From: Scleroderma bovista | Lineage: Eukaryota > Basidiomycota > Agaricomycetes > Boletales > Sclerodermataceae | Direction of reading: 5' to 3' | Length of the DNA stretch: 64,000 bases | NCBI GenBank assembly: GCA_037178675.1 | Contig: JAYMGJ010000227.1 | Span: 1-64,000, forward strand | Shown here: positions 1-64,000 of the stretch, in pieces | Position numbering within the stretch: position 1 is the stretch's first letter | How the letters are laid out: each line of letters opens with the position of its first letter | Notes under the pieces: model-generated | The model's database searches: none | The model's input: only the letters and a program-made list of their open reading frames with translations | What the model was told of the DNA's origin: nothing | Made by a program: the position numbers and the translations under genes

Positions 1-2633
1 CCTCACTCACTTCATTCCGGACACCCCTATCATCATGAAAACTGACACCTCTGACTATGCTGTCGCCAGTATCTTGTCTATTACTTGCACTGATGGAGAA
101 ATTCGTCCAGTCGCCTACTACTCCCGGACCTTGACTGCTCCGGAGCTAAACAATGACACCCACAATAAGGAATTACTTGCTATCTTCAAAGCATTCTGGA
201 ACTGGAACCACTACCTCAAAGGCTCTGCCTCCCCTATTGACGTCATCACAGACCACAAAAATCTTGAGTATTTCTCCACATCAAAAGTACTCTCCCGCCG
301 GCAAGCCTGGTGGTCTGAATCTTTATTGCAGTTTAATCTTGTCATTCGCTTCTGCCCCAGAAAACTCAGTGCCAAGCCAGACACTCTCACTAGACGATGG
401 GATGTCTACCCCAAAGAGGCTACACCTGGGTTAACCCCCAAAATCTCCGGCCGGTGTTCACTCAAGAACAGCTCACTAATTCACTTCACGCCACCTATCT
501 AGAGTTCCCAGTCCTCCATGCAGTTGCAATCATGGACATAGAAACACTCCATAACAACATCCTCTCTGCACTACCCTTTGACCCCATTGCCCAGATCCAC
601 CTTGCAGACCCTCTGGACTTTCATTGGTCTGCCAATGAAGCAGGATTCCTCTGACTAGACAGTTATATCTACGTACCGGACTCAGATGATCTCTGTCTCT
701 GTGTCCTCCGGTATCAACATAACCACCCCCTAGCTGGCCACTTTGGGCAAAATCGGACTCTGGAGCTAATCTGGTGTGAGTATACTTGGCCTGGTCTCCG
801 GACCTTCATCAAGGACTACATCCAGTCATGTACCTCTTGCACATGAGCTAAGACACCATGCCATAGACCCTATGGACTGCTGAAACAGCTCCCCATACCA
901 GAGAAGCCTTGGAATTCCATCTCTATGGATTTCATTGAGCAACTCCCTTCATCCACTGGCTTCACAGCCATCCTGGTCATAGTAGACCGGCTTTCTAAAC
1001 AAGCCATATTCATTCCTACTCACAACACCATCACTAGCCTGGAGCTTGCAAAGCTCTTCCTCCTCCATGTGTTCTCCAAGCACAGTGTCCCCACCCATGT
1101 TATCTCAGATCACAGTACTGAGTTTGTCTCCCACTTCTTCCAGTCACTTGGAAAAGCCCTCGACATGCACCTCCATTTCACCTCTGGTTACCACCTGGAA
1201 GGCAATGGCCAGACAGAGCGATCCAACCAGACACTCGAACAGTACCTCCATGTCTACTGCAACTACCAGCAGGACAATTGGGCGGACCTACTCCCTCTGG
1301 CTGAGTTTGCTTATAACAATGCATCTAGTGCTACCACCGGAGTCTCACCATTCTTCGCTAACAAGGGTTATCATCCTAACATTTCCATCTACTGTTACGA
1401 CCATGTCCAACTCCAGATCATATCCGGTTACTCCGGTCACATTGCGGTCCTACAGCTCAACTCTGGTCATTCTCAGTTACTCCAGCCAATGGTCGTGCAG
1501 ATAACCTTCCGCTAACTACGAACCTTGGTCTAGCCCACATACAGTCTTTACCACACTTGCCCGTCTACCCTGCCTTGACGTGAGTTCTCCGTGAGCTTGT
1601 TATATCTCATACCTTGTAGTATTTTCACTGGACCTACTTTATTTTCGTCGGACCTGATCTATCCCTTACTCCGGTCGTCCCTTGTCCGCCATTAGGCTGT
1701 TTACTTGTCACCATATATACTCTTCCCTAGTTTGCACTTAGTATAAGTACTCTGTAGATTATCCTGTACTCCCTAGTCTGAAATCAACCATAGTCTCTAC
1801 TCCTGATCTTGCCCATCTCTGTCTCTGTCTCTGTCTCCCCTTCTTGACCGGAACCTACACAAGGGATCAACGCTCGTTGTCCTTAGTCATTGAATCCAAA
1901 CGGTCACCAACTCCAGCCGGACTAATCTCTTGTCCAGCCCTCTGCCCTCTCCCTTTGTCCATTTCTGTCCGGACCTGACCGGACCCCCTACCGGAGTAGA
2001 CCCAGACTTGACATCTACCCAGAACATGACATGACCTCCACCAGGGCTTGTGATTATGCAGTCGACCTTGAGTCGCTGCACCAATACCTTCAAGAAGAGA
2101 TGGCTAACGCACACCTTCACTACCAAGGTCCAGCTGATGCCAAACATACTCCGGCACCGGATTTCAAGGTTGGCAATCAAGTATACATGAAAGCCAAATA
2201 CTTCTGGTCTACTCGACCATCTAAAAAACTATCAGAAAAGAACCTTGGGCCCTATACCATCATAGCTCAAGTGGGCTCCCTCTCCTTTACACTCCACCTT
2301 CCAGATTCCATGCATGCAGTTCACCCTGTCTTCCACATCTCCCAACTCAAACCAGCCATACCCAACACTATACTGGACCAGATACAACCTCCTTTGCCAC
2401 TGGTTGAAGTAGATGGTGAACTGGAGTTCGAGATCTCTGAGATCCTCGACTCCAAGGTTGACCATTGCCGTAAATCTTGCAAGCTACTCTACTTGGTACG
2501 TTGGTCCAGTTACAAGGGGACTGACAAAGAAACATCATGGCTTCTCACCACTGAACTAGGCAATGCAACAGAACTGTTAGAAAATTATCATGTCTGGTAC
2601 CTGGACAAACCTGGACCACTCACGTCCATGTAA
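1..2633 (+). pseudogene. Ty3/gypsy chromovirus polyprotein, 3' part, decayed (gypsy-1)
   Basis: The window opens inside the RNase H region of a Ty3 Pol polyprotein. After it come the zinc-binding part of integrase, the integrase catalytic core (about 925-1,392) and, beyond an inserted solo LTR, the integrase C-terminus and a chromodomain (about 2,420-2,610). It is a close relative of gypsy-3 at 34,186-36,075, which gives an in-window reference. It is dead: there is a frameshift near 405-440, TGA stops at 652-654 and 844-846 where gypsy-3 has Arg, and several Arg-to-Cys or Arg-to-Trp changes, all as expected from C-to-T change in CpG. The LTR interrupts codons at 1,393-2,013. If the LTR and one target duplication are removed, the frame continues from integrase into the chromodomain half. 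The 5' part lies outside the window. Confidence 0.9.
1393..2013 (+). mobile_element. Solo LTR, family LTR-A, inside gypsy-1 integrase
   Basis: A 621-base block starting TGTTACGACC and ending GACTTGACA. It is flanked by the 5-base target duplication TCTAC (1,388-1,392 and 2,014-2,018). The same block recurs at 7,578-8,199 and 38,007-38,627. No internal retroelement sequence remains, so this is a solo LTR left by recombination between two LTRs. The family is rich in TCCGG-type motifs. This copy has lost some CpGs compared with the 38-kb copy. Confidence 0.93.
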
Positions 2634-2797
2634 CAATACTCTCGCTCTCTGTTTCTCTGTTATCCGTTTCCCTCTCTGTCTCTCCTCTCTGTTTCACTCC
2701 GTCTTGTAATATCACTCACAAAATCCAGCCCACCTTTCTTTATAAACAAAAGTCAAACTAATTACACTTTCTATTTACAAAGTCCAGACTGGACCAT

Positions 2798-3625
2798 TTA
2801 CTCTGGCACAGCACTGCCAGGGTTCTCTCGCTTCTCTTGGAGCCCCTGGACCTCCTGTTCAACCTCCTCTGGGTTGACTTCCACCTCACTATCCTCTGAC
2901 TCCTCATCTTTGTCCCAGGGCGCCATGAAGAAACGGCACTTCTTGAGAAAGGTCTCGAGGCCAGCGCTCAGGCGGTTGTTGGACCACGATATGGATCTTG
3001 TAGAGTCCACAATCTGGGCCATCTGCCCGGTCATCACCTCCACTGCAGCTGTCAGCTTGTCCATCCACTCCAGGAATGCCCCAGAGTTGAGTCTGGACTT
3101 GGAGCCAGACGGACCCACCACCTCCACTGTCTCGTCGTTGTCATTGTTGGCGACCTTTGCCAGCTTCTTCTTCTTCTGTTTTTACCACCTCGCAGTGACA
3201 CCGCTACCTCCTTCTCCTTTGCCTTGCCTTTGCCTTTGTCCACTACCAGACTGGGACCCCCCACCTCTGGCCACTCGCACTTCTCCTTGAGGCCAGCACA
3301 CTTCATGCATGCCCACTGTTTTGGCTTCTCTGGGTCATGCTCACACACTGCGCGATGCTTTGCACAATGCATGCATCTACAAAAGAAGTCAGCAAAACAA
3401 AAAAGCAGAAATAGAATAAAAGGAAACTTACTGGACATCTCCTACTGGACTTGCCTCCAGTTCCTCCCTTGCTCTCTTCTTCGACACCTCCTGTGCCATT
3501 GCCTTTTGCTTGGTGGCTACCTCCACCACCCTCTGTTTGGCAGCCACCTCCACCTCCACCGCCTTCCTCTGCTCCAACTCCACTCTCACCTTGCACTCTG
3601 CCTCTTCCCTTGCCTTACGCTCCAC
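2798..3625 (-). pseudogene. Antisense accessory ORF of gypsy-1, coiled coil plus cysteine cluster
   Basis: This gene is convergent with pol. Exon 1 (about 3,625-3,432) encodes a charged Glu/Lys/Arg/Val helix. A GT-AG intron (about 3,431-3,378) follows. The next exon holds a cysteine cluster of the form C-x2-C-x6-C-x11-C-x2-C-x5-C (about 3,375-3,265) and then a basic Lys/Arg/Gly tract. A one-base frameshift near 3,180 separates it from the C-terminal part (about 3,160-2,798), which has a leucine/glutamine helix and an acidic tail. A related cysteine layout is seen in the KDZ cargo gene at 39,337-41,160, and a similar charged helix in the accessory gene of gypsy-3. The function is unknown. Zinc or nucleic-acid binding is a guess from the cysteines. 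Confidence 0.6.
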
Positions 3626-3649
3626 CTCCTCACATGCCAGCCTCTCCCT

Positions 3650-3850
3650 CTGTCCCCATCTCCATCTCCATCTCCATCACCTTGACCAGAACCTATGCAA
3701 GGGATCAACACACATCGTCCTTGTCATTGAATCCAAGTGGTCACCAACTCTGGCTGGACTAATCCCTTGTCCAGCCCTCTGCTCTCTTCCTTCATCTGCA
3801 TTCATCCAGACTTGACCAGACCCCCTACCAGAGTAGACCTGGACTTGACA
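3650..3850 (+). mobile_element. LTR-A 3' fragment, heavily CpG-depleted
   Basis: The last roughly 200 bases of an LTR-A copy, ending GGACTTGACA at 3,850. It follows the same order of short motifs as the full copies, but almost every CCGG of the younger copies reads CCAG or CTGG here. It may be the remains of the 3' LTR of gypsy-1 or an older independent insertion. It cuts off the Plavaka transposase that begins at 3,851. The upstream two thirds of the LTR are missing. Confidence 0.8.
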
Positions 3851-6402
3851 CTCTCCAAATCTAAATAGCTCCTGATCATATGAAGCAGCCAATAACCTTC
3901 CTGAGTTTTTGTGTGGGTCATCACATTCAGGCAGGCATAAAATACCTCCTGAGATGAATAGATTAGAATGAAGTTGAGGACAATAAATACTAATGATGCA
4001 ACCAACCCTTGCCAAATCACACATCTTGTTTCCATCAGTAAATGTGATGTGAATGAAGGTATCAAAATGATGAAGACTCTGCCATCAAGGAAAAAGTGAA
4101 ACACTGATAATAATGTCAAACAAACACATTAGCAAAGGAAGAATATTAGATTTGAAAATGAGACAGCCATACTTCTCTTCTACACATGTCTGAATCCCAT
4201 GACCAAGTGCCTTGAGAATAGTCTTCAGATCTTGGAGTATATGTTTGCCAAAAAGGCCATGGTCACCCAAGTGCAATTTATCAACACTTAATGCATCATG
4301 AGGATCTGAGTTTTCAACCCTCCAGAAGACATTCTAGCATTGAAACCAGAGGGTTATACCATTGTTAATTTGACAAGTAGCAATGTGTAACTCATCTGTA
4401 CAGGACGTAAACCCAATGCTTTTAACCTTTCCTCACCCACTGACTTCTTAGCTTCCCAGGCCTCCAGAGCCAACCTCCCCTGCTCCACTGTCCTCAAAGG
4501 ATGATTTTTTGTAAGGTCATGAAGTTCTTCAAGAGGTACAAGACAGATAGGGCAGGGACACTTTGAATTAACACCACGTAAAAGTGCCATCACACACCTG
4601 CATAATTATTTAAATGAATAAGATTTAGTAAATGCACAGTACACAGGAAGTTACAACTCACTGCTCTTCATAATCAGCAGACAATATAAGAATGAGTGGG
4701 AAAAGCCAGCATAGAATAGCATCATAGCATTCATGAGCATAACCTGTCTTTGACAACTCTATCACCATCTCAAGAAATTTGAGAAATGCTTCATGCCAGA
4801 CAACACATTTAAAGTTAGCATATGATGTTTTGCCTTCATCAGATGCAGCCTCTGGAACCTAGAAGGTGATATCATTCAGTATTACAATCAATATCCTTAA
4901 TAGAATGTAAATGTACAATTGGTAACCAGCCAACAACACAACCCCCTCCTATTTGATCACTGTTTTGTATATGAACAGGTAAGTTTGCACAACAGGCAAT
5001 GACAGGATAGCCCTTGACTGTGCCATGTGAGGACAACTTTGTCTTATCAGCATATAGAATAAATGCAAATGGGACAGCATTTGGGACATTTGGTAGATGT
5101 GACTGAGATGTGACAATAATTAGCATAGAGTAATGGGCAGACTTAGAATACCATGACTAGTACCTGAATATCCCACCATCTGTCTCCAGTCCATGGTTCA
5201 CTGTAGAAGCGCTCATACTTGATGCCATTATGATGATAAACCTGTTGTGCATCCCACACAAAGTGTGGTGCAAGAAGAGGGTTATGCAAAAGGTCAAGAG
5301 CCCAGTCCCATAATGGGCAAACATAGACATCAAATGTTCGAACTTCCTTTTGATATGGGGCATTGATCTCACACCGTGAGAACTATCAAATAATAGTAAT
5401 TATTGAGTAAAACACAAAAGATTACTAGTATGGACACACTGGTGTTAATTGCTGAGCTGCAGTATCCCAAGCTTGATGGAGGTCAGACTGACTCTTCATC
5501 GTAACCTGAGTTGAGCCATCAGATACACTTGAAAATAGCTTCAGAAGGGCATTTATATGATGCTCATTGAGGCCAGCCTCTAGTGCAATCATAGCAAACT
5601 CAAAGTCTCCACATGATTTAAAGGGTCTCCAAGGCTGATCATCAGACAATGGTACAGGCTCACCACCACCATTGATGCCAAACTCATCATAGGTGTGGAA
5701 CTGGGGTGGCCGGCTGGAGCATGGATGGTATTCAGTTTTGAACTCAGGTGGACCAGCCTGTGAGGATGCCACAGGACTTGCTGACATTCTATTGCTCCCC
5801 ATCGAAACATTAGATGGTCCTGAACAAATCTCAGTCAGTCAGTATGTAATTTTGACTGAAATATACCTGGACTGTGTGCAGGAAGATCATCCTGACACAC
5901 ATCAGCAAAGTGCACATCATCAGGCGGATTTGTATCTGTGATCGGACATTTGACATCCGAGGGAGTCAGAGATTCGAAACAGATACTAGTAGTAAGGAAT
6001 ATTACTCACTGTCATCTAATACAGATGCAATGCGTGCATCATCTCTGGCATTGATGCCATGCAATTGTGATGGTCCAGGTTCAAGAATTGCTGAGTCATC
6101 ATCACCCAACACAGAGTGAGCCCTGCATCATCGGAGCTGGCCTAGTTGTGGGTCATAATATTAGTCACAGTAATAGACATTAATAGAAACTGTCATTATA
6201 GTAGAGAATATGTACTTATCTCCAGTTCAATGTTGCAGCCCGCTTCCTGTTGTTCATTCTCAATACGCTTCTGGCAGCTGTCTTTGTGTTGTCGTAAACC
6301 CTGGATCTTGAGTTGCTTTGAACAGTATTTGCAACTGTGTAGTTCATTCAGAGTTTCTTCCAAGTACTTATATTTGCCTCTGGGGTTGTGTTCGGCTGGC
6401 AT
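3851..6402 (-). pseudogene. Plavaka-family DNA transposase, truncated
   Basis: Plavaka transposases are a family of DNA-transposon transposases expanded in Agaricomycetes. On the minus strand the expected blocks appear in order: an N-terminal C-x2-C...H...C zinc finger (about 6,340-6,270); a block with WRPFKSCGDFEFA-type residues (about 5,640-5,570); a Trp-rich block with a WDWALDLLHNP core (about 5,310-5,157); the VPFAFILYADKTKLS block (about 5,080-5,030); and a segment running into a C-P-C-P-I-C motif (about 4,850-4,530). A C-terminal block with FYACLNVMTH lies near 3,950-3,860. Small introns separate several blocks. The gene ends abruptly at the LTR-A fragment at 3,850. Some joins need frame changes, so it is probably inactive. 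Confidence 0.82.
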
Positions 6403-6981
6403 GTCAATGCTCTAGTAGAAAGACTGAGGGACGTGGGAGAAGAAGGAAGAACCGCAACAATGTGTCTGACTTCAACATGTTGAACTTTGCACATATGCCT
6501 TATCAGGCATTTTGATTATCTCGACCATCTTGGAATGTCAATATTATATAATGATAATGCCGTTACAAAATATGTGGGGTAATTATCGTGACTTCTCGCA
6601 TGAAATTCACCTTCCCCTCACCTGTGTTGAACTGTTCACTACGGTCTGCCTTGAGTTCAGATGCAATTGCTCTCTTATTACTGTTAGTTAGAGAATTTTT
6701 TGATCCTTTACATAATGTACATATGGACACCATTGACAAGCTATGGAAAACAACAATGGTGTATGATTATGAGTAATGAGGTGACAGAACAAAAACATGT
6801 GTGACAAGGACAGAATCGGAATGAGGTAGAATACTGCTCAGTGACTCGCCTGTTATCAACCCAAGTAAGAGACACGACATAGAGGCGGAACTTGTCCATT
6901 AAGTAGTGACCATGTGTCACGCCCCCCCCCCCTCCCCCCTAGGTCAATGATGGCACTGTATACAATATATGGCTTCTTTCG
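6403..6981. other. Intergenic stretch with no gene recognised
   Basis: AT-leaning sequence between the Plavaka N-terminus and the cyclin tail. A C-rich low-complexity tract lies near 6,919-6,942. The short open frames show no conserved motif and I do not call them. Confidence 0.6.
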
Positions 6982-8458
6982 TCAAGCACTCCGGCGATGA
7001 GGAAGCCAATACGCTGAAAGGTCCTCAATGCTGGCTGGGGTGGGGGTGACACAGGAGGCAGGGGATGATGTAATGGAGTACGTTGGTGAGGGCGTTTCTG
7101 GGGATGAACAGAATGCGGGCAATATAGTAGCCACATAATGTGCATTTGGCAGTGAGTACCGCTGCTCGTTTGATGGCGATGGGATGAGGCCACAAGTGGG
7201 GGCGAACGACGGTATATCGGAGGACGGTGTGGTCGATTCTGACTTCTTCATTAGTGGAAGAATACAAGTGGGATATGAGCCAGGGCCTGCAAAGTCCTTG
7301 CACACCATTTCCTCGAATTCCTTCAATGTCGTCGGATTGATGTTTAGCTCCCTCTCCAAATATTGGCACACCTCTTTCTCCATCTGGTTGATTTCCCTCA
7401 GCTGGAACATTCCCTGCACAACAATTGACCACAATTTGTTCGAGTACGTGTCAATGTCGCAGATGATCCCCTTGCTGGTCAACATGAACACGGATACGAA
7501 GAGACGGTGGCCCGATGATCCCCATGCAGTGGGAAAACAAGCCTCGAGTCTTTGAAGGAGGGAAAGGGCTGCAAAAGTGTTACGACCATGTCCAACTCCG
7601 GACTCTTATCCGGCCACTCCGGTCGCATCGCAGCACTACAGCTCAACTCCGGACCTCTGCGCGTTACTCCGGTCCCGGACGCGCACATACTCTTCCGCTA
7701 AGTGCGACCCTTTGCATTAATCCCTATCCAGTCGTTACTTCACTTCTCCGTCAACCCTGTAGTACCGTGAGTTCTCCGTGCTCTGTTTATATCTTCTACC
7801 TTGTAGTATTTTCTCCGGACCTTACTTATTTTCATCGGACCTGACCTAGTCCCAACTCCGGTTATTCCTTGTCCGCCCATTGGGCTGTTTACTTGTCACC
7901 GTAAATACTCGACCCTAGTTCTCCGTAGTATAAGTACCCTGTACTCCGTCCTGTATACCTCAGTCTGAAATCAACTTAGTCACTACTCCAGTCTCTGTCT
8001 GTCTCTGTCTCTGTCTCCGTCCCTATCACCTTGACCGGAACCTACACAAGGGATCAACGCACGTCGTCCTTGTCGTTGAATCCAAGCGGTCACCAACTCC
8101 GGCCGGACTAATCCCTCGTCCAGCCCTCTGCCCCCTCCCTTCATCCGCGCTCGTCCGGACTTGACCGGACCTCCTACCGGAGTAGACCCGGACTTGACAA
8201 AGTGACCAAAGGGTGTAGTTTCATCTGATGGAGGGCGTACGTGATAAAATGATAAGGAAAGTTGAGCCAGATGACACCAGCAGCATCAGCAGCTCCAGAA
8301 GGTGGATGGGGCTTCTGATGCATTGGAAGGAGTAGAGATGACAAAAGAATGTGAGTGCTTAAAACTGGGGATAATGTATCCGGGGGGAGAGGCATTGTGC
8401 ATTGTATGAAAGGGAGATGTGGCAGGCAGGTTGGACAGCCCTTACAATGCTCTGACAA
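6982..8458 (-). pseudogene. Fungal cyclin gene split by a solo LTR
   Basis: The minus strand encodes a cyclin N-domain resembling PCL/G1-type fungal cyclins: a helix at about 8,260-8,205, then after the solo LTR a block containing RLEACFPTAW, FVSVFMLTSK, a DTYSN motif and LREINQMEKEVCQYLERELN (about 7,570-7,330). A Ser/Pro-rich tail ends at 6,982. Removing the LTR-A insertion joins the halves in frame (Thr-Phe-Ala-Ala-Leu across the junction). In the family this DTYSN-containing fold binds a cyclin-dependent kinase. The 5' boundary is uncertain. Extra bases in the DTYSN region (IICDID instead of the usual ICDD) suggest further decay. Confidence 0.72.
7578..8199 (+). mobile_element. Solo LTR, family LTR-A, inside cyclin gene
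   Basis: A 622-base LTR-A copy starting TGTTACGACC and ending TTGACA. The flanking duplication is imperfect: AAAAG on the left and AAGTG on the right, sharing AAG. It keeps most CCGG sites, so it looks younger than the copy at 3,650-3,850. It interrupts the cyclin domain on the opposite strand. Confidence 0.9.
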
Positions 8459-8650
8459 TGCTGGAATAATTTATTTTAGTGCCATTATTAATACGACTGG
8501 GTAATTGGAGTGCCTGACAATGCTCATTATAACCCCAATGGGGCATATGACAAGCCGGCGGCATTAAAATGGTACTAAATATTTTTCCGACATGGCATTC
8601 TACCTCACACGCGACTCCCTGAAAAGGGCCGCACATACACCATTCTCTGA

Positions 8651-8806
8651 TATCCGTACGATACGACGGGGATCATACCTGTTTATGCCCAGCATTGGGT
8701 TACTGACAACTACATTGACCTCAAGTTCGAGGACGGCCGCATCCTCGGCTCCGGCAACTTAGCCAGTGGATATGTTCAACGATCTCTCGAGTATACTGAA
8801 TTATAG
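8651..8806 (+). pseudogene. Gene relic, short open fragment
   Basis: A 51-codon reading frame bounded by a TGA at 8,648-8,650 and a TAG at 8,804-8,806. It encodes YPYDTTGIIPVYAQHW near its start and DLKFEDGRILGSGN in the middle. The composition is that of ordinary folded protein and the synonymous GC is higher than in its surroundings, which suggests the 3' end of a lost gene. I do not recognise the family. Confidence 0.35.
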
Positions 8807-9955
8807 TCCCAAACATGGGTATGCCCGCTTCCAAAGACTACTACCGGGAGTATTTCCATCGTAACCCACCTTGAATCTAATTGTGCAGGCGGCGCATCCC
8901 CATCCCTCCCTAGATGCCCGCAACCATTCCTTGACCCGTGTACACCAGCCGGGATAGTAAATGGCCTTTGGTTTCTGGTCACGGGTCGAGCGAACAAAGA
9001 GGCGTTGATAGATCTGGGTGAAACGTGCTTGCTCGGACCTGGGAATGGGTGTGGTGGGCGGGAGTGAAAAATGACCGAGAGAGCCACAGACAGGTACTAG
9101 TAAGGGACAGGGGAAATGTGCACTTCGCATTCTCGCACATAGACTACATCCAATGCCACCAACACTCACTTAGGAATACAAATTTGATTACAAAAAGCTG
9201 CCTGATGCTTGTGCAGCATAGTAGGTTTATATTAATTAACCATGTCTGGGATGGCCAAGGTGTACCTCACGAATGTGACGGACAAAGTTGTGCCTGGCCA
9301 TGTTCACCCCACAGCCAACCCATCTACAAGTGAAGCGCGTCTTCCGGTGCATTCCGCTAATCCCATGTTCGCTTATCATGTGCGCTGCAATGCTGTCACA
9401 CATGATGAATTTGAGGCAAATGACACCCGTGTCACAATCAAGGAATTGACACTGCGAAGAGCAACCTCGGTGCGGATCCTGTTTACAGTCAGCTTTAGTA
9501 TTTCATCATCAAAACAGTAAGGTCATGACACATCCCCTAACCGTTGGGTACGTGTCTCCAACTTCTCCAGAAGGCCCAGCGCCCCAATGCCTATCGACTC
9601 TGAGCTGGAGTGACATGGGAATGGGAAAGGAATGGTAACGTACCCGAAACTTGGCCCTGTATAATGACTGTATATCACCATGTATTCAATCTTAGCTGAA
9701 GTAGCGTAGCATAGGAAGGAGAACACACATGGGTGGCCCAAGATACCTTTCTTCGATGGCGCTATTGGATGCATTGTATTCAAAACCCCTGTGTATGAAC
9801 CTGAGTTTACTCTCGGTGGGACAGGAAAAAGGGACAACACACTCTATGGCGTAGCATCTCCCTTGGATGATGTTCGTTTCAGCTGTTGATAGTGATCTTT
9901 GTTAACTAGGATAGCCTCAGTATAATGATTTGCATCACCCTGTCGCGCCACCCTA
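8807..9955. other. Relic region without a recognisable gene
   Basis: Two protein-like stretches are visible: a minus-strand frame at about 9,060-8,830 with an RSEQARFTQIYQRLFVRS-type segment, and a plus-strand frame at 9,242-9,520 containing HDEFEANDTRVTIKEL. Neither shows a family motif, a credible start or splice structure. They may be debris of lost genes. Confidence 0.35.
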
Positions 9956-12285
9956 TTAGAGTCTCTTCGGGTGCGTAAATACGATTCCCAAAGTAGACGA
10001 GAATATTCGAGGGTATGCTACAAAAAATGGTGTCAGGTGGAAGATAAGTAAACAGACCAAGCATACCATTATCTGATCAACCTCGTTGACGATCACTGAC
10101 ATTGTCGGACGTGATAGTGGATCGCGTTTCCAGCACAACTGACAAATGCCCCACCAGGCGTCTGTCAGACGACCGCATGTGGCCTCGCTACTAGGACGTT
10201 CTGGTGGACCACGCATAATTTCAACCTTGAGGTCAGACTCGGACTCAGTGCCATGGAAAGGTGATTTCCGGGTAAAGAGTTCCTAAAAAGACTCTGGTGA
10301 GTATGGCAAATAATAAATCAGCGACGTACAAGTACTGTCATTCCAAATGCCCAAACATCTCCCTGCCGTGTCTTGGCGAAACCTCCTGATTCCAATTCCT
10401 CAGGAGCAACCCAATTTAGAGGGCGCGTTGCCGGCGCCTCAAATAACGAGTTGACGAGTGATGTAATGCCAAAAGTGATGAGGGCATGACCTCCTTCGCG
10501 GACCAGCACATTGATCTACCACATTCATATGTCGTAAGCCAATAGGTTCGGGACCGGTGATTGCGCAAGGAATGCGACAATCAGACTTACACCCCTCAAG
10601 TCTCCGTGGATAAGTGGGCAATGCTGGTAGCCGTGAAGGTATTTGAGACCATTTGCAATCCCTAAAAGCTGAGTAGTGACCTAATTGATTACAGGTATGA
10701 CAGCATCAACAGAGTAACATACCAATGGGCCAGGATCAACCCCTTCGTCTTGGACGTAGTCGTATGCATTCTCCAGCTCCACCCATGTAGATACAATTGA
10801 CAATGTATAATCGAACTTGGTGGTAATTCCAAGCACAGGAGTAATGTTCGTGTGATGGACTTTTGACCACAGAAGTACTTCCTGCAGAATATTCTTTACA
10901 CGAGTCAGATTGAAAACCAATATAGTGAGATATCCAAACCTCTACAGTCTCTTCATTTGCAGCTCGTAGACCAGCACGAATGATTTGCAATGTTAATAGT
11001 GTTCCTGCTGATTCTAGTACTCCTTGAAACATTATTACAACACCATCACCGGAAGTAGTTAAGTCCGGGTTGCGGGTCACTAGACGATCAAGGTTGATAC
11101 CGAGTAAGGCTGCTCTTTCAGACAACATGTTGAGCCCAAGAGTTAGATATGTGATCTCCTTGTTTGAGTGAGAAAGGGAACGGAACCATGCAAGTGTGCT
11201 CTAACCTCTGTGATTTCGATCCTACTGAGTAGATTCGACGCGGAAGGGCGTAACAGTGGATCAGGTGCCCAGCAGTCAGAACATATGGCCCACCAGCCGG
11301 GTGTCATACGACAGCAAGTCAAGTCATCGCTGGGTAGATCAGGTGGGCCACTCAAAATACGCCTAGCAATTGCCATCCAATGTCTGAGATCAGAGAAAGG
11401 ATTCTTCCGGGTAAATAATTCCTGAAGAAAGTCGAGCAAATTAATCACAGTGTGGATTGTCCAACCATACCAGAATGGTCATCCCAAATGCCCACACATC
11501 ACTTCTAACTGACCATACATCCTCCTGCTCTGAGTTGAACATTTCTGGTGCCATCCAATTGACAGTACCTCCACAAGGTGCGCTGACAGTCAGATTGAAA
11601 GATGATTTAGCCATATGAGTATAACCAAAGTCTGAAATAAGCGCATGTCCCTCATCAGATATGAGTGCATTTGACTTTGTGGATCCATCAAGACAAATTT
11701 CTGTGCTTTGACAAGGAGACGTACGCCTTTCAGATCACCATGGGTTATTGGGCCCTCCGGGTGATTATGAAGATAACATAAGCCACGCGCAATATCCGCA
11801 ACCTATGCATACTAAAGATGAGTGGGTTATAAACGTGTAGTATCTGAATCTACCAATGGGCGAGGATCAACGGTCTTATCTTGCACGTACTCATACGCAG
11901 TGCCCATCGCCATCCATTTCGAAACCAACGATATGCTGACCTCAAAATCAGTTGTCATTCCAATGAATGGGAGAACATTTTTGTGATCGAGTTTGGACCA
12001 GACATGTGCTTCTCGAAGGACTTTCTGATTGATTGTTAGATAAGAAAGAGCGTAAAAAACAAATGTCCAAGGTACGACTTTTATGGTCTTCACATCGCCG
12101 GGTAGTCCCCCCTGAATTGTTTTGACTGCCACCCGGGATCCTGTCTTACGCAAAGTTCCTAGGTATACAGCAGCACAACCACCGCGGAAGGCCAGTCGTT
12201 CTCGATTGATCATGTCATTGAGATTGATGCAATATTCATGTGCGTAGTTAGAAAATTCTTTCAATACTGGCCAGGGATCCGTCAT
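9956..12285 (-). CDS. Tandem TKL-like protein kinase: active-type domain plus pseudokinase
   Basis: Two kinase domains lie head to tail on the minus strand, split by several short introns. The first (about 12,285-11,210) has a degenerate glycine loop (RGGCAAVYLG), the ATP-binding lysine in RVAVKT, an HGDLKG catalytic loop, a DFG (in SDFGY), WMAPEM and DVWAFGMT. The second (about 11,128-9,956) keeps HGDLRG, WVAPEEL and DVWAFGM, but its VAVK lysine is replaced (LQII) and its DFG reads TFG. It therefore looks catalytically dead and may regulate the first. This domain type is strongly expanded in some Agaricomycetes. The start at 12,285 is the first Met of the open frame. One gene is the simplest reading, but two adjacent genes are possible. 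Confidence 0.75.
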
Positions 12286-12623
12286 CGAGCTGTACGAAAG
12301 AGCAACCGGAAAGGCAAATCGTGGATGGTCCTGAAAAGAACTATTCCAGCGCTTGTGAAGGCTTCATTTACATACATAGTCCTGTGCGGCGTCACAGAAT
12401 TTGGCCAGTAGCTGTGACTCGTGACTGTGGATTGTGTAGTTCGCCCTCACATGAAATCATCATTTGCGTCCAAGGTGGTACGATCTGAGGCTTGGGCGTG
12501 TAAAATGGAGAAATGGGTACGATAAATTGTTGTCAGAGTAGTAAACAGTAGTACAAGTACATATGTAGACTACATCAATATAGCACTGCATTTGTGTTTG
12601 TCGGGGATCAACACCTTGTTGTC
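12286..12623. promoter_or_regulatory. Divergent intergenic region, kinase (-) and RGP1 (+)
   Basis: About 340 bases between two divergently transcribed genes, so it must hold both promoters. No clear TATA box or repeated element is seen. Confidence 0.4.
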
Positions 12624-15507
12624 ATGTCCGCCGACGATGTAGCCACACTGGACGTGGACTCTGCGATTCGCGTGCAGGTAACGCCATCGCAGGCATCCTA
12701 CTTTGCAGGCGAAGAATTCACGGTGACGATCACATTCACGAATACCCGCACACCCGAGTCTCCCAAGCCCAGAAACACGCACAGACGAGGGGCGCATTCT
12801 ATCAGCTCGGCGCCTCTCGCGAGACCGCCCACGTCGCCTGGACACCCCAGGCCCACTGCACTACCTAATAGCTTTACACGCACTGCGAGCAATGGCTGCG
12901 ATGTGCCTACGAGAAAGAGGCTTATTGGGCAGGGATGCGCTGGGACTACCACCAAAGGGGTGCAGGACGTGAAGGGTGTGCTGGAGCAGAAGAGGCTGAA
13001 CCTACTAGAGAAGTCGCGCTCGCTCTCTGTTGACATTCCCGCCCGTGAACTTGTGAAGAGCGACGCCCAGGAGAACGGAAAAAGCAGCCGTGCACAGTAC
13101 GTGAGAGCATACAGCGAGTTCTCGGATATAGGAGGTGACGTGTAGTCTCAACGCTCCTCTGACGATCGTGGCGCGCTGACTGGTGACTGGTGACCGTGCA
13201 GGACTACCGCCAACCGCATCTCTGCCCCGCACCGCTGATTTCCAACTGCCACCACACCACCCGCATGCACGCAAGCAGTCCGTGCTGGACGGGCAGACCC
13301 AGCTCAGCGAGGTGCCCGCGCCGCCGCCGCCACCAGCCCTGGCGAGCTCCTCGACCTCGACGTTCTCGCTAGCCCTGGATCCGATCGCTGAATCGCCTGT
13401 GACGCCTTATGTCGGGTCACCCAGGCCGCGGTCACCCCCGCTGAATGGTGCCCTTCGACATCCACCTGCGCTCAAGCGGGAATCCACCCGGTCTGCTCAA
13501 CCTTCTGGGAAATCGCCGCATCTCAACCTGGGCCATGGTCCCCCGCCTGCCTCTGGTCATGGTCCGCGACTGCGCCCTTCCGCCACCGAACTGATCCTCT
13601 ATTCGTATGCACAGCTTCTCGGCACAGTATCTATCACGCCGCTCGCGGGTGCATCTATGTCGCAGGAGCACGCCAAGACGCTGAACGGGCTGCGGATGCG
13701 GCTGCTGAAACGGCCGATTGTGGGTGGCGGGAGCATGGATATCACGTCGCGCCAGCGCGTGCCGGAGCGCAGGCGGACGCACAGTCGGGCGTCGTCGTTG
13801 ACGAGTGGATTGCTTTCGCTGATTTCACCGTTGAGCAGTGCGTCGGTGCCGTCGTCGCCGATAGCGTCTTCGGCGCTGCCCCCGTGGAAGACGGGGAGCT
13901 CACGTGGAGGTGCGGCTTCCACCAATGGCGAGTCGCAGGAGGATGTGGATCCTGAGATGCCGTTGCCGACGTTTGAGGTGCCGCCTTCGATGCTCGCAGT
14001 GGATCTCTCGCTCGATCCAGGGCAGTCGCGCACATGTGAATGTTCTCTTTGTGAAGGCTATTGCGTTTTGAAACTTATTCTTTTACAGATACATATTCTG
14101 TGATGCTACCCGCGAATCTGCCACCGACATTCCGGGGACGTGCACTCAAGCTGTCGTACGAGCTCGTGATAGGGACGTGTCGCGCGAGCGCTTCGGCAAT
14201 GCGCTCGACAAGCAGCCTTGGGCCGACAGGGGCCAGCAGCATCAGTCGTGTCATGAAGGTTCCTATTCGTGTCTACAACAACGTTACCGGTATGCCGTTT
14301 TTTTGCCACTGGAAAGCTTAAACCAACTCTAAAATGCAGTGGGCAACACCCCGGGGTCTTATGATCTGCTGTGGCCGATGACGAGGCCACGCCTCTCACC
14401 CGAGTTCGCACCGAGGGTGGTCGACGGGGAGCACACAAAGACGAACAAGGTCGCGGTGGCAGGTATGTATTCATTGACTACAGGCTAAGCTGACATGGTT
14501 CAGCCAAAGAGTCTGTGACGGAACTGCGACGCTACGGACGACGGCTGCTGGGGACCTTCGTCGCCACGGAACTGGCCGAGCTCGAGGCTGATGGTGGCGC
14601 GTGGGCCACGTGCAGAGAGGCGGTGGAGATCCTGACTCGCAGCCCCAAAAAGGGTAAGTGGCCGCGAAATGAAATGGTCGTGCCTGATCACGGGGACAAC
14701 GCAGTGTCGTACGACGTCAACAAGGACGGGGCGAGGGTGGCCGTGCTCACCTTCCCCAAGTCGGCGTACAGACTCGGCGAGACCGTGCTGGGCGTCGTCG
14801 AGATCAACGAGCGGGCCACGCGCTCGAGGGTGCTGTCGGTGAGTGCGTCGCAGGGTGCTAGCGTCGCCTCTGACAACCGCCTGCAGCTATCCGCGATGCT
14901 CGAAGCTCAAGAACGATTACCCGGGCCAATCGCGACTGCGGGGAACCCGCGTCACTTGCGCCGGGTCCATGCGGAACACCACGCATCGTTCGTCGCGTCG
15001 ACGCTGCGGACGACCTTCTCGCTCGACATCCCCTCGGACGCCAGTCCGTCGCTCCAAGTCCACATCGGCGACGACCAGCACAAGGGCATCCCTGGGTCTG
15101 TCGGCGGGCTCGTGTGGAGGGTGCGCTTGTGTCTGTTGGTCGCTGTCGCGTCGGAATTGTCGCAGGGTGGGCTGCTGAAGAGCCTTGTCCGGGATGGTCG
15201 TGCGGGGGAGTGGGGGATTCCGTACAGGGCATCACCGACGATTGCACCGATGGAGCGGGTCAAGGAACCAGAAGATATGACGACCCAGTCGTCGCCGTGG
15301 ACGCAATTCCTGATGACGTCGTTGCTTGGCAGCGGGGAGCGGGGATACCATGATGGTGACGAGGAGGATGGGCAAGAGCGAGGGTGGACAGAGGAAGAGG
15401 ATGGGTGGCAGGAGCTCACAGTGGAGACGGTGGAGTGCGATGTGCCCATCACCGTCTGGCCGGGCAACACGGCATTCAAGGCGATGGAGGTCGTGTTTGA
15501 CGTATGA
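12624..15507 (+). CDS. RGP1: Rgp1-like protein, subunit of the Ric1-Rgp1 GEF for Ypt6/Rab6
   Basis: In yeast and animals, Rgp1 with Ric1 forms a Golgi guanine-nucleotide exchange factor that activates the GTPase Ypt6/Rab6 and supports retrograde vesicle traffic. The N-terminus has the arrestin-like beta strands of the family (YFAGEEFTVTITFTNT). A long Ser/Pro-rich insert follows. The C-terminal Rgp1 fold includes YSYAQLLGTV, LPPTFRGRALKLSYELVIGT, FPKSAYRLGETVLGVVEIN and a final CDVPITVWPGNTAF strand. Introns fit at about 13,136-13,201, 14,036-14,090, 14,289-14,338, 14,461-14,503, 14,653-14,703 and 14,840-14,886, all GT-AG. The start is the ATG at 12,624; the stop TGA is at 15,505. Codon usage is GC-rich, unlike the transposons around it. 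Confidence 0.88.
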
Positions 15508-15950
15508 TAGGAGGTCCAGCGTTAGTTTGCAGTGACTCTGCACTCTCGCTGGCCTGATCGTCTCGCTGAGACATCCTGGACGATTCGTGTTTACATGTAG
15601 GAAAAGTACAAGTGTATCCTTGTGTCATGTACGTGCCTCGGTTTGGGTGTGCATGTGACGGGTCCCACCTGACCGCGGTGGCACCGTCGTCGACTCCCTC
15701 TCCCCACACCAGCGATTTTCTCGAGTCCACCAGATATCCCGACTTTGGCCGTCGACCAGCGCTCTCGGAAGCGACAGGAATCGCTCGTAGGTCGCCCGCA
15801 ACGTTGCCTGTCTTGATTCGACCATTGTTCCGCTCTCGCACAGCTTCGAACACCCTGGTACAGGCTCAATTCTGGCCCACACGACGTGTAAGCACTGGCC
15901 GCAAAGTTACTGAACAGTCGAGCGTAGAGTTGTTTGATCTGGCACACACG

Positions 15951-18271
15951 ATGCAGTACTCAAATAGTGCCCAACAACCCTACCCTGACGAGTCTGATCG
16001 CAGGAATCGATTCCTTGGACCGGACCAACCCACTCGCACCCACATCCAACGAGCTGCGAGCCAGCCCCCCCGCTCCGACTCTCAGGGCTTCTTGAGCTCC
16101 CCATCCCAGCAGCATACCATTCCTTCCAGCCTAGGTGGATCCAACAGCTCACCGCCCTGGTCTCCTACTTCCTCCCGAATGCACTCCTTCAATACCACCA
16201 GCCGCACCCCCACAGGCGGCCTACCCTCTTCCGTACCCACCAGATCCTCCTCCTTTTCAAATCAGCAGACATTCCCTTCGGCTCTTCGTGGCTCCTCCCG
16301 ATTCCCTTCCACCTTCGAGGACGACGAGTCAGAGGCTTATTCCGACACCTATGACATCCTGTCCACCACCCCCGTCGCCAGCAGTCGTCCATTTCCCCCG
16401 GATCTCACCCGCAGCAGGTCCCAGTCCCTCGCGACAACCACTCGCCCCGGACCCTTGAACCCGTTTCAAAACCAGAACAACCTCTGGTCCGAGGCGTCCT
16501 CTCTCACCTCAAACCCGCTCAATATCCCCGGTTCTCGTTATGGTGACATCAAACCACCTGGCAGCAGCCGGTATGGCTCACTCGGAACTATAGGCAGATC
16601 ACCCCTGAGTAATCACTATGATTCCTCCAGCGGAAACGGAAACACCTATTCCAGCAACAGGCAGCCCATTGATCCTTCGAATATGAGTCCGTTTGTCAGG
16701 GATGTCGGACAGATTCTCTTGGACGACGGCTCGACCCTCCGCGAGCTCTGGGCTGGCATGCACCCGCCCAAGGCTGAAAATGGCGGCGGCGGCAGTGGCA
16801 CGACGAGCAGACGACACAGCGTCAGTGTCGTCCAGCCACGCAGACCCACCGTGGTGGGGTTTAACGCCCCAGGGCACGATGTGCAAGACGAGTCCACGCC
16901 CCCCAGCGTTTTCCACACAACCACGTATGGCCGTGGTGGCCTTCGTCTGTCGGACGACGAGCTTGCGGATGATTTTGGCGCGCTGAGCCTTTCCAAGGAT
17001 GGTCCTGGTCCCTCCTCTTCCACTCTTCCCCCCAGCCAGCCGTCTTCGCTTCCTATTTACGCGCCCATGTCCCGGAGCCCGCTCTCACCGGATCGTGTGT
17101 CCCCCTATCAGCCCATCAACCTCAATATTCCCAGTACCACATCATTTGCGTCCCGGCAGCGCTTTGGCTCTCCTAGCGATAGCGGTCTGTCTGCTGGTGC
17201 CAGCCCCCCTCGCAGCCAGCTCGAGCAGCAGCTGATAGACGCCCAATACCGCAGCGGTGGCAACAACGGCCACGGGTCGCAGCAGCAACAACAGTCGACT
17301 CTCACCGCACGGTTTATTCCTGGCAAGGGCATCCAGTACATACCTTTGCAGGGGAATGACTCCCCGACGTACGTCCGCTCGACGTCCCAGAGTTCTGGAC
17401 TGTCGTCACCGCTCTCGCCGACGACGGGTCGGCCTATCCAGCCTCAACAGGGGCCGTACTACCCTCAACAAATGCAACGACGTACCTCGGACGCACCGAC
17501 GCCCAATCTCAACGACCTCGGCAAGGGCGTCCCGCTGTCTTCTGTCCCAGCATCCTGGCCGCTCTACATCGTCGAGTTCAAAGCTGGGCGTACAGATTTG
17601 TTCTACCTGACCGACCTCACACTCGATATCAGGGTGGGCGACCTGGTCATTGTGGAGGCAGATCGAGGCAAGGACCTGGGTACGGTTGTGAACGATACGA
17701 TTACGTTAAAGGAGGTGGAGGCGTTTGAACGGGAGCAGAGGGAGCGTGTGGCGTATGGGGATGGGGGACCGCTGAGCCCTGGTGGTCAGCAGGGGGGAGT
17801 GTCGAAGAAGGAGATAAACCCGAAGATGATATATGGAAAGGCGCAGCCTCATGATACGCAGTGCGTGCGGTTTTGCGTGGCCCGCGTGTGCTGGCTTATC
17901 GGTGCTTTTGCAGACAATTGATTACAAAATTGCAAGATGAGATGAAGGCGTTGCAGCTCTGTCAGAATAAAGTGAGACAAAAGAAGTTACCAATGGAGGT
18001 CATAGATGCAGAATATCAATGGTGCGTCGTATATACCGGTTTTTCGTAGTGGTTGGCTGACGATGTAGGGGCGCCATCAGGGATCGACGAAAATTGACGT
18101 TTTATTTCGTCGCGGAGAAGCGCATCGACTTCCGAGAGCTCGTGCGAGAATTATTCCGGTGCGTTACTTTTACAAGTGCATTCGGGCGCTCGTCTCATTC
18201 TTTCGCGTAGGTTATACAAGACGCGCATTTGGATGGCCTCTCTCCAAGGTCCCGGCGGCTATGAACAGTAA
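15951..18271 (+). CDS. PSP1 C-terminal domain protein
   Basis: A long, low-complexity Ser/Pro/Gln N-terminus (about residues 1-525) precedes the conserved PSP1 domain: YIVEFKAGRTDLFYL, DLVIVEADRGKDLGTV, then LQDEMKALQLCQNKVRQKKL, RKLTFYFVAEKRIDFRELVREL and LYKTRIWMASL. Three short GT-AG introns fit in the 3' part (about 17,862-17,913, then two after 18,020 and 18,160). The stop is TAA at 18,269. In yeast, PSP1 is a suppressor of DNA polymerase alpha and cdc mutations that is also found in cytoplasmic RNA granules. Bacterial relatives form the YaaT/RicT group. The disordered N-terminus and conserved C-terminus are usual for fungi. The open frame continues upstream to 15,612, but the ATG at 15,951 starts the compositionally homogeneous protein and is preferred. 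Confidence 0.87.
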
Positions 18272-20085
18272 TAAAGCCCACACGCTTATGATGGAAGGCT
18301 TCCCCTCAAAAAAAAATTAACGACGAATATGACACGACAAGCTTGGTTTCTGCCTTTCTGCCCTTCTGCCCCATCTCGATCGTGTTTCAATATACAGTAG
18401 ATATGTAATCATTTTTTTCACTCTGCTGCTGCTGCTGCATGCGCATCTCTTTGTTTTTACACCTAGGTCAACCTAGACATTTTTTCTCTGTACGTGTGCT
18501 TGTACGTCTACCCCCCCCAGATTATTATTTATTGCAGTGCGCTATCAAGAATTCAAGAGAATTACTACTCAGTCTTGTTGATTTAGTGACGATTGCTTCA
18601 AGTGTACATTAGAAACTTTCAATGTGAGCCTTGGTTTGGGCTAGCTACATGGCGGGAAGTTCTGTGTATCGCTACTACGTATCCACTGTTCAGATGATCT
18701 ATACCTGCTACTCTGCGTGTTACTGGATTCGCGAAAAGCTACAGTGCGAGTGTTATCGAGCATCAGCAGAGGATGCTTCTCACCGAGAGAAGTGTTGCAG
18801 CAGCGATAGATACATTAAGAAGTAAAGTAGTTACAGAAGAACTCGGATTCTCTTTCGAAGAAATGGCGGTGGACTCTGAATAAGAGCCCCTCGGCCTGCC
18901 GTGGAATTCAGTACGATGCACGATACAAGGAACGCGTTTGACGCGTTTGCGTGCGTAGAACAGGCCATGAGTCTAAGAGCGATGCGATGAGCGTCAGCTA
19001 CACCTGGTATTATAATAACGTCATTGACTTTTCGTCCCGCGGTGACTGTGGAAGCAAGGATCAGTCCCGTATATCCCTAGCCACACGATGAGGGGGGGAG
19101 GGGGGCAGACATATGTACCTGATGGCCGACGGTCCATTGGCCATTGCTAATTTGGACGCAGCGTGCCGGAGCCACTTGAGTAGATGAAAGATGTGGCTGT
19201 ACTCTCCCAGACTGCAAAAGCACAGTGATACACCGGTGCAAAGGAAACGAGCAGTACTCAGAGGACAATCGACCCCAAATCCATCTTACACGGTGCATCA
19301 TGTCCAGCAACCCTCGGACGGCACCCAACAGATCCAACATACGTCACCCTCGTCATCAAAGTCGTTGTTGCCGGCGTTCCAGCGCCATTGGACGACTGCG
19401 CGCTAGTGCTTGATGTGAATTCTCCTCAAGGAGCGGCTGGGTGCAACCAATGGATCAATTGTCCAGTGTGTTGGGGGAAGGAAAACGACGTCATTGTTTG
19501 GCGGTGTGTACGCGTCTACGGAGCATTGCGATCATCAACATGTCTCGATGGCTTCGAGGCAAGCTGCCTGATCCTAGTCTGCAGCACGGCAAGAATAGAC
19601 CACGATGATTCCGCGAGGCGATTCCACTGATCACATGCAAGCAGCCCATAACCCACAGCTGTGGATGGTCCCACCTCAAGTAGAGTCGTATCCACCACCA
19701 CCATTTATCCCTTTCCCATCGTCCTCATTGCTCTCATCTCAAGACGTTATCTCGAATTGCTTGTCCAACAGGTGCGAAGTCCGTCTCGTCCCCTTTCTTC
19801 CCTCACCGTACTTGTAGGCTTGCATTTACTTCCATATCACGAATCCCATCTCAGGTCTTCGGCCCATTCGTATGGTCCACACCCTCTGTTAAGGTTCTAG
19901 CTGACCTGAATGAAGGCTCACCTCCTCCTCAACCAACCAACCATTGTCCTCTTGTTTCGCAAAGGGAACCTTTGGTGAGTTCGTTTTAGGCTCCTCTTTC
20001 AAATATCTCACCGTAGTGTCCCAAAAGAGCAGACGCCCGTGAATTTTGGTGACCCTCCACCTCGTGTACAATAGGAGAACGAACG
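18272..20085. other. Intergenic region
   Basis: It holds the 3' flank of the PSP1-domain gene, T-rich tracts, a short (CTG)n run near 18,425-18,438 and the upstream region of the TPR-HET gene. Pyrimidine-rich stretches at about 19,690-19,850 are typical of fungal promoters. No RNA gene or conserved ORF is recognised. Confidence 0.5.
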
Positions 20086-23000
20086 ATGACGGAGTTGGAC
20101 GACAAGATCACCCGAAGGAGGAAAGAATTGGAACGTCATCCCCCAGGAGATACTGGTCGGGCTGACGCCCTCTTCAACCTCGCATATTCCCTGAGTGAAA
20201 GAGTCTTGGAGACAGATGACATTGCGGATATAGAGGAGGCTGTTGCGCTGCATCAATCAGCATTGGACCTCCGTCCGCCAGGTCATTCCAATCGGTCGGA
20301 CTCACTCCATGGTCTCGCATTTTGCTTCAGCATACGGTACAACAAACAGGATACCATAGCAGACTTGGAGCAAGCCATCACACTCGATCGAGCTGCGTTA
20401 GAGCTGCGTTACCCAGGCCACTCTGGTCGTGCCAACACTCTTCACAACCTTGCAGAGCACCTGAGGAAGAGGTTCCTGAAACTCGGTGCGAATGGTGATC
20501 TCGATGAGGCACTCTCGCTGCATCGATTCGCGTTGAACCTCCATCCGGCAGGCCATTCCAAGCGGTCGGACTCACTCCATGGTCTCGCACTTTGCTTCAG
20601 CCACCGGTACGACAAAAAGGGTACCATAGCAGACTTGGAGCAGGCCATCACACTCGGTCGAGCTGCGGTAGAGCTCTGTTCCCCAGGCCACTCTGGTCGT
20701 GCCAGCATTCTCTACAGCTTTGCATGTTACCTGAGGCAGAGGTTCCTGAAACTCAGTGCGAATGGTGATCTCGATGAGGCAATTTCGCTTCATCAATCAG
20801 CGTTGGACCTCCGTCCGCCGGGTCATTCCGATCGGTCGGACTCACTCCATGATCTCGCACTTTGCTTCAGCGACCGGTACGACAAACAGGGTGCCATAGC
20901 AGACTTGGAGCAGGCCATCACACTCGGTCGAGCTGCGCTAGAGCTCTGTTCCCCAGGCAACTCTGGTCGTGCCAACACTCTCTACAGCTTTGCATGTTAC
21001 CTGAGGCGGAGGTTCCTGAAACTCAGTGCGAATGGTGATCTCGATGAGGCAATCTCGCTGCATCAATCAGCGTTGGATCTCCTTCCGCCGGGTCATTCCA
21101 AGCGGTCGGACTCACTCCATAGTCTCGCAGTTTCCTTCAGTGACCGGTACGACAAACAGGGTACTGTAGCAGATCTGGAGGAGGCCATCACACTCGGTCG
21201 AGCTGCATTAGAGCTCCGTTCCCCAGGCCACTCTGATCGTGCCCTCACTCTCTACAGCCTTGCAATTTACCTGAGGAACAGGTTCCTGAAATTCGGTGCG
21301 AATGGTGATCTTGATGAGGCAATTTCGCTGCATCGATCAGCGCTGGACCTCCATCCGGCGGGTCATTCCGATCGGCTAACATCGCTCAGCCAGTTGACGA
21401 ACTGTCTTAGCTCCCGATTTGAGAAGCTAGAGACTGCAGCAGATTTGGATGAGCTTATCTCCCTCTGCCGAGCTATATTGGACCTCCATCCACAGGACCA
21501 TCATGATCACGCGGAGTCTATTGACCAGCTGCTTCTCCTGCTCCGAAAGCGAATTCAGAGACATAACATGGCAGCCGACTTGGATGAATCTATCTCACTT
21601 GGTCGCTCTGCATTGGCATCTTGTGAACCCGGGACTCCTGGACGTGCTACATACCTTCACGACCTTGTTACCGACCTTCACACTAAGTTCCGCCAACTTG
21701 AAAACACTTCGGACGTTCAGGACGTACATCGTAATCATGCCGAATCCTTCCACACCCTTCTGATTTATGTCAAAGGCCTGGTCGATGATGGAGATGTTGC
21801 CCTAGTTGTGGATAGGATTGAGGCCATCGCACGAGCTGCATTGAAGCTCTGCCCTACTGGTCATCCCGATCATGCGATGTCTGTTATCACTTTTGCTGCT
21901 TTCCTTCGGCGCAGGTTCCAACAACAGGGTGCCGTTGCCGATTTAGATGAAGCCATTATGTTGTGCCAGGAGGCCTTAGAGGTCTGTCCGTCAAGGAGTG
22001 TGGCCAGTGCGCCACATTTGCACGAACTTGCACGGTGTCTCTCAGAGAGGTTTACCAAGCTAGCCACGTTGACTGATCTGGATGATGCCATCAAATTCGA
22101 ACAAGCAGCATTGATGCTGCGTCCCCAAGGACACCCTGACCGTGCAGAGTCTCTCAACAGTCTTTTCAATTATCGTCAGCTGAAAATCAAAGGGCGAGGT
22201 GCGAGTACTCAGTTAGCACATCCCATTGGCATACCTTCTGGTTCGCGGTTCAAATACTTGATTGGAGACATTATTTTCGACATCCTGAAGAGATTTCCTC
22301 CTCGCTTGCTGGACACCCATACTGGAAAGCTATGTGACAGAGACTCACAGATCGCACAGTTTGAGAAGAGCGGAGAATACAACCAGCTACTGACGTCGGC
22401 ATCAGTGATGGATGCCCTCGCCCAAGTCGCTCATATCCGTGAAGTAGTGTCTACCTATTTCCGGTATGTCACACTGTCCCATCGGTGGGGAAAGCTCGAA
22501 CCATTGCTGCATGACATCGAAGGGCAAGTCATCTATGACTTGCATGTCACAGAGGGTCTTCGGAAACTGCAATCTTTCTGTCTCACTTCTTTCCGACGTG
22601 GGTACTTATGGGCTTGGAGTGATACATGCTGCATTGACAAGGAAAGCAGTGCAGAACTCCAGGAGGCGATAGGCTCCATGTTTTCATGGTACCGGCTGTC
22701 GGCTCTCACTATGGTCCACCTTGCTGATGTCTCAGATACGGGCCGGCTGACCAGTAGTGTGTGGTTTAAGCGTGGCTGGACCCTTCAGGAGCTGTTGGCG
22801 CCCTGTACCATGTTGTTCTTCACTCGAGATTGGTTGCTTTACCGGGACATTTCCTCGAATCACAAGGAGGATAGTGCTATCCTTGGCGAATTGGAACAGG
22901 CGACAGGCATTGCCTCACAACATCTCACTAATTTCCATCCGGGGGTCGATGATGCACGAACGAGGCTTCAGTGGGCATCCACACGTTGTACCACTCGGCC

Positions 23001-23727
23001 AGAAGACATAGCCTATTCGCTTCTAGGAGTCTTTGGTCTTCACATCCCCGTCCTATATGGGGAATCTGCAGAGAATGCCCTTGGGCGTCTACTCGCAGAG
23101 GTGATCTCAAAGTCTGGTGACACATCAATCCTGGATTGGATTGGGCAATCATCAGCATTTCACAGCTGCTTTCCTGCCACTATTACCCCATATGAAACTC
23201 TTCCTCTGTCTCTGCCAGACCTCACAACATCACCTTCCACACGTAAAATTCGCAAACTTTTCTTATTTAGATCTCCGCGCAAAATGCACCAGGCACTCTC
23301 CAACTTGCCACTCGCCAAATTCGCCAACTTCAGGCTTATTCTTCCATGTATCGTCCACCGCATCAAAGCTATGACTCTAACTCGAGTGGATGCCAGTACT
23401 GCGACTCACGTCCACCAAATTCAGGCGGTAGGTCTGACTCCTATCGATATTGCACTGTCGGCAAGACTCGAAAATACGGCGAAAGGAGTGCCATATGTCC
23501 TGATACGCCCATGGCACGCTAACTTACTTCAATCTGCCATCGATACTGACGATGCCTCGACCCACCAATGGCTCACATGGCTGGAGCAGCCATTCAGTGC
23601 GCTTCTATTAAGGCAACTACCTCACAACGAATATCGGAGGGTTGCGTCGTTTTGTCATATTATCGCTCATCCCACGGACTCTGTTGGTGTGTTGAAAGGC
23701 GAAGTTAATACATTGACTATCATATAG
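20086..23727 (+). CDS. TPR-HET protein, NLR-like allorecognition or incompatibility factor
   Basis: A single exon of 1,213 codons. Residues of roughly 20-700 are tetratricopeptide-like repeats in which a DLDEAISLHQSALDL half alternates with a DLEQAITLGRAALEL half, each closed by a PGHS turn. Four copies are almost identical at DNA level. Residues about 785-900 form a HET domain (YVTLSHRWGK, WSDTCCIDK, VWFKRGWTLQELLAP), followed by an EDIAYSLLGVFGLHIPVLYGE block typical of HET-E/HET-D-like proteins. HET domains trigger cell death after non-self recognition in filamentous fungi, and the repeats are thought to sense the partner. The start Met is closely followed by the first repeat. No stop or frameshift is seen, so it looks functional. 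Confidence 0.9.
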   Translation: MTELDDKITRRRKELERHPPGDTGRADALFNLAYSLSERVLETDDIADIEEAVALHQSALDLRPPGHSNRSDSLHGLAFCFSIRYNKQDTIADLEQAITLDRAALELRYPGHSGRANTLHNLAEHLRKRFLKLGANGDLDEALSLHRFALNLHPAGHSKRSDSLHGLALCFSHRYDKKGTIADLEQAITLGRAAVELCSPGHSGRASILYSFACYLRQRFLKLSANGDLDEAISLHQSALDLRPPGHSDRSDSLHDLALCFSDRYDKQGAIADLEQAITLGRAALELCSPGNSGRANTLYSFACYLRRRFLKLSANGDLDEAISLHQSALDLLPPGHSKRSDSLHSLAVSFSDRYDKQGTVADLEEAITLGRAALELRSPGHSDRALTLYSLAIYLRNRFLKFGANGDLDEAISLHRSALDLHPAGHSDRLTSLSQLTNCLSSRFEKLETAADLDELISLCRAILDLHPQDHHDHAESIDQLLLLLRKRIQRHNMAADLDESISLGRSALASCEPGTPGRATYLHDLVTDLHTKFRQLENTSDVQDVHRNHAESFHTLLIYVKGLVDDGDVALVVDRIEAIARAALKLCPTGHPDHAMSVITFAAFLRRRFQQQGAVADLDEAIMLCQEALEVCPSRSVASAPHLHELARCLSERFTKLATLTDLDDAIKFEQAALMLRPQGHPDRAESLNSLFNYRQLKIKGRGASTQLAHPIGIPSGSRFKYLIGDIIFDILKRFPPRLLDTHTGKLCDRDSQIAQFEKSGEYNQLLTSASVMDALAQVAHIREVVSTYFRYVTLSHRWGKLEPLLHDIEGQVIYDLHVTEGLRKLQSFCLTSFRRGYLWAWSDTCCIDKESSAELQEAIGSMFSWYRLSALTMVHLADVSDTGRLTSSVWFKRGWTLQELLAPCTMLFFTRDWLLYRDISSNHKEDSAILGELEQATGIASQHLTNFHPGVDDARTRLQWASTRCTTRPEDIAYSLLGVFGLHIPVLYGESAENALGRLLAEVISKSGDTSILDWIGQSSAFHSCFPATITPYETLPLSLPDLTTSPSTRKIRKLFLFRSPRKMHQALSNLPLAKFANFRLILPCIVHRIKAMTLTRVDASTATHVHQIQAVGLTPIDIALSARLENTAKGVPYVLIRPWHANLLQSAIDTDDASTHQWLTWLEQPFSALLLRQLPHNEYRRVASFCHIIAHPTDSVGVLKGEVNTLTII
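20230..21375 (+). repeat. 270-bp coding repeats in the TPR array
   Basis: The marker AATGGTGATCT(C/T)GATGAGG begins at 20,491, 20,761, 21,031 and 21,301, exactly 270 bases apart (90 residues, a double TPR). Neighbouring units are nearly identical over their length. This implies recent intragenic duplication or gene conversion, and probably variation in repeat number between strains. Confidence 0.93.
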
Positions 23728-25005
23728 ACCTATGGTGTATGCAATAGGATATGGAGTTGGTTCGGAGCATTGTACTTGATTTTTGAACTTCCTCGTTGAT
23801 TCTATCTGTCATTTTTCGGAGAGTTCGTCACACTCAAGGTATTCCATTACGAAGCAAACTGCAGCATTATATCTCCATCCGGATGTGCGTAGGGTTTGGT
23901 GCAGAACATCATACTGTGGTCGACCCTGCAGAACTCGTAAAAAATCTGCTTGATAGAAGCCGAGATGGGATTGAAGAAAGGCCACCTCGACCTAGCGGTG
24001 TATGCAAGTTCATTGTTGTTAAAGCCGTCCTTTTCTTGGTTTTCCAAAAGATACTTGGCAAACGAAGATCTTGTTTCCCTTTTGGCCTATAAATATGTGT
24101 TACTGATTACGCGCCAATGTAAAATGAATTGACGCACGAAGTGTTGGCTGACAACGTCCACCCGACTCCGGAAGAGCGTAAGCTCTTCTTGGTGCCACTC
24201 TCTCCGCGTGCCAGATAGTAGGGTACATACATCAGGATTGGATACGAATCCGCCAGATATGATCCCTGACGTACTGTGCGCATGACCCGATCAAAACAGC
24301 GGATACGGTGGTCATGACTTTGGGATCAGGGGGTAGTTTTGCCGGACGTGATGGACAGAATCACTGATGCTGCGTATGTGAATCGTCAAGCCCCAGTCTA
24401 GATAAGGTCACCGTTTCACATGCTTCTGGTGATTCGCTGGATCGTCAAGTATATCCAGGACGAGGTTCTTCGCATGTGGGGGTAGTTGCCTTGGGCTGAA
24501 GGTGCGCATGAAATACCCTAAACAACGCATGAGAAAGTTTGAGGATTGGCATAGCATTCAACATTGATATATACTGCGAATGCGACGGAGCCTATCCCCA
24601 TTCCCTACAAGCGAGATTCTGTGGGCCTATGGGCAGCAGAAGAGTCCTTCGGGCTTGATCATATGTACGTCTGCTTGACCACCCATAGACTAACTGACAG
24701 GACAATGCTAAATGTTTGCCAAAGTGATACAGAAATGACAGCATGTCATGAAGGTCCCAGCTGGATCCATGAGAATTGAATATTGAGCAACTGTGTACGA
24801 ATGGCGAGGAGTCCAAGGTTAAATTTCTAATTTGGTAATTCTACACGCGACTGTAATTACACCACTACAAATGCTAAAATATCAGCAAAACAGCACTTTT
24901 GGGCTACAGACACTACAGACCACATGACTTGTGTACAGGTCTGTACAGCCTGTACAGACCCATCAACTCTGTACAACTCTGTAAATTCCTAACTACTGAC
25001 ACTAT
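23728..25005. other. Intergenic region, no gene recognised
   Basis: 3' flank of the TPR-HET gene and AT-rich sequence. Short open frames on both strands carry no motif. A run of ACTACAGAC/TGTACAG-type words begins near 24,900 and leads into the minisatellite. Confidence 0.5.
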
Positions 25006-25007
25006 TG

Positions 25008-25352
25008 CTACACCTTTACTACACTTTTGACTACACTTTTTTGTACACTTTAACTACACTTTTTTACTACACTTTTACTACACTTTTTGGTACATTTTTA
25101 CTCCACTTTTTACTCCACTTCTTTTATACACTTTGACTACACTTTTGACTACGCTTTTTTGTACACTTTTACTACACTTTTTTGTACACTTTTACTACAC
25201 TTTTTGTACACTTTTGACTACACTTTACTACACTTTTTTTGTACACTTTCACTACACTTTCACTACACTTTTTTGTACACTTTTACAACACTCTTTTGTA
25301 CAATTTTTTGACTACACTTTTACTACACTTTTTTGTACACCTTTACTACACC
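25008..25352. repeat. ACTACACTTTT minisatellite
   Basis: About 345 bases built from a short unit, ACTACACTTTT, alternating with TTGTACACTTTT, with variable T-run length. The open frames across it are low-complexity and are not genes. Confidence 0.92.
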
Positions 25353-25489
25353 TCTCCCTCTGCAGAGCATCCTTGATGTTGTCGGCGGCCCTTTATACCC
25401 ACCATGTACCTCATCCATAACCTGTGGTGCATTCTCCCATCTTTGTTTATCTCCATTCTTTTTCTGCTATGGTCCCAAAGCCAAAGACC

Positions 25490-26065
25490 GGAATGTGGTG
25501 TGAGTCAAAGTGTGGATTTGGGTTGGAGTAATAACCCAAACACAACACCAACAAAGGACTACGAATATGTGCGAGTGGTGGTTTACCTCCGCAGTGTTCA
25601 GAGAGGATGTGCTGAGGAGGGGGGAAGGGGATCTACACCAACAGGGTGATGCAGACGATGATGCAGGATACTCCTGGTGAGACAACCCTAAGGGCAAACA
25701 ACCCAAAGAACTACCACACGTTGAGACTCTGAGGAGGAAGTAGGAACCAAGTGTCTTAGAGCAAAAACCCAAAGAGAGCTCGAATGGAGAGCCTCTGGGT
25801 GCTGGATTGCAGCAGTATATATACTACACTACACGTGTCCTGTGTGAGGCTATCCATGAGGCTGTATGCTGTATGAGGCAGTGAACACAGCTGCCATCCT
25901 GTGGTAAGGCTATGCTAATGACATCAAGGGATACAGCATGTGCAGCACGAGGTTGTAGTCTAGACAGACCTACAGATAAGATGCACTAGATAAGATACCA
26001 TGGTACGATAAGATAAGATGTCATCTAATCGCAGATTAGATAAGATAAAAAGTTAGACCGTTACA
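25490..26065 (-). mobile_element. 3' LTR of gypsy-2
   Basis: The right edge is firm: on the minus strand a purine tract (AAGGGGGGAGTAG, complement of 26,066-26,078) is followed directly by TGTAACGG, which is the standard PPT-LTR junction. A TATATATA promoter box on the minus strand lies near 25,811-25,822. The left edge near 25,490 is an estimate because no target duplication could be matched. Confidence 0.65.
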
Positions 26066-26076
26066 CTACTCCCCCC

Positions 26077-29000
26077 TTAGGTGCAGGATTCCAGACTGCA
26101 AAAGGTAGGGTTGCATACAGTAAGATTCTCGGGAATCCGAGTAAATAACGAGTTGAAGTCTGACTGCACCATGTGAAGCTTTTGAGGGGCAGAAGGATTT
26201 TCCCTATAAAAATGCTCGACTACCAGAGGAGAATTCTTCAGATTTGACGAGGGTTCCCACGTTCTCTCCTGTTCTTCATACCCTTTCCAGTGTACCAAGT
26301 ACTGGAGCTGGCATCTATAAATACGGGACGCTACAATATAGTCCACTTCGTATTCTTCATCATGTTCTTCAGAGACAAGTACTGGGCCAGGCCGGGAAAC
26401 AGGTTGTCCAGGGAGTGGACCTAAATAAGGTTTAACTCAGGAAACATTCACTACCGGGTGAATCCGAAGGGCTTTCGGGAGCTTAAGCTCGACCGCGTTT
26501 GGGGTTACTCGAGTGACCTCATAGGGGCTGATCCATTTTTCCGTAAGCTTCTTTGAAGCGCGACTTAACATACGAAGGTTGTCCGTTGAGAGCCAGACTT
26601 GCTGACCGACAGTATAGTCCGGGGCGGGATTTCTATGCTTATCTGCCTGAAGCTTCATGTTGCATTTAGCCTTCTCAGAAGATTCAACGACTTTGTTAAA
26701 TATGGCAGCGAAGTCTTTAGCTGCTGGGGCTATTGTCTGCACTGGCTCTACACCCATGCGCGGGGAATAACTCCAGGTAATTCCAAACGGGGAATCGGTG
26801 GTAACCTCCGAGACCGTGTTGTTCCAGACAAACTGGGCAATCTTGATCCACTTAGCCCAATCGCCTTGACGATCACTAACATAGGTCCGAAGGTACTGTT
26901 TGATTTCGCGGTTCAACCGCTCCGTCTGTCTGTCAGTTTGCAGGTGAAAGGCAGTAGACATCTTGCGCTTTATGCCTAAAAGTCTATACAACTCCCCCAG
27001 GAAGTTGCTCGCAAAGACCGATCCATGGTCGGATATCACAGTGCTAGGAAGTCCCACTGCAAGCATTTCCCAATGTTTCATGAAAAAACTTTGTAAAAAA
27101 ATAGAAGAAAGAGATACTCTTTTATTTACAATTTTGTTCAACAAAAAAGACAAATATCATACAGCATTATTTTTGTCATTTTTGTGTCAAGACATGATTT
27201 GAGATCATTTCTTATATTGAGAGTATAAAATATTTAACCTTTTTCTTTTGCCTGTCCCTTGCAAAACAAATAAAGAAATAACAATGTAAATTTTCCCACA
27301 GCAAGCATTTTCAATTTTCTGCAGTGAAAATTTGAATCAAAAGATACTCTATTCCACAAAAATAAATGTTTAGGAAATATGCTATATATTTTTGGTCATA
27401 ACACTTTAACCAGCCAATCAGTATCCAGGAACAATCATGTTTCTTGAGGAAAAATCTATTGTTTCTTTCAATATGTTGTTAGAAATAATATGGTATCTTA
27501 TTTCTAATAAACCATGCTGAAATCCTTGCTGTGAGAAAAGTTACATTTTCTTTTCTTTATTTGTTTTTCAAGGAACAGGCAAAAGAAAAAGGTTAAATTT
27601 CTTATAGTTCTAACATAAGAAATGATCTCAAATGATGTTTTGGCAAAGAAAATGACAAAATGATGCTGTATGATATTTGTGTATTTTGTTAAACAAAATT
27701 GTAAATAAAAGAGTATCTCTTTCTTCTATATTTTTATAATGTTTTGTCATAAAACATTGAGAAATGCTTGCAGTGTCCATGTTGGCACCAAACATGATCT
27801 TTAAATAATTCAGCAGTCGAGAGAGCGGTTTCCTCTTTGGTGCATGGCACAAAGACCACCTCTTTGGAGAACCGGTCGACGACTACTAATATATAGTTAT
27901 AACCGAGGGATTCTGGCATCTCGGTAAAGTCCATTGTGATGTCAAGCCATGGTCCTTCCAGGACAGGGAGAGGAAGGAGGCTTCCAGAAGTTTTTTGATT
28001 TGAAACCTTTGACTGCTGGCACTTTTGACAGTGTTTTACGTAGGTTTGGATCTGCTCCTTCATCCCTTTCCAGGAATAGTGCTTCCTGAGCGCGTTAAAC
28101 GTAGCTTTGACACCCTTATGTCCAGCAACAGGTGTGTCATGGAAGTCCGTGATTAGCGACTGGCGCTCTTCGTAAGTCAGATCAGTGACGTCGATCGACT
28201 TAATAGATACGGGGTTTAACAAGGTCTGATCCTTGTTGTTGTTGGAGCTAGAGACGTAATAGTCCGACCACCTACTAAGCGGGTCTGCAACATGCATCTG
28301 GGTTCCTTTCTTATAAATTAACGAGTAGTTGAAGTGCGTCATCCACATCTGCCAGTGCGCTTGGCGCTTGGAGAGATTCTGCAACTTCATGAAGTACGTT
28401 AAGTTATGATGGTCTGTGTAGATCTCAAAGGCATAAGGAGTGGCTTCGAGATAATGGCGCCAGGCCTCTGTTGCTTTTATAATGGCCAGCATTTCTTTGT
28501 TGTGAATAGGATAGTTGCATTCTGGCGGTGTCATAGAGTGCAACATGTACGCTACTGGTCTGAATTCGCCGTCCTCGCACTTAACGGATATCACTCCCCT
28601 GATGGTGAACTCAGATGCATCAGTTTCGAGGCGGAATTCGCGGTCCTGGTCAGGGTACTGAAGTACTGGTGCACGAGTAAATGCAGCCTTCAAGGCTTCA
28701 AACGCTGCGCATTCCTTATTACCAAAGTGGAACACAACATCTTTGCATGTTAAGTCTGTCAATGGCCTAGCCATGATTGCGTAATCTTTAATAAAGCATC
28801 TATAGAAGTTGCCGAGGCCTAAGAATGCTCGAACCTGTTTGACATTCGTTGGCTCAGGCCACTTCAAAATAGCGTTAACTTTTTCAGGGTCCATCTTTAT
28901 TCTGTCACATGAGACTATCATTCCAAGGAAGTCAACTTCGGTAACGCGGAAGCGACACTTCTCGGGTTTGACAAACAAGTCATTATCACGTAAATGTTTT

Positions 29001-30175
29001 AAGACTTCAAGCACGATTCTGTCATGCTTTTCCTGATTGTCCGTGTTTGTAAATATCATGAGGTCGTCAATATACACCACGCAGACATCCGACATATCAT
29101 GGAAGATCTCGTTCATCATCTTCTGGAATGTTGCGGGTGAATTACATAGACCAAAATACATAACAACCGGCTCAAAAGCCCCTTTGTGCATTACAAACGT
29201 GGCTTTCCACTCATCACCTTCCTTGATATGGACATTATTATATCCCCAGCAAAGATCCATCTTCGTGAAGAGTTTACATCCTTTCAGCTTGTCGACAAGC
29301 TGACTGATCAAGGGCAGCGGGTAGTTATTTTTAATGGTCCACTCATTTAAATAACGATAGTCCTGAACCATGCGCTTCTTGCCGTCTTTTTTGGGAACAA
29401 AGAAGACAGGGGAAGTCTGAGGGGAAATGGACAGGCCAATATATCCTTTCGCAAGCTGATCGTCAACAAAGTCCTCAACTTCCTTCTGTTCATCCACCGA
29501 CAGGGGTATCAAACGCCCTTTCCTAGGTGGGAAGTCTTTCCTGAGATGTATACCATGATCCCATGGCTTTCTAAGTGGCATGCGTTCTGACGACTTCTTC
29601 GAGAAGATGTCTAAATACTCCCAGTACTCTCGGGGTACAAGCTTCTGGGCCTCTTCAAGGGTTGTCTCATTGATAGCAACCTTTGACTCGTGAGCCTTTA
29701 AAGCCTGAATCCAAGTTTCCTGAGATTCATTCTGACGTAATAATTTAGCGAAGCCTGTTTCCAAGAGTGTCTTGCACTCAGGGGGGCACCTAGTTAAATT
29801 AACTTGTCCAGTTACCCAATCAATATCAGGGTTATGCTTTCTAAGCCAGGTGTGGCCGAGGATAAGGGGGACCTTTCCAAGGCAAGTGACTGCACACCAA
29901 AGCTTTTCGGCGTGTTTCCCAATACCGACTGTAAGTAATACATAGTGCGTTGTCACGCACCAAACATGTTTGGTACTGTGGACATGGAGAAAGTTAGCTG
30001 ATGAAACTAATGCAAAGAATGCACACCCAAGATCTGTTGAAAGATTGTTCTGACTTGAGGGATACAGACAGCCCTTGCTATCCATATCATGCAAAGTCAA
30101 GACTATCCTTATGCGAAGAATGAATACAAGCTTGTCATAGCCATCTATCACACAAGAATGACTATCCTGGAGCAA
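26077..30175 (-). pseudogene. Ty3/gypsy chromovirus polyprotein (gypsy-2), interrupted
   Basis: Read on the minus strand: a partial protease-like block (ending about 29,790), reverse transcriptase with YIDD (near 29,080), RNase H (about 28,640-28,290), integrase with an H-H-C-C finger (about 28,140-27,990) and the catalytic Asp residues, then integrase C-terminus and a chromodomain (about 26,290-26,140). The frame from 30,175 to the MITE is open over about 800 codons. The element is broken by a 721-base MITE at 27,055-27,775 between integrase catalytic residues and by a TGA at 26,437-26,439, where Arg is likely. The sequence beyond about 29,930 does not look like a Ty3 Gag or protease, so the 5' end is truncated. 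Confidence 0.88.
27055..27775. mobile_element. CACTG-ended MITE (CACTA/EnSpm-like) in gypsy-2 integrase
   Basis: The ends are CACTGCAAGCATTTC and its inverted copy. The inverted similarity runs inward for more than 100 bases with few mismatches. A 3-base duplication, TCC, flanks it (27,052-27,054 and 27,776-27,778). Removing the element restores the integrase frame. CACTG termini with a 3-base duplication point to the CACTA/EnSpm superfamily. The interior is AT-rich and encodes no transposase, so it is non-autonomous. Confidence 0.85.
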
Positions 30176-31033
30176 GAGATGAATGCCATTGTCTGGCAGT
30201 CATCCCTCGCACGAGAACCACCAAGAAGCAGAAGAATCTGAGGATTGATGATCATTTCAGTATGAGAGAGGAATGCAACCTACTGCAGTCCAACTCCCAT
30301 ACCAGAACAACCAAAGAAGCAGAAGAAACGATAGAGAAACAAAGGAGAAAAGGAAGAATCATTTTTAGCGCCCAAATGTCAAATTTAGGTGCCCAGTGCC
30401 GGCATTCCGATATTTTGAATAGCTCCGCCATTTTTAAAGCTATCAATCATGTGTTTATTTCCCACGGAGATATTCCACCCGCAATCCAGACACCCGCTTC
30501 ATCACTCACTATGGAGTCCGCATTTTCTCTGCAACGTTTCTCCACTATTGCAGCAAACCTCAACTATGTCCTGCTCTTGGGACAGCCTCTCCCTGAGCTC
30601 CTGTGTACTGTCTGGTACATATCTTCCCAGCCTGCTCCCTCAGTCCCTCTTGTTCTCGGTCAGCGCGTTCTCCTCGTCAGTCCTGCGTCGCACACATACT
30701 TTGGTCATCTCAAGTCTATCGTTAGACTTGAAAATTCATACCTGGTCGTCTCTGTGTCTCCTGAGTCCTCTGCATATGGTCCTTTCATCCCAGAGTCCTG
30801 TCACATCCATCTCCCTCTATCATTCATCTTGCTTCCCTGGACATGTCAAATCCGCTACTTGCGATTCTCTTCCCTGCTATCCCGCAACAAACACAAATGA
30901 AACAGTGCTCTAGAACCCTTCTTAGGAGCCCTAATAGAGTACAGAACCTTCCCCTTACTACTCAAGGGAAGACTGCACTTCGGGAGCACCAAATTTCGTG
31001 TTTTTGCTCTACAGAAGCTCAATCCAAGGGATT
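30176..31033. other. Unassigned region with one open frame
   Basis: A plus-strand frame of 212 codons (30,262-30,900) begins with a charged segment and continues with a hydrophobic, Ser/Pro-rich part containing VLGQRVLLVSP and YLVVSVSPESS. It faintly resembles beta-barrel chromatin-binding segments, but not enough to name. It lies between gypsy-2 and an LTR-like block and may be a retroelement leftover. Confidence 0.3.
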
Positions 31034-31961
31034 TGTGACACTCTGTGATCAGCTGTGACTCTACTTGTCATTCCAGGCCCCCTGACACTGCTCTTCTGGT
31101 CGGATCAATTCTTTTATTATCCCCCAGCCACTCCCATCAGTGGCACTGCTTCAGAAGCTCATCTCCAGATCTAAAGTTCAATCAATCACAGGTTGTGCTT
31201 CCCTTCTGTCTGAGTCACACAGAGTCACTCTGGCTCACTCTGGCTCACTCTGCTGCGCATTATTCACCCCCTCTTGGCATTACTAATCCCCATTACTCCC
31301 CTTACCAATCACTTACCAATCATCCTTCAAATCATGCTTATCATGCTGCTTATCAATTCATGACTCATGCCCCTATGATTCATATGCATTATGTCATTGC
31401 ATATGCTCATTTAGCTTCGATCTACTCATCCCCTGCTTTCCCCCCCTCTCTTTTGGGCCCCATGCAATGATTTTTCCATATTCTTGATTATACACCCCTT
31501 TTTACCTATGTTTTTGCTCTTTCCCTTGGCTCAGCAGCTTGTTCAGGCTCTCCCCATCGATGACTCAGCCTGATTACACTGCTTATCAATTGCTTACCAA
31601 TTTCTTACCAATCTCTTACCAAGCACTTAGTCATTTGTGCTTACAGGGCCACAGCCCCTCCTGTATATAAACCAGCAGCCAAAGGCTGCAAGGAAGTGTC
31701 TGCTTCCCCCTCAATAAAGCGACCACATTCACTCTCCCTCACTGTCTATAAGCTCTATCTCTGTCTTTGGACTTGTAGGTCACTCAGTGCTGGCCTAAAG
31801 CTCCTATATTGTTGTTTATCAGATATATCTTGTATCTGATCATTTCTCTAGGCTCAAGCGCAGTCTAGCTTCTCTGTCCACTCCATCCCATCACTGTCCA
31901 TCGCATTCTTGAAGCAGGAACTGTCCCCTTGCTTCCCTGTTGCTCCATCACTGCTGTTACA
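31034..31961 (+). mobile_element. LTR-like block
   Basis: About 928 bases starting TGTGACAC and ending GTTACA, with a plus-strand TATATAAAC box near 31,664 and an AATAAAG signal near 31,711, in the order expected of U3-R-U5. No matching target duplication flanks it (GGATT left, CCCCT right) and no second copy is in the window. It could be one LTR of a truncated element. Confidence 0.45.
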
Positions 31962-32584
31962 CCCCTGTCATCAATCTATCATTGCTCTTCAATCCCAGGA
32001 CTCTTCCTAACCACTGTGGTAGGCTGAAGAGGAGTCAATACCATCCCAAGTCACATTCCATCCCCATCAGAAGCCCTTCCCTTCCCTCCTGCATCCTGCC
32101 TGAAGGTGTGCAGCACATCCCCCTGAGGAGATTAAATACCAGAAACGCAAAGGAAGACCACCACTCGCATTTTGCTGTCATTTGGTGTTGGTTGTTGGTT
32201 GTTCTGACCTCTTCCCTCACTTAGGCGCACACCGCACTGTCTGTGGATGCTCTGAAAATGCTAATTGTTATGTTTTAGCCATACTTTTCTGTCTTTCATA
32301 TAATATGTTTTCATAGTCACCAATTCTATTTTTGTTCTCATTCTCGCAATGTTCAATCAATGAGTATTTTAGGCTCAACAATGTCAATGATGCCACAATG
32401 GTCTACACAACGTACATCAGGTATCTATGTTTTTTCTTTTTCTTTCTTTTTCTTTTTTTTTTTTTTTTTTGGGGGGGGGGGGGGTTGGAACACAAATGTC
32501 AATTCAAACACAATCTAGAAGTGACATCAACGGACCGAGCACATGAGAGAAACAAGCGGACGCACCGTGAGATATACATCAAAC
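31962..32584. other. Non-coding stretch with a T18/G14-type homopolymer
   Basis: No gene is recognised. A pyrimidine run ending in about 18 T is followed by about 14 G (32,430-32,486). Such tracts are also prone to assembly error. Confidence 0.7.
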
Positions 32585-32909
32585 CTGTCATGTGGCATCC
32601 TTTACATGCATATCCTTGTCGCTTCCAGAGTCAATTTGAGGCCGTTGTGTTCCAGGAGAGGGGTTTGCATTACCCTCTGGATGGGGAATGGGGCCAGCAC
32701 GTGCCAGCAGGGGGTGTGGTGGATAGAAAGGATAGAATGTGGGCGCTGGAAGGGACAAATGATATGGATCGTTTACACCATGATAGTAGGCATTGTGAAA
32801 TCGAGGTGGTACATTGTGATCTGGGTGCTCCGACTGCAGAGGATGCGATGTTCGCATAGAGCTGTGAGCATTGGGCGGAGGGTATGCCAGGTGGTACTGT
32901 GGTGGAATA
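32585..32909 (-). pseudogene. Pro/His/Tyr-rich gene fragment truncated by gypsy-3 LTR
   Basis: From the LTR edge at 32,909 the minus strand is open for about 105 codons to a stop near 32,588. The translation is rich in Pro, His and Tyr (for example NAYYHGVNDPYHLSLPAP), with few repeats. It looks like the C-terminal part of a disordered host protein whose upstream part was displaced by the retroelement. The family is not recognised. Confidence 0.4.
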
Positions 32910-33532
32910 TGTCAAGACCGGTTCTTCACCGATCTGATCTCTACGAGGGGTCAGGGGGTCAGGGGTTGGTCTAGCGGTAAGACCGAGATGCTACGTAGCA
33001 TAGTCGCGCTTCCCAAGTAATAGGAAGGCCGACCGAGGGTCTAACAGAGAGTCCGAGGGTAAACGGTCTACGACCGAGTGCTTGCACGAGACAGAGACGG
33101 AGAGTGCGAAAGGAGAACAGAGGAGAAGTATCTTATTCGATATTCAAACTGAACTACAACAGACCGAGTATCTAGGTATTTATACTGAGTGGAATGGATG
33201 AGGCGATGTACGGGAAGTTGGGATTACCGACGAATGACGAGCGCAGATGCGCTGCGCGCTGAGTAAGTACGGTAAGTGCGATAACCGGATTACCGATGAG
33301 TATCGTATTAGTAATGCAACGGGACGGGAACGTATAGTAACCGGAAACAAGAAAGGAAACATATTAGGTAATCGTACAGGGAGACAGAATGGACAACACG
33401 CTCACCGATCGGTGGCGATACAGGACAGATAGAGAGAAACGGAAAAGGGAGTACATACAATAAACGGATGGCGAATGCGTGGACGCGATCGGACAATAGG
33501 GTACAGGGTGATCAGATGTCACGGTTGTGACA
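32910..33532 (-). mobile_element. 3' LTR of gypsy-3
   Basis: A 623-base block starting TGTCAAGACC and ending GTTGTGACA on the plus strand. At its right edge, CCCCCTCTTAG on the plus strand is the complement of a polypurine tract, so this is the 3' LTR of a minus-strand element. It differs from LTR-A. The other LTR is absent because the element is 5' truncated. Confidence 0.85.
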
Positions 33533-33697
33533 GTATCCCCCTCTTAGGGCCGAGCCCACAAGGCTGCAATGCGTATTCCACACCGAGTGTGTGCGGCCAT
33601 TGTCTGGGTTTGAAAATCGGTTAGGGCGTATATAAGACTGGCCTTCGGTGACGGTAGCCCAACAAATCCTCTTCTTTCATATCTTACTTGATTAACC

Positions 33698-34093
33698 ATG
33701 TCCGCTGGCAACAACAACACCAATTGGAAGCGCGCCGCTTCGCCTGAGTTGGAAGGGAAACCGACCGACTCGATACAAGTCCAGATCGCGAAGTTCGATG
33801 AGCAATCGTGGAGACGTCGGGAGCGATTGATGAAACAGGCAGCCGAGCAAGAGGCGAAGAGGTTGGCAGAAGAGGCTGCGAAGAAGAAGGCTGAGGAGGA
33901 GGCGAGGAGAGTCGCCGAGGAGAAGCGGAAGGCCAAGGAGCAGGCAAAGAAGGTCGCCGAGGCGAAAGCGCGGGCCGACTTCGAGGCAAGGCGCAAGGCC
34001 GAGGCGGAGGTGAGGGCGAAGGAGAAGTCGGATGAGACGGACGGGGAAGGCGGAGAGTCGGGAGACGAAGACGGAGAGGGCGAGTCCAAGTAG
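33698..34093 (+). CDS. Antisense accessory ORF of gypsy-3, charged coiled coil
   Basis: 131 codons, convergent with pol and placed between pol and the 3' LTR. The start is a good-context ATG (ACCATGTCC). After a short Asn/Ser-rich leader comes one long helix of Ala/Glu/Lys/Arg (about residues 35-112), then an acidic Gly/Glu/Asp tail. A stop is at 34,091. The position and charged-helix content match the antisense ORF of gypsy-1 (2,798-3,625), though the cysteine cluster is not present here. Function unknown; a nucleic-acid-binding or structural role is a guess. Confidence 0.65.
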   Translation: MSAGNNNTNWKRAASPELEGKPTDSIQVQIAKFDEQSWRRRERLMKQAAEQEAKRLAEEAAKKKAEEEARRVAEEKRKAKEQAKKVAEAKARADFEARRKAEAEVRAKEKSDETDGEGGESGDEDGEGESK

Positions 34094-34185
34094 TCGGACT
34101 GTACATGTAATTGTATTTAGTTTTCTTTTTTCTTTTACTTTGTTTTGTACACTTTGAATAGACTTTGTTCGGTGACTTGAACGAC

Positions 34186-36075
34186 TTAGCGTGAGAGGCT
34201 TTCTAAGGGGCCTGGCTTAGTCGGGTAGGCTTTGTGGTAGTCGGCCACGAGTTCTGATGCGTGTCCTAGCTCAGTCGCGATCAACCAAGATGTTTCTTCG
34301 TTGGTACCTTCGTAACCAGCCCATCTAACTAGGTAGAGGAGTGGGCATTGGCGTCGACGTCGGTCGAACTTTGAGTCGAGGATCTCGGTGATCTCGAACT
34401 CGGGTTCGCCGTCGACTTCGATGGGAGGTGGTGGAGGTTGTGACCGATTCGGTATTGTATTCGGTGTCGCTGGTTCGAGCTGTGAGACGTGGAAGACGGG
34501 ATGGACAGCACGCATAGAGTCGGGGAGATGGATTGTGAATGATAAAGTGCTGACTTGGGCGATGATTGGGTAGGGGCCGAGATTCTTCTCGGAGAGTTTC
34601 TTTGATGGTTGGGTAGACCTAAAGTACTTGGCTTTGACGAATACTTGATCACCGACTTTGAAATCGGGTGCGGGTGATCTTCTGGCGTCAGCAGGGCCTT
34701 GGTACCTTTTCTGGGCAGCAGCCATTTCTTCACGTAGGTACTCATGCAATGATTCTAAGTCAATTGCGTATTCCCTTGCCCGAGCCGATGAGAGATCGCG
34801 CTCGGGGTGCACAGTGAGGTTCGGGTGGTATCCTTTGTTCGCGAAGAACGGTGATACACCAGTCGTGGCGCTAGGGGCATTGTTGTAGGCGAACTCGGCG
34901 AGAGGTAGTAAGTCCGACCAGTTGTCCTGCTGGTAATTGCAGTACATCCTGAGGTATTGCTCGAGTGTTTGATTAGCTCGCTCGGTCTGTCCGTCACCTT
35001 CTGGGTGATAGCCCAAAGTGAAATGTAATTTCATATCTAAGGCCTTACCGAGTGAATGGAAGAAATGGGAAACAAACTCTGAGCCTCGGTCAGACGTTAC
35101 ATGCGCGGGGACGCCGTGCTTAGTGAAGACGTGGAGTAGGAAGAGCTGTGCGAGCTCAGGGGAGGTTATTGTGTCGTGAGTCGGGATGAATATGGCTTGC
35201 TTTGATAGTCGGTCAATGACTACCAGTATGGCTGTGAAGCCGGATGAGGACGGGAGTTGCTCGATGAAATCCATTGAGATGGAATTCCATGGTCGGTCGG
35301 GGACCGGTAATTGCTTGAGCATCCCATAGGGTCGGTGACGTGGCGTCTTGGCTCGGGCGCAGGCCGTGCAGGACTTAACGTAGTCCTTTACGTAGGTACG
35401 AATGCCTGGCCATGTGTATTCGCGACGAATGAGCTCTAGGGTGCGGTTCTGACCGAAGTGTCCCGATAGGGGATGGTCATGCTTGTATCTGAGGACACGA
35501 AGACGTAAGTCATCGGCCTCGGGGACGTACATGCGGCCATCGAGACGTAGGTAACCAGTCTCATCGGTCGACCATCGGGGATTCGAGGTGTCCGAGAGGT
35601 GGGCTTTAGCAATGGGATCGGTCGGGAGGTTGGCTAGGATATCGGCATGGAGACGCTCGACGTCCATGAGTGCACTAGCTCTGAGTACTGGAGCGTGTAA
35701 GTATGCTGCGCGAAGGGAATTGGTGAGCTGTTCAGCCGTGAACACCAGTTGGAGGTTCTGTGGATTGACTCGGGTGAAGCCCCTATCCCCCTCTTTGGGG
35801 TAGACGTCCCAGCGTCTAGTCAAGGCGTCGGGCTTTGCACCAAGTTTACCAGGTCGGAAACAAATGATCAGGTTAAAAGAAGAAATATATTCTGACCATC
35901 GGGCTTGCCGACGGGTGAGAACCTTAGAGGTAGAGAAGTACTCCAAGTTTTTGTGGTCGGTCACGACGTCAATCGGGAAGGCAGGGCCCTCTAGGTAATG
36001 ACGCCAGGTTCTGAAGGCTTCGAAAATAGCGAGGAGCTCCTTGTCGTGTGTATCGTAGTTCAGCTCGGGCTCTCC
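34186..36075 (-). mobile_element. Ty3/gypsy chromovirus polyprotein, 5'-truncated (gypsy-3)
   Basis: An uninterrupted minus-strand frame of about 590 codons covers the end of RNase H (TDHKNLEYFS), the integrase finger (H-H-C-C, about 35,490-35,350), the integrase core with DFIEQLPSSSGF, TSDRGSEFVSHFF and EGDGQTERANQ, the GPY/F-type C-terminus and a chromodomain (about 34,440-34,240). RNase H sequence continues upstream to about 36,075 and then stops abruptly. Reverse transcriptase, protease and Gag are missing, as expected from 5' truncation or later deletion. It has far fewer CpG-type defects than gypsy-1, so it is younger. Confidence 0.9.
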
Positions 36076-36099
36076 CTAGTCAACTGGTGAGTAGTGCGT

Positions 36100-36451
36100 C
36101 AGTCTTGGTGAACTGGCCAGCGGATGTCATCTTTCCAGGTGAGGAACACCACGGTAAGGGAAGTGGCAAGGGTATTTCAGACCTTACTCGTCCAGAGTGC
36201 GTCAAGCTGGTGGCTGCTCTGACGGACACCAGTGACAACAGGATTTATGTTTGGCATGTCCCAAACATGAAAGGTAAATTCTCATCTTCTCGCTGTGAAT
36301 GGATGTTGATGTAGTTTTAGCAGCTCTCATCACCTCAAAAACCCCAGTCATCATCAGTGCCCCGCCCGTGCACGATTCTCAACTTTCGAAGGGCAAACAA
36401 ATGTATTGTAACCTTGCCGTTGACTATCTTGGACCTAACCGGTTGCCTAAT
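36100..36451 (+). pseudogene. Host gene, 5' part, interrupted by the KDZ element
   Basis: Coding sequence with GKGISDLTRPECVKLVAALT and RIYVWHVPNM, a GT-AG intron (about 36,272-36,313) and a second exon with ALITSKTPVIISAPPVH and LAVDYLGPNRLPN. It ends at the TSD (36,444-36,451). Joining base 36,451 to base 62,785 keeps the frame, and the 62.8-kb part continues the protein. The start lies upstream of, or was removed by, the truncated gypsy-3. The family is not recognised. Confidence 0.65.
36444..36451. repeat. Target-site duplication, left copy (TGCCTAAT)
   Basis: Eight bases identical to 62,777-62,784, directly flanking the KDZ element. Zisupton elements of the KDZ group are known to make 8-base duplications. 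Confidence 0.87.
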
Positions 36452-36457
36452 TGACCC

Positions 36458-36540
36458 CATGCACCTACTTAGGCCATCTTACACGGCCACCCAAAGGTGA
36501 AAATCGGCCGAGTGTCACAGACCAGCGGATGGTAGCCCAG
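36458..36540 (+). repeat. Left terminal inverted repeat of the KDZ element
   Basis: It matches the reverse complement of about 62,695-62,776. Shared words in order are ACCTAC, TCTTACAC, GCCACCC, AGGTGAAAAT and GGCCGAGTGTCA. Several mismatches are transitions (C/T or G/A). A more decayed internal copy lies at about 37,333-37,400. Confidence 0.87.
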
Positions 36541-36824
36541 GAATAATTTGTTATCGATTGCCACGGATGGGCTACCTACTTAGATATTATCACAATGTAA
36601 TATGGGTGGGCTAGATTGTCAATTAAGGGGAGGGTGAATGGGTCAAATTAAATATTGTCATGGAAATTAATGGGAGCACATAATTTGTGCTCACTATATC
36701 ATTCAGGTGGGCCCAGGCCTGCCTTTCATTCATGTCATTGGACAAGCACATATTGTATTATCATGTAGGTGTATAGGTGAGCTAAACCAAATCAGAGTAG
36801 CAGGGGGCACCAATACACAAATGG

Positions 36825-37700
36825 CACCGCGGTAATTACCCCGGGATTATTGTCAATAATCAGGGGTGTTCCTACCGCAGGTAAAGTGTCACTACCGCGG
36901 GGTGGTAATTACTACCGCGGTTAATAATCACTAGGTTGGTAATCACTATGAGGGGTTGGTCATCACTACCGCTGGTTAATAATCACTACGTTGGTAATCA
37001 CTGAGGGGTTGGTCATCACTACCACGGGGTATGGGTCACTACCGCAGGTTTGTAATCACTACCGTGGGTTAATAATCACTAGGTTGGTAATCACTATGAG
37101 GGGTTGGTCATCACATCCATGGGGTATGGGTCACTACCACGGGTTGGTAATCACTACCGTGGGTTAATAATCACTAGGTTGATAATCACTACGAGGGGTT
37201 GGTCATCACTACTGTGGCTTGGTCATCACTACCGCGGCTTGCTCGTTACTACCACGGGTTGGTTGTCACTACCCTTGGTATGTGGAATGATTGCAGGCAG
37301 GTATAATTCCATATTGTGTGATAATGTAAACCACATGCACCTCCTTAGGCTGATGCATACAACCACACCAGAATAAAAATCGGCTAATCAGTACAACACA
37401 GAACAGGACTATGCTAGAACCATGGTCAGTTATAATAATGGTGCAGTAGGTATGACCCATGATTTTATAATATAGGTATATAGGTGAGCATGTTCAAATC
37501 AGTCCAACACAAGGGACACCACTACACTAATGGCACCGCGGTAATAGCTATTTCAAATAAGCAGTCACTACCGCGGGTGAAGTGTGACTACCACGGGGGG
37601 TGTAATAACTACAATAGGTAAGGGGAACTGCTGCAGGGATGTAATTACAATAGGTAATGGAAACTGCCGCAGGATTAATTCAACTACCGGGGGTTAGGTT
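36825..37700 (+). repeat. Left subterminal CCGCGG array
   Basis: Short units such as GGTTGGTAATCACTACCGCGG and GGTTAATAATCACT repeat about every 20-45 bases. Exact CCGCGG cores lie at 36,827, 36,895, 36,915, 37,232, 37,536 and 37,571. Between them, the same position reads CCGTGG, CCACGG, CCATGG, CCGCAG or CTGTGG. The second half (from about 37,330) repeats the order of the terminal sequence, which indicates a tandem duplication of the element end. No gene is present. Confidence 0.88.
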
Positions 37701-38006
37701 TAGGGACCACTAGCATATGAAACAGGATGGAACCAATGTTTGGAAAGAGGACATGCTGCAGCATATAGGCGACTTATTGGTATTTGATGTCAGTAACACA
37801 CCTATTACTGTGGGAACAAAAATACATAGTGACCACAGGTATATTAAATGATGACTGGTATATAGGTTTATCCTATATAAAGGAAGTATTAAATAAAAAC
37901 TAACACTAGGGTTGTTGGATCGCTCTGTGCATGGCAATTATTCAAGGACTATGAATGGTGACATAGTATCAAGTGGAAAAGTATTAACCGCGGCAACATT
38001 TCCACC

Positions 38007-38627
38007 TGTTACGACCATGTCCAACTCCGGATCATACCCGGTTACTCCGGTCGCATCGCAGCACTACAGCTCAACTCCGGACCTCTGCGCGTCACTCCGG
38101 TCCCGGACGCGCACATACTCTTCCGCTAAGTGCGACCCTTTGCATTAATCCCTATCCAGTCGTTACTTCACTTCTCCGTCAACCCTGTAGTACCGTGAGT
38201 TCTCCGTGCTCTGTTTATATCTCATACCTTGTAGTATTTTCACCGGACCTGCTTTATTTTCATCGGACCTGACCTAGTCCTAACTCCGGTCGTTCCTTGT
38301 CCGCTATTAGGTTGTTTACTTGTCACCGTATATACTCGACCCTAGTTTCTACTTAGTATAAGTACTCCGTAGTTTATTCTGTATAGTCAGTCTGAAATCA
38401 ACCATAGTCTCTACTCCTGATCTTGCCCGTCTCTGTCTCTGTCTCTGTCTCCCCTTCTTGACCGGAACCTACGCAAGGGATCAACGCTCGTTGTCCTTAG
38501 TCGTTGAATCCAAGCGGTCACCAACTCTGGCCGGACTAATCTCTTGTCCAGCCCTCTGCTCTCCCCCTTCGTCCGCTTCTGTCCGGACTTGACCGGACCC
38601 CCTACCGGAGTAGACCCGGACTTGACA
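38007..38627 (+). mobile_element. Solo LTR, family LTR-A, inside the KDZ element
   Basis: 621 bases starting TGTTACGACC and ending GACTTGACA, flanked by a perfect duplication, CCACC (38,002-38,006 and 38,628-38,632). It has no CCGCGG, unlike the sequence on both sides, which is consistent with insertion after the transposon formed. Confidence 0.96.
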
Positions 38628-38632
38628 CCACC

Positions 38633-39336
38633 GGAACAAAAGTATCAACTGCAGTGACCACCATGGGAGGCATATATTAACATGAAATGGAAAATATAAT
38701 TTGATTGCATTGTTGGGGTCATAGATGGGTTATGCAGTACACCAATGCAACCGCGGTAGCTACTGTTGGGTAGTAGAATGACACCGCAAAAGTGGCACAA
38801 TCCACGGTGGTGACAGCTCATGCAGGGTAGATAGTACCACACACAATTCAGTGAAATGTACCATTCAAATGAAATTATTTATGACGAATTACTGGACCCC
38901 TGGTGATAAGTGGGCGGGACTCAGTTGGCATACCAGGGCTGCTAAATAATTAACAGCATCTGTGCACAATCGGGGGTAGAATATTTTTTGGGTGAAACAA
39001 ACAAATTGCATTCATAAAGTAAAGGACAAAAAAGAATTTAATACATGTGAACCGAAAAAACAATGTCTGGTGGCAAAAAGAAATGTTGTAAAAAAGAAAG
39101 TACAAAGATGTATGAATAAAGCAAATAGTCTGTGCAAAGACAATGTATGAATGGAGATAAAAAAAATATTAAGTGTCTATTTTATTCCCTTCCACAGCAC
39201 CTACACATCCCTCATCTGAAACTGTGGGTGCGGGAACTGAGTTATCGGGGACATTGGCAGGACTTATGATGATGATGGGGGGAGGAATCACTTGGGGATC
39301 CAGAGGCATTCCATCACCTTCTGTAACGTTGGGAGA
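38633..39336. other. Non-coding KDZ element sequence
   Basis: AT-rich, with one CCGCGG at 38,751 and a nearby CCACGG variant. It contains the 3' flank of the minus-strand gene that ends at 39,337. No gene is seen. Confidence 0.55.
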
Positions 39337-41160
39337 CTACAGGGGATGTAAGTAGCGAACCATGGGTGAATCAATAGGACTTACCATGGTGGTGGGGACA
39401 GAATCCCTGGCTTCATCCACAGCCATTGCATCGTCTGTGGAGATGATGAAGGGAGGGGGGCGTGATGGAGGCACATGGTCATCACCAGCAGGGCTGGGAG
39501 ACCGAGGCGGATGTCTGTCTTCTACCGCGGTTGGACCCCAGAGAGTGTTCAAGAGGTCGGGGGCAATGGATCCCACATGGATCGCGATGGTGGTGGACAC
39601 ATCAGGCAAAGATGATGCAGGCGGCTGTGGGGGCGATTCCATGCTTGCAACCGCGGGCGGTGTGGGATCCGGTCCATGGTCTGCAGGAGGGACGTCGGGG
39701 GAGCATGCAGCAGGCGAGGGCGCACGGAAAATCGATGCAGGACTTCCAAGTGGGGTGGAAGTCTGCATGGAAGGGGGAGGGGGCAGTTCTGGATGGACAA
39801 TCAGTGTACCTGACCTCAGACTCTCCATGAGCTGGTGAAGAGTGTCCATTTGAACCTCTTGCGCCTCCAGCCTACGTGTCACATCGCCCAGCTTCTCCTT
39901 CAAGTCCGAACATTCGCTGCAGGCACTTGTAGTCGTCGCCGTGGTCGTATGTTCGCTGTGTTCGGTGCTTGTACCGCGGTCCCTTGATTTTGAAAGCCAT
40001 CGCGGTTGCACTATCAGCACTCCATCAAATTCTGTTTAGATTTTCAGCAGAACGGAGCGAAGGAAATATTTAACCTACTTTCACGTCTGCCCCTTGATGG
40101 GCCAAGTGTGGAAGGTCCAGCTGTGGCTGCTGGACGTGGAGAGGGGACATCCATGGGCGCGGGACTTTTGGCTTTGCGTTTGTGAGCGGAACGGGGAGGG
40201 TTGGTACGGGTTGGGGCAGCAGTAAGTGCTGGTGATGGGGCGGGGTCGGGTTGGCTTGTCCGTGTAGCTGGTGCACGGGACTGCGATCGTGACCTGATGT
40301 GCTTGAGTGACAAGCTGCACCCATGCTTCCCCTTGTTGCATTGGAAGCATGCACGATCCTCCTTCCTGGCACAGGGTAACATCCGACGGGCGCAGTGGTC
40401 ACATCGATCGGCGGCGGGAAGGATTGGGAAGTCGGGAGGGGGATGGTGAAGGTCGTAGGTCTTGGTTACACCGCGGTGGGTAGGCTTCGCAGTGTCTTCG
40501 TCATCGCTGTCGACAATGGGGGCGGACTTGACGCGTTTACGAGGGCGACGGGATTGGCTACGTCCCCGAGTCTGCTCACGTCCACGGCGACGACTTCTTG
40601 CCTCCTCTGCACCAACTGGCTCAGATGGGCTGACCTCATAGCTACTCACCTCATATGCCCTTTGCTTTCCCTTATCAATCCTCTGCATCTCTGCCTGCTC
40701 ACCATCCACCCTGCCTTTGTTGCTCAGTTCTGGAATATTTTCACCACAGTTGCACCATGGATGGTCGGAGACACTGTCTGCAGGGGATTGGAGCATTTGG
40801 GGCCACTTTGGCCATGTTGTAATACCCTCGGATGGATCTTCCAGGTCGCGATCAAGGGCCATGAGCATGGGGGGAATGCTGAAACCGCGGGGTAAGTTCC
40901 CCACCACCTCTCTGACGCGGTTCTGACGGTTGTTAGTGGCATTGAACTATGTTGAATATTGGACTCACCAGTTGGGCCCAGACATCGCGATGGACCTCCA
41001 GCCATGAGGCAGTATCCTTCGTTTTCTTAATAGCTGCTACTCTGCCGGTAATAATGCTGGTGGCATCCGCGATAACTTCTCCAGGGGTCATGGGTGTTCC
41101 GAAGTCTTCGGGAACGTTGGATGGGGATGGGACTTGGATTTCGGATTGTTGGGTGGACAT
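39337..41160 (-). CDS. KDZ cargo gene A: cysteine-cluster and coiled-coil protein
   Basis: Start ATG at 41,160. Exon 1 encodes an acidic leader and a helix with TASWLEVHRDVWAQL. An intron (about 40,971-40,927) leads to an exon rich in Arg/Ser/Gly that contains a cysteine cluster C-x2-C-x5-C-x7-C-x2-C-x5-C (about 40,380-40,290). A further intron (about 40,073-40,028, GTAGGT...AACAG) leads to a coiled coil (SECSDLKEKLGDVTRRLEAQ) and a long Pro/Ser tail ending at 39,337. The layout of cysteines, basic tract and helix recalls the antisense gene of gypsy-1. DNA or RNA binding is inferred from the cysteines and basic tracts only. Five CCGCGG sites fall in the gene. It shares a divergent promoter with the gene at 42,017. 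Confidence 0.6.
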
Positions 41161-42016
41161 AGTTTTGTAGGAGTGAGATGAGTGAGAGAGGAAAACAAGT
41201 TTGCGGTGTGGAAGCCATGCAGTATGTTGAACATTTATTATGATTAGGTCAGCAGATGTCACACACCCAGACTGACCATTGGTATGTCATCAGGCGCCAA
41301 GCCACGTGCTAATAATCTCCGTTTAGCTAGTCAGGCACCAACATCAACATGTAAATTTAATCACCGAGGTATAAATGGAATTGAAGGTCTCATAGGATTT
41401 TTGAAGGGAACCCACCGCGGTAACATACAGTATTTTAGATTTAACAGTATAATGGGTGCAGTATTAGTATCAAATAGACCACACACAGCAATGCTTGTAC
41501 AATTGTGATTGCATATTGTGATTGCATAGCTAGTGCAAGCGACATTATTCACACTAACCCTTATTGGATAAAATAGCCGCGGAAGGTAAACACAATCGGA
41601 AGGCATTTTCGTCGGGTAAATGTTGAAATGTAGGCTGGACACCTGAAGTCCACTACAAATATAATGTGTGAAATTTCTCTGCTTTCTTGGAAAGCATAGA
41701 AAAGTATACCCGCAATGTCTAGTGACGGAACAATGACCGCGGGTGTGCTAAACCTGTTTCATTGTCTATTGTTATCAGCAAATACTGACCTACAGCGCTA
41801 CAATTAGGCTTGTTCATACCTAAACATTTCTACAAAAAGATAGAACAATTGCAATCCATTGAGAGTGATATATAGTACCCGAATTCCACCCTAGATTCCA
41901 GATGTCTTAATGGTGGGAAATATCTTATGTAAGCATTCGACCCGAACATATATGATCGCGGCCTGTGAACACCAAGCCCTTGCCAGCCTTCTTTATTTCA
42001 TACACAACCACCAACC
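41161..42016. promoter_or_regulatory. Divergent promoter region between cargo genes A and B
   Basis: About 860 AT-rich bases between opposite starts. CCGCGG occurs at 41,415, 41,577 and 41,737. No TATA box is assigned. Confidence 0.4.
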
Positions 42017-43427
42017 ATGACCGGACCAGCTAGGAATGTTAGATTTATCGATGATGGAGCAGCCAACCCTGGTAAATTGTTATATTGGAACTGTCTTTGG
42101 CATTTGAGATTGATTTTGGGCAGGTTTATTTGGTAGCCCAGGGTGGACACCTCCAAAAAGACGGTCTCTGAGCAGAACATGTATGTATCCTTCATGTACA
42201 CTTTAACAGTACTCATTTTATGTTTACAGCAAGTGATAATAGCACTGGGTGGTGTCCACCCGATGAACCTCCCCCTCCACCCGCGGCAGACCCGATGTCT
42301 ATTGAAGTGGATGAAGGTTCGTTCCCCATGCTTGAATCACCTGTGGGTGCGAGGTCTGACATCTGGGCTGAACCAGGGGTGTTGCCAAGTCCCGAGTGGG
42401 ACCCTCCTGCATTTCCACCCACATCAACACCCGACCGCGGGGATGTAGCCAGCACACCCATGCCTCAAACATCGTCTGACTCATCATCCGACACCGACAC
42501 CTCAGAGGATAGCCAGGGATGGATCCCTCCCCCTCTACCGCCATCACAAACCTTTCCCGAAGTGTCCCCAAGCCCTACCTCCGATGGAAACTCATCACCC
42601 CGGCCGATCACACCCATCCGCGCAACATCACCTGACTCCTCCGATACTGACGCGTCGAAGGACAATGAAGGATGGACTCCACCTGCACAGCCAGCATTAT
42701 ACATACCACTGACATCGCCAATGTCAGTTTCGTCCGTTCAGTCCACCCCTTCAAAGTCACCCCACGGATCACCATCGATGGCTGGGTCCCCACTCTTCTC
42801 AGGGACAGGTGAGCCAACTGAGAGCGGATCTAACCCAGAGGAAAGATTCTTTGAGAATTCCTTGCCAAGGGTAGTTGGTACGAGCCCCATTGCACATCGT
42901 AGGTTAGTGGATAAGGGAAAGGGAAGGGAAGCGGAATCGGGCCCGGTGAGCGGATTCCCTGCAACATGTCCCAAGGATATGGAAGGTTAGTTAGGCCTTG
43001 GTTGGAGTTTCCTACACTGACACCATCGTAGGGGAATGGTGGCACTTGCTGAGAATGATGGCCGACCTGGAAATTTACAAAGGTAAATTCAATTGCCCGC
43101 GGCATGAATGTGAGTGCATTGACATCTCTATTAAATTGATATTGACAATCAATAGTAAGCACAGCGCGACAGATTGCAGCCCGCTTCCACCCCAAGGACG
43201 GCAAAATTACCCGCCTGGACAACTCCTACGACAAACCGCTTATTGCGATGTACATGCAATACGCGGACAAGTTGGTGGAAGAAACTCGGGAGTGGAGGAG
43301 GCTCATTGCATTGAGGGCACATTATGCTGACATCATAGATAAGTTGGAGCAAATTGATAAGGGTGAGATGGAGGGCACACAGATTGCCATGGATCAATTA
43401 GAAGATTTACACCCATCAATGTTGTAA
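42017..43427 (+). CDS. KDZ cargo gene B: acidic Ser/Pro-rich protein with C-terminal helix
   Basis: The ATG at 42,017 begins a short exon (TGPARNVRFIDDGAANP), followed by introns and a long central exon (about 42,231-42,988). That exon is very rich in Pro, Ser, Asp and Thr and contains a SSDSSSDTDTSEDSQGWIPP block that recurs near 42,640 as SSDTDASKDNEGWTPP, a roughly 165-base internal repeat. After two or more introns the last exon holds a predicted helix with YMQYADKLVEETREWRRL and ends at TAA 43,425. The protein is mostly disordered. Function unknown. The internal exon borders are provisional. Confidence 0.55.
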
Positions 43428-43639
43428 TTACAATTGGTTGTCTGTTTTTATCTTGAACAAAAAACATTCAGTTTGTACAGGGATAAGCACTAGCATGGTG
43501 AGTATGATGGGCACCATGGAGTGATTGATTTTGGATCCACACATTGTGCTTGTGATAGTCCCCGCAGTAGCGATGGTCACCATGGCTGTAATCCACACCT
43601 TTTGTTCTAAATGGTTCTAAACATCATGGTACCACGTGA

Positions 43640-43900
43640 ATCATATATACCGCAGCTCTCATATATACCGCGGCTATTACAGACATATGTGCTTGCGACT
43701 GTCACCCCAGTTATAATTCAAACCTTTGGCTGAGGTCAATAGTTGTAAATACCGCGGCTATCATACATATTGTGGATATGGTACATGATGCCACTGTGCT
43801 GAGACGCCTTGGTTGTTACTACCCCGGGCATTATCCATACCGCGGCCTTACGTACAACTCCTATATACATGCTGTGGCTATTATACACATACCGCGGTCG
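43640..43900. repeat. CCGCGG cluster between convergent gene ends
   Basis: Four exact CCGCGG sites (43,668, 43,752, 43,840, 43,892) and one CCGCAG lie in units of the type ATATACCGCGGCTATTA, spaced 50-90 bases apart. The cluster sits between the 3' ends of cargo genes B (+) and C (-). Confidence 0.8.
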
Positions 43901-44008
43901 TGATCATCACCTTGTTTTGACCCACCCAGTGGTCCCATATTTGATGTATGTACTTTACAATACATATGAAATAAACCTACGTTCGGCGCCTCTTTTGTAT
44001 ATGGGCGT

Positions 44009-46673
44009 CATCATAATCCTCCAGCCTGGGCGGGAGCCTTTTTGGCCGGACCGACTGCCGCCTTACTACATTCTTTTCCCCGCCATCGCATTTGTGTTGG
44101 AGTTGGAGTGATGAATCTCCTGCATCTTCTTTTGAGCCTTATGAGTAATTTGCTTGATGGGGCCACAATGCATACCTTGTGTAATGGCGGCCCTCGAAAG
44201 ACCCGCGGCGGGCACTTGAACTGACGGACCACTCCGTTTGGCAACTTCGGAGGGCTGGGCTGGACGTATATCAAATTTGTAAGAATAAATTTATTTGTGA
44301 TGCAATACGAAGCACTCTTACCTTTTGTCTTCAACCTTGGTTGAGCCGCGGTGGAGGAAGGGCCGGCACTTGTCACCTGCATGGAGTGAGTGCTGTTATC
44401 AGTGACTCCCTGATGTTTGTCTGCATGTAGATATTACATATATTAGCGTCAGGATATATTCAGTCCATCCGAAGATCATTACCTTTGGGCTTAAGCAGTG
44501 AGTCAGAGCGGGGTATGTCCGCGGCAGACACATCCACCGCGGGTTTACTCTTTCCTGCCACTGCACTTTGTTTACCTGGATATTGTAACATATCAATTGT
44601 CCTAATTGCATGTATTACTTGATAGGAACACTCTCACCTTTGCTCTTTGTCAATGGCTGAGCAACAGAAGCACCCGTGGTCACTATCTGATCTCCGGCGG
44701 TCTTTTGTTTCTCTGCATATAAATATTATATATAAGGTGAGTTCTATGTGGGACTTCATAAGAACACTCCCACCTTTTGTCTTTACCCGTGGCTTGGGTT
44801 TGACACACACTGCGGTACCCGCGGTCGGAGGATTCCCGGACCCAGCAGGCATAAAATATGCTGTGTTTGGGGGGCCCACTTTAATACTGTGATGCCCTGT
44901 GGAGTCACCGTCGTACAGATCCGAACTGGAATCTATGAAAACATATCAATGTATGTTCCTATAGTAATCCAACCTACCCTCTATATTTTTTCCAGCATGC
45001 TTCCGCTTTGATCTTTTTTCGCGGCCATTCTCAGCATTCCCTGCAACACATCAACAATATCCCATTGCATGAATAGATATTCTTACCTTGCATATGTTCT
45101 TGGCCGTGGCTATCCCTCACCACCCCCGCATCCTTAGCAGGACCCATGGCATTTCCATGAGGCGGCACCGCGGGCTGAGTGTCCTCTTTGTCCTCATCAT
45201 TTGACGTGTCTATCAATGGCTCTGAGTGTTTGCAAATTTAATAAGATAATATTTACCTTCCCTGCGCTTTTTGCCTGTTCTCTTTGCCGCACTCTTGTGG
45301 TTGGTGTTTGCAACCGCGGCCTGTAGCGACCCATCCGACTCTAACCACCTCTTAACCTTGAAGGTATTCGTGGGATCACTCAGTTGCCTATCTCGCCACC
45401 ACTCCAATATTTCTGTCGCCTCCTTATTCGTAAGCCTGGATGGTTCCTTGAATGCGACATTGGTGGGCCAATATCTGCCCGATATATATGTGCCGCGGTC
45501 AAGCACAATTGCTGCCCATGGGACAGCAACATCGGACCGGCCACAAGCCTGTCCTGTTGTGACACGGTGAGTGTTTGATCCATGGAAATTATTTACATAC
45601 CATAGTGAAAACTGATGAATGCGCGTACTACATCCTTTTTGTCCTGGGTGTTCATATTCAGGATGACCGGGATGTAGGGGATGCCATCTGCATCTGTTGG
45701 AAGGTCGAACCGCGGGCGCCTTTTACATTTGACAATCTTTCTTGGAACCGCATCCTCGGTATCTTCACCACTTTCCTCCTCCACACCAAAGACCTGGTGA
45801 GCATATCGCTCCCACTTGTTCTCCACGCTGTCCCAGCCCTCAAAGAGTTTCCCATCGCCCAATTCGTCATTGAAGTCGTGCCTATGTGTTTCAGTAATAA
45901 TATATGCAGTCATTAACCACGCTCACAGGCCATACATAACATCCCCCGTGGCACCTTTCCAAGCAGCCATCACAACCACTCTGGCACCGCATTGTTTCCA
46001 CATTTCCTTTGAAAATTCGCGGGCAAACTTCCGACCTTTTCCTTCCGCGGTTCTATCTGAAGTTTCAGTACCATGCTGCCACGGGATAAGAGTCTCACCT
46101 TGCTTGGATCTCTGGGGGGGGGTGGGTATCATTCCATTCCTTGGCTGTCTTTTCTGCCCGCTCGATGTTCTCCGTGGTCAGTCTCTTTATCACTTTGCCC
46201 ACCGCCCTCTGATAATTTTTAATATACCCGCTGGAACCCGGTGCATGTCCTGCTCTGGCAAGCACATCATCTATTTTTGCCTTCTCTTGGTCCGCTATTA
46301 CCATGCGGGCGGTCCACCTGCGGCCATATTTGATGAGCTGTTTTTTCTTCCGAGTGCGAGAGTGATTATACAGCCAATTCTGAATGGCCTATGAAAATAC
46401 AAAATAAGCCAACCTCTCCATAAGTGAGGGATCACTCACCTTCTTCTTTATCACCCATTGGTGACTCTTGAGTGTCCTGTTGGCCTCCAGCCTTTGAACA
46501 CTGCTTGCAATGTCCTTGAAAATGGACTTCCTTTTTGTTGCATCAGCCGCCATCCACTGTTCCAGTTTCTCCTGGACAATGACGACCTCATCTTTGCGAA
46601 GGGGGGTCTTGCCTTGCCCAGTGGCATCAGACCTCTCACCGCTATCGCTCTCACTGTACTCAGATTCGGACAT
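44009..46673 (-). CDS. KDZ cargo gene C: protein family of unknown function
   Basis: Start ATG at 46,673 with an acidic leader (SESEYSESDSGERSD). Exons then encode RRWTARMVIADQEKAK, a helix with ENIERAEKTAKEWNDTHPPPEIQ, KFAREFSKEMWKQCGARVVVM, WDSVENKWERYAHQVFG, a LPTDADGIPYIPVI segment ending in FISFHYG, then VPWAAIVLDRGTYI and KEPSRLTNKEATEILEWWRDRQ. I recall this order (AREF.KEM, DFN, LP..DG.P..P, HYR/HYG, PW..I, KEPS.L, WRDRQ) from a family expanded in mushroom genomes; its biochemical function is unknown to me. The 3' third (45,216-44,009) consists of short exons that each end in a K-x-K-G-like motif. The final exon ends in AKKAPAQAGGL with a TGA near 44,009. Confidence 0.6.
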
Positions 46674-47099
46674 GGGTGAGGTGGAATCTTTGCAGCGAGT
46701 TCCCAATTCCGGCACACATACCGGCCTGTTGATTGAAGTTCACGTGGTCACTTGCTTCCCATGTCACAGGGACCCTTGATCTTACTTTACCATGTATGGG
46801 CAGATGTAATACGGCGCCCGAGGAATATTTGGTAAGGTTCCCTGGGTATCTGCAAAGGTCTTACCATACATGGAAAGGTCCATGTTGCTCAGGGTCCATT
46901 TTGACAACGCTTGTGTGCCAATCTCAAGATCTCAGGCCGTAATTGGTAAGGTTCCATTTGTGCCTGATCGTGGTCCCGACCGAGTGGATTGACACCGGAG
47001 GATCCCAATCCGATGCAGTTGGTCGAGTTCAAGGTATTGCAATGAGGCATTTCAAGGTTAAAAGTGGTTGTTTTGTGAGCTTCACATCCAGAGACAGTC
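46674..47099. promoter_or_regulatory. Divergent promoter region of cargo gene C and the transposase
   Basis: A 426-base gap between opposite starts. It contains a repeated word, TTGGTAAGGTTCC (about 46,829 and 46,943), and no CCGCGG. It is part of the longest motif-free stretch in the left half of the element (46,051-47,771). Confidence 0.45.
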
Positions 47100-50000
47100 A
47101 TGGGGAAGTCCAAGGTAGTAAAAGTAGGCCCCTCTACACCTGTAACACAGGTGACATGGAAGACAGTAAGATCTGGTAGACAGTCCAAGGACAAGATTGT
47201 CAAGGCTCCACCCCGGAAAAAGGCACGCATTGAAAGAGCTGATGATCAGTCTCCCACTCGCGCTGGTTCATCGGCATTGGAGCACACCAGTTTCCTTCCA
47301 GATGAGCCTGTAGAGGCATATTCTATGACAGATGATCCACCCCTGCGAGCATGTAAATTGCCAAGGAACCAGGTCTGATGCACCTTCCACACTCTTAATA
47401 TATATCTCATCGAATCATAGGACCACTATCTGCGAGACTGGCTGCCCTGGAAAGGCAAATATTTGTCAGTGCTCCTGGAAATGGAGGCACCCCCTGCATC
47501 AAGGATCTGTATGCGGTGTGGAAAGGATGGGGCAATTAGGTGCACTGAATGTGCTCATAGGCCAATCTTCTGCACAAACTGTTGCCTTGATACACACGAG
47601 GTCGGTCCCTTCCATCGGATTCAGAGGTGGACTGGAAGCTTCTTTGAGGACTTCTCTCTTCGCCTGGTGGGTCAGTTCTTTCACCATATCCACATGTTAA
47701 TTAATAAAGCAGATTGGATTTGTAATGCACTTGGGCCACGGTGGAAAACCATGTCCTAGTGGAGGGTATAGCCGCGGGAATAATGCAAGTGATGATGAAG
47801 ATGCTTGGGAAGATGTGGAGGACGATGGGAGCCCACCTCATCTAGCTAGACCACGGGACCGAAGTTTCCTAACTTTGGTGCACACTAATGGGGTGCACTT
47901 TTGCGACATTCGGTACTGCAGCTGTGATGGTTCAGAGGATTCACATCTGCAACTTATGATGGCTGGCCTTTTCCCTGCGACAACAAAAAGTCCCAGGACT
48001 GCATTTACCTTCCAGGTGCTGGATGATTTTATCCGGGACAATGTGGAATGTGGCACCACTGCGATGAACTACTATAGTAAATTGCAGAGACTAACATCCA
48101 ATGCATTCCCACATGCGGTGCCAGTAAGTGAAGTAACCTTTTGTTTACCGCGGCACTGACACCGCGGATGAAATAGAATAGGTACAGAGATCTGCTGAGG
48201 TTGTCAAGGGCATGGAGATTGTTGAAGCTTCTCAAGTGGCAAGGATTCCACGGAATCTCGGAGGAACCTGGGCCAGGGGAGCTGGTCCTCTTTTGCCCCG
48301 CATGTCCCCAACCTGGGGTAAATTTACCGCCCGCGGGAGGGGTCGATCTCACACAGTGAGTATAGGTTGTAATTATTCTATTATTTGCAAATACAACTGA
48401 TTTGTACAGCTGGAAATATTCGAGGATCATTGCTATGGATGGAAATTTCAAAGCCGAACATATGTTGCTCAAACAAGCTCCAAACGAAGTCTGGTTGATG
48501 GATGGAAAAGGGTTCATGGTAACATCGCAGCCTTATAAGTCCTATTTAGCAGGAAGCACAAATCGAGTGGAGGTATGACCTCTTTTACTTGAGCAGCGGT
48601 AATTCCTCATGTTGCCATTAGAAATCGGACTGTAGCAATCATTGTGCGGTCAATCAGGCCAATACTAGTCGAAGTCAGTTGGCATCAACTGGAATTGGTG
48701 GATGTGCCTGTGCTAGACATGGGTGCTTTGTTCCGCATGCCATGGTTGATTTCCAAAAAGGAGAGCAGTATGTCCGCGGCTCCCATATAAAATCGCTTCA
48801 TTGACCCGCGGATAGGCAAGTCAACATGGATTATTCCTTGGTGCATGCAGTGCATCACAGAATGGACCACCAACAGCGGGTGGTAAACTTCTATGACATC
48901 AATTGTCAATACAGCAAAAACCTGTATCGGCGTATAGAAGAGAACCGGTTTTTGTCTCTCCCACCCAGACTGAAGATTCAACCCGGCATTGGTATATGGC
49001 ATGTCCATGGACATCAATCGGAATGTTTCATGAGGTATTCCCCTAATTTCATTCCTGGAGTAGGCAATGTGGACGGGGAAATAATGGAGACTCTCTGGTC
49101 GTCCTTAAATATTATTTCCCCCTCCACCCGGGGAATGGCTGCCCCTCATCGGCAGGAAATGCTGGACTTCCAAATGAATGACAGTAATTTCTTGAAGATG
49201 GTCCGCATGCGTGAGTGATCCTTAATTGCGGGTATTGCACCGGTATTCAAATATTCCAGCTTTGTCATTGAAGAGGAAACTAACTGCCGCCCAACGGAAT
49301 CTTTCATCATCTCGTTATGCCTTTGCTACTTTGGATACAACTGTGCCTGAAGACATTCGTGATATTTGGAAGGCCCAAGAGTCGAAGGCACTTGTGGAGA
49401 GGCTATCCAATCCAACGGCCATGGATATATTTGAAGTTCGGTTAGAAAAGGGTATGTCCTCGTGTAATACATACAGAACAAGGCTGAAATCCCATGGCAA
49501 GCACCAAGTATTAAATCCATGGAGATTAGCCTCATAGAAATGCAAGCCGCGGCAGGGGCACTGCGAGGATCCGCCACATGGATGGCAAGGGCCTTGAAGG
49601 TGGAGGAGTCTCAGATAGTGCTCTTATTGGATGCACGCAGGATCGATTCAAGAACTACCGAAAGCCAAAGGCTTGACATTTCCCGCCGTCACAACAGGCT
49701 ACAGTCTCAAATCAATAGCTTGTTGCAGACCATGGCACCATTTGTTGGGGCCGACTGGGACAGTGGACTTGATAGCCGTGACAATGGTGACCCAGGGAGT
49801 GATGAAGATGGTATTTTCGTTACTGTATCCCCAGGGAATGCAGAACATGCCATACTGCCGCTGCCTTCCTATATGGGATTGCCGCGGTGCAGTGAATTGG
49901 AGCTGAATGGCCTGGTGGAGCAAGAACTTCAGCTCAGACAAGGCCAGGCCAATGATGCTCTGCATGAAATACGGCTTGCTCTCGCAGACAAGGCAATTTT

Positions 50001-50585
50001 ATTTCACACAGAGGTCCAACATGGGAAAAACTATGCTGTGACAACCCGCGCTTGGAAAAAGGTATTGACCTGGACACCTTGGTCAAAAGATATTCTGCGG
50101 TCTATAATCAGTGTGAAAAGCAAATGGTTGCTTTGGGAGCTGACCAAAGCATTCTTGACTGGTATCAAATACTGAACAAGAAGGATCTCACAGTGAGTAC
50201 CGCGGTGTCCGATCCCAATGCAAGGGGCCATCGCCATGACTCCTTGGCATGGTTCTGGACTATGGACATTCCAAAGGACACTGATAAAAATGATTGGATG
50301 TCAGAGTGTAAGCTTTGAAATCTTCGGTCATATATACCTACTTAACAATTTCAAATAGTTTACCGGGTTCATTGGTTACGGGCGAAGGCAAGACAAGATC
50401 GATGGACTGAGGAGGTGGACCTCATAATTTCAGAACAGGGTTGGACACATAACTTCTTCAGAAAGCGGGCAAACTTCTGGGAGGAAAAAGCAGCGAAAGC
50501 AGCATTGGACTGTGACCGCAGCATGGCATGTTATTCAGCAAGGCAATATGACATGTACAACAAATTGAGTAAACTTTGCCAATAG
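47100..50585 (+). CDS. KDZ transposase with CxC2-like cysteine cluster
   Basis: An RNase H-fold transposase of the Kyakuja-Dileera-Zisupton group, which would cut and move the element. After a basic leader comes the cysteine cluster (C-x2-C, C-x2-C, C-x2-C and two His, about 47,510-47,625) and the marker VMHLGHGGKPCP (about 47,718). Acidic catalytic candidates are the Asp in MDGNFKAEHM (about 48,436), the Asp in YDINCQYSKN (about 48,893) and the Glu in DGEIMETLW (about 49,073). The C-terminal half has KDZ-type helices ending with KLSKLCQ and a stop near 50,583. About ten short introns are needed. One defect is suspected: a run of five A at 50,056-50,060, where a sixth A would keep the frame. 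The N-terminus is taken from the ATG at 47,100. Confidence 0.87.
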
Positions 50586-50895
50586 ATGATTGTTTGTATT
50601 ATTTTTACATCCTGGGAATTGGAGATGATGAGTTGTGGCCGCGGTGTGCAAAGCTATGGTTGGCAAACATGCTGTGCCAATATTGGTGAATAGCACTTAC
50701 CCTACCATGTCACCTAAGCCCATTACCATCCAAGGCCATCCAAAATATCTCACAGGATACTTGAGTTACTATACCTTTATGCAGCCGTGGTGTTAATGGC
50801 TTCCCCAATAAGTATTCTTTTGATTGTTCAGAAGCCACCCATTGAACACCACATGCATAATAATTCTACATTTTATGTGTCATTATGGAATACAT

Positions 50896-51694
50896 TCAAT
50901 GGTCTGTTCCCCTCCAAAGTTTGTCCGTGGACACCGCCCACTTCTCCTCCAGCTCATCGGGAGAATCTGTTAGGTATTCCACCATGCTCATGCGGTCGAC
51001 GAGATGATGTAATCGTGCATTTTGACAAAAGATCTTCTCATCCACTTCGTTCAAGAGATGCTGGGTTTGTAATTTGATATCCTCGATCCCCAACCCCGCG
51101 GTTTCATTGACTTTGAATAGGCTCGGAATGCCATAATCCCCTGGCTGCAATGAATGATGATTAGCAATGTGTTTTCATATCGTTGTGAACTCACCTGGTT
51201 CTGCGGAAAGAATTGCTGTGCCTCTCTGACTAGCTGGCTGAGTGTTTGCCGCAGTACCGCATTGCCAGGGATACCCCATACCCACCATTCTCCCGGTGTG
51301 GCCCATGGACTGTGGACTCTGGCTTCCGCGGGATATGCCTTGAAGACCTCGATGGTTTTGATCTGGCGCATCAATGTTGGTGCATCTGGGTCCCCAATAG
51401 ACACCCATTCCATGACTTGAGCTGCAACCGCGGGAACCTGCATCACCAGCCCATGCTTGTTGCACACCACAAGTAATCGCTCCAAAATTGCCTGCAGGAT
51501 TGGTCATCCCATTTGATGTGATTGGAATTCAAGCATCGCACCACTTCCGCCAATACATGGGCATGCCAATCGATCTTCTCCCACAGCGAATCTTCCCCTC
51601 TCTGCTGCAAAGCATGTATGAACCGACGGAATCTGATACCCGCATATTGTAAAGTAGCCGAGAGTGTGCGTGCGTGAATACTGGAGGAATCCAT
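50896..51694 (-). CDS. KDZ cargo gene D: unknown protein
   Basis: Start ATG at 51,694, three exons. Exon 1 (to about 51,500) encodes TLSATLQYAGIRFRRFIHAL and EKIDWHAHVLAEVVRCLNS. Exon 2 (about 51,490-51,195) carries VVCNKHGLVMQVPAV, QVMEWVSIGDPDAP and a Trp-rich WATPGEWWVWGIPGN. Exon 3 (about 51,147-50,896) is helical (LLNEVDEKIFCQNARLHHL) and acidic. No known domain is recognised. It is transcribed away from the TET/JBP gene, with 871 bases between starts, so the two may be co-regulated. Confidence 0.6.
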
Positions 51695-52565
51695 GGGTGT
51701 AGAATGGGGAGTAATGATTGATATTTATAATTGATCCACCAACATTCCCACGTACGGCCTACCATTGTTTATCAAACAATGACCCCCCACCCAGTTGGCA
51801 TTGATCAATATCACCCATTGCTCCCGCGGATATATAATTAGTTCATCCCTTTTCTCCTATCTATATGTGATTAGTATGTCTGGATTTCAATTAGATATCT
51901 AATCTCCCCACGATGACATATAACCGTGGTCGCAATATAAGTAATCCGCTGTGAATGCCAAATGTAAAGACAGAATTGGTCGGGGAATTGACACCTCATT
52001 ATTGCCTTTTTCTAATATGAATTGGCGATCTATTTTGTGAATCTCTCGCCGTGCCTAATGGCCGCGGCAAGTTGACCCATCGATAACAAATATCCTGCGA
52101 GATAACAATCATTCCAATGTTGGTATTATCCTCTCTTCTTTGTCAGATAATTTCTCTCCTCCTGCATTTGATATCAGCAATCAATCATATGTACTGATAC
52201 ATCACCATTGTCCGATCGGTCACCGCGGCTGGGAGCAACCTCTCCCATGGACTTTATACCAACCTGTGACATTTCAAATTGTATCAATTGCTCACCTTCT
52301 TATGTATTATTTACAGGTTTGGCCAATCAATGCTTACTGATGTGGGTTCCACCCACGGCTGATCTTCTAACATGATTTGTATCTACATGTTGGCACCACT
52401 CCAAAACAGTAAATTCCATTTCCTGTCTTTATTTTTCCTATATAATTTATTGATAGGTTTGAATTTCGTTGATTATCCAGCTATCACCCCTCAATCTACC
52501 CATGGTTGCCACATAAATATTCTACAATATCCCGGCTTTGCTTGTGTCCTATTTAGCTCCCCTTC
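51695..52565. promoter_or_regulatory. Divergent promoter region of cargo gene D and the TET/JBP gene
   Basis: 871 AT-rich bases between opposite starts with CCGCGG at 51,824, 52,062 and 52,223. CpG sites here could make expression of the dioxygenase sensitive to methylation, which is inference only. Confidence 0.4.
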
Positions 52566-53825
52566 ATGGCTGCTCCTGTGTCTTACCCCACTGATTATCA
52601 TCTTTCCAACCAAGTTGCTGGTTATATGCGACACCGCTTTTGTTCCTTGGCATTCCTGGACTCCAGCACCGCGGCACCGCCTGTTCCCCTTGACCTCCCA
52701 GTTGACCTTTCCGTTGGGATGCACCAGATGGTTGCAACTTTAGTGACCGCATATAATCATTGCAGTATGCCTCGTTCATGTCTCTTCCTCCAGTGCTCAT
52801 CTGTGTCCAGTTGACTCTGGTGTTGACCTCATCCGGCTTGCTGAATCATTGGCATCCATGGAGCCTGGGACCACTGCGGATAGGGAGCAAGCCTTCCTTA
52901 CCAAGTTCCCTGCTACTATTTCAGGTCTTATCGATGAACCAGCGATGATTTTTGGGGAGGGGGGAATTGTAGCTTTGTGGTATCTTCCTGGTGCCCTGGC
53001 ACGCCCAACACAGGTATGATCCGATACCTCTTCTGTTCATCATTTTCTATAATACCTGTAGACAAATATTCTGCAGGCATTAAGTCCACTCCATACACAA
53101 CTATCCGCCAGTATAACTGGCCGGACATGGTGCTCTGACCCACGGTACTTTCATCCGGCACAGGCCTTTGTGACTGGTTGTTTGGAGCTTTCTCCTGCAA
53201 GGCATCAAATGGGTCATTATGTGAGTGCTTACCATTCCTGCCATACATTCGTTAATGAAAATATATTCAGCATGAAAATGCTTCCATGTCCAGGGACCTT
53301 AATACCGCCACGGGATTCCTGTGGTTACAAGCTATGGTTCAGCCGACCTCAATTATATCGGGTGCATTGTCAATCATGCATCCACAGCTGTATGACGATG
53401 GAATGCAAGGAATTAAACTATCGGGAGATTGGTCTTCCACAAACAACCCCGGCATGAACAGGGCCTTATCCCTCTGGCCCACCCCATTTACCAATATTTC
53501 CCTTATTGCAAACTGGTCCACCCCCCTCCACCGTGATCCCCAATCCCGTGCCAGTTGGTACGATGTCATAGTAAACATGGGTGAATACACTGACTGTGTC
53601 ATGGCCATCCCTACCCTTGGCATCGAGCTGGTGTACAAGCCAGGTACCACGGTTGCATTCTCCAGGAGGCTTCTTAGGCACGGGGTAAATGCTGTAGAAG
53701 GAAACCGGCACTGTTTGACCTACTATATGAGGGATAACATTCACCATTGGGTAAGGGTTCCAAGGTGTGCGGATTGGATGAGGATTGATAGTGTGGAGAG
53801 GTTGTTGAGGCCTACCATACTGTAA
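52566..53825 (+). CDS. TET/JBP-family 2-oxoglutarate/Fe(II) dioxygenase
   Basis: TET/JBP enzymes oxidise the methyl group of 5-methylcytosine (TET) or thymine (JBP) in DNA using Fe(II), oxygen and 2-oxoglutarate. Four exons (52,566-52,764; 52,811-53,013; 53,062-53,220; 53,271-53,825) joined by GT-AG introns of 46, 48 and 50 bases give exactly 372 codons including the stop. The family blocks are present: an FGEGGIVALWYLPG strand, GALSIMHPQLYDDGMQ, the metal-binding HxD in TPLHRD (His274, Asp276), a VIVNMG strand, GTTVAFSRRLLRHGV (distal His324) and RHCLTYYMRD, which holds the 2-oxoglutarate-binding Arg (333 or 341). No stop or missing catalytic residue is seen, so it may be active. Association with KDZ transposons is documented in basidiomycetes. 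Confidence 0.88.
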
Positions 53826-54862
53826 ATACTGGAAAGGAATTTGTAGAGCTGGGATGTATATTACTATTGATATCTCTTCATAGGAGAATTAGCAAATGCA
53901 CATGGAGTGGAATTTTAGAAATGATATTGTGTGCTACAGGTGTCTGGCAACATTGCCGCGGCTACTCAGGGTTGCTTATTGGAGAAACAACACTTATTTC
54001 ACCACGGGTTATCCATATGATACATGGCTGTATGTATACCTGGTACATCAGTGGTGTCCCGCGGGTATGTCTAGGGCAATCATTGTTGTCTTGATTCTGC
54101 CGCGGATTCATTTTGTTGGGACTACTTTGTGCATTTATTCTACTACTGTGGCTTCTTTCAGGTGCGGCATGTTGCTGCGGCCATTTTGACATACCTTACG
54201 CCCAGATATCAGTCTCTGTGAGCCCAACTATTACTGTCGGCCAGTCATATATGGGCCTATCCACGTTCAATAGAAACACCATATGTCAGCCTAGCCATGT
54301 CAATGCGGGTTAGAAATTATGTGCCCTCCGTTGGGTCCGAGGCCAATGTTATTTTGGCCAACTGGTATTCCAGGTCACAACAAATCTATAGCCCACCCTT
54401 GACACACCGGATGATGCAGGTATCCACTGGCTCACCATATCTCATTGGACCCATCACACCTCAGCCCACCCGTACTACTCGGCATCACGAAATATGGGCT
54501 CACCTATACCTTAGTGACAGTTTTACCTTGGCTGGCCCATATGCTACGGCGCCGGGTAATAATAGCCTGTCCATCTCAAATGAGAACATCATAGTGTAAG
54601 CTCACTCGTGGTATACGACCTTAATAGATATGGGCTACCCTTGGTTCAGGGGACATTGCTATTTTGGCTGATGTACATGATGAGGGACAGTATATTCAAA
54701 GCCCACCTGTGCTACATGGGATAATGATAATGGCATCATATATGGGCTAGCCCGTATCACATTGCAATCATCCATTCTCAGCCCACTCATGCTACTCGTG
54801 ATGATAGAATATGGGCTCATTGGTATCTTAGGGACTATGCTATTTCAGCTCACTCATATTAC
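53826..54862. repeat. Non-coding KDZ sequence with degenerate GGGCTCACCTATACCTTA units
   Basis: After the TET/JBP stop, CCGCGG occurs at 53,956, 54,059 and 54,100. From about 54,250 a degenerate unit of roughly 100 bases recurs, with words like CCCAC(C/T)CGT(A/G)CTACTCGG and ATGGGCTCACCTATACCTTA. The array is split by the copia insertion and resumes at 60,988-61,270. No gene is called. Confidence 0.72.
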
Positions 54863-55151
54863 TGTTGAAGTTGCACATGCACCCAGCGTAAACCGTCGAC
54901 GAAGTGCGCACAAGACTGCGACCCATATTAGTGTAGACTTAGTAATAGTCCTCTTTAGAGTAGATGTTACATGTCACACGTCACACATCACAGTCATGCG
55001 TCACACTATTTGTTGTATATAAACAGTGTTCATCGCTTATATAATATAACAGCTCTTAACCAGCTACTGCTACCATCTCTGGTTGTGCACTCCACCCAAA
55101 CAGGTGAGTTGGAGTAGCAGTTCCTCTACGTATATAGGTATTGCTTCAACA
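54863..55151 (+). repeat. 5' LTR of the copia element
   Basis: 289 bases, TGTTGAAG to TTCAACA, with a TATATAAAC box near 55,015. It differs from the 3' LTR at about 12 sites, all transitions explicable by CpG decay in one or the other copy. Confidence 0.95.
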
Positions 55152-55163
55152 GGTTATGAGCCC
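55152..55163 (+). other. Primer-binding site, half-tRNA type (initiator Met)
   Basis: GGTTATGAGCCC begins directly after the 5' LTR. It is complementary to the anticodon stem-loop of eukaryotic initiator tRNA-Met, as in Drosophila copia and yeast Ty5, rather than to a tRNA 3' end. Confidence 0.8.
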
Positions 55164-55535
55164 TGTGAGTGCACTGTGTGTAGCAATGCACCAGGCAGCG
55201 CTCCAGCTCCCTGAGCGTCGCTTTAACTAGCTTGACACTGTGGACCACAGTGAGCTCCCAGCTGAGCCCCTGCACAGCCACAAGGCGAAGTCGGTCGACG
55301 ACTTGTGCCAGACAGTGAGCTCCTAGATTGAGCACCTGTACTGCCACAGGCGAAGTTCGTCGATGACTTGCGCCAACCATGGTGAACATCATCGACGACT
55401 TGCGCTGGCATGACCTAGTCTTGAGTTAGCTGTTGACAGAAGTGCTTTCACTAGCACTCAGGTGTTTCTTCTTTTCTTGCTTGTCCATTGTTGCATTCAC
55501 TTGCTGACTCCATTGACTCCCAACAGAATATCACC
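55164..55535 (+). other. copia leader with a tandem repeat
   Basis: An untranslated leader before gag. A unit of about 65-70 bases, containing GTGAGCTCC and CGACGACTTG or CGATGACTTG, occurs twice plus a part (about 55,248-55,410). It may belong to a packaging or dimerisation signal, which is inference. Confidence 0.5.
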
Positions 55536-56663
55536 ATGTCCAGTGCTCTTGACAAGATGGTTCCTGTGTTCACTGGCTCCAACTGGCAGCAGTGGCACAC
55601 TTCTATGCAGGCCTACCTCCGGGCACAAGGCCAATGGTATGTTTACTCGACAATGCAACCCGCTGACGGTCACGATGACTGTAAGGAATGGGACGACAAC
55701 ACCAAGAGAGCACTCGGTAACATCACCTTGTGCCTTGCCCCCTCGATCCAGGTCGCCGTCTCCAGCCTCGACAGCGTTAAGGAAGTCTGGGACCACCTGA
55801 AGAAGAACTTCGGTGCCCCCAGTATCGGCTCTGCCTATGCCGAGCTTAGCAAGCTCCTGGCGACTACCATTCCCGCTGGCTCCCATCCTGCTCCTGCCAT
55901 CACCAAAGTGCTTAGCCATTTCGCTTATCTCAAAGACGCCGGCTTCGAGTTCCCTGCCCCTGTGCAGGCGATGATTATTCTCTGCAAGCTCCCTCCTACT
56001 ATGGAGGTTGTAGCTCAAATCCTCAGCCAGACGTCGCTGGACGAGATTAAGAACCTCAAGCCCAATGGGATCGTCAAGGCCGCTACTCTCTCCTTCGAGC
56101 AGAAAGGCACCTCTTCACGTGGCGGTGGTAAGGGCCCCCAGGCCAACAAGCTTAGCGCTGTGAAGCGCAAGCTGGCTGACCCAAAGTTCGCCCAGCAGCA
56201 GCAGCAGCCTCACAGGCAGCAGCAGCAGCAAGGCGGGTCCAACGGCGGTACGAGCGGAAACGCTCCTGCCCAAGGACAGGGAGGCCACACACGCCGTGGC
56301 GGCAAGAAGGCTCGCGCTCGCCACGAGAACACCCAACAGGCAGCCTTTGCCACTTATGTCCACTACGATGGACCAGAACCCACTGTCGACCCTCGCGCCT
56401 TGGCTCACACTCCCGGTGCTGCCCACTACGCCCCCCCCGCATTTGAAAATACCATCAAGGCCTTCGACTTGGCACACCATCTGGGGGTAGAGCCCTCCTG
56501 CCAAACCATCCGCACCCTCGACCAAGTTGTGTCGTTGGCGAGTGCAAACCTCGTCTTGAGGAGCGCATCACAATGTATGAGGAGGATGCCATCTCCTTGG
56601 GGGATGATGAACCCTTCACCCATGAGCCTTTCGCCAACAACGAGTTCGACAAAATCGACGTGA
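55536..56663 (+). CDS. copia Gag
   Basis: The ATG at 55,536 (ACCATGTCC) begins a copia/UBN2-type Gag with FTGSNWQQWHTSMQAYL near the N-terminus and VWDHLKKNFG in the middle, then a Gln-rich and Gly/Arg-rich basic region (about 56,195-56,330). No C-x2-C-x4-H-x4-C zinc knuckle is seen, so the basic tract may bind RNA instead. The pol frame overlaps the last 90 bases in another phase, so either a programmed frameshift or a mutation separates them. Confidence 0.8.
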   Translation: MSSALDKMVPVFTGSNWQQWHTSMQAYLRAQGQWYVYSTMQPADGHDDCKEWDDNTKRALGNITLCLAPSIQVAVSSLDSVKEVWDHLKKNFGAPSIGSAYAELSKLLATTIPAGSHPAPAITKVLSHFAYLKDAGFEFPAPVQAMIILCKLPPTMEVVAQILSQTSLDEIKNLKPNGIVKAATLSFEQKGTSSRGGGKGPQANKLSAVKRKLADPKFAQQQQQPHRQQQQQGGSNGGTSGNAPAQGQGGHTRRGGKKARARHENTQQAAFATYVHYDGPEPTVDPRALAHTPGAAHYAPPAFENTIKAFDLAHHLGVEPSCQTIRTLDQVVSLASANLVLRSASQCMRRMPSPWGMMNPSPMSLSPTTSSTKST

Positions 56664-59600
56664 TGGTCCTCGACCGCTACAACGCAACGTCGATGGCAAT
56701 GGGCATGGAGGCCAGCCTCTTCAGGCAAGTACCTTCTGCACGCGTGCTGACCAACACTGACACGCTCCCTTTACATGTGCGCTTTACGCCATCACTGTAT
56801 ATAGCGAGTAGTAACTACAATTTGTCATGTTGTGTCTCCTCGAGTAATGCATATATTTGTTCGTGTTCGAATAATGCGCGTTGTGCTGGCTGTAAGGGAA
56901 AAATGGTTGACAATAGTGAACTTTCTGGTGCCTTCTGGCTACTAGACTCTGGCGCATCACACCACTTTACTGGTGACATAGGCAATTTCGCCTCCTACAA
57001 CGCGCTAAAGCGAGCGCACTACGCCAAAATGGCTAATGGTGTAGCACTGATTGCTGGCATTAGCACGGTATTACTCCAGTGCCTAGACCACAACTCAGGG
57101 GATGAGAAAGTTATTACACTCACCCAAGTGCTCCATATGCCAGGCGCTACTGCACGCCTTATTTCTATGGGTGAAATGCTCCAGCGTAATTACAAAGTCA
57201 CTGGTGATAAGAGAGGCATTAGCCTCACTCAGAAAGCTGAACGCCTATGGTTTGGGCCAGACCCAGAAGACGATCACAATGTCATTTTTGGGATTAGATC
57301 TATCCTGATAATTAGATCTAACTACATCGCCTCCGTGAGCAAAGTCGATTACAACATTATGCACCGGAGATTCGGGCACCCCTCTAAGGAAGTACTCCGA
57401 CGCGTGCAAAAGCATACGCAGCACTTCCCGGAGATCCACTTTCCTACTGAGGATTGTGTTTGCCCTGGATGTGCTCTTGGCAAGATGCCCAATCGAGCTT
57501 TCCCAGAAAATGAAAGACGTGCTTCCAAGCCCTTTGAGCTGGTGCACTCTGATCTCAAATCCTTCCCGGTTACGTCGTACCGGAAGTTTAAATACGTTAT
57601 CACCTTCTACGACGACTATACTTCTCATGCCTGGACTATGCCTCTTTGCTCCAAAGCTGCAGCGATTACAGCTGCCAAAGATTTCCTCGAAATGGTGCGC
57701 GTCCAACATGATATGCACGTCGTTGGATGGATGTCCGATGCCGGCAGAGAGTATAAATCCGATCTATTTGATTGAGCACTCCTTGAAAAAGGAATTAAAA
57801 TTTACCAAAGTGCTCCTAGAACCCCCATGCAGAATGGCCGCGCCGAGCGTTGAAAAGATAACAATGTGTTTGGGTGGCTGCTCCCTCAGATGAGGTGCAT
57901 TCGACCCAGGGACTTCTGGAGGTCTGGCAAGGCTCCCAAGGACTAAGGAGACTAAGAAACTAGAGAGTGGAAGGGTGGTTCAGTCACTCCAAGACTGAGC
58001 TCAAAGATATACACTGAAGAGAAGGATATTTGCTTAGTAAGCTAAGTACAAGCCTACATAGCTAAGGTAAGAGTCCAGTATCAGTACTACCAATCTACAC
58101 ACCCAGAGACAGGACTGTCTCTACAGCGTTTAGGGCGCACTCTCATGGATAAAGTTGAGTCTATGCGGCATCAAGCCTGCATTCCTGACTCCTGGTGGGA
58201 ATTTGCATTCGCTCACGCAACCCACATTTACAACCGTACTCCGGTAGCTCGCCTGCGATGGCGCACCCCCCATGAAATGCTTAAGGGGGAGATGCCTAAT
58301 ATCGACCACCTACATGTGTTTGGCTGTGGAGCATTTGTATACCTCCCAGCAATGGCTCGAGCAAATAAGATGGCTCCCAAGTTGGAGCTTATGACCTATG
58401 TCGGTGTTGCCCCTGGCAATGAGTGCAACTTTTTGTTTATGCGCTCCACCAATGCAGTGTTCACCGCTGCTCACGCCGTCTTTGACGAGCATCATTTCCC
58501 TCGCTGCCCCAAAAACAGGCGCGAACCTCTCGAGAACCCTTTTGGAAGGGCAAATCCAAAACCAGCCACTGATCGACCAGGAAATTCCCCTGATGATACC
58601 GACAGTGATGACGATGTGGAACACGACCATGGCTACCCACATCCCCAAGCACAGGATGACGATCCAAAGCGCGAGGAACCCGAGGCTCCTGAGGAAGAGC
58701 CTAATCAAATAAATCCTCCCTGTACGCCATCTCCAGTGCCTCCACCGGCACTGAGAACGCCTTCACCAGCAAGAAATCCGCCACCTCAGGCACCGCAGCG
58801 CCCTGGCCGAGCTGAACGCCGCCAGAATGCGCCACGACCCCCTGCAGTGAATATCCCTGCCTGCCCCCAACGTGAACGTAGAGCGCCATTGTGCCCCGGT
58901 AACGTGTATGGTGAGCAGTGACATCCCGTCGAGCAACTCCGGGATATCGAAAGTGCCTCTCGATGGCGAGAAACAGTGGGTACCTCTGCAACGCCCAGTG
59001 AGGAAGATGTGCAAAAGATGTGCGAGGAAGGGGGAGCAAACCTAGTCCGTTATCTGATGGGCAAAGCCCTCGAAACCCGCGACCCTCAATACGAGAGTGT
59101 CCGCAATTGGTCCTACAAGGACATCGCTCGCTTACCCCAAGCTGAGCAGAAACTCTGGCGACTTGCTTGCCAAGAAGAGCTCGATGTGCTATGAAAGCGC
59201 AAGGTCTTTGAGCTAGTTGACCGTCCCCGAGACCGGAAGGTCATAAAGAATTGATGGGTCTTCGACGTGAAGTCGGATGGCCGCAAGAAAGCCCACTTAG
59301 TAGTGAAAGGCTTCTCCCAGGTCAAGGGATTAGATTTCAACCAGGTCTTCTCACCAGTCGTGCGCTTTGAAACAGTGCGCCTCATGCTTGTGCTTGCTGC
59401 ACTTGAGAATTGGTATATCACTGGACTCGATGTTCGGAGTGCCTACTTGTATGGCAAGCTCGATGAAGAGATCTATATGGAACAACCCAAAGGGTTTGCA
59501 GTTCCCGGGCAAGAGCACAAAGTGCTCCGCCTCTGGCGTGCCCTCTATGGCCTCAAACAGGCCGGCCTAGCTTGGTGGTGCACACTCGATGAGTCTCTCA

Positions 59601-60646
59601 AGGAACTCGGGTTTGAGTGCCTTAAATCTGAAGCAGGCATTTTCTTCTACAAGAAGAAAGGCACCAACATCGTCATCGGGATTATCTACATTGACGACGC
59701 ACTATTCTGCAGCCCTAACAAGGCTGTTGTTGATGCCATTAAAGTGCAGTTCATGTGCAAATGGGAGTGCAGAGACCTTGGAGAACCTAAGGAGTTCCTC
59801 CGAATGCGAATCACTCGCAAGGGTCGCGCTATCCACCTGGATCAATGTGTGTACCTCCAAAAGGTCATCGAACGCTGTGGCATGCTTAATGCAAAGTCTG
59901 CAAGCACCCCACTGCCGGCTGGCTACTATGCCACCAAAAATACAGAGCCTGTTGATGCAGAACTCCGCTCCCGTTTCCAGACGGTTATTGGGTCCCTTCT
60001 GTACCTTATGTTAGGCACTAGGCCCGACATTGCTTTTGCAGTCACCCATCTCTCGCACCATGCCGCAAACCCATCCCAGGACCACCTGTCCAAAGCACTT
60101 TATATCTGTCGCTACTTGATTGGTACACCTAATTACTCCCTAGTGTACAATGGTGGATCCAGTGCTGGCCTGATTGCATGCACGGACTCAGATTGGGGAT
60201 CAGACCCTACCTCTCGCCTCTCGCAGACAGGTTTTTACCTGAAACTTGCAGATGGCTTGATCAGTTGGACTTCTCGTGTGCAGAAGACTATTGCGTACTC
60301 GTCCACTGAGGCTGAATACATGGCTTTGAGCGATTGCGCTCGCCAAGTTACCTGGATTCGGAGTCTACTCGGTGAGCTCGGCTATAAGCTGAAAGCTATC
60401 CCGATTTGCGGTGATAATCAGGGGTCCATATTCATGGCATCCAACCCTGTAATGGAGCCTCGCTCCAAGCACATCGACATCTGCTACCACGGAATCCGCG
60501 AGTCAGTCGCGAAAGGTAATGTGGAGCTATTCTTCATTGATGGTGCTGAGAATCCCGCTGATCTGCTCACCAAGAACTTACCCTGCAAGAAATTTGCGAA
60601 GTTCAGAGCTCAACTAGGCTTACAGTTTCCCTCTGGCAGCATCTAG
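56573..60646 (+). pseudogene. copia Pol, broken by stops and an insertion
   Basis: Protease with LLDSGASHHF (about 56,940), the integrase finger H-H-C-C (about 57,361-57,472), the integrase core, then, after a 275-base insertion, the rest of integrase and a Pro-rich linker. Reverse transcriptase (from about 59,265, with IYIDDALF near 59,690) and RNase H (TDSDWGSD near 60,183, STEAEYMAL near 60,303) follow, ending at TAG 60,644. TGA stops occur at 57,773, 58,919, 59,192 and 59,252. At 57,773 and 59,252 the family consensus is Arg, so CGA to TGA is the likely change. Confidence 0.88.
57851..58125. mobile_element. 275-base insertion in copia integrase, TG...CA ends
   Basis: It starts TGAAAAGATAACAATG and ends GTCTCTACA, flanked by GCGT (57,847-57,850 and 58,126-58,129; the second copy can also be read as GCGTT). 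Removing it joins integrase in frame through GRAER. It has no coding content. It is a small solo LTR or another short non-autonomous element. Confidence 0.7.
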
Positions 60647-60684
60647 CGCCTTATTCGCTGAAAGTGCTCTACGTGCAGCACAGC

Positions 60685-60693
60685 GAGGGGGAG
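60685..60693 (+). other. Polypurine tract of copia
   Basis: GAGGGGGAG directly precedes the 3' LTR. Confidence 0.85.
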
Positions 60694-60982
60694 TGTTGAA
60701 GTCGCACGTGCACCCGGCGTAAACCGTCAACGAAGTGTGCACAAGACTGCGACCCATATTAGTGTAGACTTAGTAATAGTCCTCTTTAGAGTAGATGTTA
60801 CATGTCACACATCACGTGTCACAGTCACGCGTCACACTATTTGTTGTATATAAACAGTGTTCATCGCTTATATAATATAACAGCTCTTAACCAGCTACCG
60901 CTACCATCTCTGGTTGTGCACTCCACCCAAACAGGTGAGTTGGAGTAGCAGTTCCTCTACATATATAGGTATTGCTTCAACA
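60694..60982 (+). repeat. 3' LTR of the copia element
   Basis: 289 bases, the same length as the 5' LTR, ending TTCAACA next to the ATTAC duplication. Confidence 0.95.
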
Positions 60983-60987
60983 ATTAC

Positions 60988-61270
60988 ATGGGCCCATATA
61001 ATAACAGCCTGCCCATATGACATGGGATGGTATAATAGTGGCCCATCCATACCCCATGAGGAGGTCAATGTGTCAGCCCACTCGTGCTACTCGGGATGAT
61101 GCAATATGGGCTCACCTATACCTTAGGTGAAGGTTATTTTGGCTCACTCATGTTACATGGGACCATATAATAGCAGCCTGCCCATGTGACATGGGATGGT
61201 ATAATAGTGGCCCATCCATATCCCATGTCAGCCCAATATGGGCTCACCTGTACCTTTGGGGACAGACCCA
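60988..61270. repeat. Degenerate GGCTCACCTATACCTT array, right part
   Basis: This continues the array at 54,250-54,862 after the copia insertion. Words such as ATGGGATGGTATAATAGTGG and GGGCTCACCTATACCTTA recur. Confidence 0.75.
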
Positions 61271-61289
61271 GGGTGGCCCTATCCTCTGG

Positions 61290-62420
61290 TACTCAGCCCG
61301 CGGTGGGTACTCACTTGGGTAGTCAACCTGTGCTGTGTAATCAACACCAGTGGCTAGCTAACCTGCAGTGGGCAGCTAACCTGCAGTGGGTAGTCAACCC
61401 ACCATGGGTGGTAGTGCGACCGCGGTTGGTAGTCAATCCGTGGTGGGGAATCACTCTACTGGGTAGTTAGCTTTGGGTGCGTAGCCAAGGGCAGTGGCTA
61501 GGTAATGGGTGGTTGGCAGCTAACCCACGGTATGCATTGAACCCACGGTATAACCTGCAGTGGGTCGTCAAGCCTGGGTAGGTACTGGTTAGACCTGGGA
61601 CCTTGGTTGGTGGCCAACCTGTGGTGGGTCAGCAGTAGCTAGCTAACCCATGGTGGGTAGCCAACCCGTGGTATGTATTGAACCTGCGGTGTCACCTGCA
61701 TGGGATAATCAACCCACAATGGGCGGTCACCCCTGGGTAGGTACGTGGTTGGTAGTACGACCACGGTTGGTAGTCAACCCGCGGTGGAGAGTCATCAGTG
61801 GGTAGCTAACCCATATTGGTCAGCTAACCCGCGGCATGTATTGAACCCGTGGTGTAACCTGCAGTAGGTGGTCAACCAGGGGTAGGTACATGGTTAAAGC
61901 TGGGACCACGGTTTGTGGCCAACCCATGGTGGGTACTCACTCCACTGGTTAGTAAACCTGAACTATGTAGTCAACAAGGCCAGCTAACCCATGGTGGGCA
62001 GCTAACCCGCAGTAAGTATTGAACCTGCGGTTTTTGCAGTGGGAGTCGACCCACAATGGGCAGTCACCCCTGGGTTGGTAGTGCGACCACGGTGTAGTCA
62101 ACCCCCGCTGTGTAGTCAACAGTAGTGGGTGGATAACCGGTGTTGGGCAGCTAACCCGCGGTGTGACCTGCAGTGGATGGTCAACCCTGGGTAGGTACAT
62201 GGTTGGAAATAGTTGCTGGCCAACCTAACCCGCACGAGTAGTTAACCCTGGTTAGTAGTGGGCCCGTAGTGGGACCGTGGTTTGTAGTAATCCCGCGGCG
62301 TGTAGTAATCCTGTGGTGTGTGATGCCTGTATATGTATAGTCAGCTGTAGTAGTCCATCAATGGTAAGTAGTCAACCTGCGGTAGTCAACCCCAGTAGTT
62401 CACCCACGGTAATGGACCCA
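61290..62420 (+). repeat. Right subterminal CCGCGG array
   Basis: Units such as GGTAGTCAACCCGCGGTGG and AGCTAACCCGCGGTATG repeat about every 20-40 bases. Exact CCGCGG sites lie at 61,298, 61,420, 61,779, 61,829, 62,156 and 62,293. Many sister units read CCGTGG, CCACGG, CCATGG, CTGCGG or CTGCAG at the same place. The reverse complement (ACCGCGGGTTGACTACC) resembles the units of the left array, so the two ends carry inverted subterminal repeats of one kind. No gene is present. Confidence 0.87.
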
Positions 62421-62694
62421 GTTCTGCTGGTAGGTTGATTAGATTCATTCCTACTGTATGCAGTAGTATCTATTTTTGCTAGCCCACCCCATACCTTTGC
62501 ATTCCAGTAAATCTAGGCTCATCCATTAATGTGCACCCAGTAAGATTGTGGCCCACCAAGATGTCATGATGACAATTCCTATATCCCTACCACAACCCCT
62601 CCTTAACTACCACCATAGCCCACCCATATCACATGGTAAAAAAATCATAGTGTGTAAGCCCACCCGTATTACTCGGTGATACTCCATCCATGGG

Positions 62695-62776
62695 CTCCTG
62701 TCCACTGGCCCATGACACTCGGCCAATTTTCACCTTCGGGTGGCTGTGTAAGACAGGACAAGGTAGGTACATTATG
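62695..62776 (-). repeat. Right terminal inverted repeat of the KDZ element
   Basis: Reverse-complement match of the left end (36,458-36,540), with the same ordered words. Confidence 0.87.
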
Positions 62777-62784
62777 TGCCTAAT
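62777..62784. repeat. Target-site duplication, right copy (TGCCTAAT)
   Basis: Identical to 36,444-36,451. Confidence 0.87.
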
Positions 62785-64000
62785 CTATCCGCTACCCGTG
62801 TTAAGAAGACTAAGGGCAAGAGCGCTCCTCCAATTGACGTCGACAAGGAAGAGTCAGGTACCAATGATTCCAACAGTGTTGAAGAGGTTCCCAAGAACCA
62901 CCACCCAAAATCCACTGCCACCTCTGAAACGAAGCCCATTGGTGTATACCCTCGCAGTCGGCCTTTCAGATTGGCAAAGACCACAATGACTTCCCAAGTC
63001 CTCGTCCTTTCAGATAGCCTGACACCCGAGCCCGAGTCATCCAAGAATGACTACCGTCCTGATCAAGAATCACAAGACATCGACACCGACGTGGATATGG
63101 AGGGTGACGAAGTTGCCAGTGAGAAAAGTGCTGCTGAGGATATTGACTCGGAATACGAGCAAGAATTGCTGTCGCGCAAACGCAAAGTGAAGGAGTCTCG
63201 AGTGCGTGACTCCAAACAAAAGGGTAATGTCCCGTCTTTAGACAGCAAGGCCCAGGTGTCCAAGCACAGCAAGACAGTGGCTTTCAATGTTCCAAAACCC
63301 CATGCTATTCGTCCCAAGGCTGGTCGCCACATTCCATCCTCACCAACATATGTTTCATCAGAAGATGACATGGGCAAAGTGGAATGTCCTGTGCAGAAGA
63401 GCACCAGGTCCAATGCTCCAGGTTCCTGTGAAGAGTCTGCCAATGCTGCGAAGGTGGTTGTCCCCCTCAATACTTCTGACACTGTCCATCGCACTGTCAC
63501 CCCTGGCTCTATGCAGAAGACTGGACCTGACACGGACATTTCAAACCTTCGCCAGGCACCCGCCAAGGCGCCCATCGCTCCAGTTCCATTGGTCTCTACT
63601 CAACCAGATGCTCACAAGGAGTCCACCCACTCTGCGAAGACACTCATTTCTACTCAGACTCCAGACCCTACCACTGTCGCCTCTATTAATATTCACAAGC
63701 CGGTGCTCCCTGTTGTTCCTATTGGCGCAAGTAGCACCTGCATCTTTTCTGACTGCAATGTTCCTGGAACCGCAATGCGCACCCCCACCCTTGTCGTTTC
63801 CACCAACCCTCATCACGGAGCAGCCCCCATTCCTACCACCTCTGAATACATTTTCTCTGACTCTTCCACTGCTTGTCCTGCACATGGACCATCTGACAAA
63901 CAGGATGGAGGTAAGTGTTGTCAATTTCATTACATGCACCTCTAATTATGGCCCGTGAATCTCCAGCCTTGCGACCCATTCTGTCAGCGGCTGCCAGCAG
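62785..64000 (+). pseudogene. Host gene, 3' part, interrupted by the KDZ element; runs off the window
   Basis: It continues the frame of 36,100-36,451 with LSATRVKKTKGKSAPPIDVD, then a long disordered Ser/Thr/Pro/Asp-rich protein with acidic stretches (about 63,060-63,170) and basic ones (RKRKVKESR). A GT-AG intron fits at about 63,911-63,966, after which coding resumes to the window end, so the gene is cut by the window. The synonymous composition is even and there is no internal stop. Function unknown. It could itself belong to an older mobile element, as its flank is full of them. Confidence 0.68.

Follow-up and report, generated by a model that had tools for sequence, protein, structure and literature searches.

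Among the systems described so far, the closest to the one analyzed here is that of the VANC proteins, which are encoded by transposable elements (TEs), bind dense short motifs within their own TE and demethylate it, with motifs that differ between related TEs; these motifs lie mainly outside exons and often in tandem repeats (PMC5735166). A second point of comparison comes from elements of the same superfamily, namely the TET-encoding Kyakuja and other KDZ elements of Agaricomycetes, which combine a KDZ transposase, a CxC2 cluster and an element-encoded TET/JBP (Kojima 2025). The termini of Kyakuja read 5'-CA..TG-3', and Kyakuja-1_LB and Kyakuja-2_LB have 7-bp target site duplications (TSDs) and no terminal inverted repeats (TIRs) (Kojima 2025, PMC12730594). 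Section 4.2 of that report offers the speculation that such TETs have no target specificity in their oxidation, and its main text contains none of the terms subterminal, zinc, binding site and CCG. Finally, CCGCGG is a target of the yeast regulators Pdr1 and Pdr3, which recognise it as two CGG triplets in opposed orientation (PMC3091778).

The window, a stretch of 64,000 nucleotides from Scleroderma bovista, contains a DNA transposon with a KDZ transposase domain, an accompanying CxC cluster and a TSD at the element ends, which also encodes a predicted 2OG-Fe(II) oxygenase domain of the Tet_JBP family, as judged from the match to PF12851 (Table 1). In this gene content, it resembles the TET-encoding KDZ elements described above. 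Unlike Kyakuja-1_LB and Kyakuja-2_LB, however, the element is flanked by an 8-bp TSD and carries diverged TIRs, and it departs from Kyakuja (sensu Kojima 2025) in this TSD, in the 72-75 % complementary arms near the ends and in the TG..TG termini. We accordingly file the element as KDZ only, with no narrower class. The element boundaries given in the earlier note are right, being flanked exactly by the 8-bp duplication, but its GC content, put there at 45 %, is 48 %. The element is CpG-poor, with an observed/expected ratio of 0.57 (inserts excluded).

Table 1 Features of the KDZ element, with positions in the window
Feature	Position	Strand	Remarks
8-bp TSD TGCCTAAT, left copy	36444..36451		direct repeat exactly flanking the element
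KDZ-superfamily DNA transposon	36452..62776	+	26,325 bp with two later insertions; TSD; KDZ, CxC2 and Tet_JBP domains
Left terminal inverted repeat, diverged	36477..36636	+	arms I1/I2 75 %/72 % complementary to 62593-62753
Left subterminal array	36827..37700	+	units of ~20 bp around CCGCGG or decayed forms; 6 exact sites; families D1, D3, D15; tandem repeats
Interior lattice	37701..54862		47 dispersed CCGCGG, coding and non-coding DNA
Inserted solo LTR	38007..38627		CCGCGG count 0
Candidate reader, second exon	39337..40031	-	coiled coil ~39812-39910 (heptads by eye), Pro-rich tail
Candidate reader, cluster exon	40079..40946	-	Zn2Cys6-type cluster CDHCARRMLPCARKEDRACFQCNKGKHGC and RS-rich basic linker; 5' end of gene left undefined
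Zn2Cys6-like segment of candidate reader	40242..40469	-	portion used in alignment and folding
CxC2 cysteine cluster, KDZ-transposase-associated	47701..48159	+	PF18803, E 3.1e-27
KDZ transposase exon	48805..49218	+	PF18758, E 3.2e-31
Open frame, probably transposase continuation	49468..50175	+	no Pfam match; lattice sites 49547, 49882
TET/JBP dioxygenase exon	53259..53825	+	Tet_JBP, PF12851, E 6e-16; putative enzyme
Inserted copia retrotransposon (label of the earlier note)	54863..60982	+	direct repeats 54863-55151 / 60694-60982; CCGCGG count 0
Right subterminal array	61298..62321	-	units of ~18 bp around CCGCGG or decayed forms; 6 exact sites; families D2, D5, D6, D13; tandem repeats
Right terminal inverted repeat	62593..62753	-	pairs with arms I1/I2 of the left end
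8-bp TSD TGCCTAAT, right copy	62777..62784		direct repeat exactly flanking the element

The element carries a dense lattice of the word CCGCGG. An exact recount gave 63 occurrences in the window and agrees with the numbers reported before, namely 53 in 36,827-54,105, 6 in 61,298-62,298 and 4 in bases 1-36,000, with none in the solo LTR or the copia element. The 59 sites of the element compare with a dinucleotide expectation of 1.7-1.8 (19.6 kb, inserts excluded), and the 4 sites in bases 1-36,000 with one of 4.1. In the interior (37,701-54,862 minus the LTR), 47 sites stand against 1.49 expected (Poisson p ~10^-52); in the controls, five 7.2-kb chunks of 1-36,000 and the copia element, the top 6-mer reaches only 10^-3.3 to 10^-7.3. 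By simple arithmetic, the density of the lattice is ~16 times that expected at 48 % GC without CpG depletion. Genome-wide, there is no general excess of CCGCGG, which occurs 7,400 times in 51.8 Mb (1 per 7.0 kb) as against 7,239 times for the reversed control word.

Twelve of the 59 sites are located in or adjoining the subterminal repeat regions, of which the right one is inverted relative to the left, and the dispersed part of the lattice consists of the 47 interior sites. The latter are exact six-mers with random-like spacing and without a flank consensus (flank information of at most 0.15 bit). Because these flanks carry almost no information, a single repeat family cannot explain the lattice, and codon use cannot explain it either, given that 10 of the 47 interior sites fall in coding stretches (as delimited in this analysis) where 10.5 are expected by length, with all three frames used; both causes had been dismissed in the earlier note, with good reason. 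Similar to the VANDAL elements, the motifs are partly found in tandem arrays, but unlike the VANC motifs, CCGCGG is no sparser in coding sequence than elsewhere, and its interior sites lie outside repeats. Tandem short words near the ends, in opposite orientation at the two ends, are familiar from CACTA (TnpA of En/Spm) and hAT (Ac) elements, where the binding protein is element-encoded and methylation matters. In contrast to these subterminal arrays, the word of the KDZ element also fills the interior, coding sequence included.

The lattice had been thought to be confined to one KDZ transposon, which is wrong: CCGCGG is carried by 58 of the 60 loci of the same KDZ family (lineages A and B), those with a lattice having 3-17 sites per 2.1-3.9 kb where 0.1-0.9 would be expected, and the sister lineage H has 13 sites in 9.9 kb against 0.7 expected (one stretch). 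Because the sites recur at dozens of other family loci, the lattice is part of the transposon itself and older than the insertions nested in it, as had been proposed. The comparison with related KDZ copies was divided, in that lineages A, B and H share CCGCGG, whereas the five other lineages sampled (one stretch each) lack it and show other words in excess, with a CGG core in four of these lineages. When spaced triplet pairs were ranked, zero-spaced CCG-CGG came out on top; positions of the TGCCGG pair were looked at in six other elements. The interior excess is clear for TGCCG in lineage C (10^-16.7) and weak for CCGGT in lineage D (10^-5.2, with control 5-mers reaching 10^-9.4), and for ACTCCG in lineage G it amounts to 10^-8.5, with control 6-mers reaching 10^-7.3; each value comes from one sequenced copy, and much of the excess of the words of C, D and G lies within tandem arrays. 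ACTCCG is also common in an LTR element of the window. The transposase lineages differ together with their words. The arrangement is like that of the Arabidopsis VANDAL elements (MuDR-type) with their VANC proteins in that one short motif is dense in its own TE family and sparse elsewhere. Among the VANDAL elements, related TEs of the same genome also differ in their motif, and the protein that they encode has diverged along with it; the KDZ lineages may resemble them in this respect too, to judge from few independent lineages with one sequenced copy each.

The number of sites is steady, at 12-15 per 3.4-3.9 kb, even as many of the positions turn over. The transposase region has 12, 13 and 13 sites in A1, A2 and B, respectively, 7 of 19 columns being shared by all three, and the Cys6 region has 14, 14 and 15 sites, with 4 of 28 columns in common. 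Between A1 and B, 8 of 10 gap-free exact sites were kept in the transposase region, compared to 863 of 2,911 other 6-mers (Fisher p 0.0015), 62 of 383 one-CpG words (p 2.4e-5) and 0 of 13 two-CpG words (p 9e-5). In the Cys6 region, 5 of 11 exact sites were kept compared to 282 of 2,638 other 6-mers (Fisher p 0.0038), and the contrast with two-CpG words (9 of 45) is weaker and not significant (p 0.09). Between the close sublineages A1 and A2, CCGCGG in the transposase region was kept no better (9 of 12) than other 6-mers (1,889 of 2,967), and two-CpG words were kept in 10 of 11 cases. CpG decay after insertion is heavy in the copies, and lattice CpGs show no mutational protection (304 of 1,399 decayed, compared to 1,303 of 6,497 other CpGs, p 0.16), which lends no support to a specially protected landmark. 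That the sites outlast other words between the more diverged lineages, and do so without CpG protection, suggests that selection keeps them.

Judged from these patterns, the lattice is very likely a selected array of binding sites for an element-encoded protein. Of the readings offered earlier, that of a cargo protein binding to the word fares best, the putative protein being one of the Zn2Cys6 type encoded on the minus strand, which is probably the reader of CCGCGG. The Zn2Cys6 (Gal4-type) pattern is C-x2-C-x6-C-x5-12-C-x2-C-x6-8-C. The cysteine spacing of the candidate, 2-6-7-2-6 in lineages A, B, C, D and G and with a third loop of 8 in H, fits this pattern; some copies, e.g., L062, do not match it, and the cluster was not found in the 9-kb stretches of lineages E and F. 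The intron of the candidate gene (40,032-40,078; 47 bp, GT-AG) is in the same place in 5 of the 8 copies searched, including one place shared by A and B, and the gene gives one spliced frame with hydrophobic residues at a spacing of 3-4 over four heptads (by eye). The coiled coil produced tblastn matches in A and B loci and a weak one in H (31 %, E 0.007). Pfam Zn_clus matched two of nine members, both below the cut-off (E 0.018 in G, over 14 profile positions only, and E 0.045 in D), and none of the scanned sequences from A, B, C and H gave a match. A PDB search seeded with the candidate resulted in GAL4 chains as the sole matches up to E 10, all weak (E 0.25-2); a profile search of the PDB returned no match, and the single-sequence AlphaFold model of the zinc-cluster segment was poor (pLDDT 52) and without a Foldseek match.

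The loop between the second and third cysteines reads xRRxLP in A, B and H, the CCGCGG lineages, and differs in C (VQRDRR/VQRDRQ), D (RKGDKM) and G (KRAGRA), which have other words; this covariation of motif and reader consists of few independent points (ABH, C, D and G). The lattice word is also the core of the yeast PDRE, the Pdr1/Pdr3 zinc-cluster site, with CCG and CGG back to back, although PDREs, as described there, are promoter sites of host drug-resistance regulators and not a transposon-wide lattice (PMC3091778). Unlike VANC, the candidate is of the Zn2Cys6 type rather than a DUF1985/DUF287 protein, and no VANC (DUF1985/DUF287) Pfam match was obtained for it or other frames (11 of 42 open frames, 36,000-64,000). 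On this result, we do not file the system as VANC; the placement of the motif, outside repeats and within coding sequence too, also differs.

We propose that the system of the element works like VANC without being one. In the mechanism that we infer, the ~60 sites would be maintained and replenished through selection acting on the element, and the reader would be the Zn2Cys6-type coiled-coil protein, binding as a dimer to CCG and CGG half-sites with no spacer. With many weak sites across the element, the reader could coat its own DNA and ignore isolated host sites (~1 per 7 kb); once bound, it would recruit or favour the TET/JBP dioxygenase of the element against CpG methylation and so keep the element open, and the tandem arrays of CCGCGG would in addition contribute to marking the ends for the transposase. 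No sequence preference of the TET is needed for this explanation. Removal of methylation has been demonstrated for VANC (PMC5735166) and is only proposed for the KDZ element, which, unlike VANDAL, carries its own TET/JBP gene, belongs to the KDZ superfamily and resides in a fungal host. Anti-silencing may be the main job of the reader, a possibility that we rate a little short of probable, and the explanation as a whole, with a selected lattice, a Zn2Cys6 reader and TET-linked anti-silencing, is one toward which we lean on balance.

An alternative that we regard as rather unlikely is that the transposase or its CxC2 cluster reads the lattice, condensing the long element and joining its ends for excision, with the internal sites as extended subterminal repeats. 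The inverted arrays at both ends, the CxC2 cluster in the transposase gene and the joint variation of transposase lineages and words would agree with this, but 47 of the 59 sites are interior, with the same density in coding sequence as elsewhere, and the CCG/CGG half-site logic favours a Zn2Cys6 protein. Known subterminal repeats, moreover, stay near the element ends, and internal sites might invite self-destructive cleavage. Less likely still is a plain transcription network, in which the Zn2Cys6 protein activates element genes from upstream activating sites and DNA methylation plays no role. Zn2Cys6 proteins are mostly transcription factors, and many sites do lie outside coding stretches; yet non-coding sequence is no denser in sites than coding sequence, and the random-like interior spacing is unnecessary for promoter use. 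The use of CCGCGG as the Pdr1/3 recognition core in yeast promoters also speaks for such a network (PMC3091778). That a host factor, such as a zinc-cluster protein or the CpG methylation machinery, reads CCGCGG and is exploited or suffered by the element seems quite improbable: a word used against the element should be lost rather than gained, and a host factor would not yield different words in sister KDZ lineages of one genome, even though the host probably encodes many zinc-cluster proteins and CpG decay in the copies is heavy. A neutral cause, be it CpG decay sparing protected CCGCGG, biased mutation, codon use or a spreading short repeat, has hardly any likelihood as the sole explanation, since the CpG-poor composition, strong CpG decay and lack of conservation excess between A1 and A2 in its favour are outweighed by the unprotected lattice CpGs, the density, the flanks and frames and the A1-B conservation, the last of these less sharply in the Cys6 region.

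The preferred explanation, that of a selected lattice with an element-encoded reader, can tentatively be extended to a self-recognition code, in which each TET-encoding KDZ lineage would have its own CGG-centred word, exons included, and its own zinc-cluster reader. Each reader would direct oxidative demethylation to copies of its own lineage, and the anti-silencing effort of one lineage would then not be exploited by its sisters in the same genome. A selected lattice with such a reader would amount to a fungal counterpart of the VANC system of plants, evolved in a different superfamily and with a different type of protein, and would be a case in which selection favours a binding word that runs through coding sequence. 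The words and loops of the individual lineages would lend themselves naturally to the engineering of locus-specific DNA demethylation. The selected lattice and its candidate reader make directly testable the question of how element-encoded TETs find their targets in mushroom-forming fungi.

Exact CCGCGG occurs 59 times in the 19.6 kb of sequence belonging to the KDZ element, against 1.7-1.8 copies expected under a dinucleotide model, and 4 times in bases 1-36,000 of the window, where 4.1 are expected, which bears out the excess claimed in the earlier note. The source genome (51.8 Mb in 850 contigs; all comparisons are within this one genome) contains 7,400 copies, or one per 7.0 kb, about as many as of the reversed control word (7,239), so that the word is not favoured in the genome generally; its density in the element is about 21 times the genome mean. 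When the excess was weighed against composition, as the earlier note had proposed, the interior of the element (37,701-54,862 without the solo LTR) yielded 47 sites versus 1.49 expected (p about 10^-52), with no genome-wide excess. In six control stretches (five 7.2-kb chunks of bases 1-36,000 and the copia element), the best 6-mer reaches 10^-3.3 to 10^-7.3. Composition as the cause of this lattice of sites is thus ruled out by the dinucleotide and genome-wide controls. Six further sites lie in the left and six in the right subterminal region, in arrays of units of approximately 20 bp (left) and 18 bp (right) in opposite orientation. The two inserts labeled in the earlier note, the solo LTR and the copia element, both lack CCGCGG, as had been stated there.

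Domain matches indicate that the element codes for a TET/JBP dioxygenase and for a KDZ transposase that includes a CxC2 cluster; expansions of TET/JBP and KDZ genes in fungi were reportedly described in a 2014 paper. Two further open frames, 45213-45722 (-) and 42172-42990 (+), have no Pfam match above the cut-off, the former showing weak sub-threshold matches only (E 0.023 and 0.095). With its 8-bp target site duplication (TSD) and diverged terminal inverted repeats, the element differs from the two TET-bearing Kyakuja families for which section 3.2.1 of PMC12730594 gives a 7-bp duplication and no such repeats. In the light of the same paper, its combination of KDZ, CxC2 and TET genes suggests that the host is a mushroom-forming fungus. 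The TET gene and the transposase have the same orientation in the window element, with the arrays outside both; in a lineage C copy (L065, contig C556) and a lineage D copy (L068, contig C274), a word array lies between an oppositely oriented TET gene and transposase.

Features of the KDZ element and of its candidate CCGCGG reader
Feature	Position	Strand	Remark
TSD TGCCTAAT	36,444-36,451 and 62,777-62,784		8-bp direct duplication bounding the KDZ element
Terminal inverted repeats, diverged	36,477-36,636 with 62,593-62,753		near the ends of the KDZ element
Candidate reader, open frames	40,044-40,946 and 39,337-40,035	-	joined across the intron
Intron, 47-bp GT-AG	40,032-40,078	-	splits the candidate reader

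The flanks of the 47 interior sites carry at most 0.15 bit of information, at position -1, where A is slightly preferred, and no more than 0.05 bit at each of the remaining nine flank positions examined, which rules out a dispersed short repeat or MITE and agrees with the earlier claim that one repeat family cannot explain the sites. The same note was correct with regard to codon use: 10 of the 47 interior sites fall within coding stretches (as delimited here), compared to 10.5 expected by length, and they occupy all three frames (2, 4 and 4 in frames 0, 1 and 2). Fixed spacing was likewise rejected, the coefficient of variation of the intervals being 0.92 versus 0.97 for random placement; the spacing is random-like, and "lattice" accordingly does not mean periodic. 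Among pairs of triplets separated by 0-21 bases, CCG directly followed by CGG ranks first of the best 12 listed (59 vs 2.7). Enrichment of CCACGG, CCGTGG and CCATGG, which could be read as degeneracy (CCRYGG) resembling that of the PDRE, the Pdr1/Pdr3 site of yeast, was set aside as evidence: in alignments of oriented copies all four CpG transitions occur in single copies, so that much of this excess can be decay.

The earlier note had confined the lattice to one KDZ transposon, and this does not hold. Searches of the genome returned at least 150 matches to the transposase (150 of 204 candidates scored) and at least 131 to the zinc-cluster gene (131 of 209 scored), from which we took the 60 best loci of lineages A and B (L005-L064), 30 around each gene; many elements appear twice among these loci, two of which (L009 and L035) are from the window. 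CCGCGG is present in 58 of the 60, with 3-17 copies per 2.1-3.9 kb versus 0.1-0.9 expected; the two loci without it are L034 and L024, the latter so CpG-poor that the expectation is 0.0. The single stretch of lineage H (L067) has 13 copies in 9.9 kb, compared to 0.7 expected. Genome-wide, close pairs of CCGCGG number 272 versus 49 for the control, and 38 of the 50 pair places listed, all from the first contigs, lie on or beside located A or B elements, one of them at 7.8 kb from the marker gene. As to whether other KDZ copies lack the word, the answer depends on the lineage: A, B and H carry it, but the single stretches read for C, D, E, F and G (L065, L068, L069, L070 and L066) contain 4, 1, 1, 1 and 0 copies, none of them being rich.

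We then aligned the oriented loci and derived majority sequences for sublineages A1, A2 and B, with rows L018, L019 and L024 (transposase region) and L042, L052 and L054 (Cys6 region, around the zinc-cluster gene) left out of the groups. In the recent copies among L005-L064, nearly all differences are C-to-T changes at CpG. Protection of CCGCGG from such decay is ruled out because, over six groups, post-insertion changes of CpG to TpG or CpA affect 304 of 1,399 lattice CpGs and 1,303 of 6,497 others (p 0.16). By group, the lattice and other values are 17/232 vs 55/895, 57/182 vs 168/605, 59/242 vs 167/796, 76/260 vs 474/1,683, 54/237 vs 300/1,162 and, with faster decay in the lattice, 41/246 vs 139/1,356. 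Lattice CpGs thus decay about like other CpGs and the sites are not shielded, and the self-methylation landmark suggested earlier, taken as a specially protected site, gains no support.

Exact sites survive between the more diverged lineages at a much higher rate than other words do. From A1 to B in the transposase region, 8 of 10 gap-free exact sites (12 in all) are kept, as against 863 of 2,911 other 6-mers (p 0.0015), 62 of 383 words with one CpG (p 2.4e-5) and 0 of 13 with two (p 9e-5). These and the following p values are approximate, since words in adjacent columns are interdependent. The corresponding figures for the Cys6 region are 5 of 11 sites (14 in all) versus 282 of 2,638 (p 0.0038), 55 of 463 (p 0.007) and 9 of 45 (p 0.09), and from A1 to A2 in that region 7 of 10 sites are kept versus 181 of 529 one-CpG words (p 0.024). 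The close pair A1 and A2 departs from this in the transposase region, where the rates are similar: 9 of 12 sites are kept, compared to 1,889 of 2,967 other 6-mers and 10 of 11 two-CpG words. Furthermore, the number of sites in A1, A2 and B is nearly the same (12, 13 and 13 in the transposase region; 14, 14 and 15 in the Cys6 region), only 7 of 19 and 4 of 28 site columns, respectively, are common to all three, and several sites stand opposite words that differ at four or more of the six bases in another lineage. Selection on binding-site density would be expected to produce such a constant number of sites at shifting places in the face of strong loss; we see in these alignments signs that selection, not mutation, keeps the sites.

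A candidate reader of the word is the putative Zn2Cys6-type protein of the zinc-cluster gene. Its 520-residue open frame, which need not begin at the start of the full gene, contains a cysteine cluster spaced 2-6-7-2-6, a spacing that we take to be that of Zn2Cys6 proteins, followed by a basic linker rich in arginine and serine and, as read by eye, a four-heptad coiled coil. The intron was found at the same place in five of eight copies of A, B and H by a narrow pattern search, all five, including the window, being A or B. Lineages A, B, C, D, G and H all have the cysteine cluster (for D, the protein sequence comes from contig C122 and the word from C274); it was not detected in E or F, where the 9-kb stretches read may miss the gene. 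Compared with every PDB chain, the protein gave three matches and no others up to E 10, all to GAL4 (E 0.25, 0.98 and 2), the best with the six cysteines in register. A profile search of PDB with the cluster gave no match, Pfam Zn_clus matched only the G and D clusters, below the cut-off, and an AlphaFold model built from a single cluster sequence was of insufficient quality, Foldseek finding no match. The loop between cysteines 2 and 3 reads ARRMLP (A), ARRQLP (B) and IRRALP (H) in the CCGCGG lineages, with variation in individual copies of A and B. In lineages with other words it is VQRDRR or VQRDRQ in two copies of C, RKGDKM in D and KRAGRA in G. Pdr1 and Pdr3 are described in PMC3091778 as recognising opposed CGG triplets, CCGCGG.

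In the single stretches read for the other lineages (the letters are our own assignment from identity classes of the search matches), the leading words of C, D, E and G contain CGG and that of F alone does not. Lineage C has CGGCAC in a 17-bp array and interior TGCCG(G), with 56 TGCCG versus 14 expected (p 10^-16.7), partly in a second local cluster; D has TACCGGT in an array, with CCGGT weakly in excess in the interior (p 10^-5.2); G has CACGG, mostly in an array; E has CGGCCG, of which nine copies form one 0.45-kb cluster and a single one lies outside it; and the words of F look like a tandem repeat. Genome-wide, there are 461 close TGCCGG pairs on one strand and 475 on the other (control: 125 and 116); of the 100 places listed, from the first contigs, 66 lie in or beside six elements (on C19, C24, C65, C67, C72 and C76) whose zinc-cluster or TET gene falls in the C identity class. 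For ACCGGT, 894 pairs compare to 502. Because array words amplify by duplication, it is suggestive only that KDZ lineages other than A, B and H use other, mostly CGG-containing words. Runs of ACCGGT pairs at C24:46901-68969, partly in 15-bp steps and at a distance from the KDZ genes located on this contig, are perhaps non-autonomous D-type elements or satellite-like array amplification.

ACTCCG was dropped as an interior word of lineage G, being common in the solo LTR and in an LTR element at the left of the window. ACTCCGG is over-represented in both: the left element (within 1-8200), which looks gypsy-type by eye, holds 13 of the 22 ACTCCGG copies of the window (in 1337-8177), and the solo LTR holds 6 (within 38024-38605). 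Five copies at 7595-7855 and at 38024-38283 have nearly equal spacing, and hence the solo LTR probably belongs to the family of the left element. TCCGG, over-represented in bases 1-7200 (p 10^-9.4), is perhaps another element-specific binding word.

We propose that the zinc-cluster protein would bind CCGCGG as a dimer, that site density would tell the element's own DNA from that of the host, and that this binding, together with TET, would oppose CpG methylation. By analogy, such a system would most likely work along the lines of the VANC system of Arabidopsis VANDAL elements, in which, as described in PMC5735166, a protein encoded by the transposable element binds a short motif dense in its own element, brings about a loss of methylation over that element, and differs in its motif between related elements. 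Unlike VANC, the KDZ element has sites in coding sequence, a different type of protein and a TET gene of its own. Our search of open-access titles and abstracts, which is weak evidence of absence, found no description of a lattice of this type in KDZ elements.

Finally, copy L016 shows changes at 13 of 87 non-lattice CpGs, compared to 3 transitions at 1,404 other C/G positions and none at 1,778 A/T positions. Such CpG-limited decay implies that these copies face a CpG-specific mutation pressure, most simply deamination of 5mC, under which an anti-methylation device would pay. The CpG-limited mutation of these copies is of interest because hypermutation is cited in section 4.2 of PMC12730594 as not detected in Agaricomycotina.
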